A DNA stretch of 64,000 nucleotides from Heterocephalus glaber (lineage: Eukaryota; Chordata; Mammalia; Rodentia; Bathyergidae): assembly GCF_000247695.1 (NCBI RefSeq), contig NW_004624747.1, positions 9,370,732-9,434,731 of the forward strand. The letters run 5' to 3'. The notes beneath the pieces were generated by a model. That model had not been told where the DNA came from. It was given only the letters and a program-made list of their open reading frames with translations, and made no database searches. Of this stretch, positions 1 to 64,000 are shown in pieces. Positions within the stretch are counted from its first letter, which is position 1. Each line of letters starts with the position of its first letter. Made by a program: the position numbers and the translations under genes.

Positions 1-690
1 TGGTGGGAGTACAAACTGGTGCAACCACTGTGGAAATCAGTATGGAGATACCTCAAAGAACTAGGACTAGAGGTCCCACTTGACCCAGCTATTCCTCTGC
101 TGGGTATCTACCCAAAAGAATTAAAAGAATCATACCACAGCGATATATGTGCACCCATGTTCATAGCGGCACAGTTTGTAGTAGCAAAAGCTTAGAAACA
201 GCCCAAGTGCCCATCAACTGGAAACTGGATAAAGATGTGGTTTTTTTATAAAATGGAGTACTACTCAGCCATAAAGAACAAAAAAACTAGAGTCATTTAT
301 AGCTAAATGGATGCATATTGAGACCATACTCTTAAGTGAAATAAATCAAACACACATGTGTAAATGCCGAATAGTTTCTCTGGTGTGAGAAACTGAAAGT
401 ATAAATAAGGATTGAAATGAATAATAGATAATTTGAAATAGGAAGAAAAGGTTCAAAGGGTTAGGGGTGGTGGGAGGGGAAGGGGAAAGGAAAGAAGGGA
501 AAGGAAAAATTATAAGAAAAAAAAGGAAATTAAGTCTATGTAAATAGGGAAGGGTGCAGAGGGTGAAGGATGCACAGGTAATGGGGAAAACAATAAGAAC
601 CAAAATATAACGTGCACAGGTACAAGCACCCAATGATAAATGTAAATGTATTGTATACCTAAAATGTACCAATAAAAGAATTTAAGGAAA
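1..690 (+). mobile_element. L1 3' end (end of ORF2 plus 3'UTR)
   Basis: The first part reads as the typical L1 ORF2 end (TGGAGTACTACTCAGCCATAAAG near 255). A purine-rich lineage-specific 3'UTR follows, ending ACCTAAAATGTACCAATAAAAG. The element runs off the left edge. The same 3'UTR recurs at least seven times in the window. Confidence 0.85.
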
Positions 691-970
691 AAAAAAGAAA
701 CACCAAATGGGATTCTATCAAATTAAAAAGCTTCTGCACAGCAAAGGAAACCAATGAAGTGAAGAGACAAACTACAGAATGGGAAAAATTGTGCCAGCTA
801 TATCTTGGACTGAGGACTGATATCTAGAATATATAAAGAACTCAAAAAATTAAGCTACTCAAAATAAAGGACGAACTCAATCAAAAAAATGAACAACTGA
901 AATGAATAAACACCTCTCAGAAGAAATACAAATGGCCAATAAATATATGGAAAAAATGTCCAATATCTCT
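691..970 (+). mobile_element. L1 ORF2 fragment
   Basis: This is C-terminal ORF2-derived sequence (AAATTAAAAAGCTTCTGCAC, then GAACAACTGAAATGAATAAAC), with stops and frame breaks. It continues in register at about 1140 after an interrupting insertion. Confidence 0.75.
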
Positions 971-989
971 GGCCATTAAGAAATGGTTA

Positions 990-1130
990 ATTTATGGAGG
1001 GGTTGAAGGGAGGGCAGGGGAAGGGGGAAAAAATAAGAACCAAGAGAGTATATAAAGGTGCATATCTCCAATGATGAATGTCATTATATTGTACACCTAA
1101 AATGTACCAATAAAAAGATATACCAAAAAA
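990..1130 (+). mobile_element. Very short L1 3'-end insertion
   Basis: About 130 nt of the young L1 3'UTR (GGGGAAAAAATAAGAACCAAG to ATGTACCAATAAAAAG) splits an older L1. It is flanked by GTTAATTTA at about 985 and 1131, a likely target-site duplication. Confidence 0.7.
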
Positions 1131-1139
1131 AGTTAATTT

Positions 1140-1850
1140 AAAAAAAGACATGTTAATTAAAACAACACTGAAATTCCATCTCTTTCCAAAAATGAGTGAG
1201 ACCATAGGAAAAAAAGGATCCCTTGTACATTGTTGATGGGAATGTAAACTAGTACAACCACTATTGAGATCAGTATGGAGATTCCTCAAAACAGGTCAAA
1301 CTAGATATTCCATTTGACTCACCTGTTCCCTTTCTAGGTATCTTCCCATAAGTTTTAAAAACATATTACTGTGATACATGCATACCTATGTTTATAAAAG
1401 CACAGTTCATAATACCTAAATCTTGGAAGTGGCCATCAATAAATGAGTGGATAAATAAAATATAGTATTTATACACAATGGAGTACAACTCTGCCATAAA
1501 GAAGGATAAATTTCAGTCATTTGTAGGAAAAATAGATGTGTCTTGAGACTACAACACTCAGCAAAGCAAATCAGACACATAATCTTAAATTTTGCATGGT
1601 TTCTCTTATATGAAAAATCCAAAGTATAATAAAATCCAAGACCAAAATAAAAGATAAATAATGGGAAGCAGGGAGATAGATAATTTGCAAATAAGAAGGG
1701 GATAAAGAGAAGGAAGAGGGCGGGGAAGGGGATAAAAAAAAGCTGAGATGTCTTATGTAAATGTACCAACTCCTAATGAGGAATATGATCATTAGGTACT
1801 ATAAACATGTACTAATAAAAATAAAAAGAAAGAAAGAATGAAGTGTCAAC
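1140..1850 (+). mobile_element. L1 ORF2 end and 3'UTR
   Basis: This continues the older L1 (GGATCCCTTGTACATTGTTG, then GAGTACAACTCTGCCATAAAG) to a 3'UTR ending ACATGTACTAATAAAAATAA. Open frames here are short and broken. Confidence 0.75.
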
Positions 1851-1872
1851 TCATTAGCATAAGAAAAAATAA

Positions 1873-1965
1873 TGTATGGGCTAGAGTGCTTGCTTACCTA
1901 GCATGCATGAGACCCTAGATTTGACTCACATCACTACAAAAATAAAAATTAAAAACAAACCATAA
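1873..1965 (+). mobile_element. ID-like SINE
   Basis: Degenerate tRNA-derived SINE (GGGCTAGAGTGCTTGCTTACC...GAGACCCTAGATTTGA) followed by an A-rich tail. Confidence 0.6.
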
Positions 1966-2454
1966 TAAAATATAGTATCTCTACACAAAATAATTTTGGA
2001 TTGATTAAAGACTTAAATGGGAAATATAAAAGATTTAAACTTGTAAAAAATCCAAAATCCCTGACTGATCACTAATGTGCACATAAATACATGACAAAAA
2101 GGGAAACACTAGAAGGAGGTTTGTCCTGGAAAAATAGAACTGCACCTGGTAAGATTTTTTAGTTTACTGTGCCTTCAACTGAGTTCATTTTGCAACCCAC
2201 ACAGTGTAGGCAGTGGAAGATAGAAGTCTCACTGGTTTGAGATATCAGAGGACAGAACTGAGGTCTGGCAAAGCACCTGGAAATTGAGGTGAGAAGCTCC
2301 AAAAAGAAGGAAACTAATGACCAAATCTGAATGTAAATTTGGTTCAAATCCTTGGTAGACTGCCAAACTAAACAGACGCAGGGGAAATCTCCAGAGTGTG
2401 AGACTGAATTAATAGCAACTAGAAACTCTGGGGGAAAATACAAGCAAAACAGGC

Positions 2455-2640
2455 CATAGCAGTGTATTCTATTCCTGCAATCCAAGCACTTTGGGAAGCT
2501 CAGGCAAAAGGACTGGAAGTTTGAGCCCAGCCTAAGCAATTTAGTGATTTAGCAAGATCCTATCTCAAAATTTAAACAAGGGCTGTAGATATAGCTAGGT
2601 CCAAAGGCACTAAATTCAACCTCCGTTAGTGCAAAAAAAA
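2455..2640 (+). mobile_element. B1/ID dimeric SINE
   Basis: A B1-like left half (CTGCAATCCAAGCACTTTGGG...CTATCTCAAAA) is joined to an ID-like right half and ends in an A tract. This dimer type recurs across the window. Confidence 0.7.
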
Positions 2641-3301
2641 AGTTTTTTAAACAACCAGAAACATCAGCTGCTGCACATCATAGAACAGATTGAGGAGGAG
2701 TACAAAAGATTTTTCAGTTTGAGTTTAAGAAAGTTAATTGCCTACTAAAACAAGACCAGCAATCCCCAGAAAAACTAAACAGATTCCAGAGTGCTACATT
2801 GTATTTTTTATGTTAACCAGTTTTCCACTAACAATTATTAAACATACAAAGAATAATGAAGATAAATGTGACCCATACTATGTGAGGAAAAAAGCAATAA
2901 ATAGAAAATGACTCCGAGCAGGCCCAAATATTAATTTAATGGACAAAGACTTCAAAGTTGCTATTACAAATATGTTCAAAACACTAATGGAAAATGTGAT
3001 AGTAATGGATGAACAAGTGGGACCCCTCAACAGGTGAACTGAAACCAGGAAAGAAGCAAATAGAAATCCTATAGTTGGAAAGCATACTAACCAAAATAAA
3101 AAATTCACAAGAGGGGCTCCATAACAGATTAAGGATGACAGAAAAGTGCATTAGGAATTTTAAGATAGAATTATCCAGGAGAAAGAACAGAGAAAAAAAT
3201 TGAAGAAAAGAAAACAAAACCCCAGGTATTTGAAATACAACATCAAACAGTCCAACATGAATATAATTGGAGTCCAAGAAAGAGAAGAGAAGGAGATAGA
3301 T

Positions 3302-3502
3302 TTTTTTTCTTTCTTGGTAGTACTGGGGATTGAACCCAAGGCTTTCTCACTGAGCTATGTCCACAACCCTTTTTCTACTTTTTTATTTTGAGGCAGGGTC
3401 TCACTAGACTGCTAAATTGCCCAAGCTAGGCTGAAATGCAATTCTCTTGCCTCTGCCTCACAGAGTACTAGAATTACAGGTGCGTGTCATCATGGCTGGC
3501 CA
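3302..3502 (-). mobile_element. B1/ID dimeric SINE, antisense
   Basis: Antisense ID box (TGGGGATTGAACCCAAGGC...ACTGAGCTATG) followed by an antisense B1 half (TTTGAGGCAGGGTCTCAC...ATTACAGGTGCG). Inserted in the HAL1-like element. Confidence 0.8.
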
Positions 3503-3747
3503 GAAAAACATTTTTTGAAGAAGTAATGACTGAGAAATCCCCTAGGATGGTGGAAAATGTTTCTTTACAGATCCAAGAAGCTTAACAAACATGAAACCAA
3601 ATAAACAAAAACCACACCTAGGTACATTGTAATGAAACTGCTGAAAGTACAAGTAAAGAGAAAATCTTGAAAGCAGTAAGAAAAAACACATTACATGCAA
3701 AGAGACAATAGCACATTTGTTCATTGACTCCTATTAGAAACAATGGA

Positions 3748-3865
3748 GGCCATGGCCTTACAGTATAGCTCAGTGGTAGAGTACTTAGTATGTTGAGGCA
3801 CTAGGTTTCAGGCCCAGTGAGAGAGAAAGAGAAAGAGAGAAAGACAGACAGACACAGAGACACCA
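3748..3865 (+). mobile_element. ID-like SINE with GA-rich tail
   Basis: ID half (TATAGCTCAGTGGTAGAGTAC) followed by an expanded (GAGA/GACA) purine tail from about 3820 to 3862. Confidence 0.7.
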
Positions 3866-3944
3866 GTAAACATTGGCATGACAGCATTTCAAAATGCTGA
3901 GAGAGAAAAAAACTGTCAACCAAGAATTTTATATCCAGAGCCAG

Positions 3945-5487
3945 GGCTTTGCCCCAACCCCAGCAGTTTGGGCCCATAGGCCCCCAGCCAAAGGCCCACC
4001 TGGAAAAGAGCTGCACAGGCACACAAGCAACTGCCAGAGGCCCACCCCGTTACCATTGGTAAGTCCTAAAACCTCAGCCAGAAGCTCTCTCAGACACCAG
4101 CAACTGGCGTGCACAGCCCCCAGCCAAAGACCCTCCCAGGCAAGAGCTATCTAGGGAGGCAGGCCCCAGCCAGAGGCACACCCAGATACCATCCCAAATG
4201 TTCATAGGCCCCATGCAGAACCCCACCCAGACAGCAGGGCAGAACAGGGATCCAGAAGGCCACCATTCTGAACCCAGGAATTGGCACAGTGGTGAGCAGC
4301 AGAGAAAAGGTGACTCAGTGGCTTGCTGAGAATTGAAGACCACTGGGTGAGCAAAAAGTTGCCTCAACAAAGGCTCAGCAGGCTGCCTCTGATGAAATGA
4401 GAAGACACAAAAACAAGTCTCAAAACCAAACTTCCAGATCACCTAAGGCAACTCCAAAGGTAAATGAGATGGAACAATCTGCTACTCAACCATCTGGACT
4501 CCCTGAACCGGTAAGGGAAAAAGGATCTGGAAAAAATGAAATCAGAAATTATTTCTCAGATAATAACAGAGATTGTGGCCATGGTGCAAGACATGATTAA
4601 TAAATCTAGAGCAGACACAGATTAAAAAAATAGAGGAGCTGAGGAACATGATGGAATCCCAATATAGGAAACATATAATCCATAAAACAGATGCAAACAG
4701 ATATCCAGGAGATTAAAAACTCCATTGAAAATTTACACAGAAGAATGAGTCAATGTGAGGACAGAATTTCAGATATAGAAAACAGGATTGCAATTAGTGA
4801 CCAGAAAAAGAAAAATTTCTTAAAAATAGTAAGGGACCACAAGAAACCAATCCAGCAGCTGCTAGACGATGCAAAGAAGAATAACATAAGATTGATCAGA
4901 GTCAATGAAGAAACAGGAGAGGGTGCAAACAACATAAAAAAAATTTCACAGAAGTAATGGCAGAAAACTTCCCAAGCAGGGGAAAAGAACTTGACATACA
5001 GATAAGTGAGGCATATAGGACTCCAACTAGCCTTGATCAAAAAAATCTACACCTAGGCATATAATAGTTAAGATTCCAGTAACCCAACAGAAGAAAAAAA
5101 TTCTACAAGACATTAGAAAAAAGAAACAAATCACATACAAAGGGAAGCCCATCAGAATCGCAGCAGACTTCTTGACCCAAACCCTCAAGGCAAGAAGAGC
5201 TTGGAGTGATGTATTTCAAGCCCTAAAGGAAAACAGCCTCCAACCCAGACTGATGTACCCTGCAAAACTATCTTTCAGAATTGATGGAGAAATAGGATAC
5301 TTTCATGACATAGAGCACCTGAGGAACTTCATGAACACCAAACCAGCACTCAAAAAAAATTTTAAACAATATCCTAGGAAAACACAATGAGGATCACAAC
5401 CCCAGGAAGCCCAACAGAATGAGTCCATCAGGCATGACAAGAAATTAAATGCAAAGGGGGAGAATCCAACAATAAGAAAAAGTCATG
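3945..5487 (+). mobile_element. L1 5'UTR and decayed ORF1
   Basis: A GC-richer CCAGCCA-containing 5'UTR (3945-4396) leads into an ATG at 4397 that starts a lysine-rich ORF1 N-terminus (MRRHKNKSQNQ). The coiled coil lies around 4691-4800 (IQEIKNSIENLHRRMSQCED) and the C-terminal domain around 5172-5390 (RAWSDVFQALKEN, LMYPAKLSF). The pieces are in different frames or stopped, so ORF1 is broken. A retained 5'UTR shows this copy was once full length at its 5' end. Confidence 0.8.
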
Positions 5488-5570
5488 GCCGGGGATTTAG
5501 CTCAGTGGTTTTGCTGCCTGCTGCACACGTGCAAGAACCCAAGTTCAATCCCCAGTACCAAAAAAAAAAA
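5488..5570 (+). mobile_element. tRNA-derived SINE in L1
   Basis: GCCGGGGATTTAGCTCAGTGG core, GTTCAATCCCCAGTACC and poly(A), flanked by AAAAAGTCATG on both sides (target-site duplication). Inserted between L1 ORF1 and ORF2. Confidence 0.88.
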
Positions 5571-6865
5571 AGTCATGACAAGCATAAGTCAATACATATC
5601 AGTTATAATCATCAATGTTAATGGTCTCAATTCATCAATCAAAAGAAATAGATTGGCAGAATGTATCAAGAAGCAAGATCCAACAATATGCTGCATACAA
5701 GAAACATACTTAATTCAAAAAGAAACACATAGACTGAAAGTTAAAGAGTAGAAAACAATACTCCATGTGACAGGAACCCAAAAAAGAGCAGGAGTAGCTA
5801 TCCTCTTTGCACATCAAATGGATTTCAAATCAACATTGATTAAGAGAGACAAAGAAGGACATTGTATCTTTGTAAAGGGCACAATCCAAGAGGAAAATAT
5901 GACAATCATAAATGTATATGCATCAAATACCAGGGCACCCAACTATATGAAATAAATACTAACAGACATGAAAAATCAAATAAGCACTAATACAATAGTA
6001 GTGGGGGACCTCAATACTCCACTGTCACAAATAGACAGATCCACTAGACAGAAAATAAGCAATGAAATACTAGAACTCAATCAAACTCTTGAACAAATGA
6101 ACTTAACAGATGTTTACAGAGTGTTCCACCCCACAAAATCAGAATACACATTCTTTTCAGCTGCACATGGGTCGTTCTCCAAAATAGACCACATACTTGC
6201 TCATAGAACATGTTTAAGTAAGTGCAAAGGAATCAGAGTTATCCCCTGTATATTATTGGACCATAGTGTGATGAAATTGGAGATCAATAGCAAAAGAAAC
6301 CACAAGAATTTCATAAACACATACAAATTGAACAACACACTTCTGAATAACTAGTGGGTCTCAGAGGAAATTAAAGAAGAAATCAGACAGTTTCTACAAT
6401 TAAATGACAATGTCAATACAACATGTCCGAATCTATGGGACACAATGAAAGCAGTGTTACTAGGAAAATTCATACCAATGAATACTCATATTAGGAAAAC
6501 AGCAAGCTCAAATAAACACCCTGATGCTGAACCTCAAGCTTCTAGAAAAAGAAGAGAAGGACAAAGCCAAAGCTCATAGAAGGGAGGAAATTATAAAGAT
6601 CGGAGCAGAAATCAATGCAATGGAGACTAAGAGAACAATACAAAAAATCAATGAAGCAAAGAGTTGGTTCTTTAAAGAATTAACAAAATTGACAAACCCT
6701 TAGCCAACCTTATCCAAAGAAAGGAAAGACAAGACCCAAATCCATGCAATTAGGAATGAAGAGGGTGAAATTAAATAGACCCAACAGAAATCCAGAGGAT
6801 CATCAATACCTACTTCAAGAACCTATACGCCAATAAGATGGAAAACACAGAAGAAATGGACAGGT
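5571..6865 (+). mobile_element. L1 ORF2 endonuclease domain, broken
   Basis: One frame reads through the apurinic endonuclease domain: INVNGLNSSIKRNRL, CCIQETYL, RAGVAILFAHQMDF, VVGDLNTPLSQIDRS, FSKIDHILAHR, DHSVMKLEI. In-frame stops at 5749-5751, 5953-5955 and 6352-6354 and later frame changes inactivate it. The element ends near the beginning of the reverse transcriptase, so RT and 3'UTR are missing here. Confidence 0.85.
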
Positions 6866-6869
6866 GCTG

Positions 6870-7140
6870 TTGTTTGTGTACAAACATATGCCCACATACA
6901 GATTTGTACACAAAGGTTTGTTGCAATTTTATTCATGCAATTTAGGTTTAGAAATCATGTAACTTTCAGTAGGTGAATGAATAAACACCCTATAATATGG
7001 CATCCTACTCAGCATGAAAGAGAAATTGTGCAACCACATGGATGAATCTCAACATCATGCCAACTAAAAGAAGTAAAACATAAAAAAAAAAAACTCATCT
7101 TGTACAGTTCCATTCATTTGAAATCCTAGAAAAGTTAACA
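6870..7140 (+). mobile_element. Older L1 3'-end fragment
   Basis: Contains the L1M-type end pattern (GTAGGTGAATGAATAAACACC, CTACTCAGCATGAAAGAGAAA, CCACATGGATGAATCTCAA). No open frame of interest. Confidence 0.55.
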
Positions 7141-7429
7141 CTGGTGACAGCTGACACTGGTTGTCTCTATCAGAGGTGGCGTGAAGGCCTTGACTGCAAA
7201 GCCTGAGGGGCTTTCTGGGAACTTTCTTGGAAATGCTATCATGAATGTGGTGGTGATTACACAACTGTGGACTGTGTACATTCTTCTAAGTTCATCAAAC
7301 CATACCTGCAGAATGAAGGAATTCTGTTAAGTAAATTATGCCCAAAACCTTTAAAAAAATTTTTTAATTTATAGAGGACTTTAAAAATTTGAAAGACTAA
7401 ATTGCCACCAAACATAGCACTTGCTATTT

Positions 7430-7781
7430 TGATGCCATAAACCCAGGAAAATTATCTCAGAATGTGATCCTATTTTGAAATAGTCTACAAAAGTAATGAC
7501 ATTAGAATGTGGTCATTAGAGTGGGCTCTAATCCAGTAGGACCTTATAAGAAGAGGAAATTTAGGCACAGATCAGTACAGAGTGAAGAAACAGAGAAGAC
7601 ACTCATTGACAAGCCCAGGAGCAAGGCCCCAAACAAATCCATCCCTCACAACCCTCAGTAGGAGCCAACACTGCTGATGTCTTGAACTTCTAGCCTCCAG
7701 AACTATGAGGAAATAAGTTGTCTGTTGTTTAAACCACCCAAAGCACCCTACTTTGTTATGGCATCCCTAGCAAACTCATAC
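7430..7781 (+). mobile_element. MaLR (MLT1-like) LTR
   Basis: Typical LTR end: CCTTATAAGAAGAGGAAAT, CTAGCCTCCAGAACTATGAG, AATAAGTTGTCTGTTGTTTAAACCACCC, TTTGTTATGGCATCCCTAGCAAACTCATAC. No internal sequence, so probably a solo LTR. Confidence 0.65.
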
Positions 7782-8619
7782 AAACAATAGATATAAAAGC
7801 AGCTTGGGAAGCTTAGAACCTCACTGAAAAAGTGAGCCACATTTGGCATGATATGATTGATTGAGAGCCAAATAAAAGATGAAATTTTTTAAAGCTACAG
7901 GTGCTTAGAAAAGGACATATGGTCACTGCCACACTCCCAGGTAAGTCTTCATCAAGCAGGTGAAATTTGAATGAAAACTTAAAAGTAGACATGTCCAGGT
8001 AGGTGGACAAGAGGATAGTTAGGGGAGAAGTGACAATATTTGTTTAACAATGTTTGATTCACCTTCCATGAACCAGGCACTTTGTAGGACCGAGGAACAA
8101 AGTGAGCGCAGAGAGCATGGCACAGTCCCTGACTCATGGTGTGTGCACAGCTCAAGGCGATGGAGAAACAGTAGGATCATCTGAGACCCCAGTACCTAGA
8201 CTGGTAGTTTTGGCAGATCAACAGGTTGGGGAGCTATAGGGTCAGTTTCCATGTCCCTTGAGCACTGGCTATTTTTGCAATATATACAAGGCACTGCCTT
8301 GTCTCTATGATTATTCTATAAACGTGATTGGTCATCATTTGACATCAGGATTTGTCACTTCAATTAGCTGGATTTCCTTCTGCATTCCTAAGATTGAACA
8401 GGAGGCTGGACTCTAAGCTTCTTGTAGATAGCAGTATTACTTCTTCCTTATATTTCCCATCTTGACTGGTGCCAGAGGCAGTGACCCTACCTCTCGTATT
8501 CCTACTCCACTCCAATCAGCAGCAGCATCTCTGTGACAACCACCACTTGTGAGTGGGCTCATCCCTGTGCTCAGCTTTTTCTGCACTCTATTTTATGCTG
8601 ACCTCTCTTCTTTGTACAG
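7782..8619. other. Unique sequence upstream of first visible SGLT exon
   Basis: I searched this stretch for SGLT exon 4 (GWLFVPIYIKAG-like) and found none on the + strand. It contains a weak L2/MIR-like patch near 8050-8130 and otherwise nothing recognisable. Confidence 0.4.
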
Positions 8620-8724
8620 GTGGTGACGCTGCCAGAATATTTGAGAAAGAGGTTTGGTAGTGTCCGTATCCAGCTCCTCGCCTCTATTTTGTCCATACTC
8701 ATTGATGTGATCACCAGGATCTTG
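8620..8724 (+). CDS. SGLT-family gene, exon 5-equivalent
   Basis: The exon is 105 nt (35 codons), in phase 0 at both ends. The acceptor is a pyrimidine tract ending TTTGTACAG and the donor is GTGAGT. It encodes VVTLPEYLRKRFGS, the family motif (V/M)TMPEYL(R/K)KRFG, then a hydrophobic helix ending ITRIL. It corresponds to SGLT1 residues 125-159. SGLT1 Lys157 is Arg here. This is the first SGLT exon in the window. The 1.6 kb intron that follows holds L2 and hAT fragments. Confidence 0.93.
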
Positions 8725-9629
8725 GTGAGTTTTGTAAAAGCTGGCCCAAGAAAGAGAACCCCCTCAAAAAATAAAAACAAAAAACAAAACCCAAAACCCA
8801 ACAGAGAGAACTCAGGAGTGTGCTAGATTATCCTAGCAGTTTACTATGGGGCTATGTAAATCACTTGTTGACCTCTGTTGTGTAAGTTAGTTTAATAGTA
8901 TTTAATGTTACTATTAAAAGTTTAATACTTTGCAAAAAGTAAAAAACAGAGGCAGTTTTCGGATCTCTCAAGCATAGGTTATCATTCCCTCCTGGGTATA
9001 CCCAGATAATTTCGGGATTACCCATCTCATGTCATTAAGTAATGTGCTAAAGAAAAAAAATTCAAGAGTTTCTACCTCCTTATAAGAAAACTTTAATTCC
9101 TGAATAAGACCATAAAGGCTGGCCTGTGCTAGCCCCAGCCTGCCCCTCTGTACTATTCTCCTTATCTCCTCCCCTTTGTTCATATTGCCTGCCCCAGTGG
9201 TTTTAAAACACAGCCAGTTTATTCCCACTTCAAGCCCCTGACATTTGCTCTACACTCTGCAATATTCTACTCCCAGTTTTTTATGTGGCTGAGTCCTCAT
9301 CATTCCTTTAAGGAGAATTATCATCTCCTTGGAGAAGCCTTCCGAGGATATGTCTAGTCGGTCATGGCTCTATTTCTGTTTTTCTTGTAATGCTTATCAC
9401 CATGTGAGAGTAATTTCCTTGGGTACTTTGTTATTATCTGTTCTGTGCCTCATTGCAAGCTTCCTGAGTCCAAGGCCTGGCCTGACTTGCCCATTGCATT
9501 ACCTCCTGTGCTGAGACCATGTTTAACTCTTAAGGCACTTAATAGATTTTCTTTATGCATAACTAAATGAATGGCATTTTTACACAACATGGAATATTCC
9601 TATGTAGTAGTCTCTTTCCTTCACTCAAC

Positions 9630-9745
9630 ATATGCTCCTTAAGGACAGAGACTAAGTTTTGATAACCCTTGTGTGTTCTGAAGCCTGCTGAATGTCTGCA
9701 ACATGGTTGGCACACAGTAAGCATTTGGTGAATAAATGAATAGAT
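9630..9745 (+). mobile_element. L2 3' end
   Basis: GGTTGGCACACAGTAAGCATTTGGTGAATAAATGAATAG is the characteristic L2 tail. Confidence 0.6.
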
Positions 9746-9846
9746 GAATCTGCCCATTGTATCCTTGGCTTTGGAGACTAGAATAACAAAGCACTAGATT
9801 AGCCAGTTAAATGTGAAGATGTTTCAGAATTGGTGTCAACTAAGCC

Positions 9847-10021
9847 AGGGGTCAGCAAATCTGGTCCACAGGCCAAGCCAGCAAATGATCTGCTTTGTAC
9901 AACCCTTGAGCTAAGAATGCTTTTTGTAGCTGTAACAGGTTGTTAAAAAACAGAGACAAGGGCCTACAGTGCCCACAATATTTACCACCTGGCCCTACAG
10001 ACAGAAAGATTGCTGATCCCT
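9847..10021. mobile_element. hAT-type non-autonomous DNA transposon
   Basis: The ends are inverted: CAGGGGTCAGCAAATCT at the left and AGATTGCTGATCCCTG at the right. The interior TATTTACCACCTGGCCCT is typical of the family. An 8-bp duplication is not evident, as expected for an old copy. Confidence 0.65.
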
Positions 10022-10344
10022 GAGAAGCTGTCCTCTTGGCTTTTTCCCAGTGGCAGACCTGAGAGAACAACACATTCCCCATTCTAAGGGTCCAAAGTAA
10101 AAGAGGCGAAATTGTGTTAACTGGGTGAGTTGGATTAACTCAAGCCGTAAAAGACTGACTTCGGCTGAATTTGTGGAGTATGAGACTTGGGTAGACCTCA
10201 CCTGGCATCCACAGGTGATAGGATGCTAGCCAGAGACCACCTCTTGCATATGGTTCCTATGCTTCCCCACCACCACCTTTTTCCTAGAATTTTTGATTCT
10301 ACTGGAAATGAAGATGCAGCTTTTTGACCTTATACTCATTTCAG

Positions 10345-10450
10345 GTAGAAGTCTGCTATGGTGCCATGTTTGTGAAAATTGCTTGGGACATGGATGTTTA
10401 CCAGGTCACAATGCTACTGCTGGTGATTGCTGGCATTTATACCATCACAG
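10345..10450 (+). CDS. SGLT-family gene, exon 6-equivalent
   Basis: The exon is 106 nt, with acceptor CATTTCAG and donor GTGAGA, and ends in phase 1 (the split Gly of the GG motif). It encodes VEVCYGAMFVKIAW...IAGIYTITG and aligns without gaps to SGLT1 residues 160-194. The closing YTITG motif is conserved. SGLT1 Ala160-Asp161 is Val-Glu here, keeping the acidic charge. Confidence 0.93.
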
Positions 10451-11391
10451 GTGAGATTGCTTCAGCAATACAGGAATTTATACTGATCCAAACACTCTCT
10501 ACTTACCGAAGTCCTAATAGACATTGAAGCAGAAGTTTCCAGCTTTTGCATTTTCCCTGTCTGTATCACAGGGCAAATAATGAAGGCATTAGAAACCAGA
10601 TTGAGTCTCTCTGAGGGATTTAATAGGGTCAGAAACAATTGTATTTGTGCAAAGTGGGGCCTAACATTGCAGGTCACCAAGTAACAGAGTGGGAGTGCAG
10701 AAAGAGAACGGGAGACATGGTCCTTAGGCCACTGGCCAAGCCTTTGGATCTTTTATGTAAGCAGCTCTGTCCTAGGCAGTCTTTACCTAGTTATTAAGAG
10801 TGGGAGTTGTCATCATTAATTTTTTTCCAGCTGCAGTGCAAATCTTGGATGCTGATGTGTGTCTGTAACAGTTCACCAGAGTCTAAGTGGAGAAAATCAG
10901 AGTGGGGAGTAGAATGTATTCAATCAATGATTCACAATATGTGGGAAGAGAAATTAGATTTATCTTCCCAGGGGACATTTGGTAATGTTTGTAGCCATTT
11001 TTGGTTGTCACAATTGGACAGAGGGTACTATCTAGTAGGTAGAAATCAGAGATGCTGCTATTACTTCCAAACTGAACTTCTGTGATGAAAGATGTACATT
11101 CTGGCTTAGGAAAACTACCCAGATTTTCATCCACCTGAAAAAAAGAAAGTAAAGGGAAATTGGGACAAAGAAGGGCAAGATAAAAATCTCACAAATGATC
11201 ATAAAGAGCTCTCTCTTAAAGAGAGAAAATAGGACATACCAAAACCAAGTACAAGCAGTTAAAAGACCTACTGATTTAAAGGGCTCAAAAATCTGAATGG
11301 GGAGGTCTGGGAAAAGAAAAGCATACAGATTCAGAAGTTACTGTCAACAGAGTTAGATGCGGCCTTCATTTCTCTTCCTCTTTCTCTTCAG

Positions 11392-11472
11392 GTGGTTTGG
11401 CAGCTGTGATTTATACTGAGGCTTTACATGCTATTGTTATGCTTGTGGGGTCCATTTTGTTAATGATCTACG
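11392..11472 (+). CDS. SGLT-family gene, exon 7-equivalent
   Basis: The exon is 81 nt, with acceptor TCTCTTCAG and donor GTAAGT, phase 1 at both ends. It encodes [20 protein letters not shown]..., against [20 protein letters not shown] in SGLT1. The conserved Asp204 of SGLT1, which controls cation and proton leak, is Glu here. The next intron is 5.1 kb and contains the SINE-L1 chimera and an old antisense L1. Confidence 0.93.
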
Positions 11473-12619
11473 GTAAGTAAAACTTAAGAAGATTGGTCAC
11501 CAAGTGTGGACTGTTCGAATCTAAAGCCACCCAGGGCCATCAGCACCTTCATCTCACAGATAGGGAAAAAGAAGCTCTTTGAACGTAGAGCGTTATAGAT
11601 CATGCTGAAAGTTGGGGAAGAAATCTCTGCTCACTTCAGGAGAAAAAGATGTCAAGGAATAAAGTGGAGATGACAGGCTCCAGTGCTCTGGTCCACTAAA
11701 CTCATCTTCATGCCTGTGCATTGCCCTTGTTCTTCTCCAGTTGGAAATCCCTCTCTTTTTGCACACTCAATTAAATCCATCTGTTAAAGTCAATGGAATA
11801 TCCACCTCCCAACAGTATGATTCTATCAGTATTCCCTAACATATCTTTATTCTCTGGACTCTAATCACTACCACACAATTTAACATTGTTATACATATCT
11901 CACCAACTCATCGATTATTTCACATAAATAAATCACACCCTCCAGATACAAAACTTCCAGATCCCACACAAAGTATCCCTTACCCAAAGTACAGCCTGAT
12001 GCATTAAGAACTTCCTTAATGGATAGTTGCTTATTAAGTTATGAGAATGAAAATAATAGCTGATATGAAGTATCAGGTATGTAGACATTTATCTGTTGCC
12101 TCACTTAACCACAGTTACCATGAGGCATAAATATGTGAGTTATCCCCATTTTATGGACAAGGAAACAATCTCAATTGTGTCTTGCTCATGAAACACTGAG
12201 AGCAAGACATAGCAAGAGCTGGATCTCTCTAAGACCAAAGCCTAATATATAAACTAGCATATTATAGTACCTGTAATGGCAAGTAAACTTACCTTAAAAT
12301 GAAAACTTCCTTCCACAGACAAGAATGTGAGCTTAGTGGGGTTGGTGTGACCATCACTGCATGGTTCAGAGACTAGTCTAGACAGAAATGCTCTTGGTTT
12401 AGGTGGTGAGGAATTAGTGAAATGATATGTGGGTACACGTGAAGCATTATGTTCCCAGAAAGTATATTGTTGAACCTCATGGAATGAGAACAGATAGAAT
12501 CAAACAGAATCACATAGTCCTCCATCTTACCTCCCAGGAAGCATTAGTACTCTGTGAAGTATACTCAGTAAGTTTTGCTAGAACACAAAAAAATAGATCA
12601 GGCCTTGTCTGTGGAATTG

Positions 12620-13377
12620 GATCATTTTTATTTTTTAATTTTATTTTATTGGTACATTTTAGGTATGTAATACAATGACATTCATCATTGGAAATTTGCA
12701 CCTTTACATAATCTCTCTTGGTTCTTATTTTTTCCCCATTCCCCTGCCCTCCCTTCAACCCCTCCATCCCTCCCTATTTACAAAGACTTTGTTTCCATGT
12801 TTTCATTTTCTCATATTAATTTCATTCCCTTCTTTCCTTTCCCCTACCTCTCCCACTTCCCCTTCCCCTTTGCCCCTTTTCTTCCTATTTCACATTATCT
12901 ATTATACCTTTTAGTCCTAATTTACACTTTCAGTTTCTCACACTAGAGAAACTATTTACTATTTACACATATGTGTCCTATTTATTTCACTTAAGAATAT
13001 TGCCTCAATGTGCATCCATTTAGCTATAAATGTCTCTAATTTTTCATTTTTTATGGCTGAGTAGTACTCCGTTTTACTTTTTAAAAACCGCATTTTCTTT
13101 ATCATCCCCAGTTGATGGGCACTTGGGCTGCTCCCAAGCTTTAGCTATTACAAATTGTGCTGCTATGAACATGGGTGCACATGTATCACTGTGGTATGAT
13201 TCTTTTAATTCTTTGGGGAAGATACCCAGCAGGGGACTAGCTGGGTCAAGTAGGATTTCCAGTCCTAGTTCTTTTTTTTTTTTTTTTTTTTGGTACCGGG
13301 GATCGAACTCAGGTCCTTCCACTTGCAAGGCAGGCGGCAGAATCACTGAGCTAAATCCCTGGCCTAGATCATTTTTA
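12620..13377 (-). mobile_element. SINE-L1 chimeric retrotransposon insertion
   Basis: On the - strand a full-length tRNA-derived SINE (13364 down to 13292, poly(A) 13291-13272) is fused directly to a 5'-truncated L1 ORF2 end and 3'UTR (13271 down to 12631) that ends in an A-rich tail. One 11-bp target-site duplication, GATCATTTTTA, encloses the pair (12620-12630 and 13367-13377). I see no separate duplication around the SINE. Confidence 0.75.
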
Positions 13378-13534
13378 AATGCATTGAGAACCAATGAATA
13401 ATTTCAGTGACAAGAATGGAAACTACAAAATACATAATAAAGATTGTTTTCTTTTAAAAATACACAAGGCCTTGTATATCCAAAGTTGTTCTTCAGTCTG
13501 GTCACTGCAGGAATCCATGCACATACAATTACAT

Positions 13535-13668
13535 TTTTTTTCCATTTAGTTTATTGGTACATTTTAGGTATACAATACAGTTGCATTCATCATTGGGATC
13601 TTATACCTTTACATGATGTATCTTGGTTCTTATTTTTTCCCCATTCCCCTGCCCTCCCTTCACCTCTA
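13535..13668 (-). mobile_element. Very short L1 3'-end insertion
   Basis: About 130 nt of antisense L1 3'UTR (TTTATTGGTACATTTTAGGTATAC to CCCTGCCCTCCCTTCACC) is flanked by ACAATTACATTTTTT on both sides, a clear target-site duplication. Confidence 0.85.
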
Positions 13669-13869
13669 CAATTACATTTTTTATTCTTAATTTTAAGTAC
13701 ACAAAAGAATGCACAGTGAAATACTTTTCACCCTCAGTTCTCAGTTCCACTCCCCAGAGACAACCAATGCTATACATTTTATGAATATCCTTTCAAAGAT
13801 ATTCTCTATGTATACAAACATTTTTATATATGAGATATATTTTAATAGAATCAAAAAATAAAATTTACC

Positions 13870-14130
13870 GAGGTGCAGTTGGATGCAAGGAATAACTTCT
13901 AATAGCATAGTAGGATAACTATGGTTAGCACAATTTGACTATATCAAAATAGCTAGTAGAAAGGATGTTGACTGTTTCAAACACAAAGAAATGATCAATG
14001 TAGGAGGTGATATAGTTACCTTGACCTTATCATTATATATTATATACAAATGTCACAATGTTACCCCGTTTTGACAAGAGATGCCCCAAATTACTCTCAA
14101 CCCCATAAATTGCTATGTGTCAACAAAATT
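13870..14130 (+). mobile_element. Older L1 3'UTR
   Basis: Pattern of the L1M/L1P 3'UTR: CAAAATAGCTAGTAGAAAGGATG, CACAAAGAAATGATCAATG, GATATAGTTACC, GTCACAATGTTACCCCG. Confidence 0.65.
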
Positions 14131-14429
14131 TTTTTTGAACATACAGTTTTATAGCCTGTTTTCCCATCACTGGTACTATAATATAACCATATTTCTATGT
14201 CAACAAGTAGACATCTACTACATCTTTATAGTTTTGTATATATAATAATTTTTTACTAAAAATACACAAATCAACGTGTAATGCTAGATGAAATATCACA
14301 AAGTGAACATGCACTGGTGCCCAGCCCTCAAGTCAAGAAATCGTGTGGGGGATTGTTTCTTTCCTTACAAACCCTATACTTGGTGGGGGTGAGGGGCCTT
14401 GTCTTGTGACACTGGCCAGGACCATTAGT

Positions 14430-15060
14430 ACAGTTGAATAAAAGTGGAGGCAGCAGGTACCCTTGCTTCATCCTCAAGGGTATGCTTTAGAGGGAAAGCT
14501 TTGAATATTTCATCATTAAATATTTGCCATTGATTTCTTGTAGATAGCCTTTGCCAGACTAATAAAATTTCTTTCTATTTCTAGGTTTCAAGGATTGTAT
14601 ACCACAAGTAGTTTTTTAATTGTATCAGGTGTTTTTTCTGCAACTACTGAGATGATTGTATTATTTTTTCTTTTCTCTTTTTTAACTATCAACACAGTGA
14701 ACTATACTGACTTGGTTTTGAATGTTAATTTAATCTTTCATTCTTGGAGTAAGCTCAGCTCTGACAAGAGATACTCAAAATTCCTCTCTAACATGGCTAT
14801 ATTAACTTGTATTCTCAGTACTGTATTAGAATGTGTGTTTCCTAACCCTGCCTCAAACCAGCACTTGTTTATGTAATATATTCTTTTAATGTGTGTCAAT
14901 TTTTGTTTTAAACTGAAGTTTTTCAGATAATAGTGAGGCTGAGCATGGCTATTTATATTTACTCTTTTATAAATTACCTGCTTGTATTTTATACCATATC
15001 TCTTTTCAGTAGTTTCCCTTGCTGTATGTATAGAAATCATTTATACATTATGTAACTCTC
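14430..15060 (-). mobile_element. Old L1 ORF2 (RT region), antisense
   Basis: On the + strand it reads as reversed ORF2: GGTACCCTTGCTTCATCCTC, AGATAGCCTTTGCCAGAC, TTTTCTGCAACTACTGAGATGATTG. No intact frame. Confidence 0.65.
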
Positions 15061-15266
15061 TTTTTTCAGCCTAATACATTTTTAATTTGTCAATGGTTTT
15101 AAATTTTGAGGCCAAATTTGTCAATGTTTGTGTTTCTCTTCATTTCTTTTTAAAGAATTACTCAGTAACTGAAGTTTAAAAGCTATTTCATTATCTTCTA
15201 ATACCTTTATAGTTTTGTCTTTTACCTCCTTTTTTTCTTTCTTTTTGTTGTTTTGTTTTGATGGTA

Positions 15267-15440
15267 GTAGTAGTAGTAAGTAGTAGTAGTAGTAGGAATT
15301 GAACCCAGAGCTTCAATCATGATGCTAGGCAAGTGCTCTACCACTGAGCTACATCCTCAGTCATTTCTGTAAGAAAAGGTCTCACTAAGTTTCCCAGGCT
15401 GCCTCAAACTTGCGATCATCCTGCCTCAGCTTCCCCTTTT
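15267..15440 (-). mobile_element. ID/B1 SINE, antisense, with TAG repeat
   Basis: A (TAG)n stretch leads into GAATTGAACCCAGAGC...CTCTACCACTGAGCTACATCC and an antisense B1 half (GGTCTCACTAAGTTTCCCAGGCTG). Confidence 0.75.
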
Positions 15441-15934
15441 AAAAGTCACTTCTATAGTCACTCAGTATCCTCTTATTGACCAGCCTTGACTCCAAATGAC
15501 TCTGAAATCATTTCAAAAACTGAATATATTTCAAAGTAACATGGTATTATATGGCAAAATAAAGTAAAACATTGTGAAATAGATGTTTTAGTACCTTTTT
15601 AGATGTTTTTCCTTAATGCTAAGATTTTATACTTCTTAGGATATTGGGAGTTGCCGTAGTATCTGAAGAAAATTTCAACTAGGAAGTTTTATAAATGCTT
15701 TGCTGGTATTGCAGAAAAAAAATATTAATCTACATTTTAGTCAAGATTCTTTACATACCATGTGATAGAACTTTAGCTCAAAATTGGTATAGGCAAATTA
15801 GTACTTTTTTGGCTCCTGTAGCTAAAAAAATTCCAGGAACATACTTCCTTCTGGCATGACTAAATCTAGAATTCTTATTGAACTAAGTAGACAAAAGAGC
15901 TTCAGACTACCATGTTATCTCAGAACCAGAGGAG

Positions 15935-16292
15935 CTGGACATGGTGGCACAGGCCTATAATCCCAGCACTCTGGAAGGCGGTGGTAGGAGTAACCCAAAT
16001 TTGTAGTCCAGCCTAGGCAACTTAGCAAAGCCTTGTCTCAAAATCTAAAAAACAGAATTTTGGGGCCAAGGATTTAGCTCAGTGGTTCCGCTGCCTGCCT
16101 CTCAAGCGCAAGGACCTGAGTTCGATCCCCGGTACCAAAAAAAACCAAAAAACAGAATTTCAAAATGCTGGAGATATAGCTCAGTACCAAGCCCTAGGTT
16201 TAATCCTGGGGGTTGGGGGGTGGGGGGGACAGAGAGAGGGGGAGAGAGAGAGAGGAAGAAGAAGGAGGAGGAGGAGGAGGAGAGGGGAGGGC
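15935..16292 (+). mobile_element. B1/ID dimer interrupted by a younger SINE
   Basis: The B1 half (GGACATGGTGGCACAGGCCTATAATCCC) and ID half (GAGATATAGCTCAGTACCAAG) are separated by a younger tRNA-derived SINE at about 16064-16147. That SINE is flanked by AAAAAACAGAATTT at about 16048 and 16149. The dimer ends in a G-rich and GGA-rich purine tract (16209-16292). Confidence 0.8.
16064..16147 (+). mobile_element. tRNA-derived SINE (nested)
   Basis: CAAGGATTTAGCTCAGTGG, GTTCGATCCCCGGTACC and poly(A). The AAAAAACAGAATTT duplication proves insertion into the existing dimer. Confidence 0.88.
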
Positions 16293-16546
16293 TTAGTGGA
16301 AAGAAGCAGCCTTCTTTGGTTTCATCAGCATAAGAACACTAGAGCAAATCTGAATAGCCCAGCTTGGTCAGATCCACTCCTCATAAGTCATTTGTTGCCC
16401 AGGAGACAGGGAATGTTGGCTAAGCCTCAGCCATGTGCCAGATTGGAATACAGCCAATCACATTGGGTCTTACTTCGCATTCTTTCTTCTTCACTCATGT
16501 GTTACTGTGCTCTTTAAGGAAATGGTAAATATTATGCTTTTTTAAG

Positions 16547-16767
16547 CCTTTAGAAAAGTGGGAGGATACAAGCAGCTACAGCGTAATTACTTCTACACCA
16601 TCCCGGGAAAGACCAGTGAAGGAAACTGGACTGCCAAGCCAGAGTGCTACATCCCTCGCCAGGATGCTTTCCATATCTTCCGAGATCTCGTCTCTGGAGA
16701 CTTCGCCTGGCCCAAACTTATCCTTGGTGCCACTACTATCTCCTTATTCTATGGGTGTGCTGATCAG
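16547..16767 (+). CDS. SGLT-family gene, exon 8-equivalent
   Basis: The exon is 221 nt (73 full codons), with acceptor GCTTTTTTAAG and donor GTAATT. It begins FRKVGGY, contains the N-glycosylation sequon Asn-Trp-Thr at the position of SGLT1 Asn248, then CYIPRQDAFHIFRD, and ends ISLFYGCADQ. The corresponding SGLT1 end is LTLWYWCTDQ. Tyr290, Cys292, Asp294 and Gln295 are kept, but Trp289 is Phe, the sugar-stacking Trp291 is Gly, and Thr293 is Ala. SGLT1 Glu225 is Lys here. The reading frame is intact. Confidence 0.94.
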
Positions 16768-17154
16768 GTAATTAAAGATATGGTCCCTACAGTGATTGTT
16801 CTTGGGGATGGGGTCTTTGGAACATTCCCTGATTGGCAAAAGTCTCTGCAGCCACTGAGAGCTATGGCCTGTCTGCTCTCTGTGGTCAGGGCTGTTTTCC
16901 ACTTTTTACTTATGGCTAAATAATGACATTGTAAGAAATTATCTTTAAAAGCAGATTTTTCCCACAGGTTCATCTAGAATATGTCAACTCTTTACATTTT
17001 TTTTTGTCTTTCCATCATTATCTAAAATGCAGAGTTTTTTAAAAGTGGAAAATAGATGTATTTTTTGTTTTGATTATAACAGTGATACATTATTTTAGAA
17101 TGCCATTACTGTATCATGAAGTATGTCAGAATACTATCTAACTCACAGATGTGG

Positions 17155-17335
17155 TTTTTTTCTATACTGAGGATCAAATCCAGAGGTGCTATACCACTGA
17201 ACTACGTGCCCATCCTTTTTTCATTTTTTGTTTTGAGACTGGTTCTAAGTTACCCAGGCTGGGCTCAAACTGGCCCTCCTGCCTCAACTTCCCAAGTAGG
17301 TAGGATTACAGGTGCACCATCATACATGTACATCT
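17155..17335 (-). mobile_element. ID/B1 dimeric SINE, antisense
   Basis: TGAGGATCAAATCCAGAGG...CTGAACTACG followed by TTGAGACTGG...AGGATTACAGGTGCACC. Confidence 0.75.
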
Positions 17336-17507
17336 TAAAGAAAAAATGATACCATAAGCACCTATGTGACCATTACCTCAGTTAAAAATAAAACATAGCC
17401 ACCACCTTAGAATAAAAATGGCATGTCTTTACTGTTTAAAAAGTCACAATATAAAGAAAAGTTCAAAGATGAAATCACCAAGGTCCCATCAAGAAGTGAC
17501 TGGTATG

Positions 17508-17665
17508 GCTGGGTGAGATGAGGCAGAAGAATCACAAGTTCAAGGCCAAAATGGGCAATTTAGTCAAAAAAATAAAAAGGAACTAGCTAAGATGTAGCTC
17601 AGTGGTAGAGTGCTTGCCTATCATTGCAAGGCCCTGGTTTCTAATACCAGTACCACAAAAATAAG
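17508..17665 (+). mobile_element. Deleted B1/ID dimeric SINE
   Basis: A shortened B1 half is joined to an ID half, GATGTAGCTCAGTGGTAGAG, with an A-rich tail. Confidence 0.65.
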
Positions 17666-17837
17666 AAGGGGTTGTAGGAGAAGTAGTAGCTACAATATTT
17701 TGGTGAACATGCTTCTAGACACCTTTCAATACATATAAACAAGTAGAAATGTACAAATATTTTATATAAATGAAATTAGTCTATCACTGCTCTCTTTTAC
17801 CTCATGGGTTTCCTTTTACTCAAAAATACATTGCAGG

Positions 17838-17928
17838 GGTTAGGGGTGTAGCTCAATGGTAGAACACACACTTAGCATGCACAAGACCCTGGATTCAAGT
17901 CCCAGCTCTACAAAAAGTACATGTTGCA
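17838..17928 (+). mobile_element. ID-like SINE
   Basis: GGGGTGTAGCTCAATGGTAGA...CAAGACCCTGGATTCAAGTCCC, then a short A tail. Confidence 0.75.
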
Positions 17929-17931
17929 CAC

Positions 17932-18240
17932 TGTCTTAGTCACTTTTCTCATTTGCTGCGACAAAATATTTAGCACCCACAATTTAATGGAGGAGAGGTT
18001 TGTTTTGGCTCATTTTTGCAGTCCATGGTTGGCTGACTCCAAGACAGAAGTGGCATTGTAAAAGGGGCGCCAGAGGAAAGCCGCTCATGCCGTGGTGATA
18101 TAGTACCCTTCCAGATGCCCTGGGATCCACCTCTTCTAACTAGCTGTCTACAGCAAGTTACCTATAGTGCCCCACAATCGAATCATTTTGCAAACACATA
18201 AGGCTTGTGGGCCCACTTTAGATCTAAATAATAACACACA
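17932..18240 (-). mobile_element. Rodent MaLR-type LTR, antisense
   Basis: It begins CTTAGTCACTTTTCTCATTTGCTGCGACAAAATATT, the reverse of the LTR end seen at 23.2 kb (GAGAAAAGTAACTAAG). Family assignment (MT/ORR1-like) is by pattern only. Confidence 0.55.
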
Positions 18241-18412
18241 CTATATATATATTGTCACTATATAATTGTCAACATTTTCTTTTTTTTAACATTTTCATTT
18301 TTAATGGCAGTATAGTTTCTGCTATGTAATGTTCTAAAATGTATTTAACCAGTTCTCAAAGTGACAAATATTAGGTGGCTTTTAATGTTCACTATTAAAG
18401 ACACTGATGTTG

Positions 18413-18572
18413 GCCAGGGATTTAGCTCAGCGGTTTCTAGCTTGTAAGTTAGAAAATCATTCATTAAAAACTATACATTAGGGCTGGCGATTTAGCTCAG
18501 TGGCACCACGCCTGCCTTGCAAGCACAAGGTCCTGAGTTCAATAGCCTGCACCAAAAAAAAAAAAAAAAAAC
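18413..18572 (+). mobile_element. Truncated plus full tRNA-derived SINE
   Basis: A 30-nt fragment, GGCCAGGGATTTAGCTCAGCGG, lies about 40 nt before a full copy at 18482-18572 with poly(A). Confidence 0.8.
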
Positions 18573-18999
18573 CCAAAAGCAAAAATTATACTTTAAAACT
18601 TAATGCTAGTGTAAACACTACATGTCAATTTTTAGAGCAAATTCCAAGCAGCATATTAACTGAGTGTTTCAAGAGGCATGAAAGGTTAACCATAATGAGC
18701 TAAACACTCAGATTCAGAAATTAGGTAGATAGCCACCAACAAAAAAAGAGAAAGAAAGAGATAAATCTGCAGGCAAACAGAAATAAAATAATAAAGACCA
18801 TGGCAGAGATTAATTAAGTCAAAAGTAAAAAGGTAGAGATGTTAATAAAACCAAAAGATTATAATGTAAGTTGTTGTTATACTGTTAATGACAAGAAAAA
18901 ATATGTATTTGTTTGATACAGCAAATATTTTCTATCAGTGGTTGGTTGAATCCCCCAAAGCAGAATCTGCAGACAGAGAACCAACTGCACAACTATACC

Positions 19000-19765
19000 C
19001 AACATAGTTGAATCTTCAAAGTGTGATGCTAAATAAAGGAAGCTAGACACAAAAGGTTATATACTGCATGATTACATTTGTATAAAATTCAACACATGGA
19101 CAATACTAAAATATATGACACAATTACTTTTTAAAAGAAAGGAAGAAATAAAATAGTCACCAAAGCAGTCATTGCTAGAGTGAGGGAAGAGTTTAAAGTT
19201 TAAAAGAGGTGGGCCGGGGATTTAGCTCAGTGGTTTCTCCACCCGCTGCACAAGTGCAAGGCCCCGAGTTCAATCCCTGGTACCAAAAAAAAAAAAAAAA
19301 AACAGGCATGCATAGCAACATTATCCACAGCAACAAAAGGTGGAAACAACCCAAATGTCCATCAGTGAGTGAATGGGTAAACCAAATGTGTATCCATATG
19401 TTAGAATATTATTCAGCCATAAGAAAGAATGAAGTACTCCTACATGTCGCAACTTAGATGAATCTAAAAAATGCTATGTTAAGTGAAAGAAGCCAAAAAC
19501 AATGGTCACCTATTCGATGATTCGTTTTATATAAAATATCAAAAATAAGCAAATTCATAGAGATAGAAATCACATTAGTGCTTGCCAGGAAAAGAGAGAG
19601 GAATAATGGACAATGATTACTTAATGGATATGGGTATTCTTCTGGGGTGATGAAAATGTTTTGAAACTAAAGAAAGGTAGTGATTGTACAACACTGTGAA
19701 TGCATGTAATCCTTCACTTTAAAATGGCTAATTGGATTTTATGTGAATTTCACCTTAATTTTTTA
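19000..19765 (+). mobile_element. L1M 3' end split by a SINE
   Basis: Classic L1M end: GGAAACAACCCAAATGTCC, TATTATTCAGCCATAAG, GAATGAAGTACTCC, TGTACAACACTGTGAATGCA. It is preceded by related 3' sequence and split by a SINE at 19213-19303. Confidence 0.7.
19213..19303 (+). mobile_element. tRNA-derived SINE
   Basis: CCGGGGATTTAGCTCAGTGG...GTTCAATCCCTGGTACC plus an 18-nt poly(A). Confidence 0.88.
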
Positions 19766-20164
19766 AAAAGTTACACGGAAATTTCTGTGGCAGGATGAAG
19801 GGTTCCATTTCTTGATTTGGATGATGGTTACACTGTATGCTATCTAATGTGCCACATAACTGTGTATTTTTAATGTACTTTTCTGTGCTATATCAGCATA
19901 AATTGGGTTTAAACATTATGTGGAAGAAAAGCATGCCAAATAGCTAACCCAAGTTTGAAAATGAAGAGCAAAAGGGCTAAACTTGTCCTACAAGATATTT
20001 AAAAAATAGTTTATACTACCAAGAATAGACACATAGACTAATGGAATAAAATAAAAGGTACAAAGAAAAATGTAAATACTTATGAGGCTCCACAAGTCAA
20101 TAGGGGAGCTACTAACTCTTCAATGAGATTAGAAAAATCAGCTTACTTTTCGAGTAACAAAACT

Positions 20165-20552
20165 TCATCCCCTAACTAGCTGCCATAGTTTGGATCTTGA
20201 ACGTCCCCTGAATGCCCTTGTGCTGAAGGATTGATCTTCAGCCTGTGATACTATCATAAAGTGGAACTCACAGAAGGTAAGGCCCAATGGAAGAAAGTTC
20301 ATTGAGGGGCATGCCCTTGATATATGGACCCTGACCCTCCTCCTCTTTCTGTTGCTTCCTGGCAGCAATGAAGTGAGCAGCTTCATCCACCATATGCTCC
20401 TGCCATGGTATTCTGCCTCACCATAGACGCCCCAACAGGCCAATTGACAATAGACAGAAACCTCCAAAACTATGAGCCAAAATAAACTTTCCTTTTTAAA
20501 TTTGGTTATCTTAGGTATTTGTTGCAGTAATGGAAAGCTGACTAACACACTA
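20165..20552 (+). mobile_element. Rodent MaLR-type LTR
   Basis: TAGTTTGGATCTTGAACG...GAGCCAAAATAAACTTTCC...GTTGCAGTAATGGAAAGCTGACTAACAC is the MaLR LTR pattern, including its own AATAAA. The interior shows no gene. Confidence 0.65.
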
Positions 20553-20859
20553 ACACTCTTATAAAGATAGACTTCAGGTGAATTTAAATTGCACTTCTCT
20601 GATAACTCTCTGATACATATTTATTGGCATTTACATTTAAATTTTTTCCTATAAATTGCCTGTCACTATCTTTTGTCCATATTTCTGTTAGAGCTCCTTT
20701 TTCTTGTTGATTTTGTTGTTAGTCTTTTGTCCATGAGAAACATTTATAATAATCTCCTTTAATCTGTCATCTGGAAACTTTGTCTTTGATATTCTTTGTT
20801 AAAAAGTCCTTCTATGTAAAGTGATCAATACAGTTTGTACTTTCTCCCTGTCTAAAACA

Positions 20860-21470
20860 TACTCTCTAACAGAGAGTTATCAGAGAAGTGCAATTTAAAA
20901 TCATGAGACTGGCAAACATTAGAAAGAATCATGATGCCAAGTCTTAGGGAGGTTACAGATGTCTGTAAACCCTTGTATACTTTTGGTGGACGTATAGATT
21001 AGTTCAGTCTGTTCTGGAGGGTGATCTGCCGGGATTTAATAAAATTTAAGCCAAGTGTGATGGCACACACTTGTAATCACAGCACTTGAGAGCTTGAGGT
21101 AGGAGGATCTCCATGAGTTTGAAGACAGCCTGGGCTAGATAGTGAGTTCAATGCCAGCCTGAACTACATAACAAGACCCTGTCTCAATCAATAAATAAAA
21201 AAATTAAGTATACTGTGCTCTGTTACCTAGCAGTGATGACCCCTAGAGTCTACCTAAAATGTCTTCACACAAGTTCATGAAGGACTATATATGAGATGTT
21301 CATCACCATATTTATTGTGTTGCTGTAAAGTTTGTAAATGAAATGAGAGGGATAATACTGTACAGTGCTGTGTAGCAGCTAGAAACAGTAGGCTACATGT
21401 ATATACAACATGTTGATAGATCTGTAAAATCTACCAAGAAAAACAAGAATCAAAATGAGATTTAGAACAC
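20860..21470 (+). mobile_element. Old L1 ORF2 end with B1 insertion
   Basis: AAATCATGAGACTGGCAAAC, CCTTGTATACTTTTGGTGG, then CACCTAGCAGTGATGACCC. Split by a B1-like SINE at 21052-21200 (TGATGGCACACACTTGTAATC...CAAGACCCTGTCTCAA). Confidence 0.6.
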
Positions 21471-21559
21471 AATACATGGCTAGTCTCTGAAATGTATCCA
21501 TTTTTTGTTTGTATCCAGTCCCATCTATTTATTGTGGGGTTTTTGTTTATTTTGTTTTG

Positions 21560-21645
21560 TTTGGGCACAGTGTTTTCTTGGCTGGAGATTAAACCCAGGA
21601 CCATGCTAAGCATACCCTCTGCCACTGAGCAAATCCCTATGTATT
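21560..21645 (-). mobile_element. ID-like SINE, antisense
   Basis: GAGATTAAACCCAGGACC...CTCTGCCACTGAGCAAATCCC. Confidence 0.65.
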
Positions 21646-21821
21646 TTCATTGTGCCACTTTAGAAATTTTTTTAATCTTTCTATACTTTTCTTTTCAACT
21701 TCTCTATAATAATAACTTGAATAGTTTCCCCTGAAATTCTGCTTCTGGCAATAGGTAAACTATATTTCCTGAACTACCTTCCAATACAAATTCCTAGGAT
21801 ACTGGATAAAATATAAAAAGT

Positions 21822-22025
21822 CTCTCTCTCTCTCTCTCTCTCATTTATTTTGCATTACTGGAGATTGAACCCAGAGCCTTCACACTGGACTATATTCCTA
21901 GCCTTTTTTATTTTTTATTTTGAGACAAGTTCTCACTAAGTTGTCCAGGCTGGGCTCAAACTGTGATCCTCCTGCCTCGGCCTCCTAGAATTCTGGGATT
22001 ATAGGCATGTGCCACCATGCCTGCC
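21822..22025 (-). mobile_element. CT repeat and antisense ID/B1 dimer
   Basis: A (TC)n tract at 21822-21842 precedes GAGATTGAACCCAGAGCC and the B1 half ATTATAGGCATGTGCCACC. Confidence 0.75.
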
Positions 22026-22371
22026 CAAGCTTGGTTTTTAAAGGTTTAGATTTAAGCAGCATGGTATAAACAGTAGAAAGGCTCTAAGTTAATGAGTGAC
22101 AAAAAATAAATCCTCTGTGTAGAGCTTAAGGTCTTGAAAATCTATAGCCTCATTGAAATGATACACTAGGAAAAAATCTGCCTACCACCAGAGAGAAAGA
22201 ACAACAGCAAAAAAAAGTGCCTGGAGGTGAATTACAGGAAGTGAGAATTCTACTCTACAGTTTAATTAAACTGTGTGGCGAATCCCATGTGAAAAATGAA
22301 CATAAACTCATCCAACATTTGTTATGACCAGTCAGCTGTGGTGACAGATTCTCTCTGTAGGATGTACCCCA

Positions 22372-22684
22372 GCAATAGTTTGAATGTTTATGTTCCCTCC
22401 AAAATTCACATTGAAATTTAATCCCCATACAACATTATTAAAAGGTGAGGCTTATAAGAGGTGATTAGACAATGAAGGTCCTGCTCTCATAAATGGGATT
22501 AGTGCTCCATCCCTTCAATCATGCAAGGATAGTGTTCAAGGCTTTATCTTGGAAGCAGAGACAAAACCTTTATCAGGCATGGAATCTGTTGCCATCTTAA
22601 TCTTACACTTTCTAGCCTTCAAATCTGTGAAAAATAAATTTCCATTGTTTATAAATTTCTCAATCAAAGCCATTTTGTTATAGG
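22372..22684 (+). mobile_element. MLT1-like LTR
   Basis: AATAGTTTGAATGTTTATGTTCCC, AATGGGATTAGTGC, AAATAAATTTCCATTGTTTATAA, CATTTTGTTATA follow the MLT1 consensus. Confidence 0.65.
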
Positions 22685-22689
22685 AACAT

Positions 22690-23217
22690 GTTATGACTTG
22701 TATCTAGAGGTCTCCCAAAAGCCTCATGTGCTCATGGATGAGGCTTTTTAGAGGTGGCTGGCCCTAGGGTGTGTGAATGTGGATTAAGGGTGTGATATAT
22801 ATATTTTTAAATTTTTTTTTCAGTACCAGAGATCAAACTCAGGACCTTGTGCTCACAAGGCAGGCAGGCACCTCTGAGCTAAATTCCCCGCCCCTAAGGG
22901 TGTGAAATTAGGATTAAGGGTGTGGATAATGGAAGCCCCACCCTGAATGTTGGTGGTACCACCCAAAAGGTAGCAAATGGAATGAAAGAGAAAGATGGAG
23001 GTCAAGCTACAGCTCACTGCTTGCTGCCTTCTGCCTGAAACTCCATGGACTATTTCTCCTCTGTGATAGCCCTCTGACATACCACCTTGCCTTGGAGCCA
23101 CCTGACTATGGACTGAAATCTCTACAAACTATGAGTCAAAATAAACCTTTCCTCCTTTAACTTCTCAGTGTTAACTATTTTGTCTCAGCAATGAGAAAAG
23201 TAACTAAGATATGACAG
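22690..23217 (+). mobile_element. Rodent MaLR-type LTR with SINE insertion
   Basis: The start GTTATGACTTGTATCTAGAGG and the end TCAGCAATGAGAAAAGTAACTAAGATATG define it. An antisense tRNA-derived SINE at 22808-22895 is flanked by TAAGGGTGTGA. Confidence 0.7.
22808..22895 (-). mobile_element. tRNA-derived SINE, antisense
   Basis: Poly(T), CAGTACCAGAGATCAAACTC, then GAGCTAAATTCCCCGCC. The duplication TAAGGGTGTGA lies on each side. Confidence 0.85.
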
Positions 23218-23299
23218 GAACAAATTATGACAACCCTCAACTAAGGTCTTTCAAGATTCTCATAAACAAATTCCTGATCAGTTTGAGCTACTAACCCCA

Positions 23300-23940
23300 A
23301 ATTAGAAAACATGAAAGAGTTGAACTACAATGACCAAACCACAGAATTAGTACTCCCAAATTTTAGAAAATTGAAGTTTTGGATAAATTTTTAAAGTTGA
23401 AGAAATAAAAGTGAAAATAAAAAAACATTTTTAAAATTCTATCAAAAAAGTCAGCCAGATTTGAAAATTCTAACTTCTAACAAAGAAAAGTAAATTTACT
23501 GAAAGGTAAAACTCAGTAACTGTTAATATAACAGCTTAAACAGAGCTGAAGAAAAAATATTGTAACCTGAGAGAACTGAGGAAATTGCCCAAAAAGTACA
23601 AAAAGTCAAAGTGTAAAAGGAAATAACATAGAAGACAAAATCAGGGTTAAAATATATCTCATTTGAGTTTTCAGAAGAAAGAGAAAAGCAACATTCAAAG
23701 AGAGAATGACTAACCCACACATCAAACGTATACTTTCAAGATATCAAAGACAAAGAGATTTTAAGAAGCCATCTAAAAGAAAAGATTACTTATAGTAGAA
23801 GACAGTTATACTGACAGCAGACCTCAGCAGCTATAATTTAAGCCAGAAGGTAGAAAAGTAATTTTTTTTCAAACTATGGGGAGAAATGCCGGTTCCAAAT
23901 TACATGCCCAGCTAAAAGTATTATTCGAAAACAAGGGCAA
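23300..23940 (+). mobile_element. HAL1/old L1 ORF1 fragment
   Basis: The right end, GACAGCAGACCTCAGCAGC...AAATTACATGCCCAGCTAAAAG, matches the ORF1 C-terminal region seen at 32.1 kb and 3.9 kb. Heavily decayed. Confidence 0.5.
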
Positions 23941-23942
23941 GC

Positions 23943-24070
23943 CGGCTATGGTAATACATCCCTGAAATCTTGGCTACTTAGAAAGCTGCAGCAGGAGGAT
24001 CACAACTTCAATGCCAGCCTGAGAAACTTAGAAAGATCCTATCTCAAAATCAATCAATCAATCAATAAAG

Positions 24071-24115
<45 letters not shown>

Positions 24116-24175
24116 TGTAGTTCAGTGGTAAAGCACCACGGGGTTGGATCCCCAGTACCACACACAAACACACAC
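23943..24175 (+). mobile_element. B1/ID dimer with GATA linker expansion
   Basis: A B1 half, (AATC)n and then (GATA)n at 24071-24114, is followed by ID half GTTCAGTGGTAAAGCACC. The tetranucleotide has expanded inside the A-rich linker. Confidence 0.75.
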
Positions 24176-24505
24176 ACTACACAGAGAGCAAAATAAAGAT
24201 ACAATCTTCCTTACAAAAGACTGAGGAATGTATAGACAGAAAATGGAGGTACTGAAGAACAAGAAAGAATAGTTAGCAAAGACATTGACAGGCATATGAG
24301 TAAATCTAAAGTGTTGGGTAAAAGCAATAATTACTAAAATGGGAAGTAAAAACCAAACAAGTATAAGACCATAATGTAGTTATATCTGTCTATGGACTTT
24401 AAATTGTTCAGAATAAGAGAAGGGCTACTGATTTTCCTTGGACTTTAAGTTGTATGTACATTAAAAATTTTAAAAGTAATCATTAAAAAGCATAGAAGAG
24501 ATTTA

Positions 24506-24568
24506 TCCGAGTGCCTCAAAAGCGCAAGGTCCTGAGTTCGATCCCCAGTACCAAAAAAAAAAAAAACC
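24506..24568 (+). mobile_element. Internally deleted tRNA-derived SINE
   Basis: GATTTATCCGAGTGCCTCAAAAGCGC, GTTCGATCCCCAGTACC, poly(A); flanked by CATAGAAG on both sides. Confidence 0.8.
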
Positions 24569-24664
24569 ATAGAAGTAGAATATGTAACTTTCCAACTTGT
24601 AAATGAAATGTTTTAAGAAAAATGTGTTTCTTGTTTAATTTTGTCGGGGGGGCGTGGCATTGTT

Positions 24665-25112
24665 TGTTATCTTAGTTGTTTTTCTCATCACTGAGACAAA
24701 AACCCAACACTCACAAGTTAAAGGAAGAAAAGTTTATTTTAGCCCACAGTTTGTAGAGGCTTTATTCTGTAGTCGATTGGCTCCAAGGTAGGGCAGTACG
24801 GCAGAGGGGCATCGCAGAGGAGAAACAGCTCATGGCATGGCAGGCAGGAAGGCAGAGGGCAGCAAGCAGCAAGCAGCAGCTGCAGCAGCAGCAAAGTAAG
24901 CCTCCTTTTCCCTTTTATCCCATCCAGGCTACAAGACTTTTGGATGGTGCCACCCACACCCAGGGTAGCCCTTCCCATTATCTACTAGGGGACTAATTTA
25001 GTACTACACACCCTTAATTCCAGTATCACATGCCCTAGATCCAGTCAGCTCTGAAAAGCCCCACCTATAAGCACATGATGTTTTCAAGGAACATCTGGAT
25101 CCAAGCCATAAC
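24665..25112 (-). mobile_element. Rodent MaLR-type LTR, antisense
   Basis: Reverse complement of the 22.7-23.2 kb LTR type: TTATCTTAGTTGTTTTTCTCATC at the left and GGATCCAAGCCATAACA at the right. It contains an internal AGC/GCA repeat near 24860-24895. Confidence 0.65.
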
Positions 25113-25114
25113 AT

Positions 25115-25206
25115 TTTTTTAGCACTGCTGAGGATAAAACCCAGGCCCTTAAGTATGCTAGATAAGGACTCCTCCACTTGTAGACAAGAGCTACATCCCC
25201 AGCCCT
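25115..25206 (-). mobile_element. ID-like SINE, antisense
   Basis: GAGGATAAAACCCAGGCCC...GAGCTACATCCCCAGCCCTA. Confidence 0.75.
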
Positions 25207-26452
25207 AAGAAACATTTTTAATTACCAAAAAAAGCTAATAAAGTGATGAAAAATTATTTTGGCCTCCACCACTTGTAAACAATAATCCTTCCCTTCCCCC
25301 ACTTTGTAATCTGCTAAAGTGTTTAAGACTTTCTACATAGAATAATTTAATGTCCTTATATCATACTTTTCTCAAAGTAAAGGTCATATTTCTGCCCTAG
25401 TCCTGCTACTTTATCCCCTCCATAAGAGACCACCTTTTCTATGCTCAGGTTTAAGCTAAGGCCAGGAACAGAAACATGTGCCCACCATCTACTCAGGAGA
25501 GGCCCCTCTCCACTAAAAGATCAGCAGCAGGCTGGCCAGTAAATTTCCTAAGAATCAATACCTTTGTATGGGTCAGGATCCATTTGGGCTTTCTGCTGTT
25601 ATTAAAAGAATGCACTTGGAAAGTAAAGAAAAAAATGAAAATCCTACCTGCTAATCCTCTTACCCCAAGGTTAACCACTATTAGCATATTTGTTTATTCC
25701 TATTGGCTTTTTTTTAAACATAAAAGCACAGTGTATATACCGTTCATATCCTATGCCTTTCAGTCACTTTGGGTATTTTTTATTTGAACATTCTTTAAGA
25801 GCATAATTTTTAGTGCATTGTTTTGATGCTCTCAACCATGTTTTTACTTTTTTCTCCTAAGTGCTTCTCCAATTGCTTGCTGTACTATTCCCTTCCGCCT
25901 GACAGTATACTGCTTCTAATAGCACCGGCACCGTGAAATGGGTCCTGAAACATCTCCTGGGAGAGCTTGCATTTTAAAGGGCTATAGTAGTTTATTTAAT
26001 ATAGACAAATGAAGTTGGTCTCTGCCCTCCACATTCTTTTATTACCAGGGGCCCATCTGTACTTTGATGTCACAAAGTTTCTTTATTCTTTCTGGCAGAA
26101 ACAATCTATGGCCTTCAGGAGGGAGTATTCTTCTTTCTAGAGGACAGCTTGTAAGCCTAGCATCGCCATAATTGGTGCACAGCTCTAGCAATAAGGCCAT
26201 AGTCAATGCCATCTGTCCCCTCTGGCAGCTATGTACTGTACAAAATGTGTTCATGGGTGATATGTGTCTCCCTGACCCTGAAAGACCCAGAGATGTTTGG
26301 GCAAGTAGTGAGCAGCTTAGCAAACACCCACTAGAGGGCACATCCTGCTGCTTTAGCAGGTCACAATTGTCCTATCTGTGCTGAGGTGGACCAGGCTTCA
26401 AGCACCCTGGTAGAGTCACCATTCACTTCACTCACCTGTGTTTCCTTGGCAG
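25207..26452. other. SGLT-family intron, unique sequence
   Basis: No coding or RNA gene was recognised in this stretch before exon 9. Open frames overlapping the exon in other phases have no family resemblance. Confidence 0.4.
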
Positions 26453-26588
26453 GTTTCTGTCCAGCGGGGCCTGGCAGGGAAGAACATATCTCACATGAAA
26501 GCTGGCTTCCTTCTGTATGGGTACCTGAAGTTGTTGCCTATGTTCCTCATGGTGATGCCAGGAATGATCAGCCGCATCTTTTACCCAA
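26453..26588 (+). CDS. SGLT-family gene, exon 9-equivalent
   Basis: The exon is 136 nt, with acceptor CCTTGGCAG and donor GTAAAT, and ends in phase 1. It encodes [14 protein letters not shown]...[23 protein letters not shown]. This corresponds to SGLT1 residues 296-340 and is the most conserved exon seen. Arg300 and Lys321 (in GYLKL) are retained. Cys301 is Gly. It follows the largest intron in the window, 9.7 kb. Confidence 0.94.
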
Positions 26589-27938
26589 GTAAATTCTTTT
26601 TTTTAACCCAAGTAAATTTTTTATTCTAATGAGCTCACACCAATTAGCTACTCCTCTTTCAGAGAAATAGTATTTGGGGTTTCGGGTCTCCTATAGTATA
26701 CTGGTCATTGGGGTGCCCCAGAATACTTCTTAACAGAAGTCTAGCAGAAACTATTGATATACACAGCAAGTCAGAAATACTATACCAGGGTGATAAGTTC
26801 AGACAGGAAAGAGTAGATCAGTGCCTTTTCTCAAGTGTCAGAGCTTCCTTCTCTCTATCAGGGGTTGCAGACTTTGGGACAGAGTCTGCAGGAAGATTGA
26901 GTTGCTCCCATCATATCACTAGTATTATACTAGGCACACCCGGTGTGCCAAGCACTGTGAGAAGATCTAATGGATGTTGCCGTTGTTTCTCACGGCCCCA
27001 AGTACAGTGGAGAGAGCGCCATGCAGCCACTAAAGTGAGCCTGATTCAGAGCAAGGCCCACATTAAATACTATTAAAGCATTTGTGTTTTCCCTAACGAG
27101 TTATCATAATTCCGTGGCTGTACCTCATCCCCACTTCCAGTCGCTAGTTTTACTAGCTCATCCTTACTAGATTATTCTGTCTCTCAGGGTAACGAGTCTG
27201 TTTATTCATTAAATTGAATGAAGCACTTCGCTCTGATTGGCACAGCCACAGGGGCAGAGCAGGTGACTCCTGGGAGAGTCTCTTGCTATAATGCTTTTGA
27301 CAAAGGGAAATAAAATGTAGGATGCTTTTCAGTAATAAGAAATATGTTCAATAGATATCTCTAATTCTAATCTCTTCTTCTATTTGCTCCTGAGGCATGC
27401 CTCCATTTCTTTCCTAATTTATTCCCAGTTTTAACTGAGACTAGTTTCAACATTCTCCAATTTGCTTTTCAGCTGTTAAGCAGTACTTTGTTGATAATTC
27501 CCTAAAAGGTTGGAAATAGGTCCCTCTGCTAAGAACTGCAGTCCCAACTTCTTACTCTGAATTAACAACTCTGTCAGGTCCAAGTAGTAAGGTTATGGGT
27601 TGCTCACATGTTAGTATGTGACAAATAATCCACTGGTTTTCCTAACACCTAGCTAGAATCATTGGAAGGCTTATTGAGGGCCCATGACTTGCCTTGGGTC
27701 ACTTGATGAACTGGGGGGAGTACGATTCATTTGACTCCCAGGAGCCTGAGTCCTAATCCTTTTCTCCAGCCTCAGCTCCCAAGAATGTGAGGATCATGAA
27801 TTGGAGCTGACACCGGTGGACTGAGAATTTAACATTTACATGTGCATATATAATTCCTAATTTGCTTCCCTTACCCTGGGCTCATATTTAAGAGCTTTAA
27901 GGCCAGTGTGTTGATGTGACTGTTACTTCTTTTTGCAG

Positions 27939-28046
27939 ACCAAGTGGCTTGTGTTGTACCTTCAGAATGTGAAAAGTACTGCGGCGCCCAACGCAGTTGT
28001 AGCCCTGTCGCTTATCCGAGGATGGTGGTATCATTGCTGCCTACTA
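27939..28046 (+). CDS. SGLT-family gene, exon 10-equivalent (cysteine loop)
   Basis: The exon is 108 nt, with acceptor CTTTTTGCAG and donor GTAAGA. It encodes the extracellular cysteine loop QVACVVPSECEKYCG...SC...AYPRMVV. The four cysteines matching SGLT1 345, 351, 355 and 361 are all present, so the loop disulfides are probably formed. The split codon at the 3' end joins A with GC of the next exon to give Ser, where SGLT1 has Gly. Confidence 0.93.
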
Positions 28047-29513
28047 GTAAGAAACAGGCCCTGCTGCTGAGAGCCATAGAATCCCATGGGAGCCTAGCCC
28101 CTAAGGCTATAAGTGGCCAGTTAGGAGTGAGGTTTCTAGAGGTGACTTTCTTACCAGCTAGCCTGTCATTCTGGATGGAAATACAGGTTGCCAGGTGGGA
28201 GGGACATTAGCACCATGAAGGGCACGTTTGCGTGCCCTGACAAAAGGATCAAGGCCTCCTCCCTCTCTATTCTTTGCACACTGGTAGTGCATATCTTCTT
28301 GGAGGCAAAATCTGCACATTTTGTTTGCATTATTTATGTCACCTGATGAGCTGGTTCCCTTGCTCATTCATCCAAAAAATGGAGTCTACGCTGTGTAAGG
28401 CATTGTTCTAAGCCATGAAAACAAACACAAAGATGAGTGAAACTAGTCCTGCACTTGAAGAGCTCACCATCTTCATAGGCATAAGCATAGGAAAGGAGAT
28501 GAGCAACTATCCAACAGTCAGATGACCTTTTGAGATGATAATGAATTCACATATTCATCACACCTTTCTCCCCAAATTCCACTGAAATGGCCAAATGAAT
28601 ACATTTTTTTAAAATTCTGTGTTAGTTCTGGAGAACAATAGGTTGGAAAACTTGAGACATTTCCACAAAATACACTATAGGTGGAATCAGATTGAGTGAA
28701 AACTAACCATCCCACAGTTCAGAAAGTGAGTTGTCTGGACTCCCCACCTAAGCCTCGAGAAATGCCACAGCTTCAAACAACCAAGGCTGCAAGAAAGTGT
28801 TGACAGTTGAAGGAAGGCAAATCCAAGGACCCTAGTCTATGTCTGTCTACTGGCACACTAAGGACATTTCGCCACAGTAGGCTTCCAGTTTAGATCCTGG
28901 TTATCTTCCCTCAGGCTTTCCCAATAACACATAGGAAAAATATCTTCTAACAGAGCAGTTAACATCCCTTCCACATGGCCTTCCAAGTAGTAATACCAGA
29001 TTATTGTTTATAACTAGCATTTGTTGAGTTCTTGCTCTGTATTGGGCATTGTATCAACTCATCTACTCAAATGTATCTTAATATTAACAGCAGCTGTATG
29101 TGGTAAATACTATATGCCCACTCTACAGATGAGGGCACTGTGGCACTGGGAAGGACATCACTTTCATATGGTCTGAACCTTCTCTGAGGCTCTTACTCTT
29201 CACAGGTAAGAGAGGAAAGCAGTGGCAACCATCTCACAGGACTGTACTTAAGATGGTACAGGCTGATGTCTGAAGAGATGTTCTGGTACAGACTAACCAC
29301 CCAGGAGATATTAGCTCCTATTATTATATGAAAACACAGCAGGAAACAATTAAGTCTTGTTACGAAGCAAGAAAACATGTAATGTAATAATCTATCTTAG
29401 GTGGAACTCTATTCCAAGTAAAATTTGGATGTTTTGTAGGAGGAAATTTGGGATTTGGAAAAGTTCCTTAGGAGGCCTGTGTCATCTGGCATGATGAAAG
29501 AGGTGGGAGAGGG

Positions 29514-29593
29514 CTGGAGATGTAGCTCAGTGGCGCTGCACCTGCCTGGCAAGTGCAAGGTCCTGAGTTCGATCCCTGGTACCAAAAAAAAAA
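29514..29593 (+). mobile_element. tRNA-derived SINE
   Basis: GGCTGGAGATGTAGCTCAGTGG...GTTCGATCCCTGGTACC and poly(A). First of two sense copies only about 40 nt apart. Confidence 0.87.
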
Positions 29594-29634
29594 GTCTCTT
29601 GTAATAAAGTCAATCAATTCTCAAAAACTTTAAG

Positions 29635-29725
29635 GGCCGGGGATGTAGCTCAGTGGTGCTGTGCCTGCCTGGTGAGTACAACCCTGAGTTCGATCCCCAG
29701 TACTGCAAAAAAAAAAAAAAAAAAA
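29635..29725 (+). mobile_element. tRNA-derived SINE next to SGLT exon 11
   Basis: GGCCGGGGATGTAGCTCAGTGG...GTTCGATCCCCAGTACTGC and poly(A) ending at 29725, leaving only 36 nt to the exon at 29762. The branch point must lie in this short gap or in the SINE. Confidence 0.88.
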
Positions 29726-29761
29726 GAGCTGGGAATCCAGTAAGTATTCTTTCTCCTCCAG

Positions 29762-29912
29762 GCCTACAGGGCATGATGTTGTCCACAGTATGTGCCACCA
29801 TCATTTCCTCCTTGACTTCTGCTTTCAACAGTGTCAGTTCCCTGTTCACAATGAATATCTATGCCTGGATGCGGCCTCGGGCCTCTGAAAATGAACTCAT
29901 GATAACAGCAAG
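29762..29912 (+). CDS. SGLT-family gene, exon 11-equivalent (Na2 site)
   Basis: The exon is 151 nt, with acceptor TTTCTCCTCCAG and donor GTGAAG. It encodes LQGMMLS...[37 protein letters not shown]. The paired serines matching SGLT1 Ser392 and Ser393 of the Na2 sodium site are kept, and Ser389 is Thr. Intact Na2 serines suggest sodium binding was not lost. A tRNA-derived SINE poly(A) ends only about 36 nt before this exon. Confidence 0.94.
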
Positions 29913-30519
29913 GTGAAGTATTCCTCTAATCGCATTAGTTAATACTGTCAGTGAGTGAAATTAGTTAATACTGTCACCCCAGTATGTTATTTGTGAGGCT
30001 GACACACTGTATATAGAATCATCTTATTTATGAAGTTTTGTTGGTTTGGAGAGATTTTGCTTAGTTGGGTTTTTATTGCTGCAATTTTGCAATGAAGATG
30101 TATGTATTGCTTTGATAATCACAAAGAAAATGGTTTCTGCTTGTTTAAAAAAAAGAAAGAAATAATCACAATGATATAAATGAGCATAGTTTATTGTACC
30201 CCTCCCAATAGTTCTTTTGGGGAAATTTACATAAACTATCTCATCTCATTTAGTCCTCATGACAACTGTTAAATGTAAGTTTTACGGTTCGGATTCTCAT
30301 TTGCAAATGGAAAAATAGTAGCTCAGAGGGGGAAACTCAGACTTGTCTGTCTGGGGCCATGAAATTAACTGTCATGCCACACAACATCTGTTAGGTCCCT
30401 GTCTGTAAGGGACTTGTTCCCTAAGGTTTCACCCTGGCCACTCATGAGCCACATCCAGCCCACGCATCTTTAACAGGCCCTACATTGTGGCTAAAAAAGA
30501 ATCACTTTTTTCTTTTATT

Positions 30520-30660
30520 CAGGACTGGGAATTGAACCCAGGAACTTGGCCTGAGCTACATCCCCACCACACACCCTCAACCCCCAGCTTTTTTTGGCAC
30601 AAATCCTCCTGCCCAGCCTCCTAAGGTGCTGGGATTACAGGTGGGCACCACCCTGCTCAG
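30520..30660 (-). mobile_element. ID/B1 SINE, antisense
   Basis: ACTGGGAATTGAACCCAGG...CTGAGCTACATCCCC followed by GGTGCTGGGATTACAGGTGG. Confidence 0.7.
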
Positions 30661-30677
30661 TTTAAAACACTGTCTTT

Positions 30678-30760
30678 GGGCTGGGAATTTAGCTCAGTGG
30701 CACCACACCTGCCTCTCAAGCACAAGGTCCTGAATTCGATTCCTGGTACCAAAACAAAAC
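30678..30760 (+). mobile_element. tRNA-derived SINE
   Basis: GGCTGGGAATTTAGCTCAGTGG...ATTCGATTCCTGGTACC with an (AAAAC)n tail. Confidence 0.87.
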
Positions 30761-31059
30761 AAAGAAAACCACTGTCCCTTTATGTCACCTCAAGGTGCAT
30801 GTTTGCTATCTAGTCTATCTCTCTCATCCCTGCAAGTGTTTGAGTTTGCCTTTATATTTGTACTGCCATTCCATGGTTGAAAATGCCTTTTTCTGAGAAA
30901 GTTTAAGAAACTGATTTGTTTTATTAAGTTGTTAGAGAATATAGGGAAAAAGAAAACATTCTTTTTAGGAAGCTCAAGCCAGTGATACCAAAACATAACA
31001 AACATAGCACAGAAAAATAATAAAACTAAAGGCTAATCTGACTTTGAAATATCAATACA

Positions 31060-31359
31060 AAAAATAGAAATATAATGTTAGGCACAAATCCAACAATACA
31101 TTAAAAGTGATACATCATTACCAGCTGTGCTTTTTTCTCAAAAAATAGGACCATTCAGTATTAGAAAATGTATTAAATATAACTCACACAGATCAAAAAA
31201 GGAAAATTATAGGTACCTACTCACAGGTAATGAAAAGATATTGCAAAAAAAGTGCTTTTCAACATGATAAAGCATATCTGTATCATGCTAAAAAGCCTAT
31301 ATATACTTAATGAAGAAGTTAGAGAAGAACAAGGTAAGAATATTCTCCTTCAGCATGGC

Positions 31360-31360
<1 letters not shown>
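31060..31360 (+). mobile_element. Old L1 ORF2 fragment
   Basis: ACCATTCAGTATTAGAAAATG...TTCAACATGATAAAGCATATC resembles the ORF2 RT region; no intact frame. Confidence 0.5.
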
Positions 31361-31394
<34 letters not shown>

Positions 31395-31403
31395 CAGACA
31401 GAT
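31361..31403 (+). repeat. GATA/GACA microsatellite
   Basis: About nine GATA units followed by two GACA units. Confidence 0.95.
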
Positions 31404-32320
31404 TAGACCCACAGGTGATGTTAGCACACAAGGACTTTAAAATATCCATGATTAAGGGGCCAGGAATTTAGCTCAGTTGTTCCGCCACCTGCCTGCAAGC
31501 ACAAGGACCTGAGTTCGATCCCTGGTACCAAAAAAAAAAATTCATGATTAATATAGGCAGCAAAATAGAGGGGGAGATATATAAAATAGATGAAAAGATT
31601 GAAATTTTTACCTGAGGATTAGAATTTATATAAAAAGATTGAAAATGTTCTTTCTAGAACTGAAAAATAAAAATGTGAAATTAAGACCTCAGTGGATGAG
31701 TTAACATTGAGTTGGATATAGCAGAAGACATAAGTATTGAATTGGAAATTAATGAATAATATCAGACTGAAATGCACAAAACAAGTAAGATACACATAAA
31801 ACACAATCAGAGTAATAATATGTGTAACTGAAATCACAGAGATAGAGGGGAACAAGTTAGATAGAAATAATTTTGAAAAAATAATGACTAGAATCTTTCC
31901 ACAATTGATGGACAACTGTCTAGAGTCTTAAGAAACCCCACAAATTAAAGCAGGACAAACACAAAGGAAACAATACTTAGACTATATTTTAGTGAAACTT
32001 CTGGAAACTGAAGGTAATAAGGCATTTAAAACAGCCAAAGGAAAATAAATCATATTACCTTTAAAGAAGCAACATAGAGACTGGTTGATCTTCAACAGAA
32101 ACTATGGAAGCCAGAAAAAAATATCTGCAAATGGTAGAGGAAAAAGCTACCATACTAGAATTCAATACACATCAAAAATATTCTCCAAAATGAAGGTGAA
32201 ATAAATATGTTTTTAGATAAGTACAAAGGTTGGAAGAATGTACTGCATTAGACTTGCACTATAAGAAATACTAAAGGAAGTTCTTCAGGCTTAAGAAAAA
32301 TATCCCAGGCAGAATTGAAC
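31404..32320 (+). mobile_element. HAL1/old L1 ORF1, split by SINE
   Basis: ACACAAGGACTTTAAAATATCC, CAGAAACTATGGAAGCC, GAATTCAATACACATC, AAATACTAAAGGAAGTTCTTCAGGC match the HAL1/L1 ORF1 and downstream pattern. The SINE at 31457-31540 is flanked by CATGATTAA. Decayed. Confidence 0.65.
31457..31540 (+). mobile_element. tRNA-derived SINE
   Basis: GGCCAGGAATTTAGCTCAG...GTTCGATCCCTGGTACC and poly(A); CATGATTAA/T on both sides. Confidence 0.87.
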
Positions 32321-32325
32321 TTTAT

Positions 32326-32430
32326 CAGTTTTTTAAAATTAATTTTATTGGTACATTCTAGGTATACAATATAATGACATTCATCATTGGGAATTTGCAC
32401 CTTTATATAATCTCACTTGGGTCTTATTTC
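32326..32430 (-). mobile_element. Very short L1 3'-end insertion
   Basis: About 105 nt of antisense L1 3'UTR (TTTATTGGTACATTCTAGG) lies between two copies of CAGAATTGAACTTTA. Confidence 0.85.
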
Positions 32431-32522
32431 AGAATTGAACTTTAGAGAAGAATAAAGAGCACCAGAAAGAGTACATATGTGTAAATATAAATGAACATTG
32501 ACTGTTTAAAACATTAATGAGA

Positions 32523-32925
32523 ATGCATATTGAGGCCATACTCTTAAGTGAAATAAATAAGACACACATGTGTAAATAGTGAATAGTTTCTCTAGTGTGA
32601 GAAACTGAGAGTGTAAATAAGGATTAAAAGGATTAATAACTAATAATTGATACTTTGAAATAGGAAAAGGTCCAAAGAGGTAGGGGTGGTGGGAGGAGAT
32701 GGGGAAAGGAAAGAATGGAAAGGAAAAATTAGGAGAAAAGAAAAAAAAATGGAAACAAAGTCTATGTAAATAGGGAAGGGTGGAGGGGTGAAGGGCACAC
32801 AGGTAATGGGAAAAAATAAGAACCAAGATACATCATGTACAGGTACAAGCACCCAAAGATAAATGTAAACATATTGTATACCTAAAATGTACCAATAAAA
32901 GAATTTTTAAAAAATAAATAAATAA
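32523..32925 (+). mobile_element. 5'-truncated young L1 3' end
   Basis: It starts in the region after the ORF2 end and carries the full purine-rich 3'UTR to ATGTACCAATAAAAG and an A-rich tail. Direct repeats of AAAACATTAATGAGA flank it. Confidence 0.88.
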
Positions 32926-33327
32926 AACATTAATGAGAAAAAATGTCTGTGGATTTATAACATATAGAAGTAAAATATGACAATAAAAGCAGAGAAAATG
33001 GGAAGCTAAATCAAACTTAAATATTCTAAGATTCTAGAATTATTGGAAATATGAAAAAAGTAAAACTTGTCCCAGAGTATAACATTAGAAATGCATTTAA
33101 TCTCTAAACTGACCAATAAGAGAATGGTTCAAGAATGTTTAAGTAACAAGTTAATAGGAGGAAATAGAAAATAACTAACAAAATATATGAGCAGCCCAAG
33201 AGAAATCTAAAAAGGGATGAAAAGAATAGAAAACAGGTGATTTAAATAGAAAACAATTACTGTGATAGGATGGCACATATCCAAATACATCAGTGATTCC
33301 ATGAAATGTAAATGGACTAAACATCAG

Positions 33328-33400
33328 GAGCTGAGATGAGAAAATCATGTTTGAGGTCAATCTGGACAACACAGTGAGACCTCATCTAAAGAAGAAGAAA
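33328..33400 (+). mobile_element. B1-like SINE fragment
   Basis: GAGGTCAATCTGGACAACACAGTGAGACCTCATC is the right part of a B1-like unit. Confidence 0.5.
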
Positions 33401-33519
33401 CAGGCCTTGAAGAGGTCACTAGGTATGAAGGGCTCTTTCCCCCATGAGTGGGACTAAGGAACATTAGACTGCCATGTCCTGCCACCATGTGATGACAATC
33501 TTCTCTAATTTCTCTCACC

Positions 33520-34010
33520 TTTTTAGTTTTCTGTGTGGAGATCTTGCACTTCTTTCATTAGGCTTATTCCTGACTAGCTTGTGGTTTTAATGCTACTTTT
33601 AACAGAATTGTTTTCCAAATCAATTCCCCATTATTTGCTACTAGTACAAAGAAATACAATTTCTAATTGACCTTATATCTTGTGAACCTTTCTAAATTCA
33701 CTTAACTGCTTCTAGTACACATTTTGTAGATTCCTTGAGATTTTCTGTGCATACGACCACATCTCCATGAATAAAGATAGGCTTCTTTCTGATTTGTATT
33801 TTTGTTTTCTTACTTTATTGCTCTGTATATAATCCTGAGTACAGTATTCAGTAGAAGTGGTGAAAGTGGACCCTTGCATCATTTCCAGTCTTAGGGATAA
33901 AGTGTTTAATCTTTCACCCTGAAGTATGACATTAGCTGTAGGATTTTTATAGATGCTCTTTATTATGTTGCAGAAATTCCCCTCTGTTCCCAGGGCACTT
34001 CGGAGCAACA
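33520..34010 (-). mobile_element. Old L1 ORF2, antisense (part 1)
   Basis: On the + strand: TGGACCCTTGCATCATTTCC, ACCCTGAAGTATGACATTAGC, TTTATAGATGCTCTTTATTATGTT. Same type as 14.4-15.0 kb; it resumes at 34830. Confidence 0.65.
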
Positions 34011-34288
34011 AGAGCTAGATTAAAATTCCAGACAGAGCCCACTATTAGGAGATAGAAAGACCCATACTATTTGCATCAGCCATATGGAATTGAAATGTCA
34101 AATTGAGGGTTCTCAAACATGCACAAGTTTCCCCCACGAAACATCTATTTAATTCCACTGTTGTACATTGTGGGAAACCAAAGGGCTAAGTTAAAATCTT
34201 CAGAAAAGTGGAGTTGAATTTTCTAGAGTTGAATTTTCTAGTTGAATTATGTCTAGTGCTTGTCTGCTGCTATTAAAATTATCATGTG

Positions 34289-34385
34289 GGTCCGGGGATT
34301 TAGCTCAGTGGTTTTGCCACCTGCTGCACAAGCGCAAGGACCGGAGTTTGATCTCTGGTACCAAATTAAAAAATTAATAAATAAA
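34289..34385 (+). mobile_element. tRNA-derived SINE
   Basis: GTCCGGGGATTTAGCTCAGTGG...CTCTGGTACC with a TTAAA/AATAA tail. ATTAAAATTATC before and ATAAAATTATC after suggest a duplication. Confidence 0.83.
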
Positions 34386-34464
34386 TAAAATTATCGTATG
34401 AGTTTTTTTCTTTTTCATCCTGTTAACACAGAAAATTACAATTATTGGGGGTTTTTTATTCATT

Positions 34465-34800
34465 AAGTTTAAAATGGAGTACTACTCAGCCATAAAGAAT
34501 GAGAAACTAGAGACATTTATAGCTAAATGGGTCCACATTGAGGCGATACTCTTAAGCAAAATAAATAAGACACACATGTGTGAATACCGAATAGCTTCTC
34601 CGGTGTGAGAAACTGAAAGTGTAAATAAGGATCAAAATGTAAATAAGGATCAAAAGTAACAAAATAAGTATCAAAAGTGTAAGTAAGGATAATAGATAAT
34701 GTGAAATAGGAAGAAAAGGTCCAAAGAGGAAGAGGAAGAGGGAGGGATAGGGGAAAGGAAAGAAGGGAAAGGAATAAATATGAGAAAAGGAAAAAACAAA
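34465..34800 (+). mobile_element. L1 3'-end piece inside old L1
   Basis: AAAATGGAGTACTACTCAGCC to the purine-rich UTR (GGGAAAGGAAAGAAGGGAAAGG). It stops before the usual AATAAA end, so both sides are truncated or rearranged. It contains a local duplication of GTAAATAAGGATCAAAA. Confidence 0.75.
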
Positions 34801-34829
34801 TACAAGTATTGGTTATTGAGTGTTAAACC

Positions 34830-35125
34830 AACCTTGCAAACATGAGATAAACCATGTTTGGGCATATTGCATTTTTTATGTATCACTGGGTTTGCTTTGC
34901 TAATATTTTGTCAAGGATTTTTCCATCTATGCTTATGAAGGCTATTGATCTATGATTTTCTTAATGTCTTATATATAATTTGGTTTGGTGGTTTTCTGCC
35001 CTGATAAAATGATTAAGGAACTAATTTTTCTGATTTCTAAAACAGTTTGTATGTGATTGATATTATTTCTGTATAATAAAAGTGTATAGTTTTCAGCTAT
35101 TTTATTGGCAGGGAGAAAGCTCATC
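34830..35125 (-). mobile_element. Old L1 ORF2, antisense (part 2)
   Basis: AACCAACCTTGCAAACATGAG...TTGTCAAGGATTTTTCC...TATGATTTTCTTAATGTC, the reverse of RT-domain L1 sequence. It ends only about 30 nt before SGLT exon 12. Confidence 0.7.
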
Positions 35126-35158
35126 AAATTTTCCCTGATTTTTTTGTTTAACTTACAG

Positions 35159-35327
35159 GTTTTTTATTATAACCTTACTTGCTACCACCATTGTTTGGAT
35201 CCCTATTATAGAAACAGGTCTCAGTGAAAATTTATTTGAATATATGCTGATAGTGAGGAGTTGCCTGACGCCACCCATTACTGCCCTCTTCATACTTGCT
35301 GTGTTTTCCAAGAGAGTCAGTGAGGAG
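35159..35327 (+). CDS. SGLT-family gene, exon 12-equivalent (sugar-site helix)
   Basis: The exon is 169 nt, with acceptor TTTAACTTACAG and donor GTGGGT. It encodes the helix TLLATTIVWIPIIETG, then SENLFEYMLIVRSCLTPPI, then LFILAVFSKRVSEE. The matching SGLT1 segment is QLFDYIQSITSYLGPPI. The key sugar ligand Gln457 is Leu here, Asp454 is Glu and Thr460 is Arg. SGLT3 has Glu at 457. The PPI motif and the KRV(N/S)E end are conserved and there is no gap. Confidence 0.94.
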
Positions 35328-37616
35328 GTGGGTGCTGGTGTGGAAAGGTGTGAGGGGTTGCCTTCATACCGCAGAGACTTTATAAGAGTTGTCCTGGAGG
35401 GGTTTCTCTTGTACTCAAGAGTTCACACTATGACATCATTTGCTTTCTGAGATATCATGTCTTCCTGGGCAGATTTTGTCCTTGGAGGAAAAGGGAGACC
35501 TCTCATTTGTTTTCCTCCTTTTTTAATGAAATCCACTTTCAGCCATGCCATGCAAGCCTGATCACCTTAAACCTTGGGAGGTGGCGATGAGAAATTGTGA
35601 ATGATTCTCCCTCCCACATATTTAGCTGTAGGAAAATATTCTTCCATTGCCTCCATACATGAATGTGTCATCCTCAGAGATCCCACACTCACTGGGGGAT
35701 ACATAGCAGTGGGATTCTTCCACATTCTGTGTATTGAAGACATAATTATTTGAACCACTTCTTTGGGCCATACTTAAGACCAAATAAAGATCCCCACTAA
35801 TGGTTTGGTCATTTCGTCGATAACACTTTGAAAGTATAGTTTGCCTAAATCTCTTTTATGATTTTTCAAATGTTTTAGTCACATCTTAAATCTTCTTATT
35901 TCCCAGCACTGAAGAAATGGCCCTTGCACAACTTCCTAAGCCCAGTAGTTGAGGACCCTTGCCTACTGCTTGGGCCTTACACTCCAGGTACAGCCCGAGT
36001 CTATCCCACCAACTCCATAGAGTGCTGACTACTGAACTGTCCCCTGTGTCCTCTGGACTCCCTTCATTTGTATGAACTGTTTACTTTGCCAGGAATGTCT
36101 ATTTACTACTCCACCTAGCCAATGTTTTCTCTATTGCTCGTCTCAGGTATTCAGTCCTCTAGACCACCAGCTAGTACTTCCTGTTCCAACCAGCTCACCA
36201 GGACTCAATTTTATCAGCAAGAATGTTGGGAAGGGGTCACTTTGGGCCCTAAAGCTCCTTCTCTTTGCCCTCCTGGGAAGGGCATGAGTAAGAAGAGAGG
36301 CAGGTAGTCTGAGTGATTGAGTGTGTTACCAAAGGGAAATGAGGGGAACTGATCAGGACTGTCTTGCTAACCCAGAATTTAAGTTTCAGACATATTATAT
36401 GCTCCCACTTTAACCTAATGTGCTTCTGTTGGTGTTGGTGTTGTTGTTGTTGTTGTTGTTTCTTTGTTTCTTTGTTTTTGGTACCAGGGATCGAACTTGG
36501 GACCTTGTGCTTGGGAGGCAGGCACCAGAACCCTAATGCACTTTTCCAGTCTATCTCTCACTCTCTCCCTCTCTCTCTCCCCATCCATTCACCCCTGAGT
36601 CAGGCTGCAGATGCAGCCTCCAAATGAAATCCAAGTCTTTACTTTCATGCTGTGGACAGTCTATTTGAAGGAGACAGACAATGCCCAGTGAGCAAATAAT
36701 GATTTCAGATAGTGGCAAAGTGCTGCTTAACAGATTTTAAAAGATGATGGCGCTGGCAAGGAAGGCTAGGAGTTGGGGGTAGACAAATGAGGGCATTAGG
36801 TAAGGTGGTGGAAGAAGTTCTCTCTTAAGGAAGTGACTTTGGGTCTGAAACCTGAAGAACACACCAGAAATACTAAAACCTACAGGAGACACACAGAGAG
36901 AAGGGTGAGCGCAAAGGCCCCAAGACAAGAGCAAAACAGGAAGGGGAAGAAGACAGGAAGCGGGTTCTGATGGCTGGAATGGAATAACTAATGGGAAAGT
37001 AGCAGAGCCAGGTGAGGTCAACCGTCATGTGGCACTGCGGTCTGATTCTCTTGGCAGCTGCTGAGAAGCCAGTGGAAAGTCTAGGCAGCATATGACATTT
37101 TCTAGTGTAAGCTTTGAGGGACTATTCTGACTCTTGTAAGGCCAGCGTGCAATCAGAAGACAAAGTGAGGAGCCCACTTGTGTGAGAAAGAACAGTGGGG
37201 CAGGGTTCATGTCGTAGCCCTAGTGATAATGGCAAGGAGTTAGATTCTGGATATATTTTGGAGCTAGAGCCAACAGTGCTTCCCGGGGAATAGATGGTAG
37301 GACAGGGTGGAAAGAGATGGCTCCTGGGTTTTGACGTGGCAGCCAGAGAGGCAGCACTTAAGCAAATGGGGATGCCAGCTCTCTTACTGGACACTATTCA
37401 TGGTTTCTCTCTAAACTGTTGAAATTTTACTTAAGTTCTCTGATTGACCTAAGAGAGTGCTGGTGGGTCTGGTACGCCCTCGCTTGCTCACCTTATCTTC
37501 TGCAAGACATCTAGTTTAACTTTAGAACCCAGCTAGTCAGGAAAGTGATGATAAAGCTGGTTTGTGTCGTTACCCATCTTCCTCCCAGATGATTTTTTGG
37601 GCTCCTTCTTTGGCAG
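35328..37616. other. SGLT-family intron 12
   Basis: It contains a (TTG)n/(TTTC)n run at about 36430-36475, an antisense tRNA-derived SINE fragment at 36476-36540 (GGTACCAGGGATCGAAC) and a degenerate L2/MIR-like stretch at about 36650-37350. No gene was seen. Confidence 0.5.
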
Positions 37617-37829
37617 GGTGCCTTCTGGGGGCTGACTTTGGGGATTGTGATCGGCTTCTTTCGACTGCTGCCTGAGGTTATCTATGGACACAGGACCTGT
37701 GAGAAGAGCAAGTGCCCTATGCCCATCTGCAGCATACACTACCTCTATTTTAGCACGTTCCTCCTCTTGGTCAGTCTTCTCAGCATGCTGGGGATCTCCT
37801 TCTTCACACGCCCAATTCCAGATAGACAT
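37617..37829 (+). CDS. SGLT-family gene, exon 13-equivalent
   Basis: The exon is 213 nt (71 codons), with acceptor TTCTTTGGCAG and donor GTAAGT, phase 0 at both ends. It encodes GAFWGLTLGIVIGFFRLLPE, then a cysteine-containing loop (TCEKSKCPMPIC), IHYLYFSTFLLLVSLL and TRPIPDRH. SGLT1 has 72 codons here, so one residue has been lost in the loop. The GAFWG and PIPD motifs are standard for the family. Confidence 0.94.
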
Positions 37830-38007
37830 GTAAGTGCTACCATTAGCATGCTCTGGGGTGAACCCCAAGGTCAAGGGAGCAGCAAATACAGGAAAAGTGG
37901 CTGGATTCCTGCATTCTCTTTGGAAATGGGAGGGCTGGGGGCTGGAGTGGGTCAAAAATAAGCAAGTAATACAAAAGAACCTTGCCTTAAAAAACCAACA
38001 CTAGAGA

Positions 38008-38090
38008 CTGGGGGTATAGCTCAGTGGTAGATCACTGCCTGGAATATGGGAGGCCTTGGGTTTGAAGCCTAGCAGTGCAAAAAAAACTAC
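38008..38090 (+). mobile_element. ID-like SINE
   Basis: GGGGGTATAGCTCAGTGGTAGA...CCTTGGGTTTGAAGCC with a short A tail. Confidence 0.78.
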
Positions 38091-38148
38091 TAAAGGTTCT
38101 TCAGTGATCTGCTAATTAGGTATTCATTTAGATTAAGAATTTGGCTGG

Positions 38149-38232
38149 GGCCGGGGATTTAGCTCAGTGGTTCTGCCACCTGCCTCACAAGTGCAAGGTC
38201 CCAAGTTCGATCCCTGGAACAAAAAAAAAAAA
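38149..38232 (+). mobile_element. tRNA-derived SINE
   Basis: GGCCGGGGATTTAGCTCAGTGG...GTTCGATCCCTGGAAC and poly(A). AAGAATTTGGCT before and AAGAATTTTGCT after form the duplication. Confidence 0.88.
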
Positions 38233-39974
38233 AGAATTTTGCTTATAACATGCAAATTTTCCATGAAAGGAGTAAGTTCACTAACCTCGGTATGAATCAG
38301 TGTAATCGGAGCAGTCCCAGCTACTGCCCATTGGTAGGGAATGAAGCCCCTAGGAAGTGACAGGGAACAGGATTGCTGACTCCCCCACAACAGAAGCCAG
38401 GTGGTGCTTCATAGACTTCTTACTAACCATTTCTTACATCCCAGGAGAGAAGTGCCAATCACTTGTTCTAGGTATTTATGAAAACATCTGAGCTCATGAA
38501 AGTTAAGTAATTTGTCCAAGAAAACAAAACTAGTAAGTGGCAGGCCTGGGATCCTGATATGGCGGTAAAGCTCACGTTGGCTCCACCATGTCACCTACTT
38601 GCACCTCGGCAGGCCAGGAACTTGGCCTCTCCAGAAAACAATAAGAGAGAGGGTCCTGGGTATCCATCCAGCAATCATGAGGTCTGGAGTTTAGGAAGTT
38701 GCTCAGAAGGGAACGGGTATATAAGACCTAATGGCTTTCTTATAATTTTGCCTGAAGTCTGGACAAAAGCTAGTATTCCTTCATCAAAAGTTGAGTCATA
38801 AGGAAAGGTAAACTTGGAAGACTGCAAGGCTCAGAATCATTCAGTTCCATTTCAACTACTCTTTCTGCTCACTGTTTTCCATTTGACTCACGCTTCTCTT
38901 GCATGCACAGCCCAGTTGGGAGATGAAAAGAACAAACGGGATAAAAGATGCTCACTGTCCACCTCGAATTCTCCTTGCATCAGTGACACAGCACAGGAGA
39001 TGTCCCTGCCCCTCCTTGAGTTGCTGGAGATGGCTGACTTGAATTTCCTGTTGCTAAGGGTATTCATCATTCAGATTGTTAGCATTTTTTCTGCTGATCT
39101 CTTAACCTCAACTTTGTACCTGTGTCTGCTCCTCCACCAGCCAAGTATGTTTGGAGTATCTCCAAACTGCCTAGTTGCATACTAGTGCCCTGAAGAAGAC
39201 AAAATAGCTGGCCAGAGGGGACAGAGCTGAGAGAAAAAGTAGCATTTGGGATTAGTGACAACATGCTAGCTAAGTTGGTGCCAAACATGGTGCCTCTGCT
39301 CACCACACCCAAGGGGATGGAACTCTGCCCCCCAACTCATCTGTGTTTAGAAGCCCACAGATGCCCTACAGCACTGGAACCCAGGCCCTTCCAGCAACCT
39401 CACCAACAGGAGGCTGATAGTCTTCTTGGGAAGGTAAAATGTGCACATATGGCATCATCAGGAAGCAGTTAATGCTTAAGCCAAGTCAGAATTGTCCCAA
39501 CATTTTGGGCTGGGGCTGTTCCCAGGTGGGGCTGGGCCTCAAACTGGGCAGCTGGGAAAGCTACTCGGTCTGTAAGGCTCATAAGTATCCTGCTGTGTTA
39601 GCAGGAAAGCATGCAGGGCAGAGATTTCACCTATGCCTGCACCGAGGATAGTGTGATAGAATCAGATGTATCTATTCCAGGAGAGACTTGGATTTGGTGG
39701 AAAATATTCACTCAGTTGTGCGTTTACTACCCTAACCCTCCCTCCACAAAGGCAACAGTTGGCTGAGTTTGGTTGCTTTCCAAGGTTTCACACGTGTTTT
39801 CAGGAATAAGAAATAGAGACTAGAAAGAAAAGGGAATGTCCCTGCTTTGGCACCTGCAAATGTCCTATTGAACTTAAGGAACTGAACTTGGCTCCAGGGC
39901 CAGGTACAGTCCCTCTTTAGTAGGGTTTCTGGAATGACAGCACAGGTCTCCCATGTCCTGCTTATTCAGATGAC

Positions 39975-39978
<4 letters not shown>

Positions 39979-40011
<33 letters not shown>
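39979..40011. repeat. CA microsatellite
   Basis: Sixteen CA units in the SGLT-family intron. Confidence 0.97.
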
Positions 40012-40018
<7 letters not shown>

Positions 40019-40340
40019 AAACTGCCAGAAGTAGATCCAGAGTTATGAGCCAACTTCTCCCACACTGAATGGAATGGGTATATACCAGGTTCCTGGGCCT
40101 TCCTAAAAGGAAGGAGCCCTGAGTTCATTGTCTCCAAACCCTTGCTTTACACTGAGACTCATACAGGTTGTGACACACTTACCAAGATCACATGACCACG
40201 TGGTACCTGAACCAGAACTAAAACCCAGAGTCCCGGTTCCTATGATTTCCTATCCTATCTTCCTTCTGTCTTTTGTTAATCTAGCAACCAGATCTCTTTC
40301 AGTCCATCAAGACCCTGGTCCCAGCAGTGGGCCATGTTAC

Positions 40341-40715
40341 TGAAGGACCCTAGTTAGCAAGACAGACTCCATATTTCTGCTTGACCCACCTGCCTTCCCT
40401 TTAGATGAACTCAGAAGGAGGAAGCTTAGAAACCTCCTCCCCTTAGAAAGTCTCTTTAAAAATAACAATTCATCAACTATTGTTTTACAAATATTCTAAC
40501 AACAGGATGTTCCACTTCTGTACCTTTCTCTTGCTTTGCTAGTTCTATCCCATAGGGGAGCCTAAAAACTGTTGGCCTCAAAGGTGTAAAAAACATGTTT
40601 GTCTCCCCCGAGTCGGGGCTCAAATTTGATGCTCTGCTCAGGTCCCGGCCAGTAATAAACTCCTGTGTGGATTTAATATCGGTCTCTGGTTGGTTCTTTC
40701 TCGCTGGGTCTAACA
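40341..40715 (+). mobile_element. Solo ERV LTR (375 bp, 4-bp duplication)
   Basis: It begins TGAAGGACCC and ends GGGTCTAACA (TG...CA). TTAC flanks both sides (40337-40340 and 40716-40719), a 4-bp duplication as in class I (gammaretrovirus-like) ERVs. AATAAA at 40654-40659 lies in the expected R region. No internal viral sequence remains, so it is a recombined solo LTR in sense orientation 71 nt before SGLT exon 14. Confidence 0.8.
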
Positions 40716-40786
40716 TTACTATATGGCTACATAACTGGGCCCGATGGTAACATGCCCCTAATCTGTCTATGCTTCCCCCATCATAG

Positions 40787-40889
40787 CTCTACAGGCTTTG
40801 CTGGAGCTTACGAAAGAGCCTAGAGGAGAGGTTAGATCTGGACAGGGGCATAACATGGAGGAGACTCCCCAGATTCCCAGCCACACCAG
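40787..40889 (+). CDS. SGLT-family gene, exon 14-equivalent
   Basis: The exon is 103 nt, with acceptor CCCCCATCATAG and donor GTGAGA. It starts LYRLCWSLRKSLEERLDLD, against LYRLCWSLRNSKEERIDLD in SGLT1, then diverges to a basic, proline-containing stretch (RGITWRRLPRFPATP). The phase-1 end joins the next exon in frame. A solo LTR ends 71 nt before the exon. Confidence 0.88.
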
Positions 40890-43193
40890 GTGAGAAGGAA
40901 GATCCATCCCTGGGGATTGTCCCTGTGTGGCATGCTCTTGAGTGACTGGTGGCCTGTGCTGATGCCCTACACCCCTCTCCCTCATTATCCTCACCCTCAG
41001 AAATGTTTCAAGGCAAAAGCAAAGGCTCCCATTTTCCCTAAGATGCCTCCCGGGAGTGGTTAGGGCATGTTGAAATTGTGAGGCCATGGTGAGCAGCCTG
41101 GGCTCCAGGAGGGATGTGGGAGAGGGCAGCAGATGCACTGGGTGAGTCGCCACTGGAGGTGGAGGGAAGAGAGAAGAGAAGAATCAGGCTTGAATTGGGG
41201 GGTACCTAGGTGATGAGGAGCCAGTAAGGGAACAGAAAATCAGAAGTGTTGGTGTCCTAGCAGCATTTCAAAGGGCAGGGTGATCCATTAAGGCAAACGC
41301 TGATGCATGAAGAAAGACTCGGCCTAAGAACTGGCCTCTTGGCTTTAGCCACACATAGACCATGTTGTGCCTCCAGCACAACAAGCTGGTGGTGTGTAGC
41401 TCAGTGAGAGGAGTGGATTGCAATGCAGGGATTCAAAACCAGAGGCTCCTTGGAAAGGGAGTAAGAAATGGCCCACTCCAGTGGGAGTACAGGGGCAGGG
41501 AAGGAGGGCACCCTGGAAGCAGATCTGGGTGGGAATTACGTTTCAGTCCGAGTAAAAAAGGAGAGAGTGTCCCTGGGACAGGCTGAGGCCCTAGGGTTCC
41601 CGAGTGTCAGAGAAAGAATTTCGGCAAATAGGGTCAGAAAAGGAGCATTCCAGGCCATAGCAGGTGAGATGACCTGAGCTTCCTGCAGCACCTGACAAAA
41701 TCAGGGATAAAGGACATAATGAGATTAGTCCTGAGTCTGGGGCACAGAGTGGTGAAGAGGAGGGAGGGAGGGAGAGGAAGCGCAAGGGCCTGGCTGCAGA
41801 GAAGACAGTTTTCCCATTTCCACTCCTGCCAGGGGAGTTCAGAACCCAGAGGGGGCCTGGGGTCTTTCCTGACACCTGCAGGAGATGGGCATCTGCTTAG
41901 GGAGGGCCCTGTGTTCTGTGGGGTAGTGAATGGCCGCTCCTGGGCACAAGACCCTATGCTTCTGGAGGATACCGGAATCCAGTCTCCCTCTGATGGCTTT
42001 TCTCTTCTATAGAGAAGTAAATTTGCTCCCTGAGTGCCCACAATGTGCCAGGTGCTGCCAAAATTACATGTGATAGGTATAGCTACTAGCCCCATTTTAG
42101 AGCTGGGGAAACTAAGGCATTTAACAATCAGGTAACTATCTGTCCCACAGAAAACCAGTCAGTGGTAGAGCTGGGATTTGAACACTGGGAGTCTCATTCC
42201 AAAGTCTGGGCTCTCATCCCTGAGCCAGCCAACAGCCTATCATACAGCCCTGGCTGATTTGGGTGACAGTTATGCCTTTGGGCTGATGGGTCCTCCAAGC
42301 CTCAGCTACAAGGACAGGAGCTTAGGAGAGTTTAGGTTGTCCAACTAGATGAGACAGAAAACATTAGTCACACTGCTGGAAGTCCACTCAGAATGAAACA
42401 GGGTCATCTTGCCATCCAGGAGCTATCCGTTCCCAGGAGTGACTCAGAGGTCACATTCCAGACAGTGGCTGGGCCCAAGCTGGTGTGCTGGAGCTGACCG
42501 TGGTGCTGACCCGAGCCAGCACAGGCGCCAAGGGGGCAGGCCAGCCTCCGCAGCACAGACACTGGAGTAATACTCAAGCTCCACACATAGGTTTTTCCAC
42601 TAGTTTGGCCTAGAAAAATGTGTGTCAGCTTTTCTGTAATTCCTAAACTGCCTCTCCCACTCCACACAACGCTAGAAAGTGCCTCCAAGTGTCCTATGGG
42701 GCCAAGCACAGAGATGGACAGCTGCTTGGTGAAAGAGAGCAGTATCTATTTCCAGGACTTTTGGGGCTTCCTCCTCCCTCCAAAGAATAGTACTTAGAGG
42801 GAGAGCACTCAGAGGAGCATCCAATACTGACCTAGACCTACAGAGACAGGAAAGGATGTTATTGCAGTGCAATGTGAGATACATGAAGAAGCAGGGCTCC
42901 CTTGACACTCAGCTGCCCAATAAAGGGATCTGGGCACAGCTGAGAGCTCTGCAGCCACACTCCACCCCCACAACACATCCCAGGTCTTTCATCCTATCCT
43001 CTGTTTCAAGTCATCTCTCTGAATATGGCTGTAGGCATTCTATGCCCAGGCTGAAGACTGTTTTTTCGTATTATGAGTGGGTCTGTTGGACTTCACACTG
43101 AACTCAATTCTGAGAAGTGAGTCTCTACAAGGACCTCCCTCCTGTATCATGGCTTACATGCCCTCTTACCTTTGCCTGTTCCCTCTGTTCTAG
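40890..43193. other. SGLT-family intron 14
   Basis: It holds a MIR/L2-type repeat at about 42015-42235 (AATGTGCCAGGTGCTG, CTGGGATTTGAACACTGGGAG) and a GGGA run near 41757-41778. The rest is unique and no gene was seen. Confidence 0.5.
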
Positions 43194-43621
43194 CTATGTT
43201 CCGGGATTCCCAGAGCTACTTCTGGGAGGCCTTCCAACTGTTTTTTGGCCTGGAGCCACAGCTGAACCCCAAGGTGGCCTCTGGAAAGGTCTCCAAGGAG
43301 ATAAATACAACTGAGGAGATGGAGGCAACTGAGAAAAGGAAACATAGTGATTCTTTGGAAGTTGCTGAGGCCCTGGCCCCTGGAGAGGCATCCAGAAGGA
43401 TAGAAGTAAGGGAGAAAAATATGGAGCAAGGTGACCCATCAGAAAGTGCAGACATCCTGGCTCAAGGAGACCTATCCAGGAATATGAAGGCAACCAAGGA
43501 GAAGACAGAAAATACAGACAGGGGTGATAAGTCAGAAAAGTCCTGCTGGAGGAGGCTGATCAGTGCCAGTGCGACCATCTTGATCGCACTTGTGGTCTTT
43601 GGCCACATTTACTTTGCCTGA
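43194..43621 (+). CDS. SGLT-family gene, last coding exon (exon 15-equivalent)
   Basis: The acceptor is CTGTTCTAG and the stop is TGA at 43619-43621. The exon encodes MFRDSQSYFWEAFQLFFGLE, similar to GIFRRAYDLFCGLE of SGLT1. A long charged segment follows, then EKSCWRRLISASATILIALVVFGHIYFA, the family's last membrane helix ending in Y(F/Y)A. The charged cytoplasmic segment is about 65-70 residues longer than in SGLT1 and contains an imperfect repeat: ALAPGEASRR...NMEQGDPSE, then ILAQGDLSRN...NTDRGDKSE. Frame and C-terminus are intact. Confidence 0.93.
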
Positions 43622-44680
43622 AGCAGCTAAAGCCTGGAGTGTCTGGAGGGCACCAAGGATGTTGCCTTTCCCAGACCCTCATCAGGAAAGAGATGACGTG
43701 TTTCCTCCTGGGACACCCAAGAATATGAGGCCAACACTTATACCAATGATAATGCTCCTTCGGTGTGATGTATCAAATGCCACCAGCTGCAGGGCCATGG
43801 ATTTTGTGGAATTCTTGTTCTGATTTTTGTCCCTTCTTCTATTTATATACATTAATTTTCATATAAGGCAATCTTATATTCCTCAGACATTTAAATCCCA
43901 GTTGGTTCTGGTATATAAAGCTTTTTGTATGATACTGGATTTGGGTTCCTCGTCTTTTGTTGAGTTTTTATGTCATAAGGAAAACTGGTCTGTAGTTTTC
44001 TTCATTTCTTTGGTTTTGGTATCAGGGTAGTAAAGGACTGTTATTCCTGCCTGGAGACCTATAAGGGTAGATGTTCAGTTGGACATAAGGGACCAGAACT
44101 CAGAAGAGAGACTGGGACTAGAGTCCCAGATTTGGGGGAAAGAGCAGAGAGTAGGCCCAGGTAGAAAGGTGACTCAGGTAGGAAGGTGGTAGGCAAGGCC
44201 CACAGCCAGGCAGATGAGAAAGAAAAATGAGAGAACCGAGGGCCTAAAAGAGAGAACCATCAGCACCACTGGTCATGTAGCAAAAGAAGGTTTCACACCC
44301 AAGACCAAGAACACAGGGTTTTGGTGGTAGACATGTCTGACCTTGGTTGAAGCCTGTGGCAGGAGTATAGCCAGCATGCTATGGCTTGAAACAGGGTTGG
44401 GATGTGAGGCATGGAGCCCCTGGAGTACCTGCTTTCCTGAAGGAGTAAACTCCACATGGGCCCAGCACCTAGTCCCTTTCAGACCAAGGGGGCCTACTTG
44501 GGCTAATGCTTTAATTCCAAGGACAGAAACTTTTCTGTGTTTCTTCTGAGAAACCTGAGGGTCCCTGGAGCTCACTGAAAGGACTACAGGAAGAAACTCA
44601 CTTGGGACTCTGATTTTGCTAATAATATTTATTCTAAGAACTCTTCCCAGTATCAATTCCTGGTCAGTGAAGAGGGGGCC
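43622..44680 (+). other. 3' flank of SGLT-family gene, probable 3'UTR
   Basis: This is non-coding sequence after the stop codon. I found no clear AATAAA in the first several hundred bases, so the polyadenylation site is not located. A short stretch about 110 nt past the stop (CCAAGAATATGAGGCC) resembles a piece of the repeat in the coding exon, so the duplicated region may once have extended further. No other gene was seen. Confidence 0.4.
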
Positions 44681-44710
44681 TCAAAAGTTCCTTGGAGAGA
44701 AAGGACAGGG

Positions 44711-44830
44711 AATGGGGAAAAAATAAGAACCAAGATACATCATGTAAAGGTACAAGATCCCAATGATGAATGTAACTGTATTGTATACCTAAGATGTACC
44801 ATTAAACTTAATGGGGGGCAAAAGAAAAAA
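44711..44830 (+). mobile_element. Very short L1 3'-end insertion
   Basis: AATGGGGAAAAAATAAGAACC to ATGTACCATTAAAC; AAAAGTTCCTTGG at about 44685 and 44828 is the target-site duplication. Confidence 0.87.
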
Positions 44831-45680
44831 AAGTTCCTTGGGTAAAGATAAAGGCTCCAGTTCAGCCCCCAAAGAAAGGGCCCAGCCTGGAAGCTGAGCT
44901 CTGCCTCCTTTGTTCCTCTAGAAGGGGTCAGAACCATTGCTTCTCCCCCAAAACTAGAGGAACTCTCACTTGGTTAGACCAGGCAGGGCTGGCTTGGAGA
45001 TAAAGGGGCTCTCCCAACCTCATTCCCATGCCTCCCCAAGGAAGTAGTATCACAGGTAGAGGTGGGTGGGAGGCAGGCTCATGGAAGGCTACCCTGAAGC
45101 TGACAGGCCCAAGGGGAGGGGAGATGGCACAGTAGGCTTTAGGATGGCCCAAGGGTGGCATACTCCAGTGACCTCCCTGGTTTGGAGAGGAATGCAGCTG
45201 TTTGAGGGGACGATCTTAATGAGGAAATCATTACCATCCTAAGTGTTCAGTCCTAAAGGGTCCTCTTATGACTGACTCACCCTCCCCTAGGGAAAGTCCA
45301 CATCAGGCCATACTTTCCACCTTCCTTCCTGCCCCCCAGTGTGGAAAGGCAGAAAAAGTGGCTGAACCAGGGTATTGGTGAGAGTGCTCACAGGGCCACT
45401 CCCAGCTGCACCCCACAGGCCTGGTGACTCAAGCATCCCAAGCTTGGCTGATGCCTCGTCCACCTATGTTCCTTCCAACTTCCGACCATCACCCTGCCCC
45501 AACTCTTGTTCCTGGAGGGCTCAGCCCTGCACTCCAACTTCTGAGGGGACTCGGGGTCTGTGCTGCCCAGGACCTTGTCCTTCTGGGCATGGAGTTTCCC
45601 CTTTGACTGGAAAGAAAGATGTGACCATGTTCCAGGAATATAAAATACCATTGGGACACAAGATAAAGAGATTCAGCCTA

Positions 45681-45686
45681 TTTATT
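45681..45686 (-). terminator. RSPH14: RSPH14 polyadenylation signal AATAAA
   Basis: TTTATT on the + strand reads AATAAA on the - strand, 43 nt past the RSPH14 stop codon. This implies a very short 3'UTR ending near 45660. It is the only canonical hexamer seen close downstream. Confidence 0.65.
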
Positions 45687-45728
45687 CGGGTATGGAAGTG
45701 GCTTATCAGGTTTTACTTGATAAGAGTC

Positions 45729-45967
45729 TCAGGGTTTCCACTCAATCACTTTGATGGCGATCCAGGCTGCCCGCTGTATGGTCTGGTTGCCATCTGACTC
45801 TAGAATCCGGAAGGCAGGCACTTGGGGCTGCAGGCGCTTGCGGCCCTCAGGGGCCTCAGCCAGCATGGTGAGGGCCTTGGTGGCATTCAGGCATACCCTG
45901 GTCAAGGGTGAAGACAGCAGCTGCAGGAGAGGGTCTATGGCATCTGCATCCAGGGCCGCATATTTCC
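45729..45967 (-). CDS. RSPH14: RSPH14 last coding exon
   Basis: The acceptor is GGTGACCTGCAG (- strand). The exon encodes [47 protein letters not shown] and [14 protein letters not shown], then TGA at 45731-45729. Human RSPH14 ends similarly (RAARIAISVIEFKP). Length and phase (2 nt, 78 codons, stop) are consistent with the upstream exon. Confidence 0.93.
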
Positions 45968-46312
45968 CTGCAGGTCACCAACATCAGGTTTCTTAACCAG
46001 CTACTTTGAGAGGGCCCTTCTTCCTGCTCCCTTCCTGCATGTGTAGTCTCAAAGGAAGTACCCACCCTTCTCTCACCCCATCTCTCTTGTACTCTTCTGC
46101 TGAGTCCAGCCTGGGGATTAGGCCTGGCCCCTGATCCCCTGCCCTTCCAGACCCCTAACTGGCTTCATTACATGCCTCTCATTCTTGACCTGCAATTAGT
46201 CCTCACAAAGCAACATGAGCTGGCCTTTTTAAAATGGAATGCCAATCATTTGTTTATGTGGCAAATATTTCTTGAACAACTATTCTGCACCTGGCACAAA
46301 AACACACACAGT

Positions 46313-46405
46313 GGGGCAAGAGGTCTAGCTCTGTACTCAGAGTGTTTGCCTGGCATATACGAGGCCTTAGGTTCAATCCTCAACACAGAAAAAAACAACA
46401 ACAAA
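46313..46405 (+). mobile_element. ID-like SINE in RSPH14 intron
   Basis: GAGGTCTAGCTCTGTACTCAG...CCTTAGGTTCAATCC and an A-rich tail. Confidence 0.7.
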
Positions 46406-47810
46406 AACCCAGCCATATGGTTCTTGCCCTTGTGCACTAACAGACATTACTGTGTATGAGATGCTCTCCTTGACCCTTCACTACCAATTACTGCTGTTAG
46501 TGTACTCTCCCCTTTTCTGTGAAGGCCTCTCAACTCTAGCCTCCTGATTACCCTATCCTCTGGGTCAGTCCCCAAATCCTTCCCAGAGGAGGCTTGGCCC
46601 CATCATATGCCCCACCAAATGCTGCACTTCTCCATGTTGCTCTGCATTCTACCTCTCCTACCACTGCGTTCCCATTGTGTAGCTGAGGCCTTGGCCTGTG
46701 CTGGCTTAGAGACCCTCGGCTGGAGTACCTGCTGGGGAGTAGGTGGTTTCACATCCCTTGGTTCTGGGCTCTGTGTCTCTGGCTATTGCCTGAATCCCCA
46801 TGGGCTCCCTGGCCCTGCAAGTGTTCCCATAGGAAGCCTGAGCACAGAGGTACCCCAAGATGAATGCACCCCTGCCTCCACAGTACTGTCAGCATCCTGA
46901 CTACACAATGGAAAGGTGGGCTGTGGACCCTGAGAAGGCCTCAACCCCTGCTCCTCTGACCATCTAAAGTTCTACCATTCTAGTCTAGTATGGAATTTCT
47001 GGGAGAATTTGTCATTGAGAGGCTTTGTGGCATATTAATTATGAATCCATAATCAATATGGGTGCAGAGAGTCTGCAATCATATGCAGAGTCCTCCACAG
47101 AACAAAATAGAAGTTCACACCACAGGGCCGGTGCAGGTGAGTATAAACCATTGGGGAACATCAGACAGTTTTCAGAAGATCTAAGGGTTGGAAGAAGCAC
47201 ACTATACACCCTAGAGATTCAGGTGTGGAGACCAGCCAAGGTCTATTCCCTCAGCCCAAGACTGGTGACAACATGAAAGCCTGTCCTGACTCACTGGGAG
47301 TCCTAAGCTGGGGACCTGAGAAAAGAGAATTCTGTACTCTTATTTTTCCCCTCTCCAACTTGAGAAAAATAATCATGATCAAGAAACATAGAGTGAAGAG
47401 CAGGGTTTGCTTAGACCTGAGGATAACAGAGTCATAGATTACAAATTAATCAATCCCAGAATCACTTCATGGCTCACAGGGGGCCTGGATCAGAGGTGGG
47501 ATTCCAGGCCCAGTGTGAAGTGATAGAGGCTCTAATGCAAATGACTGGTGAGAAGCCACAGGCAGCCTGTGCCCAGGAAGAAGAGAAAGGGCTGAGCTTT
47601 GACCCAAATTTCAAAAGGACTTCCATGACAGGCCAAGAAGATTTTGATGGAGCACGAAGGGTTGAGGGTGAGGGGGCAATACTAGGCCCCTGAGCAGAAG
47701 GACACGTTTTGGAAAACTCACTACAACTGCTGGCATGCTAGGAGGCTCTTTGCCCGCCTGCTCGGACCCACCCAGCTTCAGGTATCCTGGGGTGGCCACC
47801 CCCAGCTTAC

Positions 47811-47947
47811 CTTCAGTGGTCACTGTGGCATACATCAGGGCTCCAGCAGCATTAGCCTGAACCTCCTGCTCTTCATCTTTCAGAAGATCAACCAGGATGG
47901 GGATGACATCATACTGCCTTACCTGGTTCTTGCCCTCCAAAGGGATG
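47811..47947 (-). CDS. RSPH14: RSPH14 exon, armadillo repeats
   Basis: The exon is 137 nt, with acceptor CTACTTCAG and donor GTAAGC (- strand). It encodes [20 protein letters not shown], then [26 protein letters not shown]. The human counterpart has EGKKQV, DVIPILVHLLKD, NAAGALMFATVITEG. Split codons at both ends restore Ser and Gly with the neighbouring exons. No damage was seen. Confidence 0.93.
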
Positions 47948-48389
47948 CTGAAGTAGGAAGAGGACAATTGGGGCCTCCGCTTGAGGGGGGAAGGACAAAG
48001 TAAGGCCCAGGACTGCCCGAGGGGGACACAAAAGGAAAGGATTTATATTGGGACTATCCTTGGCAGCCCAAGACTGACCATGGCTGGAACAGGCACCAAG
48101 ATACAGAGGAGTGCTAGTATGTGTGACCTGCTGCCAGTGAAAGTGAGACCAGGGGACAATGGAGCCTTTCCCTAAACCATCACTCAAAATGAAATGAGAC
48201 ATGTCTTCCCTGGCCCTAAAGACCTGACAGATGATCGGCAGGAAGTCCCCTAGGGGCCTGAGTGAGGCCACACTTATAAAACTACCAGCCTAGGCCTCTA
48301 GGGAGAACCTCAAATGGAAGAAAAGCCAGGAGTTAGAGAGGCAAAGGAGCCCTAACTAGGAGGATGTGGACACAGCTAAAGCAGGGGCT

Positions 48390-48409
48390 GGGGGGGGGGG
48401 GGGGGGGGG
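48390..48409 (+). repeat. Run of 20 G
   Basis: Uninterrupted poly(G) on the + strand (poly(C) on the RSPH14 sense strand) within the intron at 47948-49010. Confidence 0.97.
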
Positions 48410-49010
48410 CGGTGAGCCATCCATCTTGGGGGATAAGGGAACCAGGGTCAGGAGACTTTGTGCTTCCTTAGTTCCCAAGCCAGGATTTAGACCACATCCT
48501 ATGTGACCTTGAGTGACTAGATTTTGTGACTCAGTCTTCTTGCCTGTAAAGGGAGACATCTCCTCCTTCAGAAAGTTGTCTATGTGTGCAGTTTACAGAC
48601 AACGCCTGGACATCATAAGCACTTAGTGACCACTGCCTATCAATGTTACCACTGGTATTCTCCTGCTTGCCTTCCTCACAGAGAGAGGTGACCAGTCAGT
48701 TGGGTTTTTGCCCAGGATGGGGGAAAGATGAGGAAGGATTTCCTGGGATACAGGATGCTCTGAAGCCAATGGGACAGTGGTCATTCTTACAGAGAAGGTC
48801 CATTTCAGTTCCAGCACCTTCTTCCCAAAGGCACATGAGGATAGGGGAAGGGAGCCCAGAGTAGATGCCTTTGGACTCTGGGGCAGGCCTGGCTGAGTGA
48901 AGCCCCACTACTGACCTGCTGCTGTGCCAGCAGTAGCCCAATTGCCTTATCTGGGCTTTTGTAGAAGCCCAAGGGGGCAGTCACTCAGTCCAGCATAGAC
49001 TGGGCCTCAC

Positions 49011-49236
49011 CTAATGGCGATGAGCACCTGAGCAGCCCTGCTGCGGATGTTTTTGTTGCTGCTAAGGAGCTTCTGCTTGAGGAAGGGCACAGCACGGCTG
49101 CCCAGTGCTTCAGTGGCATCTTCCTGCAGGCAGGGGGCTAGTGTGTCCAAGATGAGTTCCTGGATGCCCTCCTCCTCTCTCTGCAGCTTCCACACCAGCG
49201 AAGGGATCAGGCCACTGTTGATGATGCCCCAGGCCC
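49011..49236 (-). CDS. RSPH14: RSPH14 exon, armadillo repeats
   Basis: On the - strand the acceptor is CTGTCCTGCAG and the donor is GTGAGG. The 226 nt exon encodes [18 protein letters not shown], then [20 protein letters not shown], then [20 protein letters not shown]. It matches the human RSPH14 segment with SLVWKLQ, (E/F)[19 protein letters not shown] and KQKLLSxNxNIRS. Both helices of the armadillo units are recognisable. The 3' end leaves AG to form Ser with the next exon. Confidence 0.92.
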
Positions 49237-52200
49237 CTGCAGGACAGGAAATAGTACTGGAGGTGGAAAGGAGCAGCCACCCTCTTCCATGCTGATTGGC
49301 CTACATGGCTGGGGTGGTGGTCGACAGAAGAACTTGGCAAGGGGCCTGAGCAGCCATCAGGAGACTGTGGGTGTAGTCATGTCAGAAGTTGGGGTAGAAC
49401 TGAGAGGTGAGACCTCAGAGGTCACAAAACATGCCAGCCTTTGATGGCTGTACTTTAGGAGCATCAGCCATAAACATGTGCACAGCAGCCTGAGAGACAG
49501 CACTCACCCCTAGGAGAGACTGGGAGCTCACTCCTATAGGCCCAGGCACACTAAGACAACTCCCTTCTTCCCTGCCTTGCCCCAGAGTGGTGAGGAGCCA
49601 TCCAAGACCCCCATCCCACCCAAAACACGTCCAAAGCCACTGGAGCCCCAAAGCTGGTTTGGCTGGCCCCTGAGAAGAGCTTGAAATGGAGGGAGAGATA
49701 GAGACTGGGGGTGGAGGTAGAAGACATAGGATGGTGTCTTCCATCCCAAAAAGAGCTGTGTCCCCAACCAAAGGTGTAAGGAATCCACAAGCGTTAAAGG
49801 GACCTGGGATCTTACAAGAAGGAGAGTTCCATGTGCTGTAGCTGTGGCACAGGTACTAGGAGAAGCACAGTGAGACAAGACTCCCCCATACATGAGCCCC
49901 ACCTTGCACCCTCCCCTTCTTTCGGGGGAATTTCTGCCTGTGACTCCTAGGGGTGAACCCAGAACCTTAGCACAGGCAGCATCTCCAGGGACCCAAGATC
50001 TCAGAGCAGCCCTCTTGAGTCATGGAGATGAGAATGGTGCAAAGAGCAGCTCTGCCCCACGATGCACAGGCCACCTGTCACTTCAGCGGCCAGTCCCTCC
50101 TTCCGCTCCCCAACAGTCCACACTGCCTACTGTGAGACCATCTACAGCCCGCAGGGAGGTGTCCACCAGCAACTCCTCTCTCCCACCCTTCCCAGCTAAA
50201 TCCTCTAATTTACTCTAGAGAGATAAATAAACAGGTTAATTAGCCTAAAGGTCTCTGAGTGCCAATTAACACTAGGGATTTCCTCTTTGAAGACTTCACC
50301 CTAGCCTTCCTTCCTTCCTTACTCCCTGAGGACATCAAATGGCAGGTGCCTGGGGTGAGGGGAAGTAAGGCGGGGCAGGGTATTCAGTAGCTCCCATTTT
50401 CCCTTCCCCATGTTCCTTTATGTCCACCAGCTTTCAGTGCGGTGTTTGGACGGAGTAGCTAGTTCTGCCCCACTGCTTTTTGGAGCACTCATGACACAGG
50501 GAAAACAGTTTCCTATTGCTTCAAGTGTGTTGGACTTTGCTTTTCAAAATTTAGTATCCACAGACTTTCAAAGAAGCCTAGGTTTGACTCCTAAAACGTA
50601 TCCTTTCCCAGCTGTGTGTCCTTGGACACATTACACATTACCTAATCTCTCTGATCCTGGTTTCCTCAGTGCTAAAATGAGTCTACCTGGTGGACTGTTG
50701 TATAATACTAATGAAAGTTGAGAATCAACTAACTGAGGCTTGATTATGGCCTTATTTGCACCTGGATCTAAGCTTCCCAGGAAATTCCAGGGGCACACAT
50801 GCTGCTATTGGAGCTACCAGGAGCTGCTGTCAGAGCTGGGAGGGACATGGGATGAAGAAAGGAAGGACAGAGGAAGTTGCAGTTTGAAAAGTCAGAATAT
50901 TAGCTGGGTTCACCTCCATTGCTCCCCTCTTCCTTGGTAAGGAAACAAGCCCAGAGAGGAAGCTTGAATCCCTAAGGTCACACAGCAGATGCAGGCAAAC
51001 CCAGGGCCATCAGTTCCTTGGGTTTTGTTTCTCAGGCATCTGTCTTGGGCTCCTACTCGTAGAAATACTCATCACTGGGCCCTGGGTTCATTTTGAGACG
51101 GAGGGAGAAGATTAAAAATAAAACGCATGCCGGGTGTGCCTTTCTGCTCGTTCACTTTGCTTTTCAGCTAAAAGGAAAGTGGTGGGCCTGGCTATTTATA
51201 ACTAACCCAGATCCACATGGTTTGTTCAAATGGGGGTAGGGCACACAGACCCCAAGGAAACAAACCAGAGAACCCCACCCAGCTGGGCCACAGCCTGAGA
51301 ATCAGTGCAGGGAGGGCAATACAGCTAGAGTACAGAGAGGAGCCAGTCAGGACAAGGTGACACCCACACAAGCCAGGCCTTTAGCAGTCAACAGCCCAGA
51401 GATGAATGAGACACCCCACCCCAAACTGGGGAAGTAGGAGGACTAGTGGGAGAGGCAGCTGAGGACAGGTCATTATGAAACAGGTTGTCACATGTGTAGA
51501 GGAGGAATTCCAGGGTCCTGGGGGCTCTGGAAGTGCAGGAAGGCAGGTCCATGGAAACTAGGCCTCACAGAGGTTGAGAAAAGTCTAGATGGGCAGAGAG
51601 GTAGAGGGACCAAGGTATGTTTGGGGGAGGACCTCCAACCTGGCCTCGCTGCTGTTTAGGGCAGGATGGGTTTAGTGGCTGAGTCAGAAAGTTCCACCAG
51701 GATTGAAGATAATAGATGCCTTGGATATGGAGCCACCTGTAATTGAGGCTCAGTCCTTTCCTGGGGGATAGGTTGACAACACCTCACCCTGTCCCTGCTG
51801 AGTTGTGGAGGTACCTGGTGGCTTCAGTCATCCAGTCCCCAGCTGTTGTCTCCAGTTCTGTTCTTCTGGCCAATAAGGACTCAAGATGCAGTGGTGGCCC
51901 CCAGGTTCTGGTCCCAGATCTACCTATTCCTGCTGTGGAGTAGGAACTATGAATCCTCATCTGGCAACCTGGGTCCACCTCACAGTGACCCACCTATTCA
52001 GCTTTATTTTTGTCTGGCACCATGCCCTGGACTCTAGACACACTGATACCACCTGTTCCTATGTTTGCTTGTGGGTGTGTTTCTGTGTCCTCAGCTCTCT
52101 TGGCCTTCCAGTAACACAGAACATGGATAACTGCTTCTTCTCCCTCAGGACACTCTTCTGGCAACTTTAGAACCATCCACTGCCTCATTTCCACCTCTCC

Positions 52201-54429
52201 ACCTGCTCCTCCATCTTCTTGGCAAATGCCATGCCTTCCACCAGTGGCTTCTCTAAGATTCCCTCCTTTGTCTTTACCTTCTTCCATCTTCTCTCTCCCC
52301 CTGGACCACCATAGAGCACCCTGCTAACTGCTTCAACATTGTCACCTAACATACTCCATGTCCCTGTAATCCCACAGCTGCAGAGGGCCCTAAGCTTAAC
52401 TAGGCCTCATGGGCTGACTACTTTAAAAAAAAAAATTTTCTGGATTGACCAATTGATGTTTTTGTTATTTGATTATGCCCCATAGCACAACTCACATGGT
52501 CTGTGGGACCATCCTTACTATAAATAAATATGAAACAAAAACTTGCTGTCCACCTTCTCACCTAGACAGCTACTGTTACAATTCACCAGTGGTTCTTAGG
52601 CCAACAACCTCAATCTTACTGAGGACCACCAGCCACATGTGACTGTACTTAGCATCCTTGCTGGCTCAGCCATGCTGGTCTTCTCTGGGTTTTCCCAGGC
52701 CTCCAGCTCCTTCATGTCTAGTGTCATCCTCACCTTAAATCTCTCGTCTCTCCAAAACCCCATCACTGGCCACTTCCTCTCCTGCTGTAGCCTCAGCCCA
52801 GGCATCTCTTCATTCAGGAAGTTGACCCAGTGCTCAATGCTCCCCTTGCCCTATGCCCCCAGAGCCCCAAAGAGTCACCTCCAACAGCTTCAGATGACTA
52901 TAATGTCTGATTATTGTTCTGCTTTTAGTCCCTGCCACAAGCATCTAACAGGAAAGGTCAGGGTTTGAATCCTAAAACTATGCCTACAACTATGCCCTGA
53001 ATGGAAAAGGCCATCAGTAAAATATTGCTTCATGAATGAATATGATCATTAGTTTGACACCACGTCAGACATCCCTCTCACTTTGAGGTGATCACCAGGG
53101 CCAGGCCAAGGCAGCAATCAACCCCAGTGGACCTCTCCAGGGGCTAACCAATTCCCCTATGGCTGGAATGCTGTAGTGTTATCTTACTCTCGTATCTAGG
53201 TTTGCCCTGCAGAAGCTGTCCGCTAACCCCAATCCTGCAGTAGAAACTATCTCTGGCAACCTCTGACCATAGCTAATGTACATTTCCTATACAGATTAAC
53301 CCTCAAAATTACCCTCTGAGACAGAACTTTAGACAGATAAGGAAGATGAGGCTCAGCCCAGTTCCACCGCTCTGACCTCTGTATAACACTCTGGAGCAGG
53401 GACCTGAACTGACATAGGCTCATGACTATGAAGATGGAAGAAAGCAGGGATGAAGGAGGCAGTCTTAGTGAGGGAAGCCACTGGTGGAAGGGATGGCATT
53501 TGCTAAGAACATGGAGGAGCCCTGCAGCTTCTGGCCAAATTACTTTGGTCCTCATTGGCTACCTCCACAGAACAGTGTGCCACATCTAGGTTGGCCTCAG
53601 TGATGCCCATAATGAGTATTTGCCCTGTCCCTAAAAGTTTAGGCGGCACCTTGCTAAGTGGGCTAAGTGGGCTGTGACCCTACTGTATGTAGTGAAACAG
53701 TCTCCATTTCATAGCAGAGAAAGCATTCCAGGGAGGTTACGGGATGATTTCTTGGGGCCAGAGTACCGAACTGGTAGAGCCTAAAATTTGCCACTGCTTT
53801 CCAACCTCAGATCTGGCCTGGGGGTGAAAACGCATCAACATCTGCAAAAGGCCAGTTCCAATACTTCTGTTCAACGAATGGGGTGATCCAAGTAATCTGA
53901 CTATAAAGATGTAAAGCAACCAGTAAGGTGTCAGATGGCACTGCACCTGCATTTTACCAGAGATGCTCTAAAATGCACAGCTTCAGTTTACAAGGATGAA
54001 AAAGACAACAGCATTCATATCCTGAGGCTCTGGCCTGAGTCTTTTAAGCACTGAACTGAGGTACTCCTGTTCCTGAGGCCCACAGATGGGCTCCCCTTGA
54101 AACTGATATTTGGCAGCTTATGCTCAGTGCATTTTGCTGAGGGTCCAAAGACGCCAGTGAGGGGCTGGCCTTCACTAGCTGGCTTCCTTCTGCTTCTTTG
54201 GGCTGGGGGCCAGCTCGTAGGCCCTTCTTCCTCTCAAGGCAACCTTTCTGTGGGTCAGGATTGCCAAGGATCCTGAAGACACGCTAGGAATGAGCGCAGC
54301 AGAGATGAATAATGCCACCTGCCATTCTGCACAAACCTCACCGGTGTGAATCTTTAAGATTTGCACAGGCCTTTCGCACGTCCTTGAGGACCGTCGCGAC
54401 AACCCAGGAAAGCAGGTGCCACTAACCCC
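49237..54429. other. RSPH14 intron up to the CpG island
   Basis: No further RSPH14 exon or other gene was recognised. There are MIR-like traces near 50930-51060 and 53330-53390, and an AT-rich, homeobox-motif-containing patch at 50200-50285. Otherwise unique sequence. Confidence 0.45.
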
Positions 54430-54858
54430 ACGCAGGATAGTCGGTTGACCACGGTTGCAGAGCTGAGGGACCAAGCTTGAGTTCGAACCGGGTTGGGAGA
54501 AGGCGAACGGGGACCAACAGCGGTGAAGGGGTAGGGGCTACCGCTGCTGCGAGGGCTTATCGCCGTGGCTGCAAGAAGCCGCCTCGCTGGATGAGCGCCG
54601 GTGGTCCCGAGCTGCACAGGACGCTGGCGCGGGCAGCGTGTGCAGAACTGCGGCGCGCGCCGAGCCTCGGACCCGCCCTATCTATCCCCATTGGATTTCC
54701 GGTGCGTCCGTCAGAAGCCCTACCCAATAGGCGATGAGCCGGCGCTTGTGGCGGGGGAGGCGCCCGGCGCCTGATGCCCGGCGGGCGTGCAGCAGCCCCC
54801 CCACACCCCGTCCGCGGTTGGCCTGGCAACGTGCTGCGCTCGCGGCTCCGCCCCCTGC

Positions 54859-54882
54859 CGGCGGCGGCAGCGGCGGCGGCGG
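54859..54882 (+). repeat. CGG-rich trinucleotide repeat abutting the gap
   Basis: GGCGGCGGCAGCGGCGGCGG-type repeat runs into the N gap. Its true length is hidden. It probably lies in or just before the first GNAZ exon. Confidence 0.75.
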
Positions 54883-54982
54883 NNNNNNNNNNNNNNNNNN
54901 NNNNNNNNNNNNNNNNNNNNNNNNNNNNNNNNNNNNNNNNNNNNNNNNNNNNNNNNNNNNNNNNNNNNNNNNNNNNNNNNNN
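54883..54982. other. Assembly gap (100 N)
   Basis: There are exactly 100 N, the usual placeholder for a gap of unknown size. It directly follows a CGG-rich stretch, a common cause of assembly failure. Confidence 0.98.
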
Positions 54983-55141
54983 GGAGGGAGCCGACCAGTC
55001 GGAGCGTGTGCGCCGCCCGCGGTCCGGTCACGTCCCGCGCGGGCGCCACCGCCCGCGTTGTGCGGAACGAGGGCGCCGCGGCCCCGCGCTCGCCGCCCCG
55101 CCCCACCCGGAGCAGCTCCGCAGATGCACTGTGCTCTCGAG
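54983..55141 (+). other. GNAZ: Probable GNAZ first (5'UTR) exon, 3' part
   Basis: The sequence ends CTCGAG followed by GTAAGTAAG at 55142, a near-perfect 5' splice site inside the CpG island. Human GNAZ has a non-coding first exon in this setting, and G-alpha-z itself (Gi-family subunit, pertussis-toxin resistant) is encoded further downstream. No GNAZ coding sequence was found up to 64000. The 5' limit is unknown because an assembly gap precedes this stretch. Confidence 0.5.
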
Positions 55142-56109
55142 GTAAGTAAGCGGACCCTCGGCTGGAGCGCCCGGGACTGAGACCCTGGGGTCGGGGGTGC
55201 GGCCGGGGCGTCCACCCCACCCCCACCCAGGGCCCCGCCCGGGCCTTTGTGCTCGAGATCCGTCCAGGCCGGGGGCGACACGGCAGGGATGCCCTGCCCG
55301 GGTGGGGGGTAGCGAAGGCAGAGTTGGCTGCGAGGTGGGCAGGGGGCGGCCACGGGCAGGGCAGGTGCGGGGGAGAGGCACGCCGGGCTGAGGATCCCGC
55401 AGGGGGGGGCTGTGGGCAGAGGGCAGGGGGGTTGCCGCGCGGGGCTGCCAGGCGCCCTGCCCTGACTGGCCGCTAGTGCAGAGCTCCGGCCGGGCGACCT
55501 GTGAGAGCGGCGCTGAGGCGGGGTCTCCCTCTGGGGGTTCGGGAAGGAGGCAACCCCGGGTGGCAAGAGCGGCGGCGTGTCGCCTCGGCCGAAACGGAAG
55601 AGAGGGCCCCCAAGGCCTGGGCCCGGGGACGGACTCCTCGCAGTTTTCGGTCATTGCTCTTGCAGCGAGTGGAGCAAGAGATGAGTATCGACCTGCTGCG
55701 ATTGTAATGTGTTCCCGGCTCAATATTTTTTTCCCTTAAAAGGCGGTGGGGGTGTTTGGAGGAGGGGTATGAGGGCCTTGGGACTGGGGCTTGGTATCTT
55801 GCGGTTGATCCTAGGGAAGCTCCGCTTTTTTAGCGCGGTGCTGTGCCTGTCTGGGTGACGATGGCAGAAATCCGCTTAGGCCAAGAATGGGGCTCCTATT
55901 ACAGAGAGAAGGGGATGGGAAGGCGGTACTAAGCAAAACCGGGGTTCCTTTGAGTCTTAAGTCCCAGGATGGAGGGACCCGCCTGGTAGCTGAGGTTTGC
56001 CTGGCTTAGGGAGGTGGCTGAGCCCCTGCCAGCTCCTTTCTGCCCAAGTGATTTTCCTGCCTTGGGGATCTAATCCTGCTGCCCTCATCCCTGTCTGGAG
56101 GAAGCTCCT

Positions 56110-56560
56110 TGGCCAAATTCAATTAAGCAAATATTTACTGAGTGCTTGTTCCCCCAGGGCCTGGTGCTGAGTGGATAGGGTGGAAGTGGACAGGGCCTGC
56201 CCTCTCAGGACTGATTCACCTCCCCATAGGGGAAACTCATCCATGCTCAGATAACCCCCAGTGCTGGTGCAGGGGTCCTGGGAGGGGACTCAGGGCTGCC
56301 ACAAGCTAGAGTCAGACCAGCCTGTGGGCAGTGTGACATTTGAACTGCAGCTTGAAGGACATGGGCACAGTTGGAATGGGTTATTATGGGCAGAAGAGTG
56401 AGAATGGGTGGATGCACAGAGGTGCATTTGGACAGCTGGGCCTGGTGGGAGCACTGAGGATGCTTAGGAAGGAATCAGGTGTGATGGGAAAGGCAAGTGA
56501 CAGGTTCATGAAACAAAGGAGTAAGCACTGGAATGACCCCATGGCTTGTTAGCTGTAGCT
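56110..56560 (+). mobile_element. Ancient L2/MIR-type repeat
   Basis: AAATATTTACTGAGTGCTTG...CAGTGTGACATTTGAACTGCAGCTTGAAGGAC fits a widespread old mammalian repeat. The exact family is uncertain. Confidence 0.5.
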
Positions 56561-57112
56561 GTCTTGGTAGTGACAGTGGCCTGCTGGTCTATAAAAGGGG
56601 AGCCATTCCATGATCCCTTGAGCTGCAGTGGGCTTGGGGAAGACCAGAGAGGGCTCCTTGAAGCCTAGGGATACCCTTCTAGTCACCTTGTCCCTTGGGC
56701 AGGGCCAGGGCATGGGTTACTAACCCACCTACCCACCGTAGCCAGGATGGAGCGTGCCCGCTTTGGGGAGAGTGTTTAGCTAGTGGCTCTGTGCCTTTGG
56801 GCTGTGGACATTTGAGAGGAGTAGCCATCTAGGGGCCAGTGGAAGTGTGGGGGTTGGCCATGCTTGGATGAAGTAGTGAGCCTTCTTGTCTAGGGTTTAT
56901 GAGATGCTAGCATTTGGTTTAAAACTCTTCCTGTGTGTTCCTCTAACAGATGCTGATTTTCTGAGACAGGAGGTGAATAAGACATAGTTCCTCCCCCTCA
57001 AAAGGCCGATGTCACCTTCTGCCCTAGATGTGCTCCCTCACTCCTAAGGATGTTTTTGCTCTTCCTCTGAAAGAGCTGTTTGTTACTCATCTTGGTAGTA
57101 TGCCCACCCCCT

Positions 57113-57113
<1 letters not shown>

Positions 57114-57158
<45 letters not shown>

Positions 57159-57166
57159 ACACACTC
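57114..57166. repeat. CA microsatellite
   Basis: (AC)n with two T interruptions near its 3' end. Confidence 0.96.
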
Positions 57167-58264
57167 AGCCTTGACTGAGGCCCGTGGTGCTGCAGTGAGA
57201 ACAGGACCTGCCTACCCTCATGGGGTATGTGGTCAGTGCTGATCAGGGTGAAGATGCTTCATTCTGTACCTCCCACCCAGCCCATTCCACCTGCCTACCA
57301 TGAGATCCTGGGATTAGGACATTGGGAATAGAGTCCTCCTGTCCCCAGCTTCTCAGACCTTCTTTTCACAGGAAGAAAAGGGCTTTGGTCTGGCCATTGG
57401 GAACTTCTAGGATGATTCCAGGAACATCTCCATAATTGGATGAACTTGGTTGCCTAGGACCCCTGCCTAGGGACCTTTGGGATGGAGGGCCTTCCTGCAG
57501 AAAGAATGCCAAATGCCAGGGTAGGTTGGCCTTGGACTTAGAATATGGCCTTATCCTAGCCACTTAGTTGTCTGATGTGTGAATTTGGATAAGTGTGTGC
57601 TGCTTCCTGCCCTGGAAGCAAGGACAAAGCATCCCAGTGCTACCAGACACTAGCCTCAGAAAACCTAAGATACTGTGTGACTGAAAAGACATGCTCCCTG
57701 CCCCCAACCATGGCTAGCTCACGGGAGCTATGGAGTGACAGATTAGCCGGCTGCTTTTCTGAGGCCCCAGGAAGGAAACCTGAGGTAACCTAGCTGCTGC
57801 AGTGTCCTATAAACCCTGGGCTTGACCAAAAGGTACTTGAAGGGAAGTGGACAGAGGCATTAGGACAGACACCAAGGTCAGCCACAGGCAGGATCCCCTA
57901 GCAGAGATCATACCACAGCTTGTACAGACTAGGAGGGCCCCTGGAGCACCCTAACTACACCTCCACCCTAGTGATGAGGCAAGAACTCCAGCATAGGCTT
58001 TGGAAGACCTGGGGTCAGACCCTAGTCCCACCACCCCTTGGTCCAGCCATCTCCCCTCAGCTTTCTTGTCCTTGTCTGTAAACAGCCAAGAGAGCACCGC
58101 CTTGTCCCCATACCAGCCTTCCCACACATTTGGCCCCTGGTGGATTCCACACTGGCAGGGAAGGTGCTTCACAGGATTGAGCAAACAGGGACTGTCTGAT
58201 GATCCTGGACCATAATAGCCTTCCATATGGAACCTGAGGAGCAGACCCATACACAGTGCCTTCA

Positions 58265-58640
58265 TTCTTCAACTAGCTAATATTTATCAGTACCTGCCAC
58301 ATGCCAGGCACTGTGCTGCCAGTAACACATAAGTAACTGAGTACAGGTGGATGAGTATGTGCTGTGTAGAACACTGAAGTAGAAGGGGGAGGGGGTCCCT
58401 CTCTGGGATGAGACTTGGTGCAGTGCTGTGGAGAAATACAGGCAAGTTGTGTGATGAGCAGGGGAAAGTACCCAGCAGAGGGATAGCAAATGCAAAGGCA
58501 CTGAGTGAATGCAGCTGGAGGCCCTACTGGAAGACCAGGTGGCTGAGCCCAGTGCAGGGGCTAGGTGGGGCAGGCTCCAAGCTACCCACTGAGGTGGGAA
58601 AACCTGGGCAGGTTTAGAACAGAAGGGCAACTTGAGCTAA
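58265..58640 (+). mobile_element. Ancient L2/MIR-type repeat
   Basis: CTAATATTTATCAGTACC, CCAGGCACTGTGCTGCC, GATAGCAAATGCAAAGGCACTGAG match the same repeat type as 56.1 kb. Confidence 0.5.
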
Positions 58641-59275
58641 TTTTGGCTTATAAAGGATTTCTGCTGATGTGAGAGAGTAGACTGGGCTGGGGCGGGGATG
58701 AGAGGGCAAGACCAACATTCCAGGTGAGGCAGTTGCTGACCCCATGAGGTGGGAACATTAGCAGTGATGAGAGGTGGTCAGATGGGAGGCTTATTTTCAG
58801 GAATAGCAGGTTAAGCCTGCTGATGGAGGAGAAAACACAAGCACAGCTGCATATTCTTCATCTGAGTCTTTTGTGGGACAGAACAGACACAGGCTGAGGA
58901 AAATGTGGCAAGACTCCTTCATGAGGGGCAGGGAATCAGAAATCTGGTCTGAAACCTTGTTTGTGCTCACAGCAGGCAGAGAGTGAGGCTAGAGGTAGCA
59001 ACCTGGAGTCCTTGGCATCAAGGTGTGAGGAAAGCTGGGACTCGCTGAGGTCACTTGCAGATGAAGGGTGGTGGGACCTGAAGTGGCCAGGTTGAAGACT
59101 GAGTTGGCAAACACTATCGTGATGGCCCCCTAGGAGGCCGGAGAAGGCAGTGTCCCAGGAGCACAGGACCCCTGTGTCAAGCACTGTGGCAGGCAGGGGG
59201 TTCCTAGGAATTGAACAACTTGAGAAGCTCAGGCTGCATAATTTATGGGGCCTCTGTTAAGAAAGTACAGTATTA

Positions 59276-59470
59276 AGCAGCTAGGCATGATGGTACCTGC
59301 CTGTAATCCCAGCAGTCTGGGAGGCTGAGGCAGGAGGATTGCAAGTTTGAGCCCAGCCTGGGCACCTTAGCAAGACTCTTATCTCAAAATAAAAAATAAA
59401 TAAAGGGCTGGGGATGTAGCTCTGTACAAAAGCCCTCAGTTCAATCTCCAGTGCTACCAAAAAAGAGGGA
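59276..59470 (+). mobile_element. B1/ID dimeric SINE
   Basis: GCATGATGGTACCTGCCTGTAATCCC...CTTATCTCAAAATAAA linker, then GGGGATGTAGCTCTGTAC...GTTCAATCTCCAGTGC. Confidence 0.82.
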
Positions 59471-62149
59471 GAGAGAAATTATTAAGCATTTCAAGATAGT
59501 GACAGCAGAGCAACATTAAGCTTGGCATAGAGCCCTGTTGACTTCACAGTAGATGCCCAGCAAAAGTAGCCCTGTTTATGGGGACTTCTAGGACAGTGCT
59601 GCCACTATGGTGGGCAGAGACAATGTGTCGTGGTTGGGCCCATGGCTTGCCTGCTGCCTTTGCTCCCTTCTTTTGCTCCTTTTTCTGAATGGGCAGGTGG
59701 GCTGCATTGACCCTCTGGGCTGCTAGGGTTAACCACACTCAGCCTGTGAACCTCTGGCCTCCTGGCCTTAGAAACCCAAAGTCACACATTAACTGAAGAA
59801 TTACCTGCTGTGAGTTGTCATTTCTTCCCTGTTTGTGGACCCCCAACAGCCAGCAACCCCTCAGGTAGTAGGTAGCAGGAGACACATCTCAAAGTCTAGG
59901 GAGAAGCAGGCCCTGGGCAGGCATGCCCAGCACCTTTGTACAATGGCTTCCTTGAGTTCGTCTCTTTCCCACAGAAGCTTGCTACATCACAGAGTTTTGA
60001 ATTATTTGCTTCTAAATTAAGGTATAACTCTCTTTTAGAGATGTCCCTGGAGAATCCATCGAAAAAGTGCTAAGAAGCAAGACTGTTAAAAGCCACAGTG
60101 CAGGGAGGGGCCTTACAAACAGTATCAAGCCAGGTGTTCCTGGGAGCAGCCTGGAACCAGAAACACACCCTGTCCCTGAGGGCTCAGTCAGGCCTCTCAT
60201 AGCTGTGCCTGTGCTCATGGGCTGTGGTCAGACCAAACCTTTCAGAAGGAGACCCCTGCACCATAGAGAAGCCCTCCCCTGAGATGGAAATCTGTCAGGA
60301 CCAGGTTCTTGGATGGGGCCTGATCTGAGCCCTGACCCCTTCAGTGAGGCCTGCCCCTGTGAGTCACAGATGCCAAGGTCCTTCAAGCTGTTGAAGTGGA
60401 GGAGTATAGACTGACGTGCACATTTCCCCCCCAGAGACCCAATACAGGCTTTTGTAAGGAGGACACACAAGATCTGCCCTGGATTTTGCAGCCAGCCAGG
60501 TGCCTTCCAGGGACCCAAGTACTAACCAGGGCTATGGAGAAGGGGCCTGTTTTTACATCAGTTTTACACTTGAGATTGAGAACTAGAGAGGTGGGTTGAC
60601 TTTCCCCAGTGCCTCATTGGGTGCAGACAGCCACCACATCTGACTTGCCAGGCCCTGGGGAAGAAATCTAAGAGCTTGAGGATTATCAGTGGCTGAGGGT
60701 AGCCCTACTTCCTCCTGTGCAGCTTGGCTCCATCTCTCATTTAGTCACATGAAAGATGATGGAAAAGGCCTGACTAGACCTGTTGAGCTGGAGCTGGCTA
60801 CGTGGCTATTGCCATTTCTCAGACTCTGGCCCCTGCTCTGGTCAGACTAGTGGGCTGCAGCAAGCTCTCGGCCTTTTTTATCCAGCCCTTTCCTTTCTTG
60901 CTCCAACACCCCTGATAGAGGCAGCTTGGGCTCTGGGCTCAGCCCCTGAGGCCATGTGCCCTGGAACTGATGCTGTTTGCTCTTTGTACTTCAGTTTCCT
61001 TTTCTCTAAAATAAGGGTTGAAGCACATGGGCTGCAGGGCCCCATCTTTGCTAACAACTGCTGGGGACTGAGGCCTCACTGCCAGGAGGGGCCCACAGTG
61101 GATAAGATGGGGGTGGGCTCTTTAAAGGCCATCTTTGCACTTTCTTGGTTTCTGCCTAAAATTGCTTTCCTGCTGCTTAGGTTTCTCTCCATGTGTTAGT
61201 GTTGAAGGCAGGTCTTTACAGCTGCTCTTCCTTTTCACTCAGTTCTTAGACAGGGCCACACACAAGTAGGGTCTCCAGATTCTCACACAAGCCCTGGTGG
61301 GCCCTCTCTAGAACAGCATGTGTCCCCACCCACACAGCTCCTGTGCCCCTGCCTGCTGCTCTTGTTCCCCCTTGGCACTTGCCACAGTTCAACTTTCTAT
61401 TTTATTTATTCATCATCTTTGTTTTTTCTCTCCTGGCCTTGAGTGAAAGCTCTTTGAGGCAAAGACTTTCTGTGTTCACCTCCGAGAACCCAGCCCCCTG
61501 GGCCATCCTGCCTAGCAGACACCCAGGAAGTCACTGTGGAGGGGTAATGAGTATTAGTGAGTACCACAAGTCACCCTATTGAGCCCTTTTCTCATGGAGG
61601 GGTGGCATATGCTCTTACATCAGAAACCCATGCTCCAGCTCAACCCTGTGCTCCTGAGAGGTATCTTTGTGCTTTAAGCCATCCAACACAAACCACTCCA
61701 CAGGTGGACAGCACCAGCTGGACCCCATCAGGCCCAACTATGGTTCACTCTCAAGCTAGAGGCAGGTCTTCTCACACTGAATCAGATGCTTCAAGCTGAC
61801 ACACAGTCTCTTTAGCAAGGTGGCATGCCTCAGTGGAGCCTTGGTCAGATGCAGTGAGGATTCACATGCAGAGGCATGTTTATGGGAAACTATCTTTAAG
61901 AGAAATGAGACAAGATCCTGATGGAAGTGGAAAAAAAAAAAAAAAACCATGGTGACACCTGAGTGGCCTTTCCAGATAGCCCCTGTGCCCCAGGATTAGG
62001 AAGTAGCCTGTCATTCAGGTCAGTGGGGCAGTTCAATACAGGGGAGGACCTGAAGCCTGGGTTAAAGTCCTGGATTTGCCCATAAAGGTGACCCTGTTGA
62101 ATCTTTCTCACTCCTAACCCTCGGTTTCCTCATTTTTATTTATTTTTAA

Positions 62150-62240
62150 AATATATTTAGCAATGCTGAGTATTGAACCCAGGGCCTCACACATGATAGG
62201 CAAGTGCTTTACCACTAAGCTATACCCCCAGCCCTCTTCG
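62150..62240 (-). mobile_element. ID-like SINE, antisense
   Basis: TGAGTATTGAACCCAGGGCC...GCTTTACCACTAAGCTATACCCCCAGCCC. Confidence 0.8.
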
Positions 62241-62521
62241 CCTTCAAACTTGAGGCTCTGGGATGAATCCAGGGTGTATCCAGATAGTTTTCATTTCTTA
62301 CTCCAAATTTGGGGTGTCTACCCAAAGAACACTATGCTGAAGAGAATTCAAAGGCTGTGTTGTGGCTTAGAGGAGAAGTAGTCCCCTCTAGTTGATAGCA
62401 ATGTCTGCATCAGGTCCGAGAGGCAGGCTGAAGACATGCTTGCCAGAGACTAGCCAGTCCTACTATTGTGCTCTGCCTCTTGGTTAGCAGCTCCAATTCA
62501 TCCTCATTTTTTCTTCCTTAG

Positions 62522-62546
62522 AAACGCAGACCTTGGCCTCTATGAG
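62522..62546 (+). other. Possible 25-nt micro-exon
   Basis: A strong pyrimidine tract (CATTTTTTCTTCCTTAG) immediately precedes 25 nt that end TATGAG, followed by GTAAGG. Both splice signals are good. Coding assignment is not possible. It may be an alternative 5'UTR exon of GNAZ or a chance pairing. Confidence 0.25.
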
Positions 62547-63529
62547 GTAAGGACTCGCCTTCCTTTTCAGCATCTCCCCAGCTGGCACCAGGAGTCCCAT
62601 GAGCAGCTTGGGTCAGAGATTATTGAAAGTCTCTTCCTCTCTCAGCTGTTGCCTTGGTCCCTGCAGTGGCCTTGAGGTCCAGCCCCCTGCCTGGCCCCTG
62701 GCAGCCTTTCTCTGTACACTGAATGAATGAATAAACAAGTAAATGAGTGAGGCAGAGACTCATCTGCATAGCAAGGCCAGGAGACTTCTGGATATAAATC
62801 TCATGCCAAGCTCTGTTCCAGCATGTAACCCCGAGAAACCTGCTTGTATGCATGAACTGGATGACCTTGGAAGGAGGGCACTAAACTGTGTAGTTTGGGA
62901 CTCTAGATCTTGCAGTAGTGTGGACACCGTGGGGGGGGGGGGCAGAGTGACGCAGGGCCCAGGTGTGTGAGTTGTAGGCTCTATGTCCTGTAGGGGCCCC
63001 TATGCTTCTGTCTGACCTTCATCTTGGAGTGGTCCACCAGGTATCACCAGGAGTGAAGATAAGAACACCTTCTAAGCTGCTGAGAAAACTGGACACCTAT
63101 GGCCCTTGTTCTGGCCCCAGCAGGTCCCAGATCCTAGGGAAGAGACAACTTGACCTGAATTGTTGGTGTCCTCGCTTCTCCTGCCACCTGTACTGGGGTT
63201 TGGTGAGCAGAGCTGGGTGGAGAGGAGGAGCTGGGCTAGAGAAGCAGCAGTCTCCCCATGAGAGTCCGCCTCTCTCTTCCCCCTTGTCCACACTACCTAG
63301 TATGTCTTCTCTGCCCTTAGCTGCGCTAGCTGTTTGTAACCTCACACCCGCCCCACCCACCCTTTTTACTGTTTTGTGACCCTGTGGACTGGCTACCAGG
63401 ACCCTGGCTGCCTGACCTGCCATTCATCCCTTGCTAGTGAGTGTGGGGTGGGTGCAGTGGCCATTCCCCAAGCTAAACTTTCCTCCAGTGTGGTTGCCCC
63501 CCTCACCCACTCCATTACCTCTGATATGC

Positions 63530-63690
63530 TGTGCAAACATATTTCTTGATAAAATGCTGAGAAGAAAAATAATTAGAGTGTTGCCTCCATTATCCAATTT
63601 CTGATTAATCAAACTCTCTTTGTCCTCGGCCAAAATCTATTCATTTCCCTTAAACACTGGGCTGGTGCCAAGCATCGATTTCCTTTATGA
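63530..63690. promoter_or_regulatory. AT-rich patch with homeodomain-like motifs (possible enhancer)
   Basis: In GC-rich intron this stretch is strikingly AT-rich and non-repetitive. It contains AAATAATTAGAG and the perfect 10-bp palindrome TGATTAATCA (63602-63611). It could be a conserved non-coding element of GNAZ. There is no direct proof. Confidence 0.25.
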
Positions 63691-64000
63691 TAACACCACT
63701 CTCACACCCACGCACGTTCTCATCCATGCCCTGCCCTATGGCTGGGTTGAGCAGAAGCACTGATGGGGCTGATCCAGTCTCTAAATCCCACCTACCTCCC
63801 ACCTTCTCCAGGGAGCCTCTGACCACACCAACACCCTCATCCCTGCCCCAGCTCCTGGGATTTCTTGGCTAAGCTCCCCCTACATTTTGGGTGTGTTACA
63901 GGACTGATGGAGGGGCTGTACCTCCGAACTGGGGACAGGCCAGGGTTTGGGGGATATGTCCCTGTTCCTGGCACAAGAAGAGGCCAGGGCTGGGTCAGAA

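What the first reader, a model, noticed from the sequence alone, without database searches (positions are those of the whole stretch)
16547..35327. Intact SGLT-like transporter whose sugar-binding residues are replaced
Sequence: exon lengths and phases allow an ungapped alignment to SGLT1 numbering. Trp291 is Gly and Trp289 is Phe (ISLFYGCADQ). Gln457 is Leu, Asp454 is Glu and Thr460 is Arg (FEYMLIVRS). Asp204 is Glu and Glu225 is Lys. Kept are Tyr290, Asp294, Lys321, the Na2 serines 392/393, the four loop cysteines and the Asn248 sequon. Known: Trp291 and Gln457 contact sugar in SGLT1, and the single Gln457Glu change is linked to the sensor-like behaviour of SGLT3. Inference: the protein keeps fold and sodium coupling but has lost or changed its substrate, so it may be a sensor, leak channel or transporter of something else. 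The open 606-codon frame argues against simple decay.
Basis: partly seen in the sequence, partly recalled or inferred. Interest (0 to 1): 0.75.

Follow-up and report, generated by a model that had tools for sequence, protein, structure and literature searches.

The report
Rodent-altered SGLT paralogue beside antibody genes
This is an intact naked mole-rat gene for a relative of the intestinal glucose carrier, a little-studied member found in many placental mammals; most of its odd sugar-pocket changes are shared with the other rodents compared, so it probably moves something other than glucose.

Summary
The window (Heterocephalus glaber) holds exons 5-15 of an SGLT gene at 8620-43621, 606 codons, all GT/AG. 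Exons 1-4 lie upstream in the same genome and complete a 726-codon frame. All named residue changes are there.

The gene is not SLC5A4, which the species has separately. It is the orthologue of mouse Gm5134, in a fast-evolving clade of many placentals beside SGLT1 and SLC5A4. W289F, D204E and a basic residue at 460 are in every rodent orthologue row with data; W291 is G in all but 2 (A). Q457L is hystricognath, plus 3 other rodent rows. E225K also occurs in SGLT1 and SLC5A4. Pocket sites are no more changed than the rest (7 of 14 against 246 of 536).

Mouse Gm5134 RNA is found in testis, and its inactivation reduced plasmablasts and germinal-centre B cells (PMC6345566, PMC12850638). Here the gene lies between Ig lambda constant genes and RSPH14. 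Most likely a working Na+(/H+)-coupled carrier with poor or no glucose transport. Substrate unknown; dN/dS not measured.

The parts
8620..8724 (+). exon 5 (SGLT1 residues 125-159), phase 0
   Evidence: tblastn with SGLT1; splice sites tacag|GTGGT..TCTTG|gtgagt
10345..10450 (+). exon 6 (about residues 160-194)
11392..11472 (+). exon 7, carries D204E
16547..16767 (+). exon 8, carries E225K, the N248 sequon, T287S, W289F, Y290, W291G, D294
26453..26588 (+). exon 9, carries R300 and K321
27939..28046 (+). exon 10, extracellular loop cysteines
29762..29912 (+). exon 11, Na2/Na3 residues S392, S393, T395, S396 (kept), S389T
35159..35327 (+). exon 12, carries F453, D454E, Q457L, T460R
37617..37829 (+). 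exon 13
40787..40889 (+). exon 14; its end (RGITWRRLPRFPATP) is the reading of the other hystricognath models too
43194..43621 (+). exon 15 with a longer linker, the last membrane helix and the stop (..YFA*)
45732..45974 (-). neighbour: exon of RSPH14 (convergent)
   Evidence: PDB hit Radial spoke head 14 homolog, E 2.4e-35 for this piece joined with the next
47806..47883 (-). neighbour: another RSPH14 exon piece

Best explanation
SHOWN: the gene is the naked mole-rat orthologue of mouse Gm5134, an SGLT paralogue found in many orders of placental mammals and distinct from SGLT1 (SLC5A1) and SGLT3 (SLC5A4). It has 15 exons and an intact 726-codon frame, and the guinea pig orthologue is predicted to fold like SGLT1. 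INFERRED: it makes a working alternating-access membrane carrier driven by Na+ (possibly H+, because the Na3-site acid D204 is E). The floor of the substrate cavity is opened by W291G, a positive charge is put beside it at 460, and in hystricognaths the outer-gate glutamine Q457 is a leucine. N78, H83, E102, Y290 and K321 are kept. It is therefore most likely a poor or non-transporter of glucose that either carries another small polar solute, perhaps an acidic one, or passes cations when a ligand binds, as SGLT3 does. Use in plasma cells and testis is transferred from mouse, not shown in mole-rat.
For: P0001 of H. glaber matches all 606 residues; next hits are Fukomys, Chinchilla, Cavia, then mostly other rodents including mouse P0018. 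Tree: the clade is 100/100 with 29 rows; SLC5A4 is a separate 100/100 clade that holds the species' own SLC5A4, P0171. FastTree of 246 proteins puts 86 rows in the clade. Full frame and splice sites. AlphaFold model of the Cavia orthologue: mean pLDDT 79.3, pTM 0.81; best PDB match human SGLT1 7wmv, TM 0.89 by query length. Residue table. Q457C raises glucose K0.5 14-fold (PMC6286348, passage); Q457E uncouples SGLT1 (PMC2857651, passage); Y290 and W291, with N78, form the first insulating layer below the sugar (PMC10203128, passage); D204 is a Na3 ligand. Mouse Gm5134: mRNA in testis (PMC6345566, passage); named among the positive regulators whose inactivation reduced plasmablasts and GC B cells (PMC12850638, passages), in a screen of 379 genes high in plasmablasts.
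Against: I saw no transport measurement for any member of the clade. Pocket sites are not more changed than the rest of the protein. Five sugar-contacting residues are kept, so some sugar may still be handled. The two mouse reports that I saw (passages only) do not concern transport; three more papers that hold the name Gm5134 were seen only in the listing. The clade's exact sister is unresolved (AU p 0.206 for joining it with SLC5A4).
Confidence: 0.66

Rival explanations
1. The gene is under weak constraint and drifting towards loss in mole-rats; the pocket changes are relaxation, not a new job.
For: Pocket changes match the background, 7 of 14 against 246 of 536. Long hystricognath stem, 0.41 changes per column. 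Mole-rat pair distance 0.122 against 0.085 for SLC5A4. With the second site class the conserved/variable contrast for NMR-Fukomys is 39/361 against 24/155, p 0.14, and for NMR-Chinchilla p 0.10. The NCBI model X2 starts inside exon 4, and the Fukomys model lacks the first part of exon 8.
Against: All 15 exons, all splice sites and the frame are intact. 119 of 124 sites at least 97% conserved in the other rows are kept. NMR-Cavia conserved 30/238 against variable 84/298, p 1e-5, and p 0.0004 with the second class. Long models in many placentals. Inactivation phenotype of the mouse orthologue.
Confidence: 0.2
2. It is still a sugar or polyol cotransporter with altered specificity, like SGLT4, SGLT5 or SMIT2.
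For: N78, H83, E102, Y290 and K321 kept; SGLT fold of an orthologue. In the clade outside rodents W291 is kept in 43 of 44 non-lagomorph rows and 9 of 9 lagomorph rows.
Against: W291 is W in all 35 SGLT1 and 120 SLC5A4 rows, in SGLT2 and in the recalled SLC5A9, A10 and A11. A basic residue at 460 is found in none of 35 SGLT1 and 120 SLC5A4 rows. Q457 changes lower sugar affinity or uncouple.
Confidence: 0.25
3. It works like SGLT3: a ligand-gated cation leak or sensor without transport.
For: Residue 457 is not Q in the SGLT3s of PMC2857651 (E, G or S; passage) and is L here. D204 is replaced; [quoted passage not shown]
Against: Most rodent orthologue rows outside hystricognaths keep Q457 (23 of 26). 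D204E keeps the charge. I saw no recording.
Confidence: 0.2
4. It is simply the SLC5A4 (SGLT3) gene of this species.
For: SLC5A4 is the nearest named sensor; the AU test does not reject a clade of this group with SLC5A4 (p 0.206).
Against: The species' own SLC5A4 (P0171) sits inside a separate 100/100 clade; 51.5% identity to it in the core. Further SSF exon matches lie near 8.50-8.53 Mb (+) and 8.57-8.60 Mb (-) of the same contig.
Confidence: 0.01

Closest known systems
Mouse Gm5134 (P0018), rat LOC365549 (P0014): 'SGLT1-like'
   Same: Orthologues: same clade at 100/100; F289, G291, E204, E454 and a basic 460 shared; 63.3% core identity to the mouse protein.
   Different: Mouse and rat keep Q457 and E225; the mole-rat has L and K, and R instead of K at 460.
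SLC5A1 / SGLT1
   Same: S392, S393, T395, S396, N78, H83, E102, Y290, K321, loop cysteines, end at ..YFA.
   Different: 54.1% core identity to the human protein; W291, Q457, T460, D204, W289 replaced; longer linker before the last helix.
SLC5A4 / SGLT3
   Same: Residue 457 is mostly not Q (1 of 120 rows has Q); possible sensor-like behaviour.
   Different: Separate clade; SLC5A4 keeps W291 (120 of 120) and D204 (120 of 120); 51.5% core identity.
SLC5A2 / SGLT2, SLC5A9, A10, A11
   Same: SGLT-type sequence; SGLT2 structures are the next-best fold matches.
   Different: Lower identity (45.8-48.7%; A9-A11 sequences recalled); the one row of each keeps W291 and Q457.

Membership tests
SLC5 / SSF sodium symporters | SSF domain match | tested here: met
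   The Pfam PF00474 search of the own genome matches places of exons 3, 5, 9 and 11 of this gene on C18, each marked over the cut-off; P0001 bears PF00474.
SLC5 / SSF sodium symporters | LeuT/SGLT fold | tested here: met
   Model of the Cavia orthologue, TM 0.89 to 7wmv; the mole-rat protein itself was not modelled.
SLC5 / SSF sodium symporters | Na2 site serines 392/393 | tested here: met
   Both S.
Functional SGLT (Na+/glucose cotransporter) | Sugar-contact set N78, H83, E102, Y290, W291, K321, Q457 | tested here: not met
   5 of 7 kept; W291G and Q457L.
Functional SGLT (Na+/glucose cotransporter) | Na+-coupled sugar uptake | not testable with these tools
   Needs oocytes or a flux assay.
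SLC5A4 (SGLT3) orthologues | Position inside the SLC5A4 clade | tested here: not met
   Outside; the SLC5A4 clade 100/100 holds P0171 of the same species.
Gm5134 orthologues | Position in the clade with mouse Gm5134 | tested here: met
   100/100, FastTree 1.0.
Gm5134 orthologues | Same gene neighbourhood in mouse | not testable with these tools
   Mouse DNA not held; in mole-rat between IGLC-like exons and RSPH14.
Gm5134 orthologues | Rodent residues F289, G291, E204 | tested here: met
SGLT3-like sensors | Ligand-evoked current without transport | not testable with these tools
   No electrophysiology.
Pseudogene | Stops, frameshifts or lost splice sites | tested here: not met
   None in 15 exons.
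Pseudogene | dN/dS near 1 | not testable with these tools
   Only protein sequences of other species were available; protein-level proxy.

The most novel reading that the evidence does not exclude
A placental SGLT paralogue next to the immunoglobulin lambda constant genes has become a plasma-cell (and germ-cell) carrier. In rodents its glucose pocket was rebuilt (W289F, W291G, basic 460, D204E) for another, perhaps acidic, solute or for H+-coupling, and B-cell responses depend on it; its expression may be or have been driven by the lambda locus enhancers.
Probability: 0.14. Interest if true: 0.78.

Novelty: new variant of a known kind. Interest (0 to 1): 0.5.

Why it matters
A review counts 12 human SLC5 members (abstract passage of PMC7462921). 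This clade would be a further SGLT-type member in many placentals. I saw no description of its transport, and no clade member from monkeys, apes or humans among the 246 rows placed; whether they lost it was not tested. In mouse its inactivation is reported to weaken plasmablast and germinal-centre responses (PMC12850638, passages), so a substrate would matter for B-cell metabolism. Rodents offer a natural W291G, which tests what the floor of the SGLT sugar pocket does. It also warns that the database name 'SGLT1-like' need not mean a glucose transporter.

Tried and rejected
SLC5A4 orthology: rejected by the tree. Decay: not supported, but not closed for lack of coding DNA of other species. Sister of the clade (SLC5A4, or SGLT1+SLC5A4): AU tests p 0.206 and 0.219, unresolved. 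A frameshift in exon 14, which I suspected: dropped, because the Fukomys, Chinchilla and Cavia models read the same frame. Literature: rat LOC365549, 0 papers; Gm5134, 5 papers, passages of 2 seen, 3 seen in the listing only; SLC5/paralog/'lost in human'/'SGLT1-like' terms, 15 listed of 313, none seen to be on this gene; SGLT with testis and sperm terms, 8 listed of 23, none opened after that search. Extra copies of the gene in the genome: the protein search of the own genome did not complete, so only the SSF family search (45 matches, best candidates only) bears on it; its matches at 9.35-9.41 Mb of C18 are the four of this gene. P0002, an older model that repeats and lacks exons, stayed in the counts, so the naked mole-rat gene stands for 3 of the 7 hystricognath rows there. 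P0084 (Tupaia), first put in the clade by me, fell with SGLT2 and is not in the 86. The rows new (P0241-P0272) were not aligned or placed.
Full report
WHAT IS THERE. The finding's coordinates cover exons 8-12 of an SGLT gene on the + strand. With human SGLT1 as query the window shows 11 coding exons, 8620-43621, numbered 5-15 as in the usual SGLT1 layout (the numbering is recalled). All introns begin GT and end AG, and the joined frame has 606 codons and a stop in the SGLT1 position after ..YFA. SGLT1 residues 1-124 are absent from the window. The window lies at G000:C18:9370732-9434731, and exons 1-4 were found upstream at C18:9347902-9348027, 9349032-9349100, 9355074-9355178 and 9356849-9356908, each with GT/AG sites where an intron adjoins; the ATG stands in CACCATGG. 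The complete frame is 726 codons.

WHOSE GENE. A protein search returns a 623-residue model of Heterocephalus glaber (P0001) that is contained whole in this frame. The next other species are Fukomys, Chinchilla and Cavia (77-81% in the search table), then mostly other rodents (squirrel, kangaroo rat, hamster, rat, mouse Gm5134), then non-rodents.

WHICH FAMILY MEMBER. A tree of 49 proteins (IQ-TREE, 657 columns) puts the gene in a 29-row clade with 100/100 support: Xenarthra, Afrotheria, Laurasiatheria, a strepsirrhine primate, lagomorphs and rodents, roughly in the order of species relationships. SLC5A4 is another 100/100 clade and contains the naked mole-rat's own SLC5A4 (P0171). The stem of the new clade is long (0.38) and so is the hystricognath stem (0.41). 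A FastTree of the 240 proteins fetched plus 6 others puts 86 rows in the clade; rows are not species, and the mole-rat gene has three. Its exact sister is open: joining it with SLC5A4 alone is not rejected (AU p 0.206), nor is an origin after the split from turtles (p 0.219). Among these 246 rows the clade's primates are Otolemur and Microcebus only, and the marsupial rows fall outside it. The 120-row list, made with a profile of the clade, names no monkey, ape or human as anything but SGLT1; its new rows were not placed. Both lists are capped, so absence in other groups is not shown.

THE RESIDUES (k of n rows, gaps counted as rows). W291: G in 24 of 26 non-hystricognath rodent rows (2 are A) and 6 of 7 hystricognath rows (1 gap); W in 9 of 9 lagomorph, 43 of 44 other clade rows (1 R), 35 of 35 SGLT1, 120 of 120 SLC5A4. 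W289: F in 26 of 26 and 6 of 7 (1 gap); Y in 9 of 9 lagomorphs and 40 of 44 others. D204: E in 24 of 26 (2 gaps) and 6 of 7 (1 gap); N in 8 of 9 lagomorphs (1 gap); D in 34 of 44 others. T460: K or R in 26 of 26 and in 6 of 7 (1 gap); R in 9 of 9 lagomorphs; M, L, K, T, R, I or S in the rest. Q457: L in 6 of 7 hystricognath rows (1 gap) and 3 of 26 other rodents; Q in 23 of 26, 9 of 9 lagomorphs, 17 of 44 others (H in 23). E225: K in 5 of 7 hystricognath rows (2 gaps), 1 of 26 other rodents, 3 of 44 others, and also in 2 of 35 SGLT1 and 8 of 120 SLC5A4 rows. In the mole-rat N78, H83, F101, E102, Y290, D294, R300, K321, S392, S393, T395, S396 and F453 are as in SGLT1; S77 is A and S389 is T. 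The finding's list is thus a mix: most changes are the rodent state of this gene, Q457L is hystricognath (with a parallel in three Peromyscus and Onychomys rows), and E225K is ordinary.

IS THE POCKET SINGLED OUT? No. Of 14 pocket sites that I chose (78, 83, 98, 101, 102, 283, 286, 287, 290, 291, 321, 453, 457, 460; drawn from passages of PMC10803289 and PMC10203128) 7 differ from human SGLT1; in the core 246 of 536 differ (Fisher p 0.79). The SLC5A4 of the same species differs at 7 of 14 with only 143 of 539 core changes. What stands out is single sites that are otherwise invariant, above all W291.

CONSTRAINT. No coding DNA of other species was at hand, so dN/dS was not computed. As a proxy I compared protein differences at conserved and variable sites. 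Class 1 (238 of 539 sites at least 97% the same in 157 SGLT1, SLC5A4 and SGLT2 rows): NMR-Fukomys 18/227 against 45/289 (p 0.0098), NMR-Cavia 30/238 against 84/298 (p 1e-5), NMR-Chinchilla 29/236 against 64/284 (p 0.003). Class 2 (372 of 539 sites at least 90% the same in 40 rows without SLC5A4, with the recalled outgroups): p 0.14, 0.0004 and 0.10; the same pairs for SLC5A4: 0.0017, 6e-7, 0.003. Distances are about 1.4-1.8 times those of SLC5A4 (0.122/0.213/0.179 against 0.085/0.122/0.116). Of 124 sites at least 97% conserved in the other rows the mole-rat keeps 119. So the gene is constrained, but less than SLC5A4, and the evidence within mole-rats alone is weak.

FOLD. AlphaFold2 of the Cavia orthologue (P0005, alignment of 40: 32 of the clade and 8 SGLT1/SLC5A4): mean pLDDT 79.3, pTM 0.81, under 50 in parts of 556-617, the linker before the last helix, and in two short stretches (1-3, 491-494). 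Best PDB match human SGLT1 7wmv, TM 0.89 by query length, 48% identity. The mole-rat protein itself was not modelled.

WHAT THE CHANGES WOULD DO (inference from passages seen). Hydroxyls of the glucose part of inhibitors are bound by residues that include W291 and Q457 (PMC10803289). In the occluded state N78, Y290 and W291 are the first layer below the sugar, and Q457 is among the residues above it (PMC10203128). Q457C raises the glucose K0.5 14-fold, and D204 binds the Na3 ion (PMC6286348). Q457E uncouples SGLT1, while E457Q turns SGLT3 into a transporter (PMC2857651). A glycine at 291, a leucine at 457 and a charge at 460 together make efficient glucose cotransport unlikely. The kept N78, H83, E102, Y290 and K321 argue that a polar solute is still bound. 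D204E may alter ion use; a 2001 paper whose title speaks of a glucose-gated H+ channel after neutralising a conserved residue is known to me only from a reference list and recall.

WHERE IT IS USED. In mouse, Gm5134 mRNA is spliced in testis (PMC6345566, passage). A B-cell CRISPR study chose 379 genes high in plasmablasts, and in its validation inactivation of Gm5134 and other positive regulators reduced plasmablasts and germinal-centre B cells (PMC12850638, passages); that Gm5134 is one of the 379 I take from its being a hit. In the mole-rat genome the gene lies between Ig lambda constant-like exons (C18:9280014-9298409; two copies without stops, the others partial or with stops) and RSPH14, of which two exon pieces are at 45732-45974 and 47806-47883 on the - strand; GNAZ follows. 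RSPH14 is the 3' border of the IGL locus in 5 of 9 species of an IMGT table, which also gives 'SLC5A1' as the 5' border in 2 of 9 (PMC8945572, passage); whether that is SLC5A1 itself or this gene I cannot tell. A link between place and plasma-cell expression is untested.

VERDICT. A real, intact gene; not a curiosity of one species but the hystricognath form of a placental SGLT paralogue that databases call 'SGLT1-like' and whose transport I did not find described in the lists and passages I saw. Glucose transport is doubtful; another substrate or a sensor/leak role is open.

Noticed in passing
G000:C18:9336090-9336198 (L009 5359-5467), 11.8 kb before exon 1: A degenerate second copy of exon 1 (VDLLENHDHFWNWSTTGIGMYS..), with GTG for the ATG and a change of frame: remnant of a partial duplication.
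   Followed up: partly
G000:C18:9280014-9298409 (L017-L019): Ig lambda constant-region copies, two without stops and identical in the matched protein stretch, others partial or with stops, about 50 kb before exon 1.
   Followed up: partly
window 43194-43621: The linker before the last helix is longer than in SGLT1 and somewhat repetitive (GEASR/GDLSR-like units); the Sciurus protein P0006 shows similar repeats.
   Followed up: no
protein P0003 (Fukomys): The model lacks the first 20 residues of exon 8 and joins to GKTSEGNW: alternative acceptor, or damage in that species.
   Followed up: no
lagomorph rows of the clade (9 rows): Own set of pocket changes: E102Q (9 of 9), D204N (8 of 9, 1 gap), R300L (9 of 9), Y290F (7 of 9), R460 (9 of 9), with W291 kept: a different route of change in the same gene.
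   Followed up: no
protein P0241 (Prochilodus, fish): A 1282-residue model scores highest with the clade profile; perhaps two SGLTs fused in one gene model. Not examined.
   Followed up: no
window about 5580-6950: Broken LINE-1-like frames (endonuclease-like motif, recalled) and many tRNA-derived short repeats through the introns (recalled).
   Followed up: no
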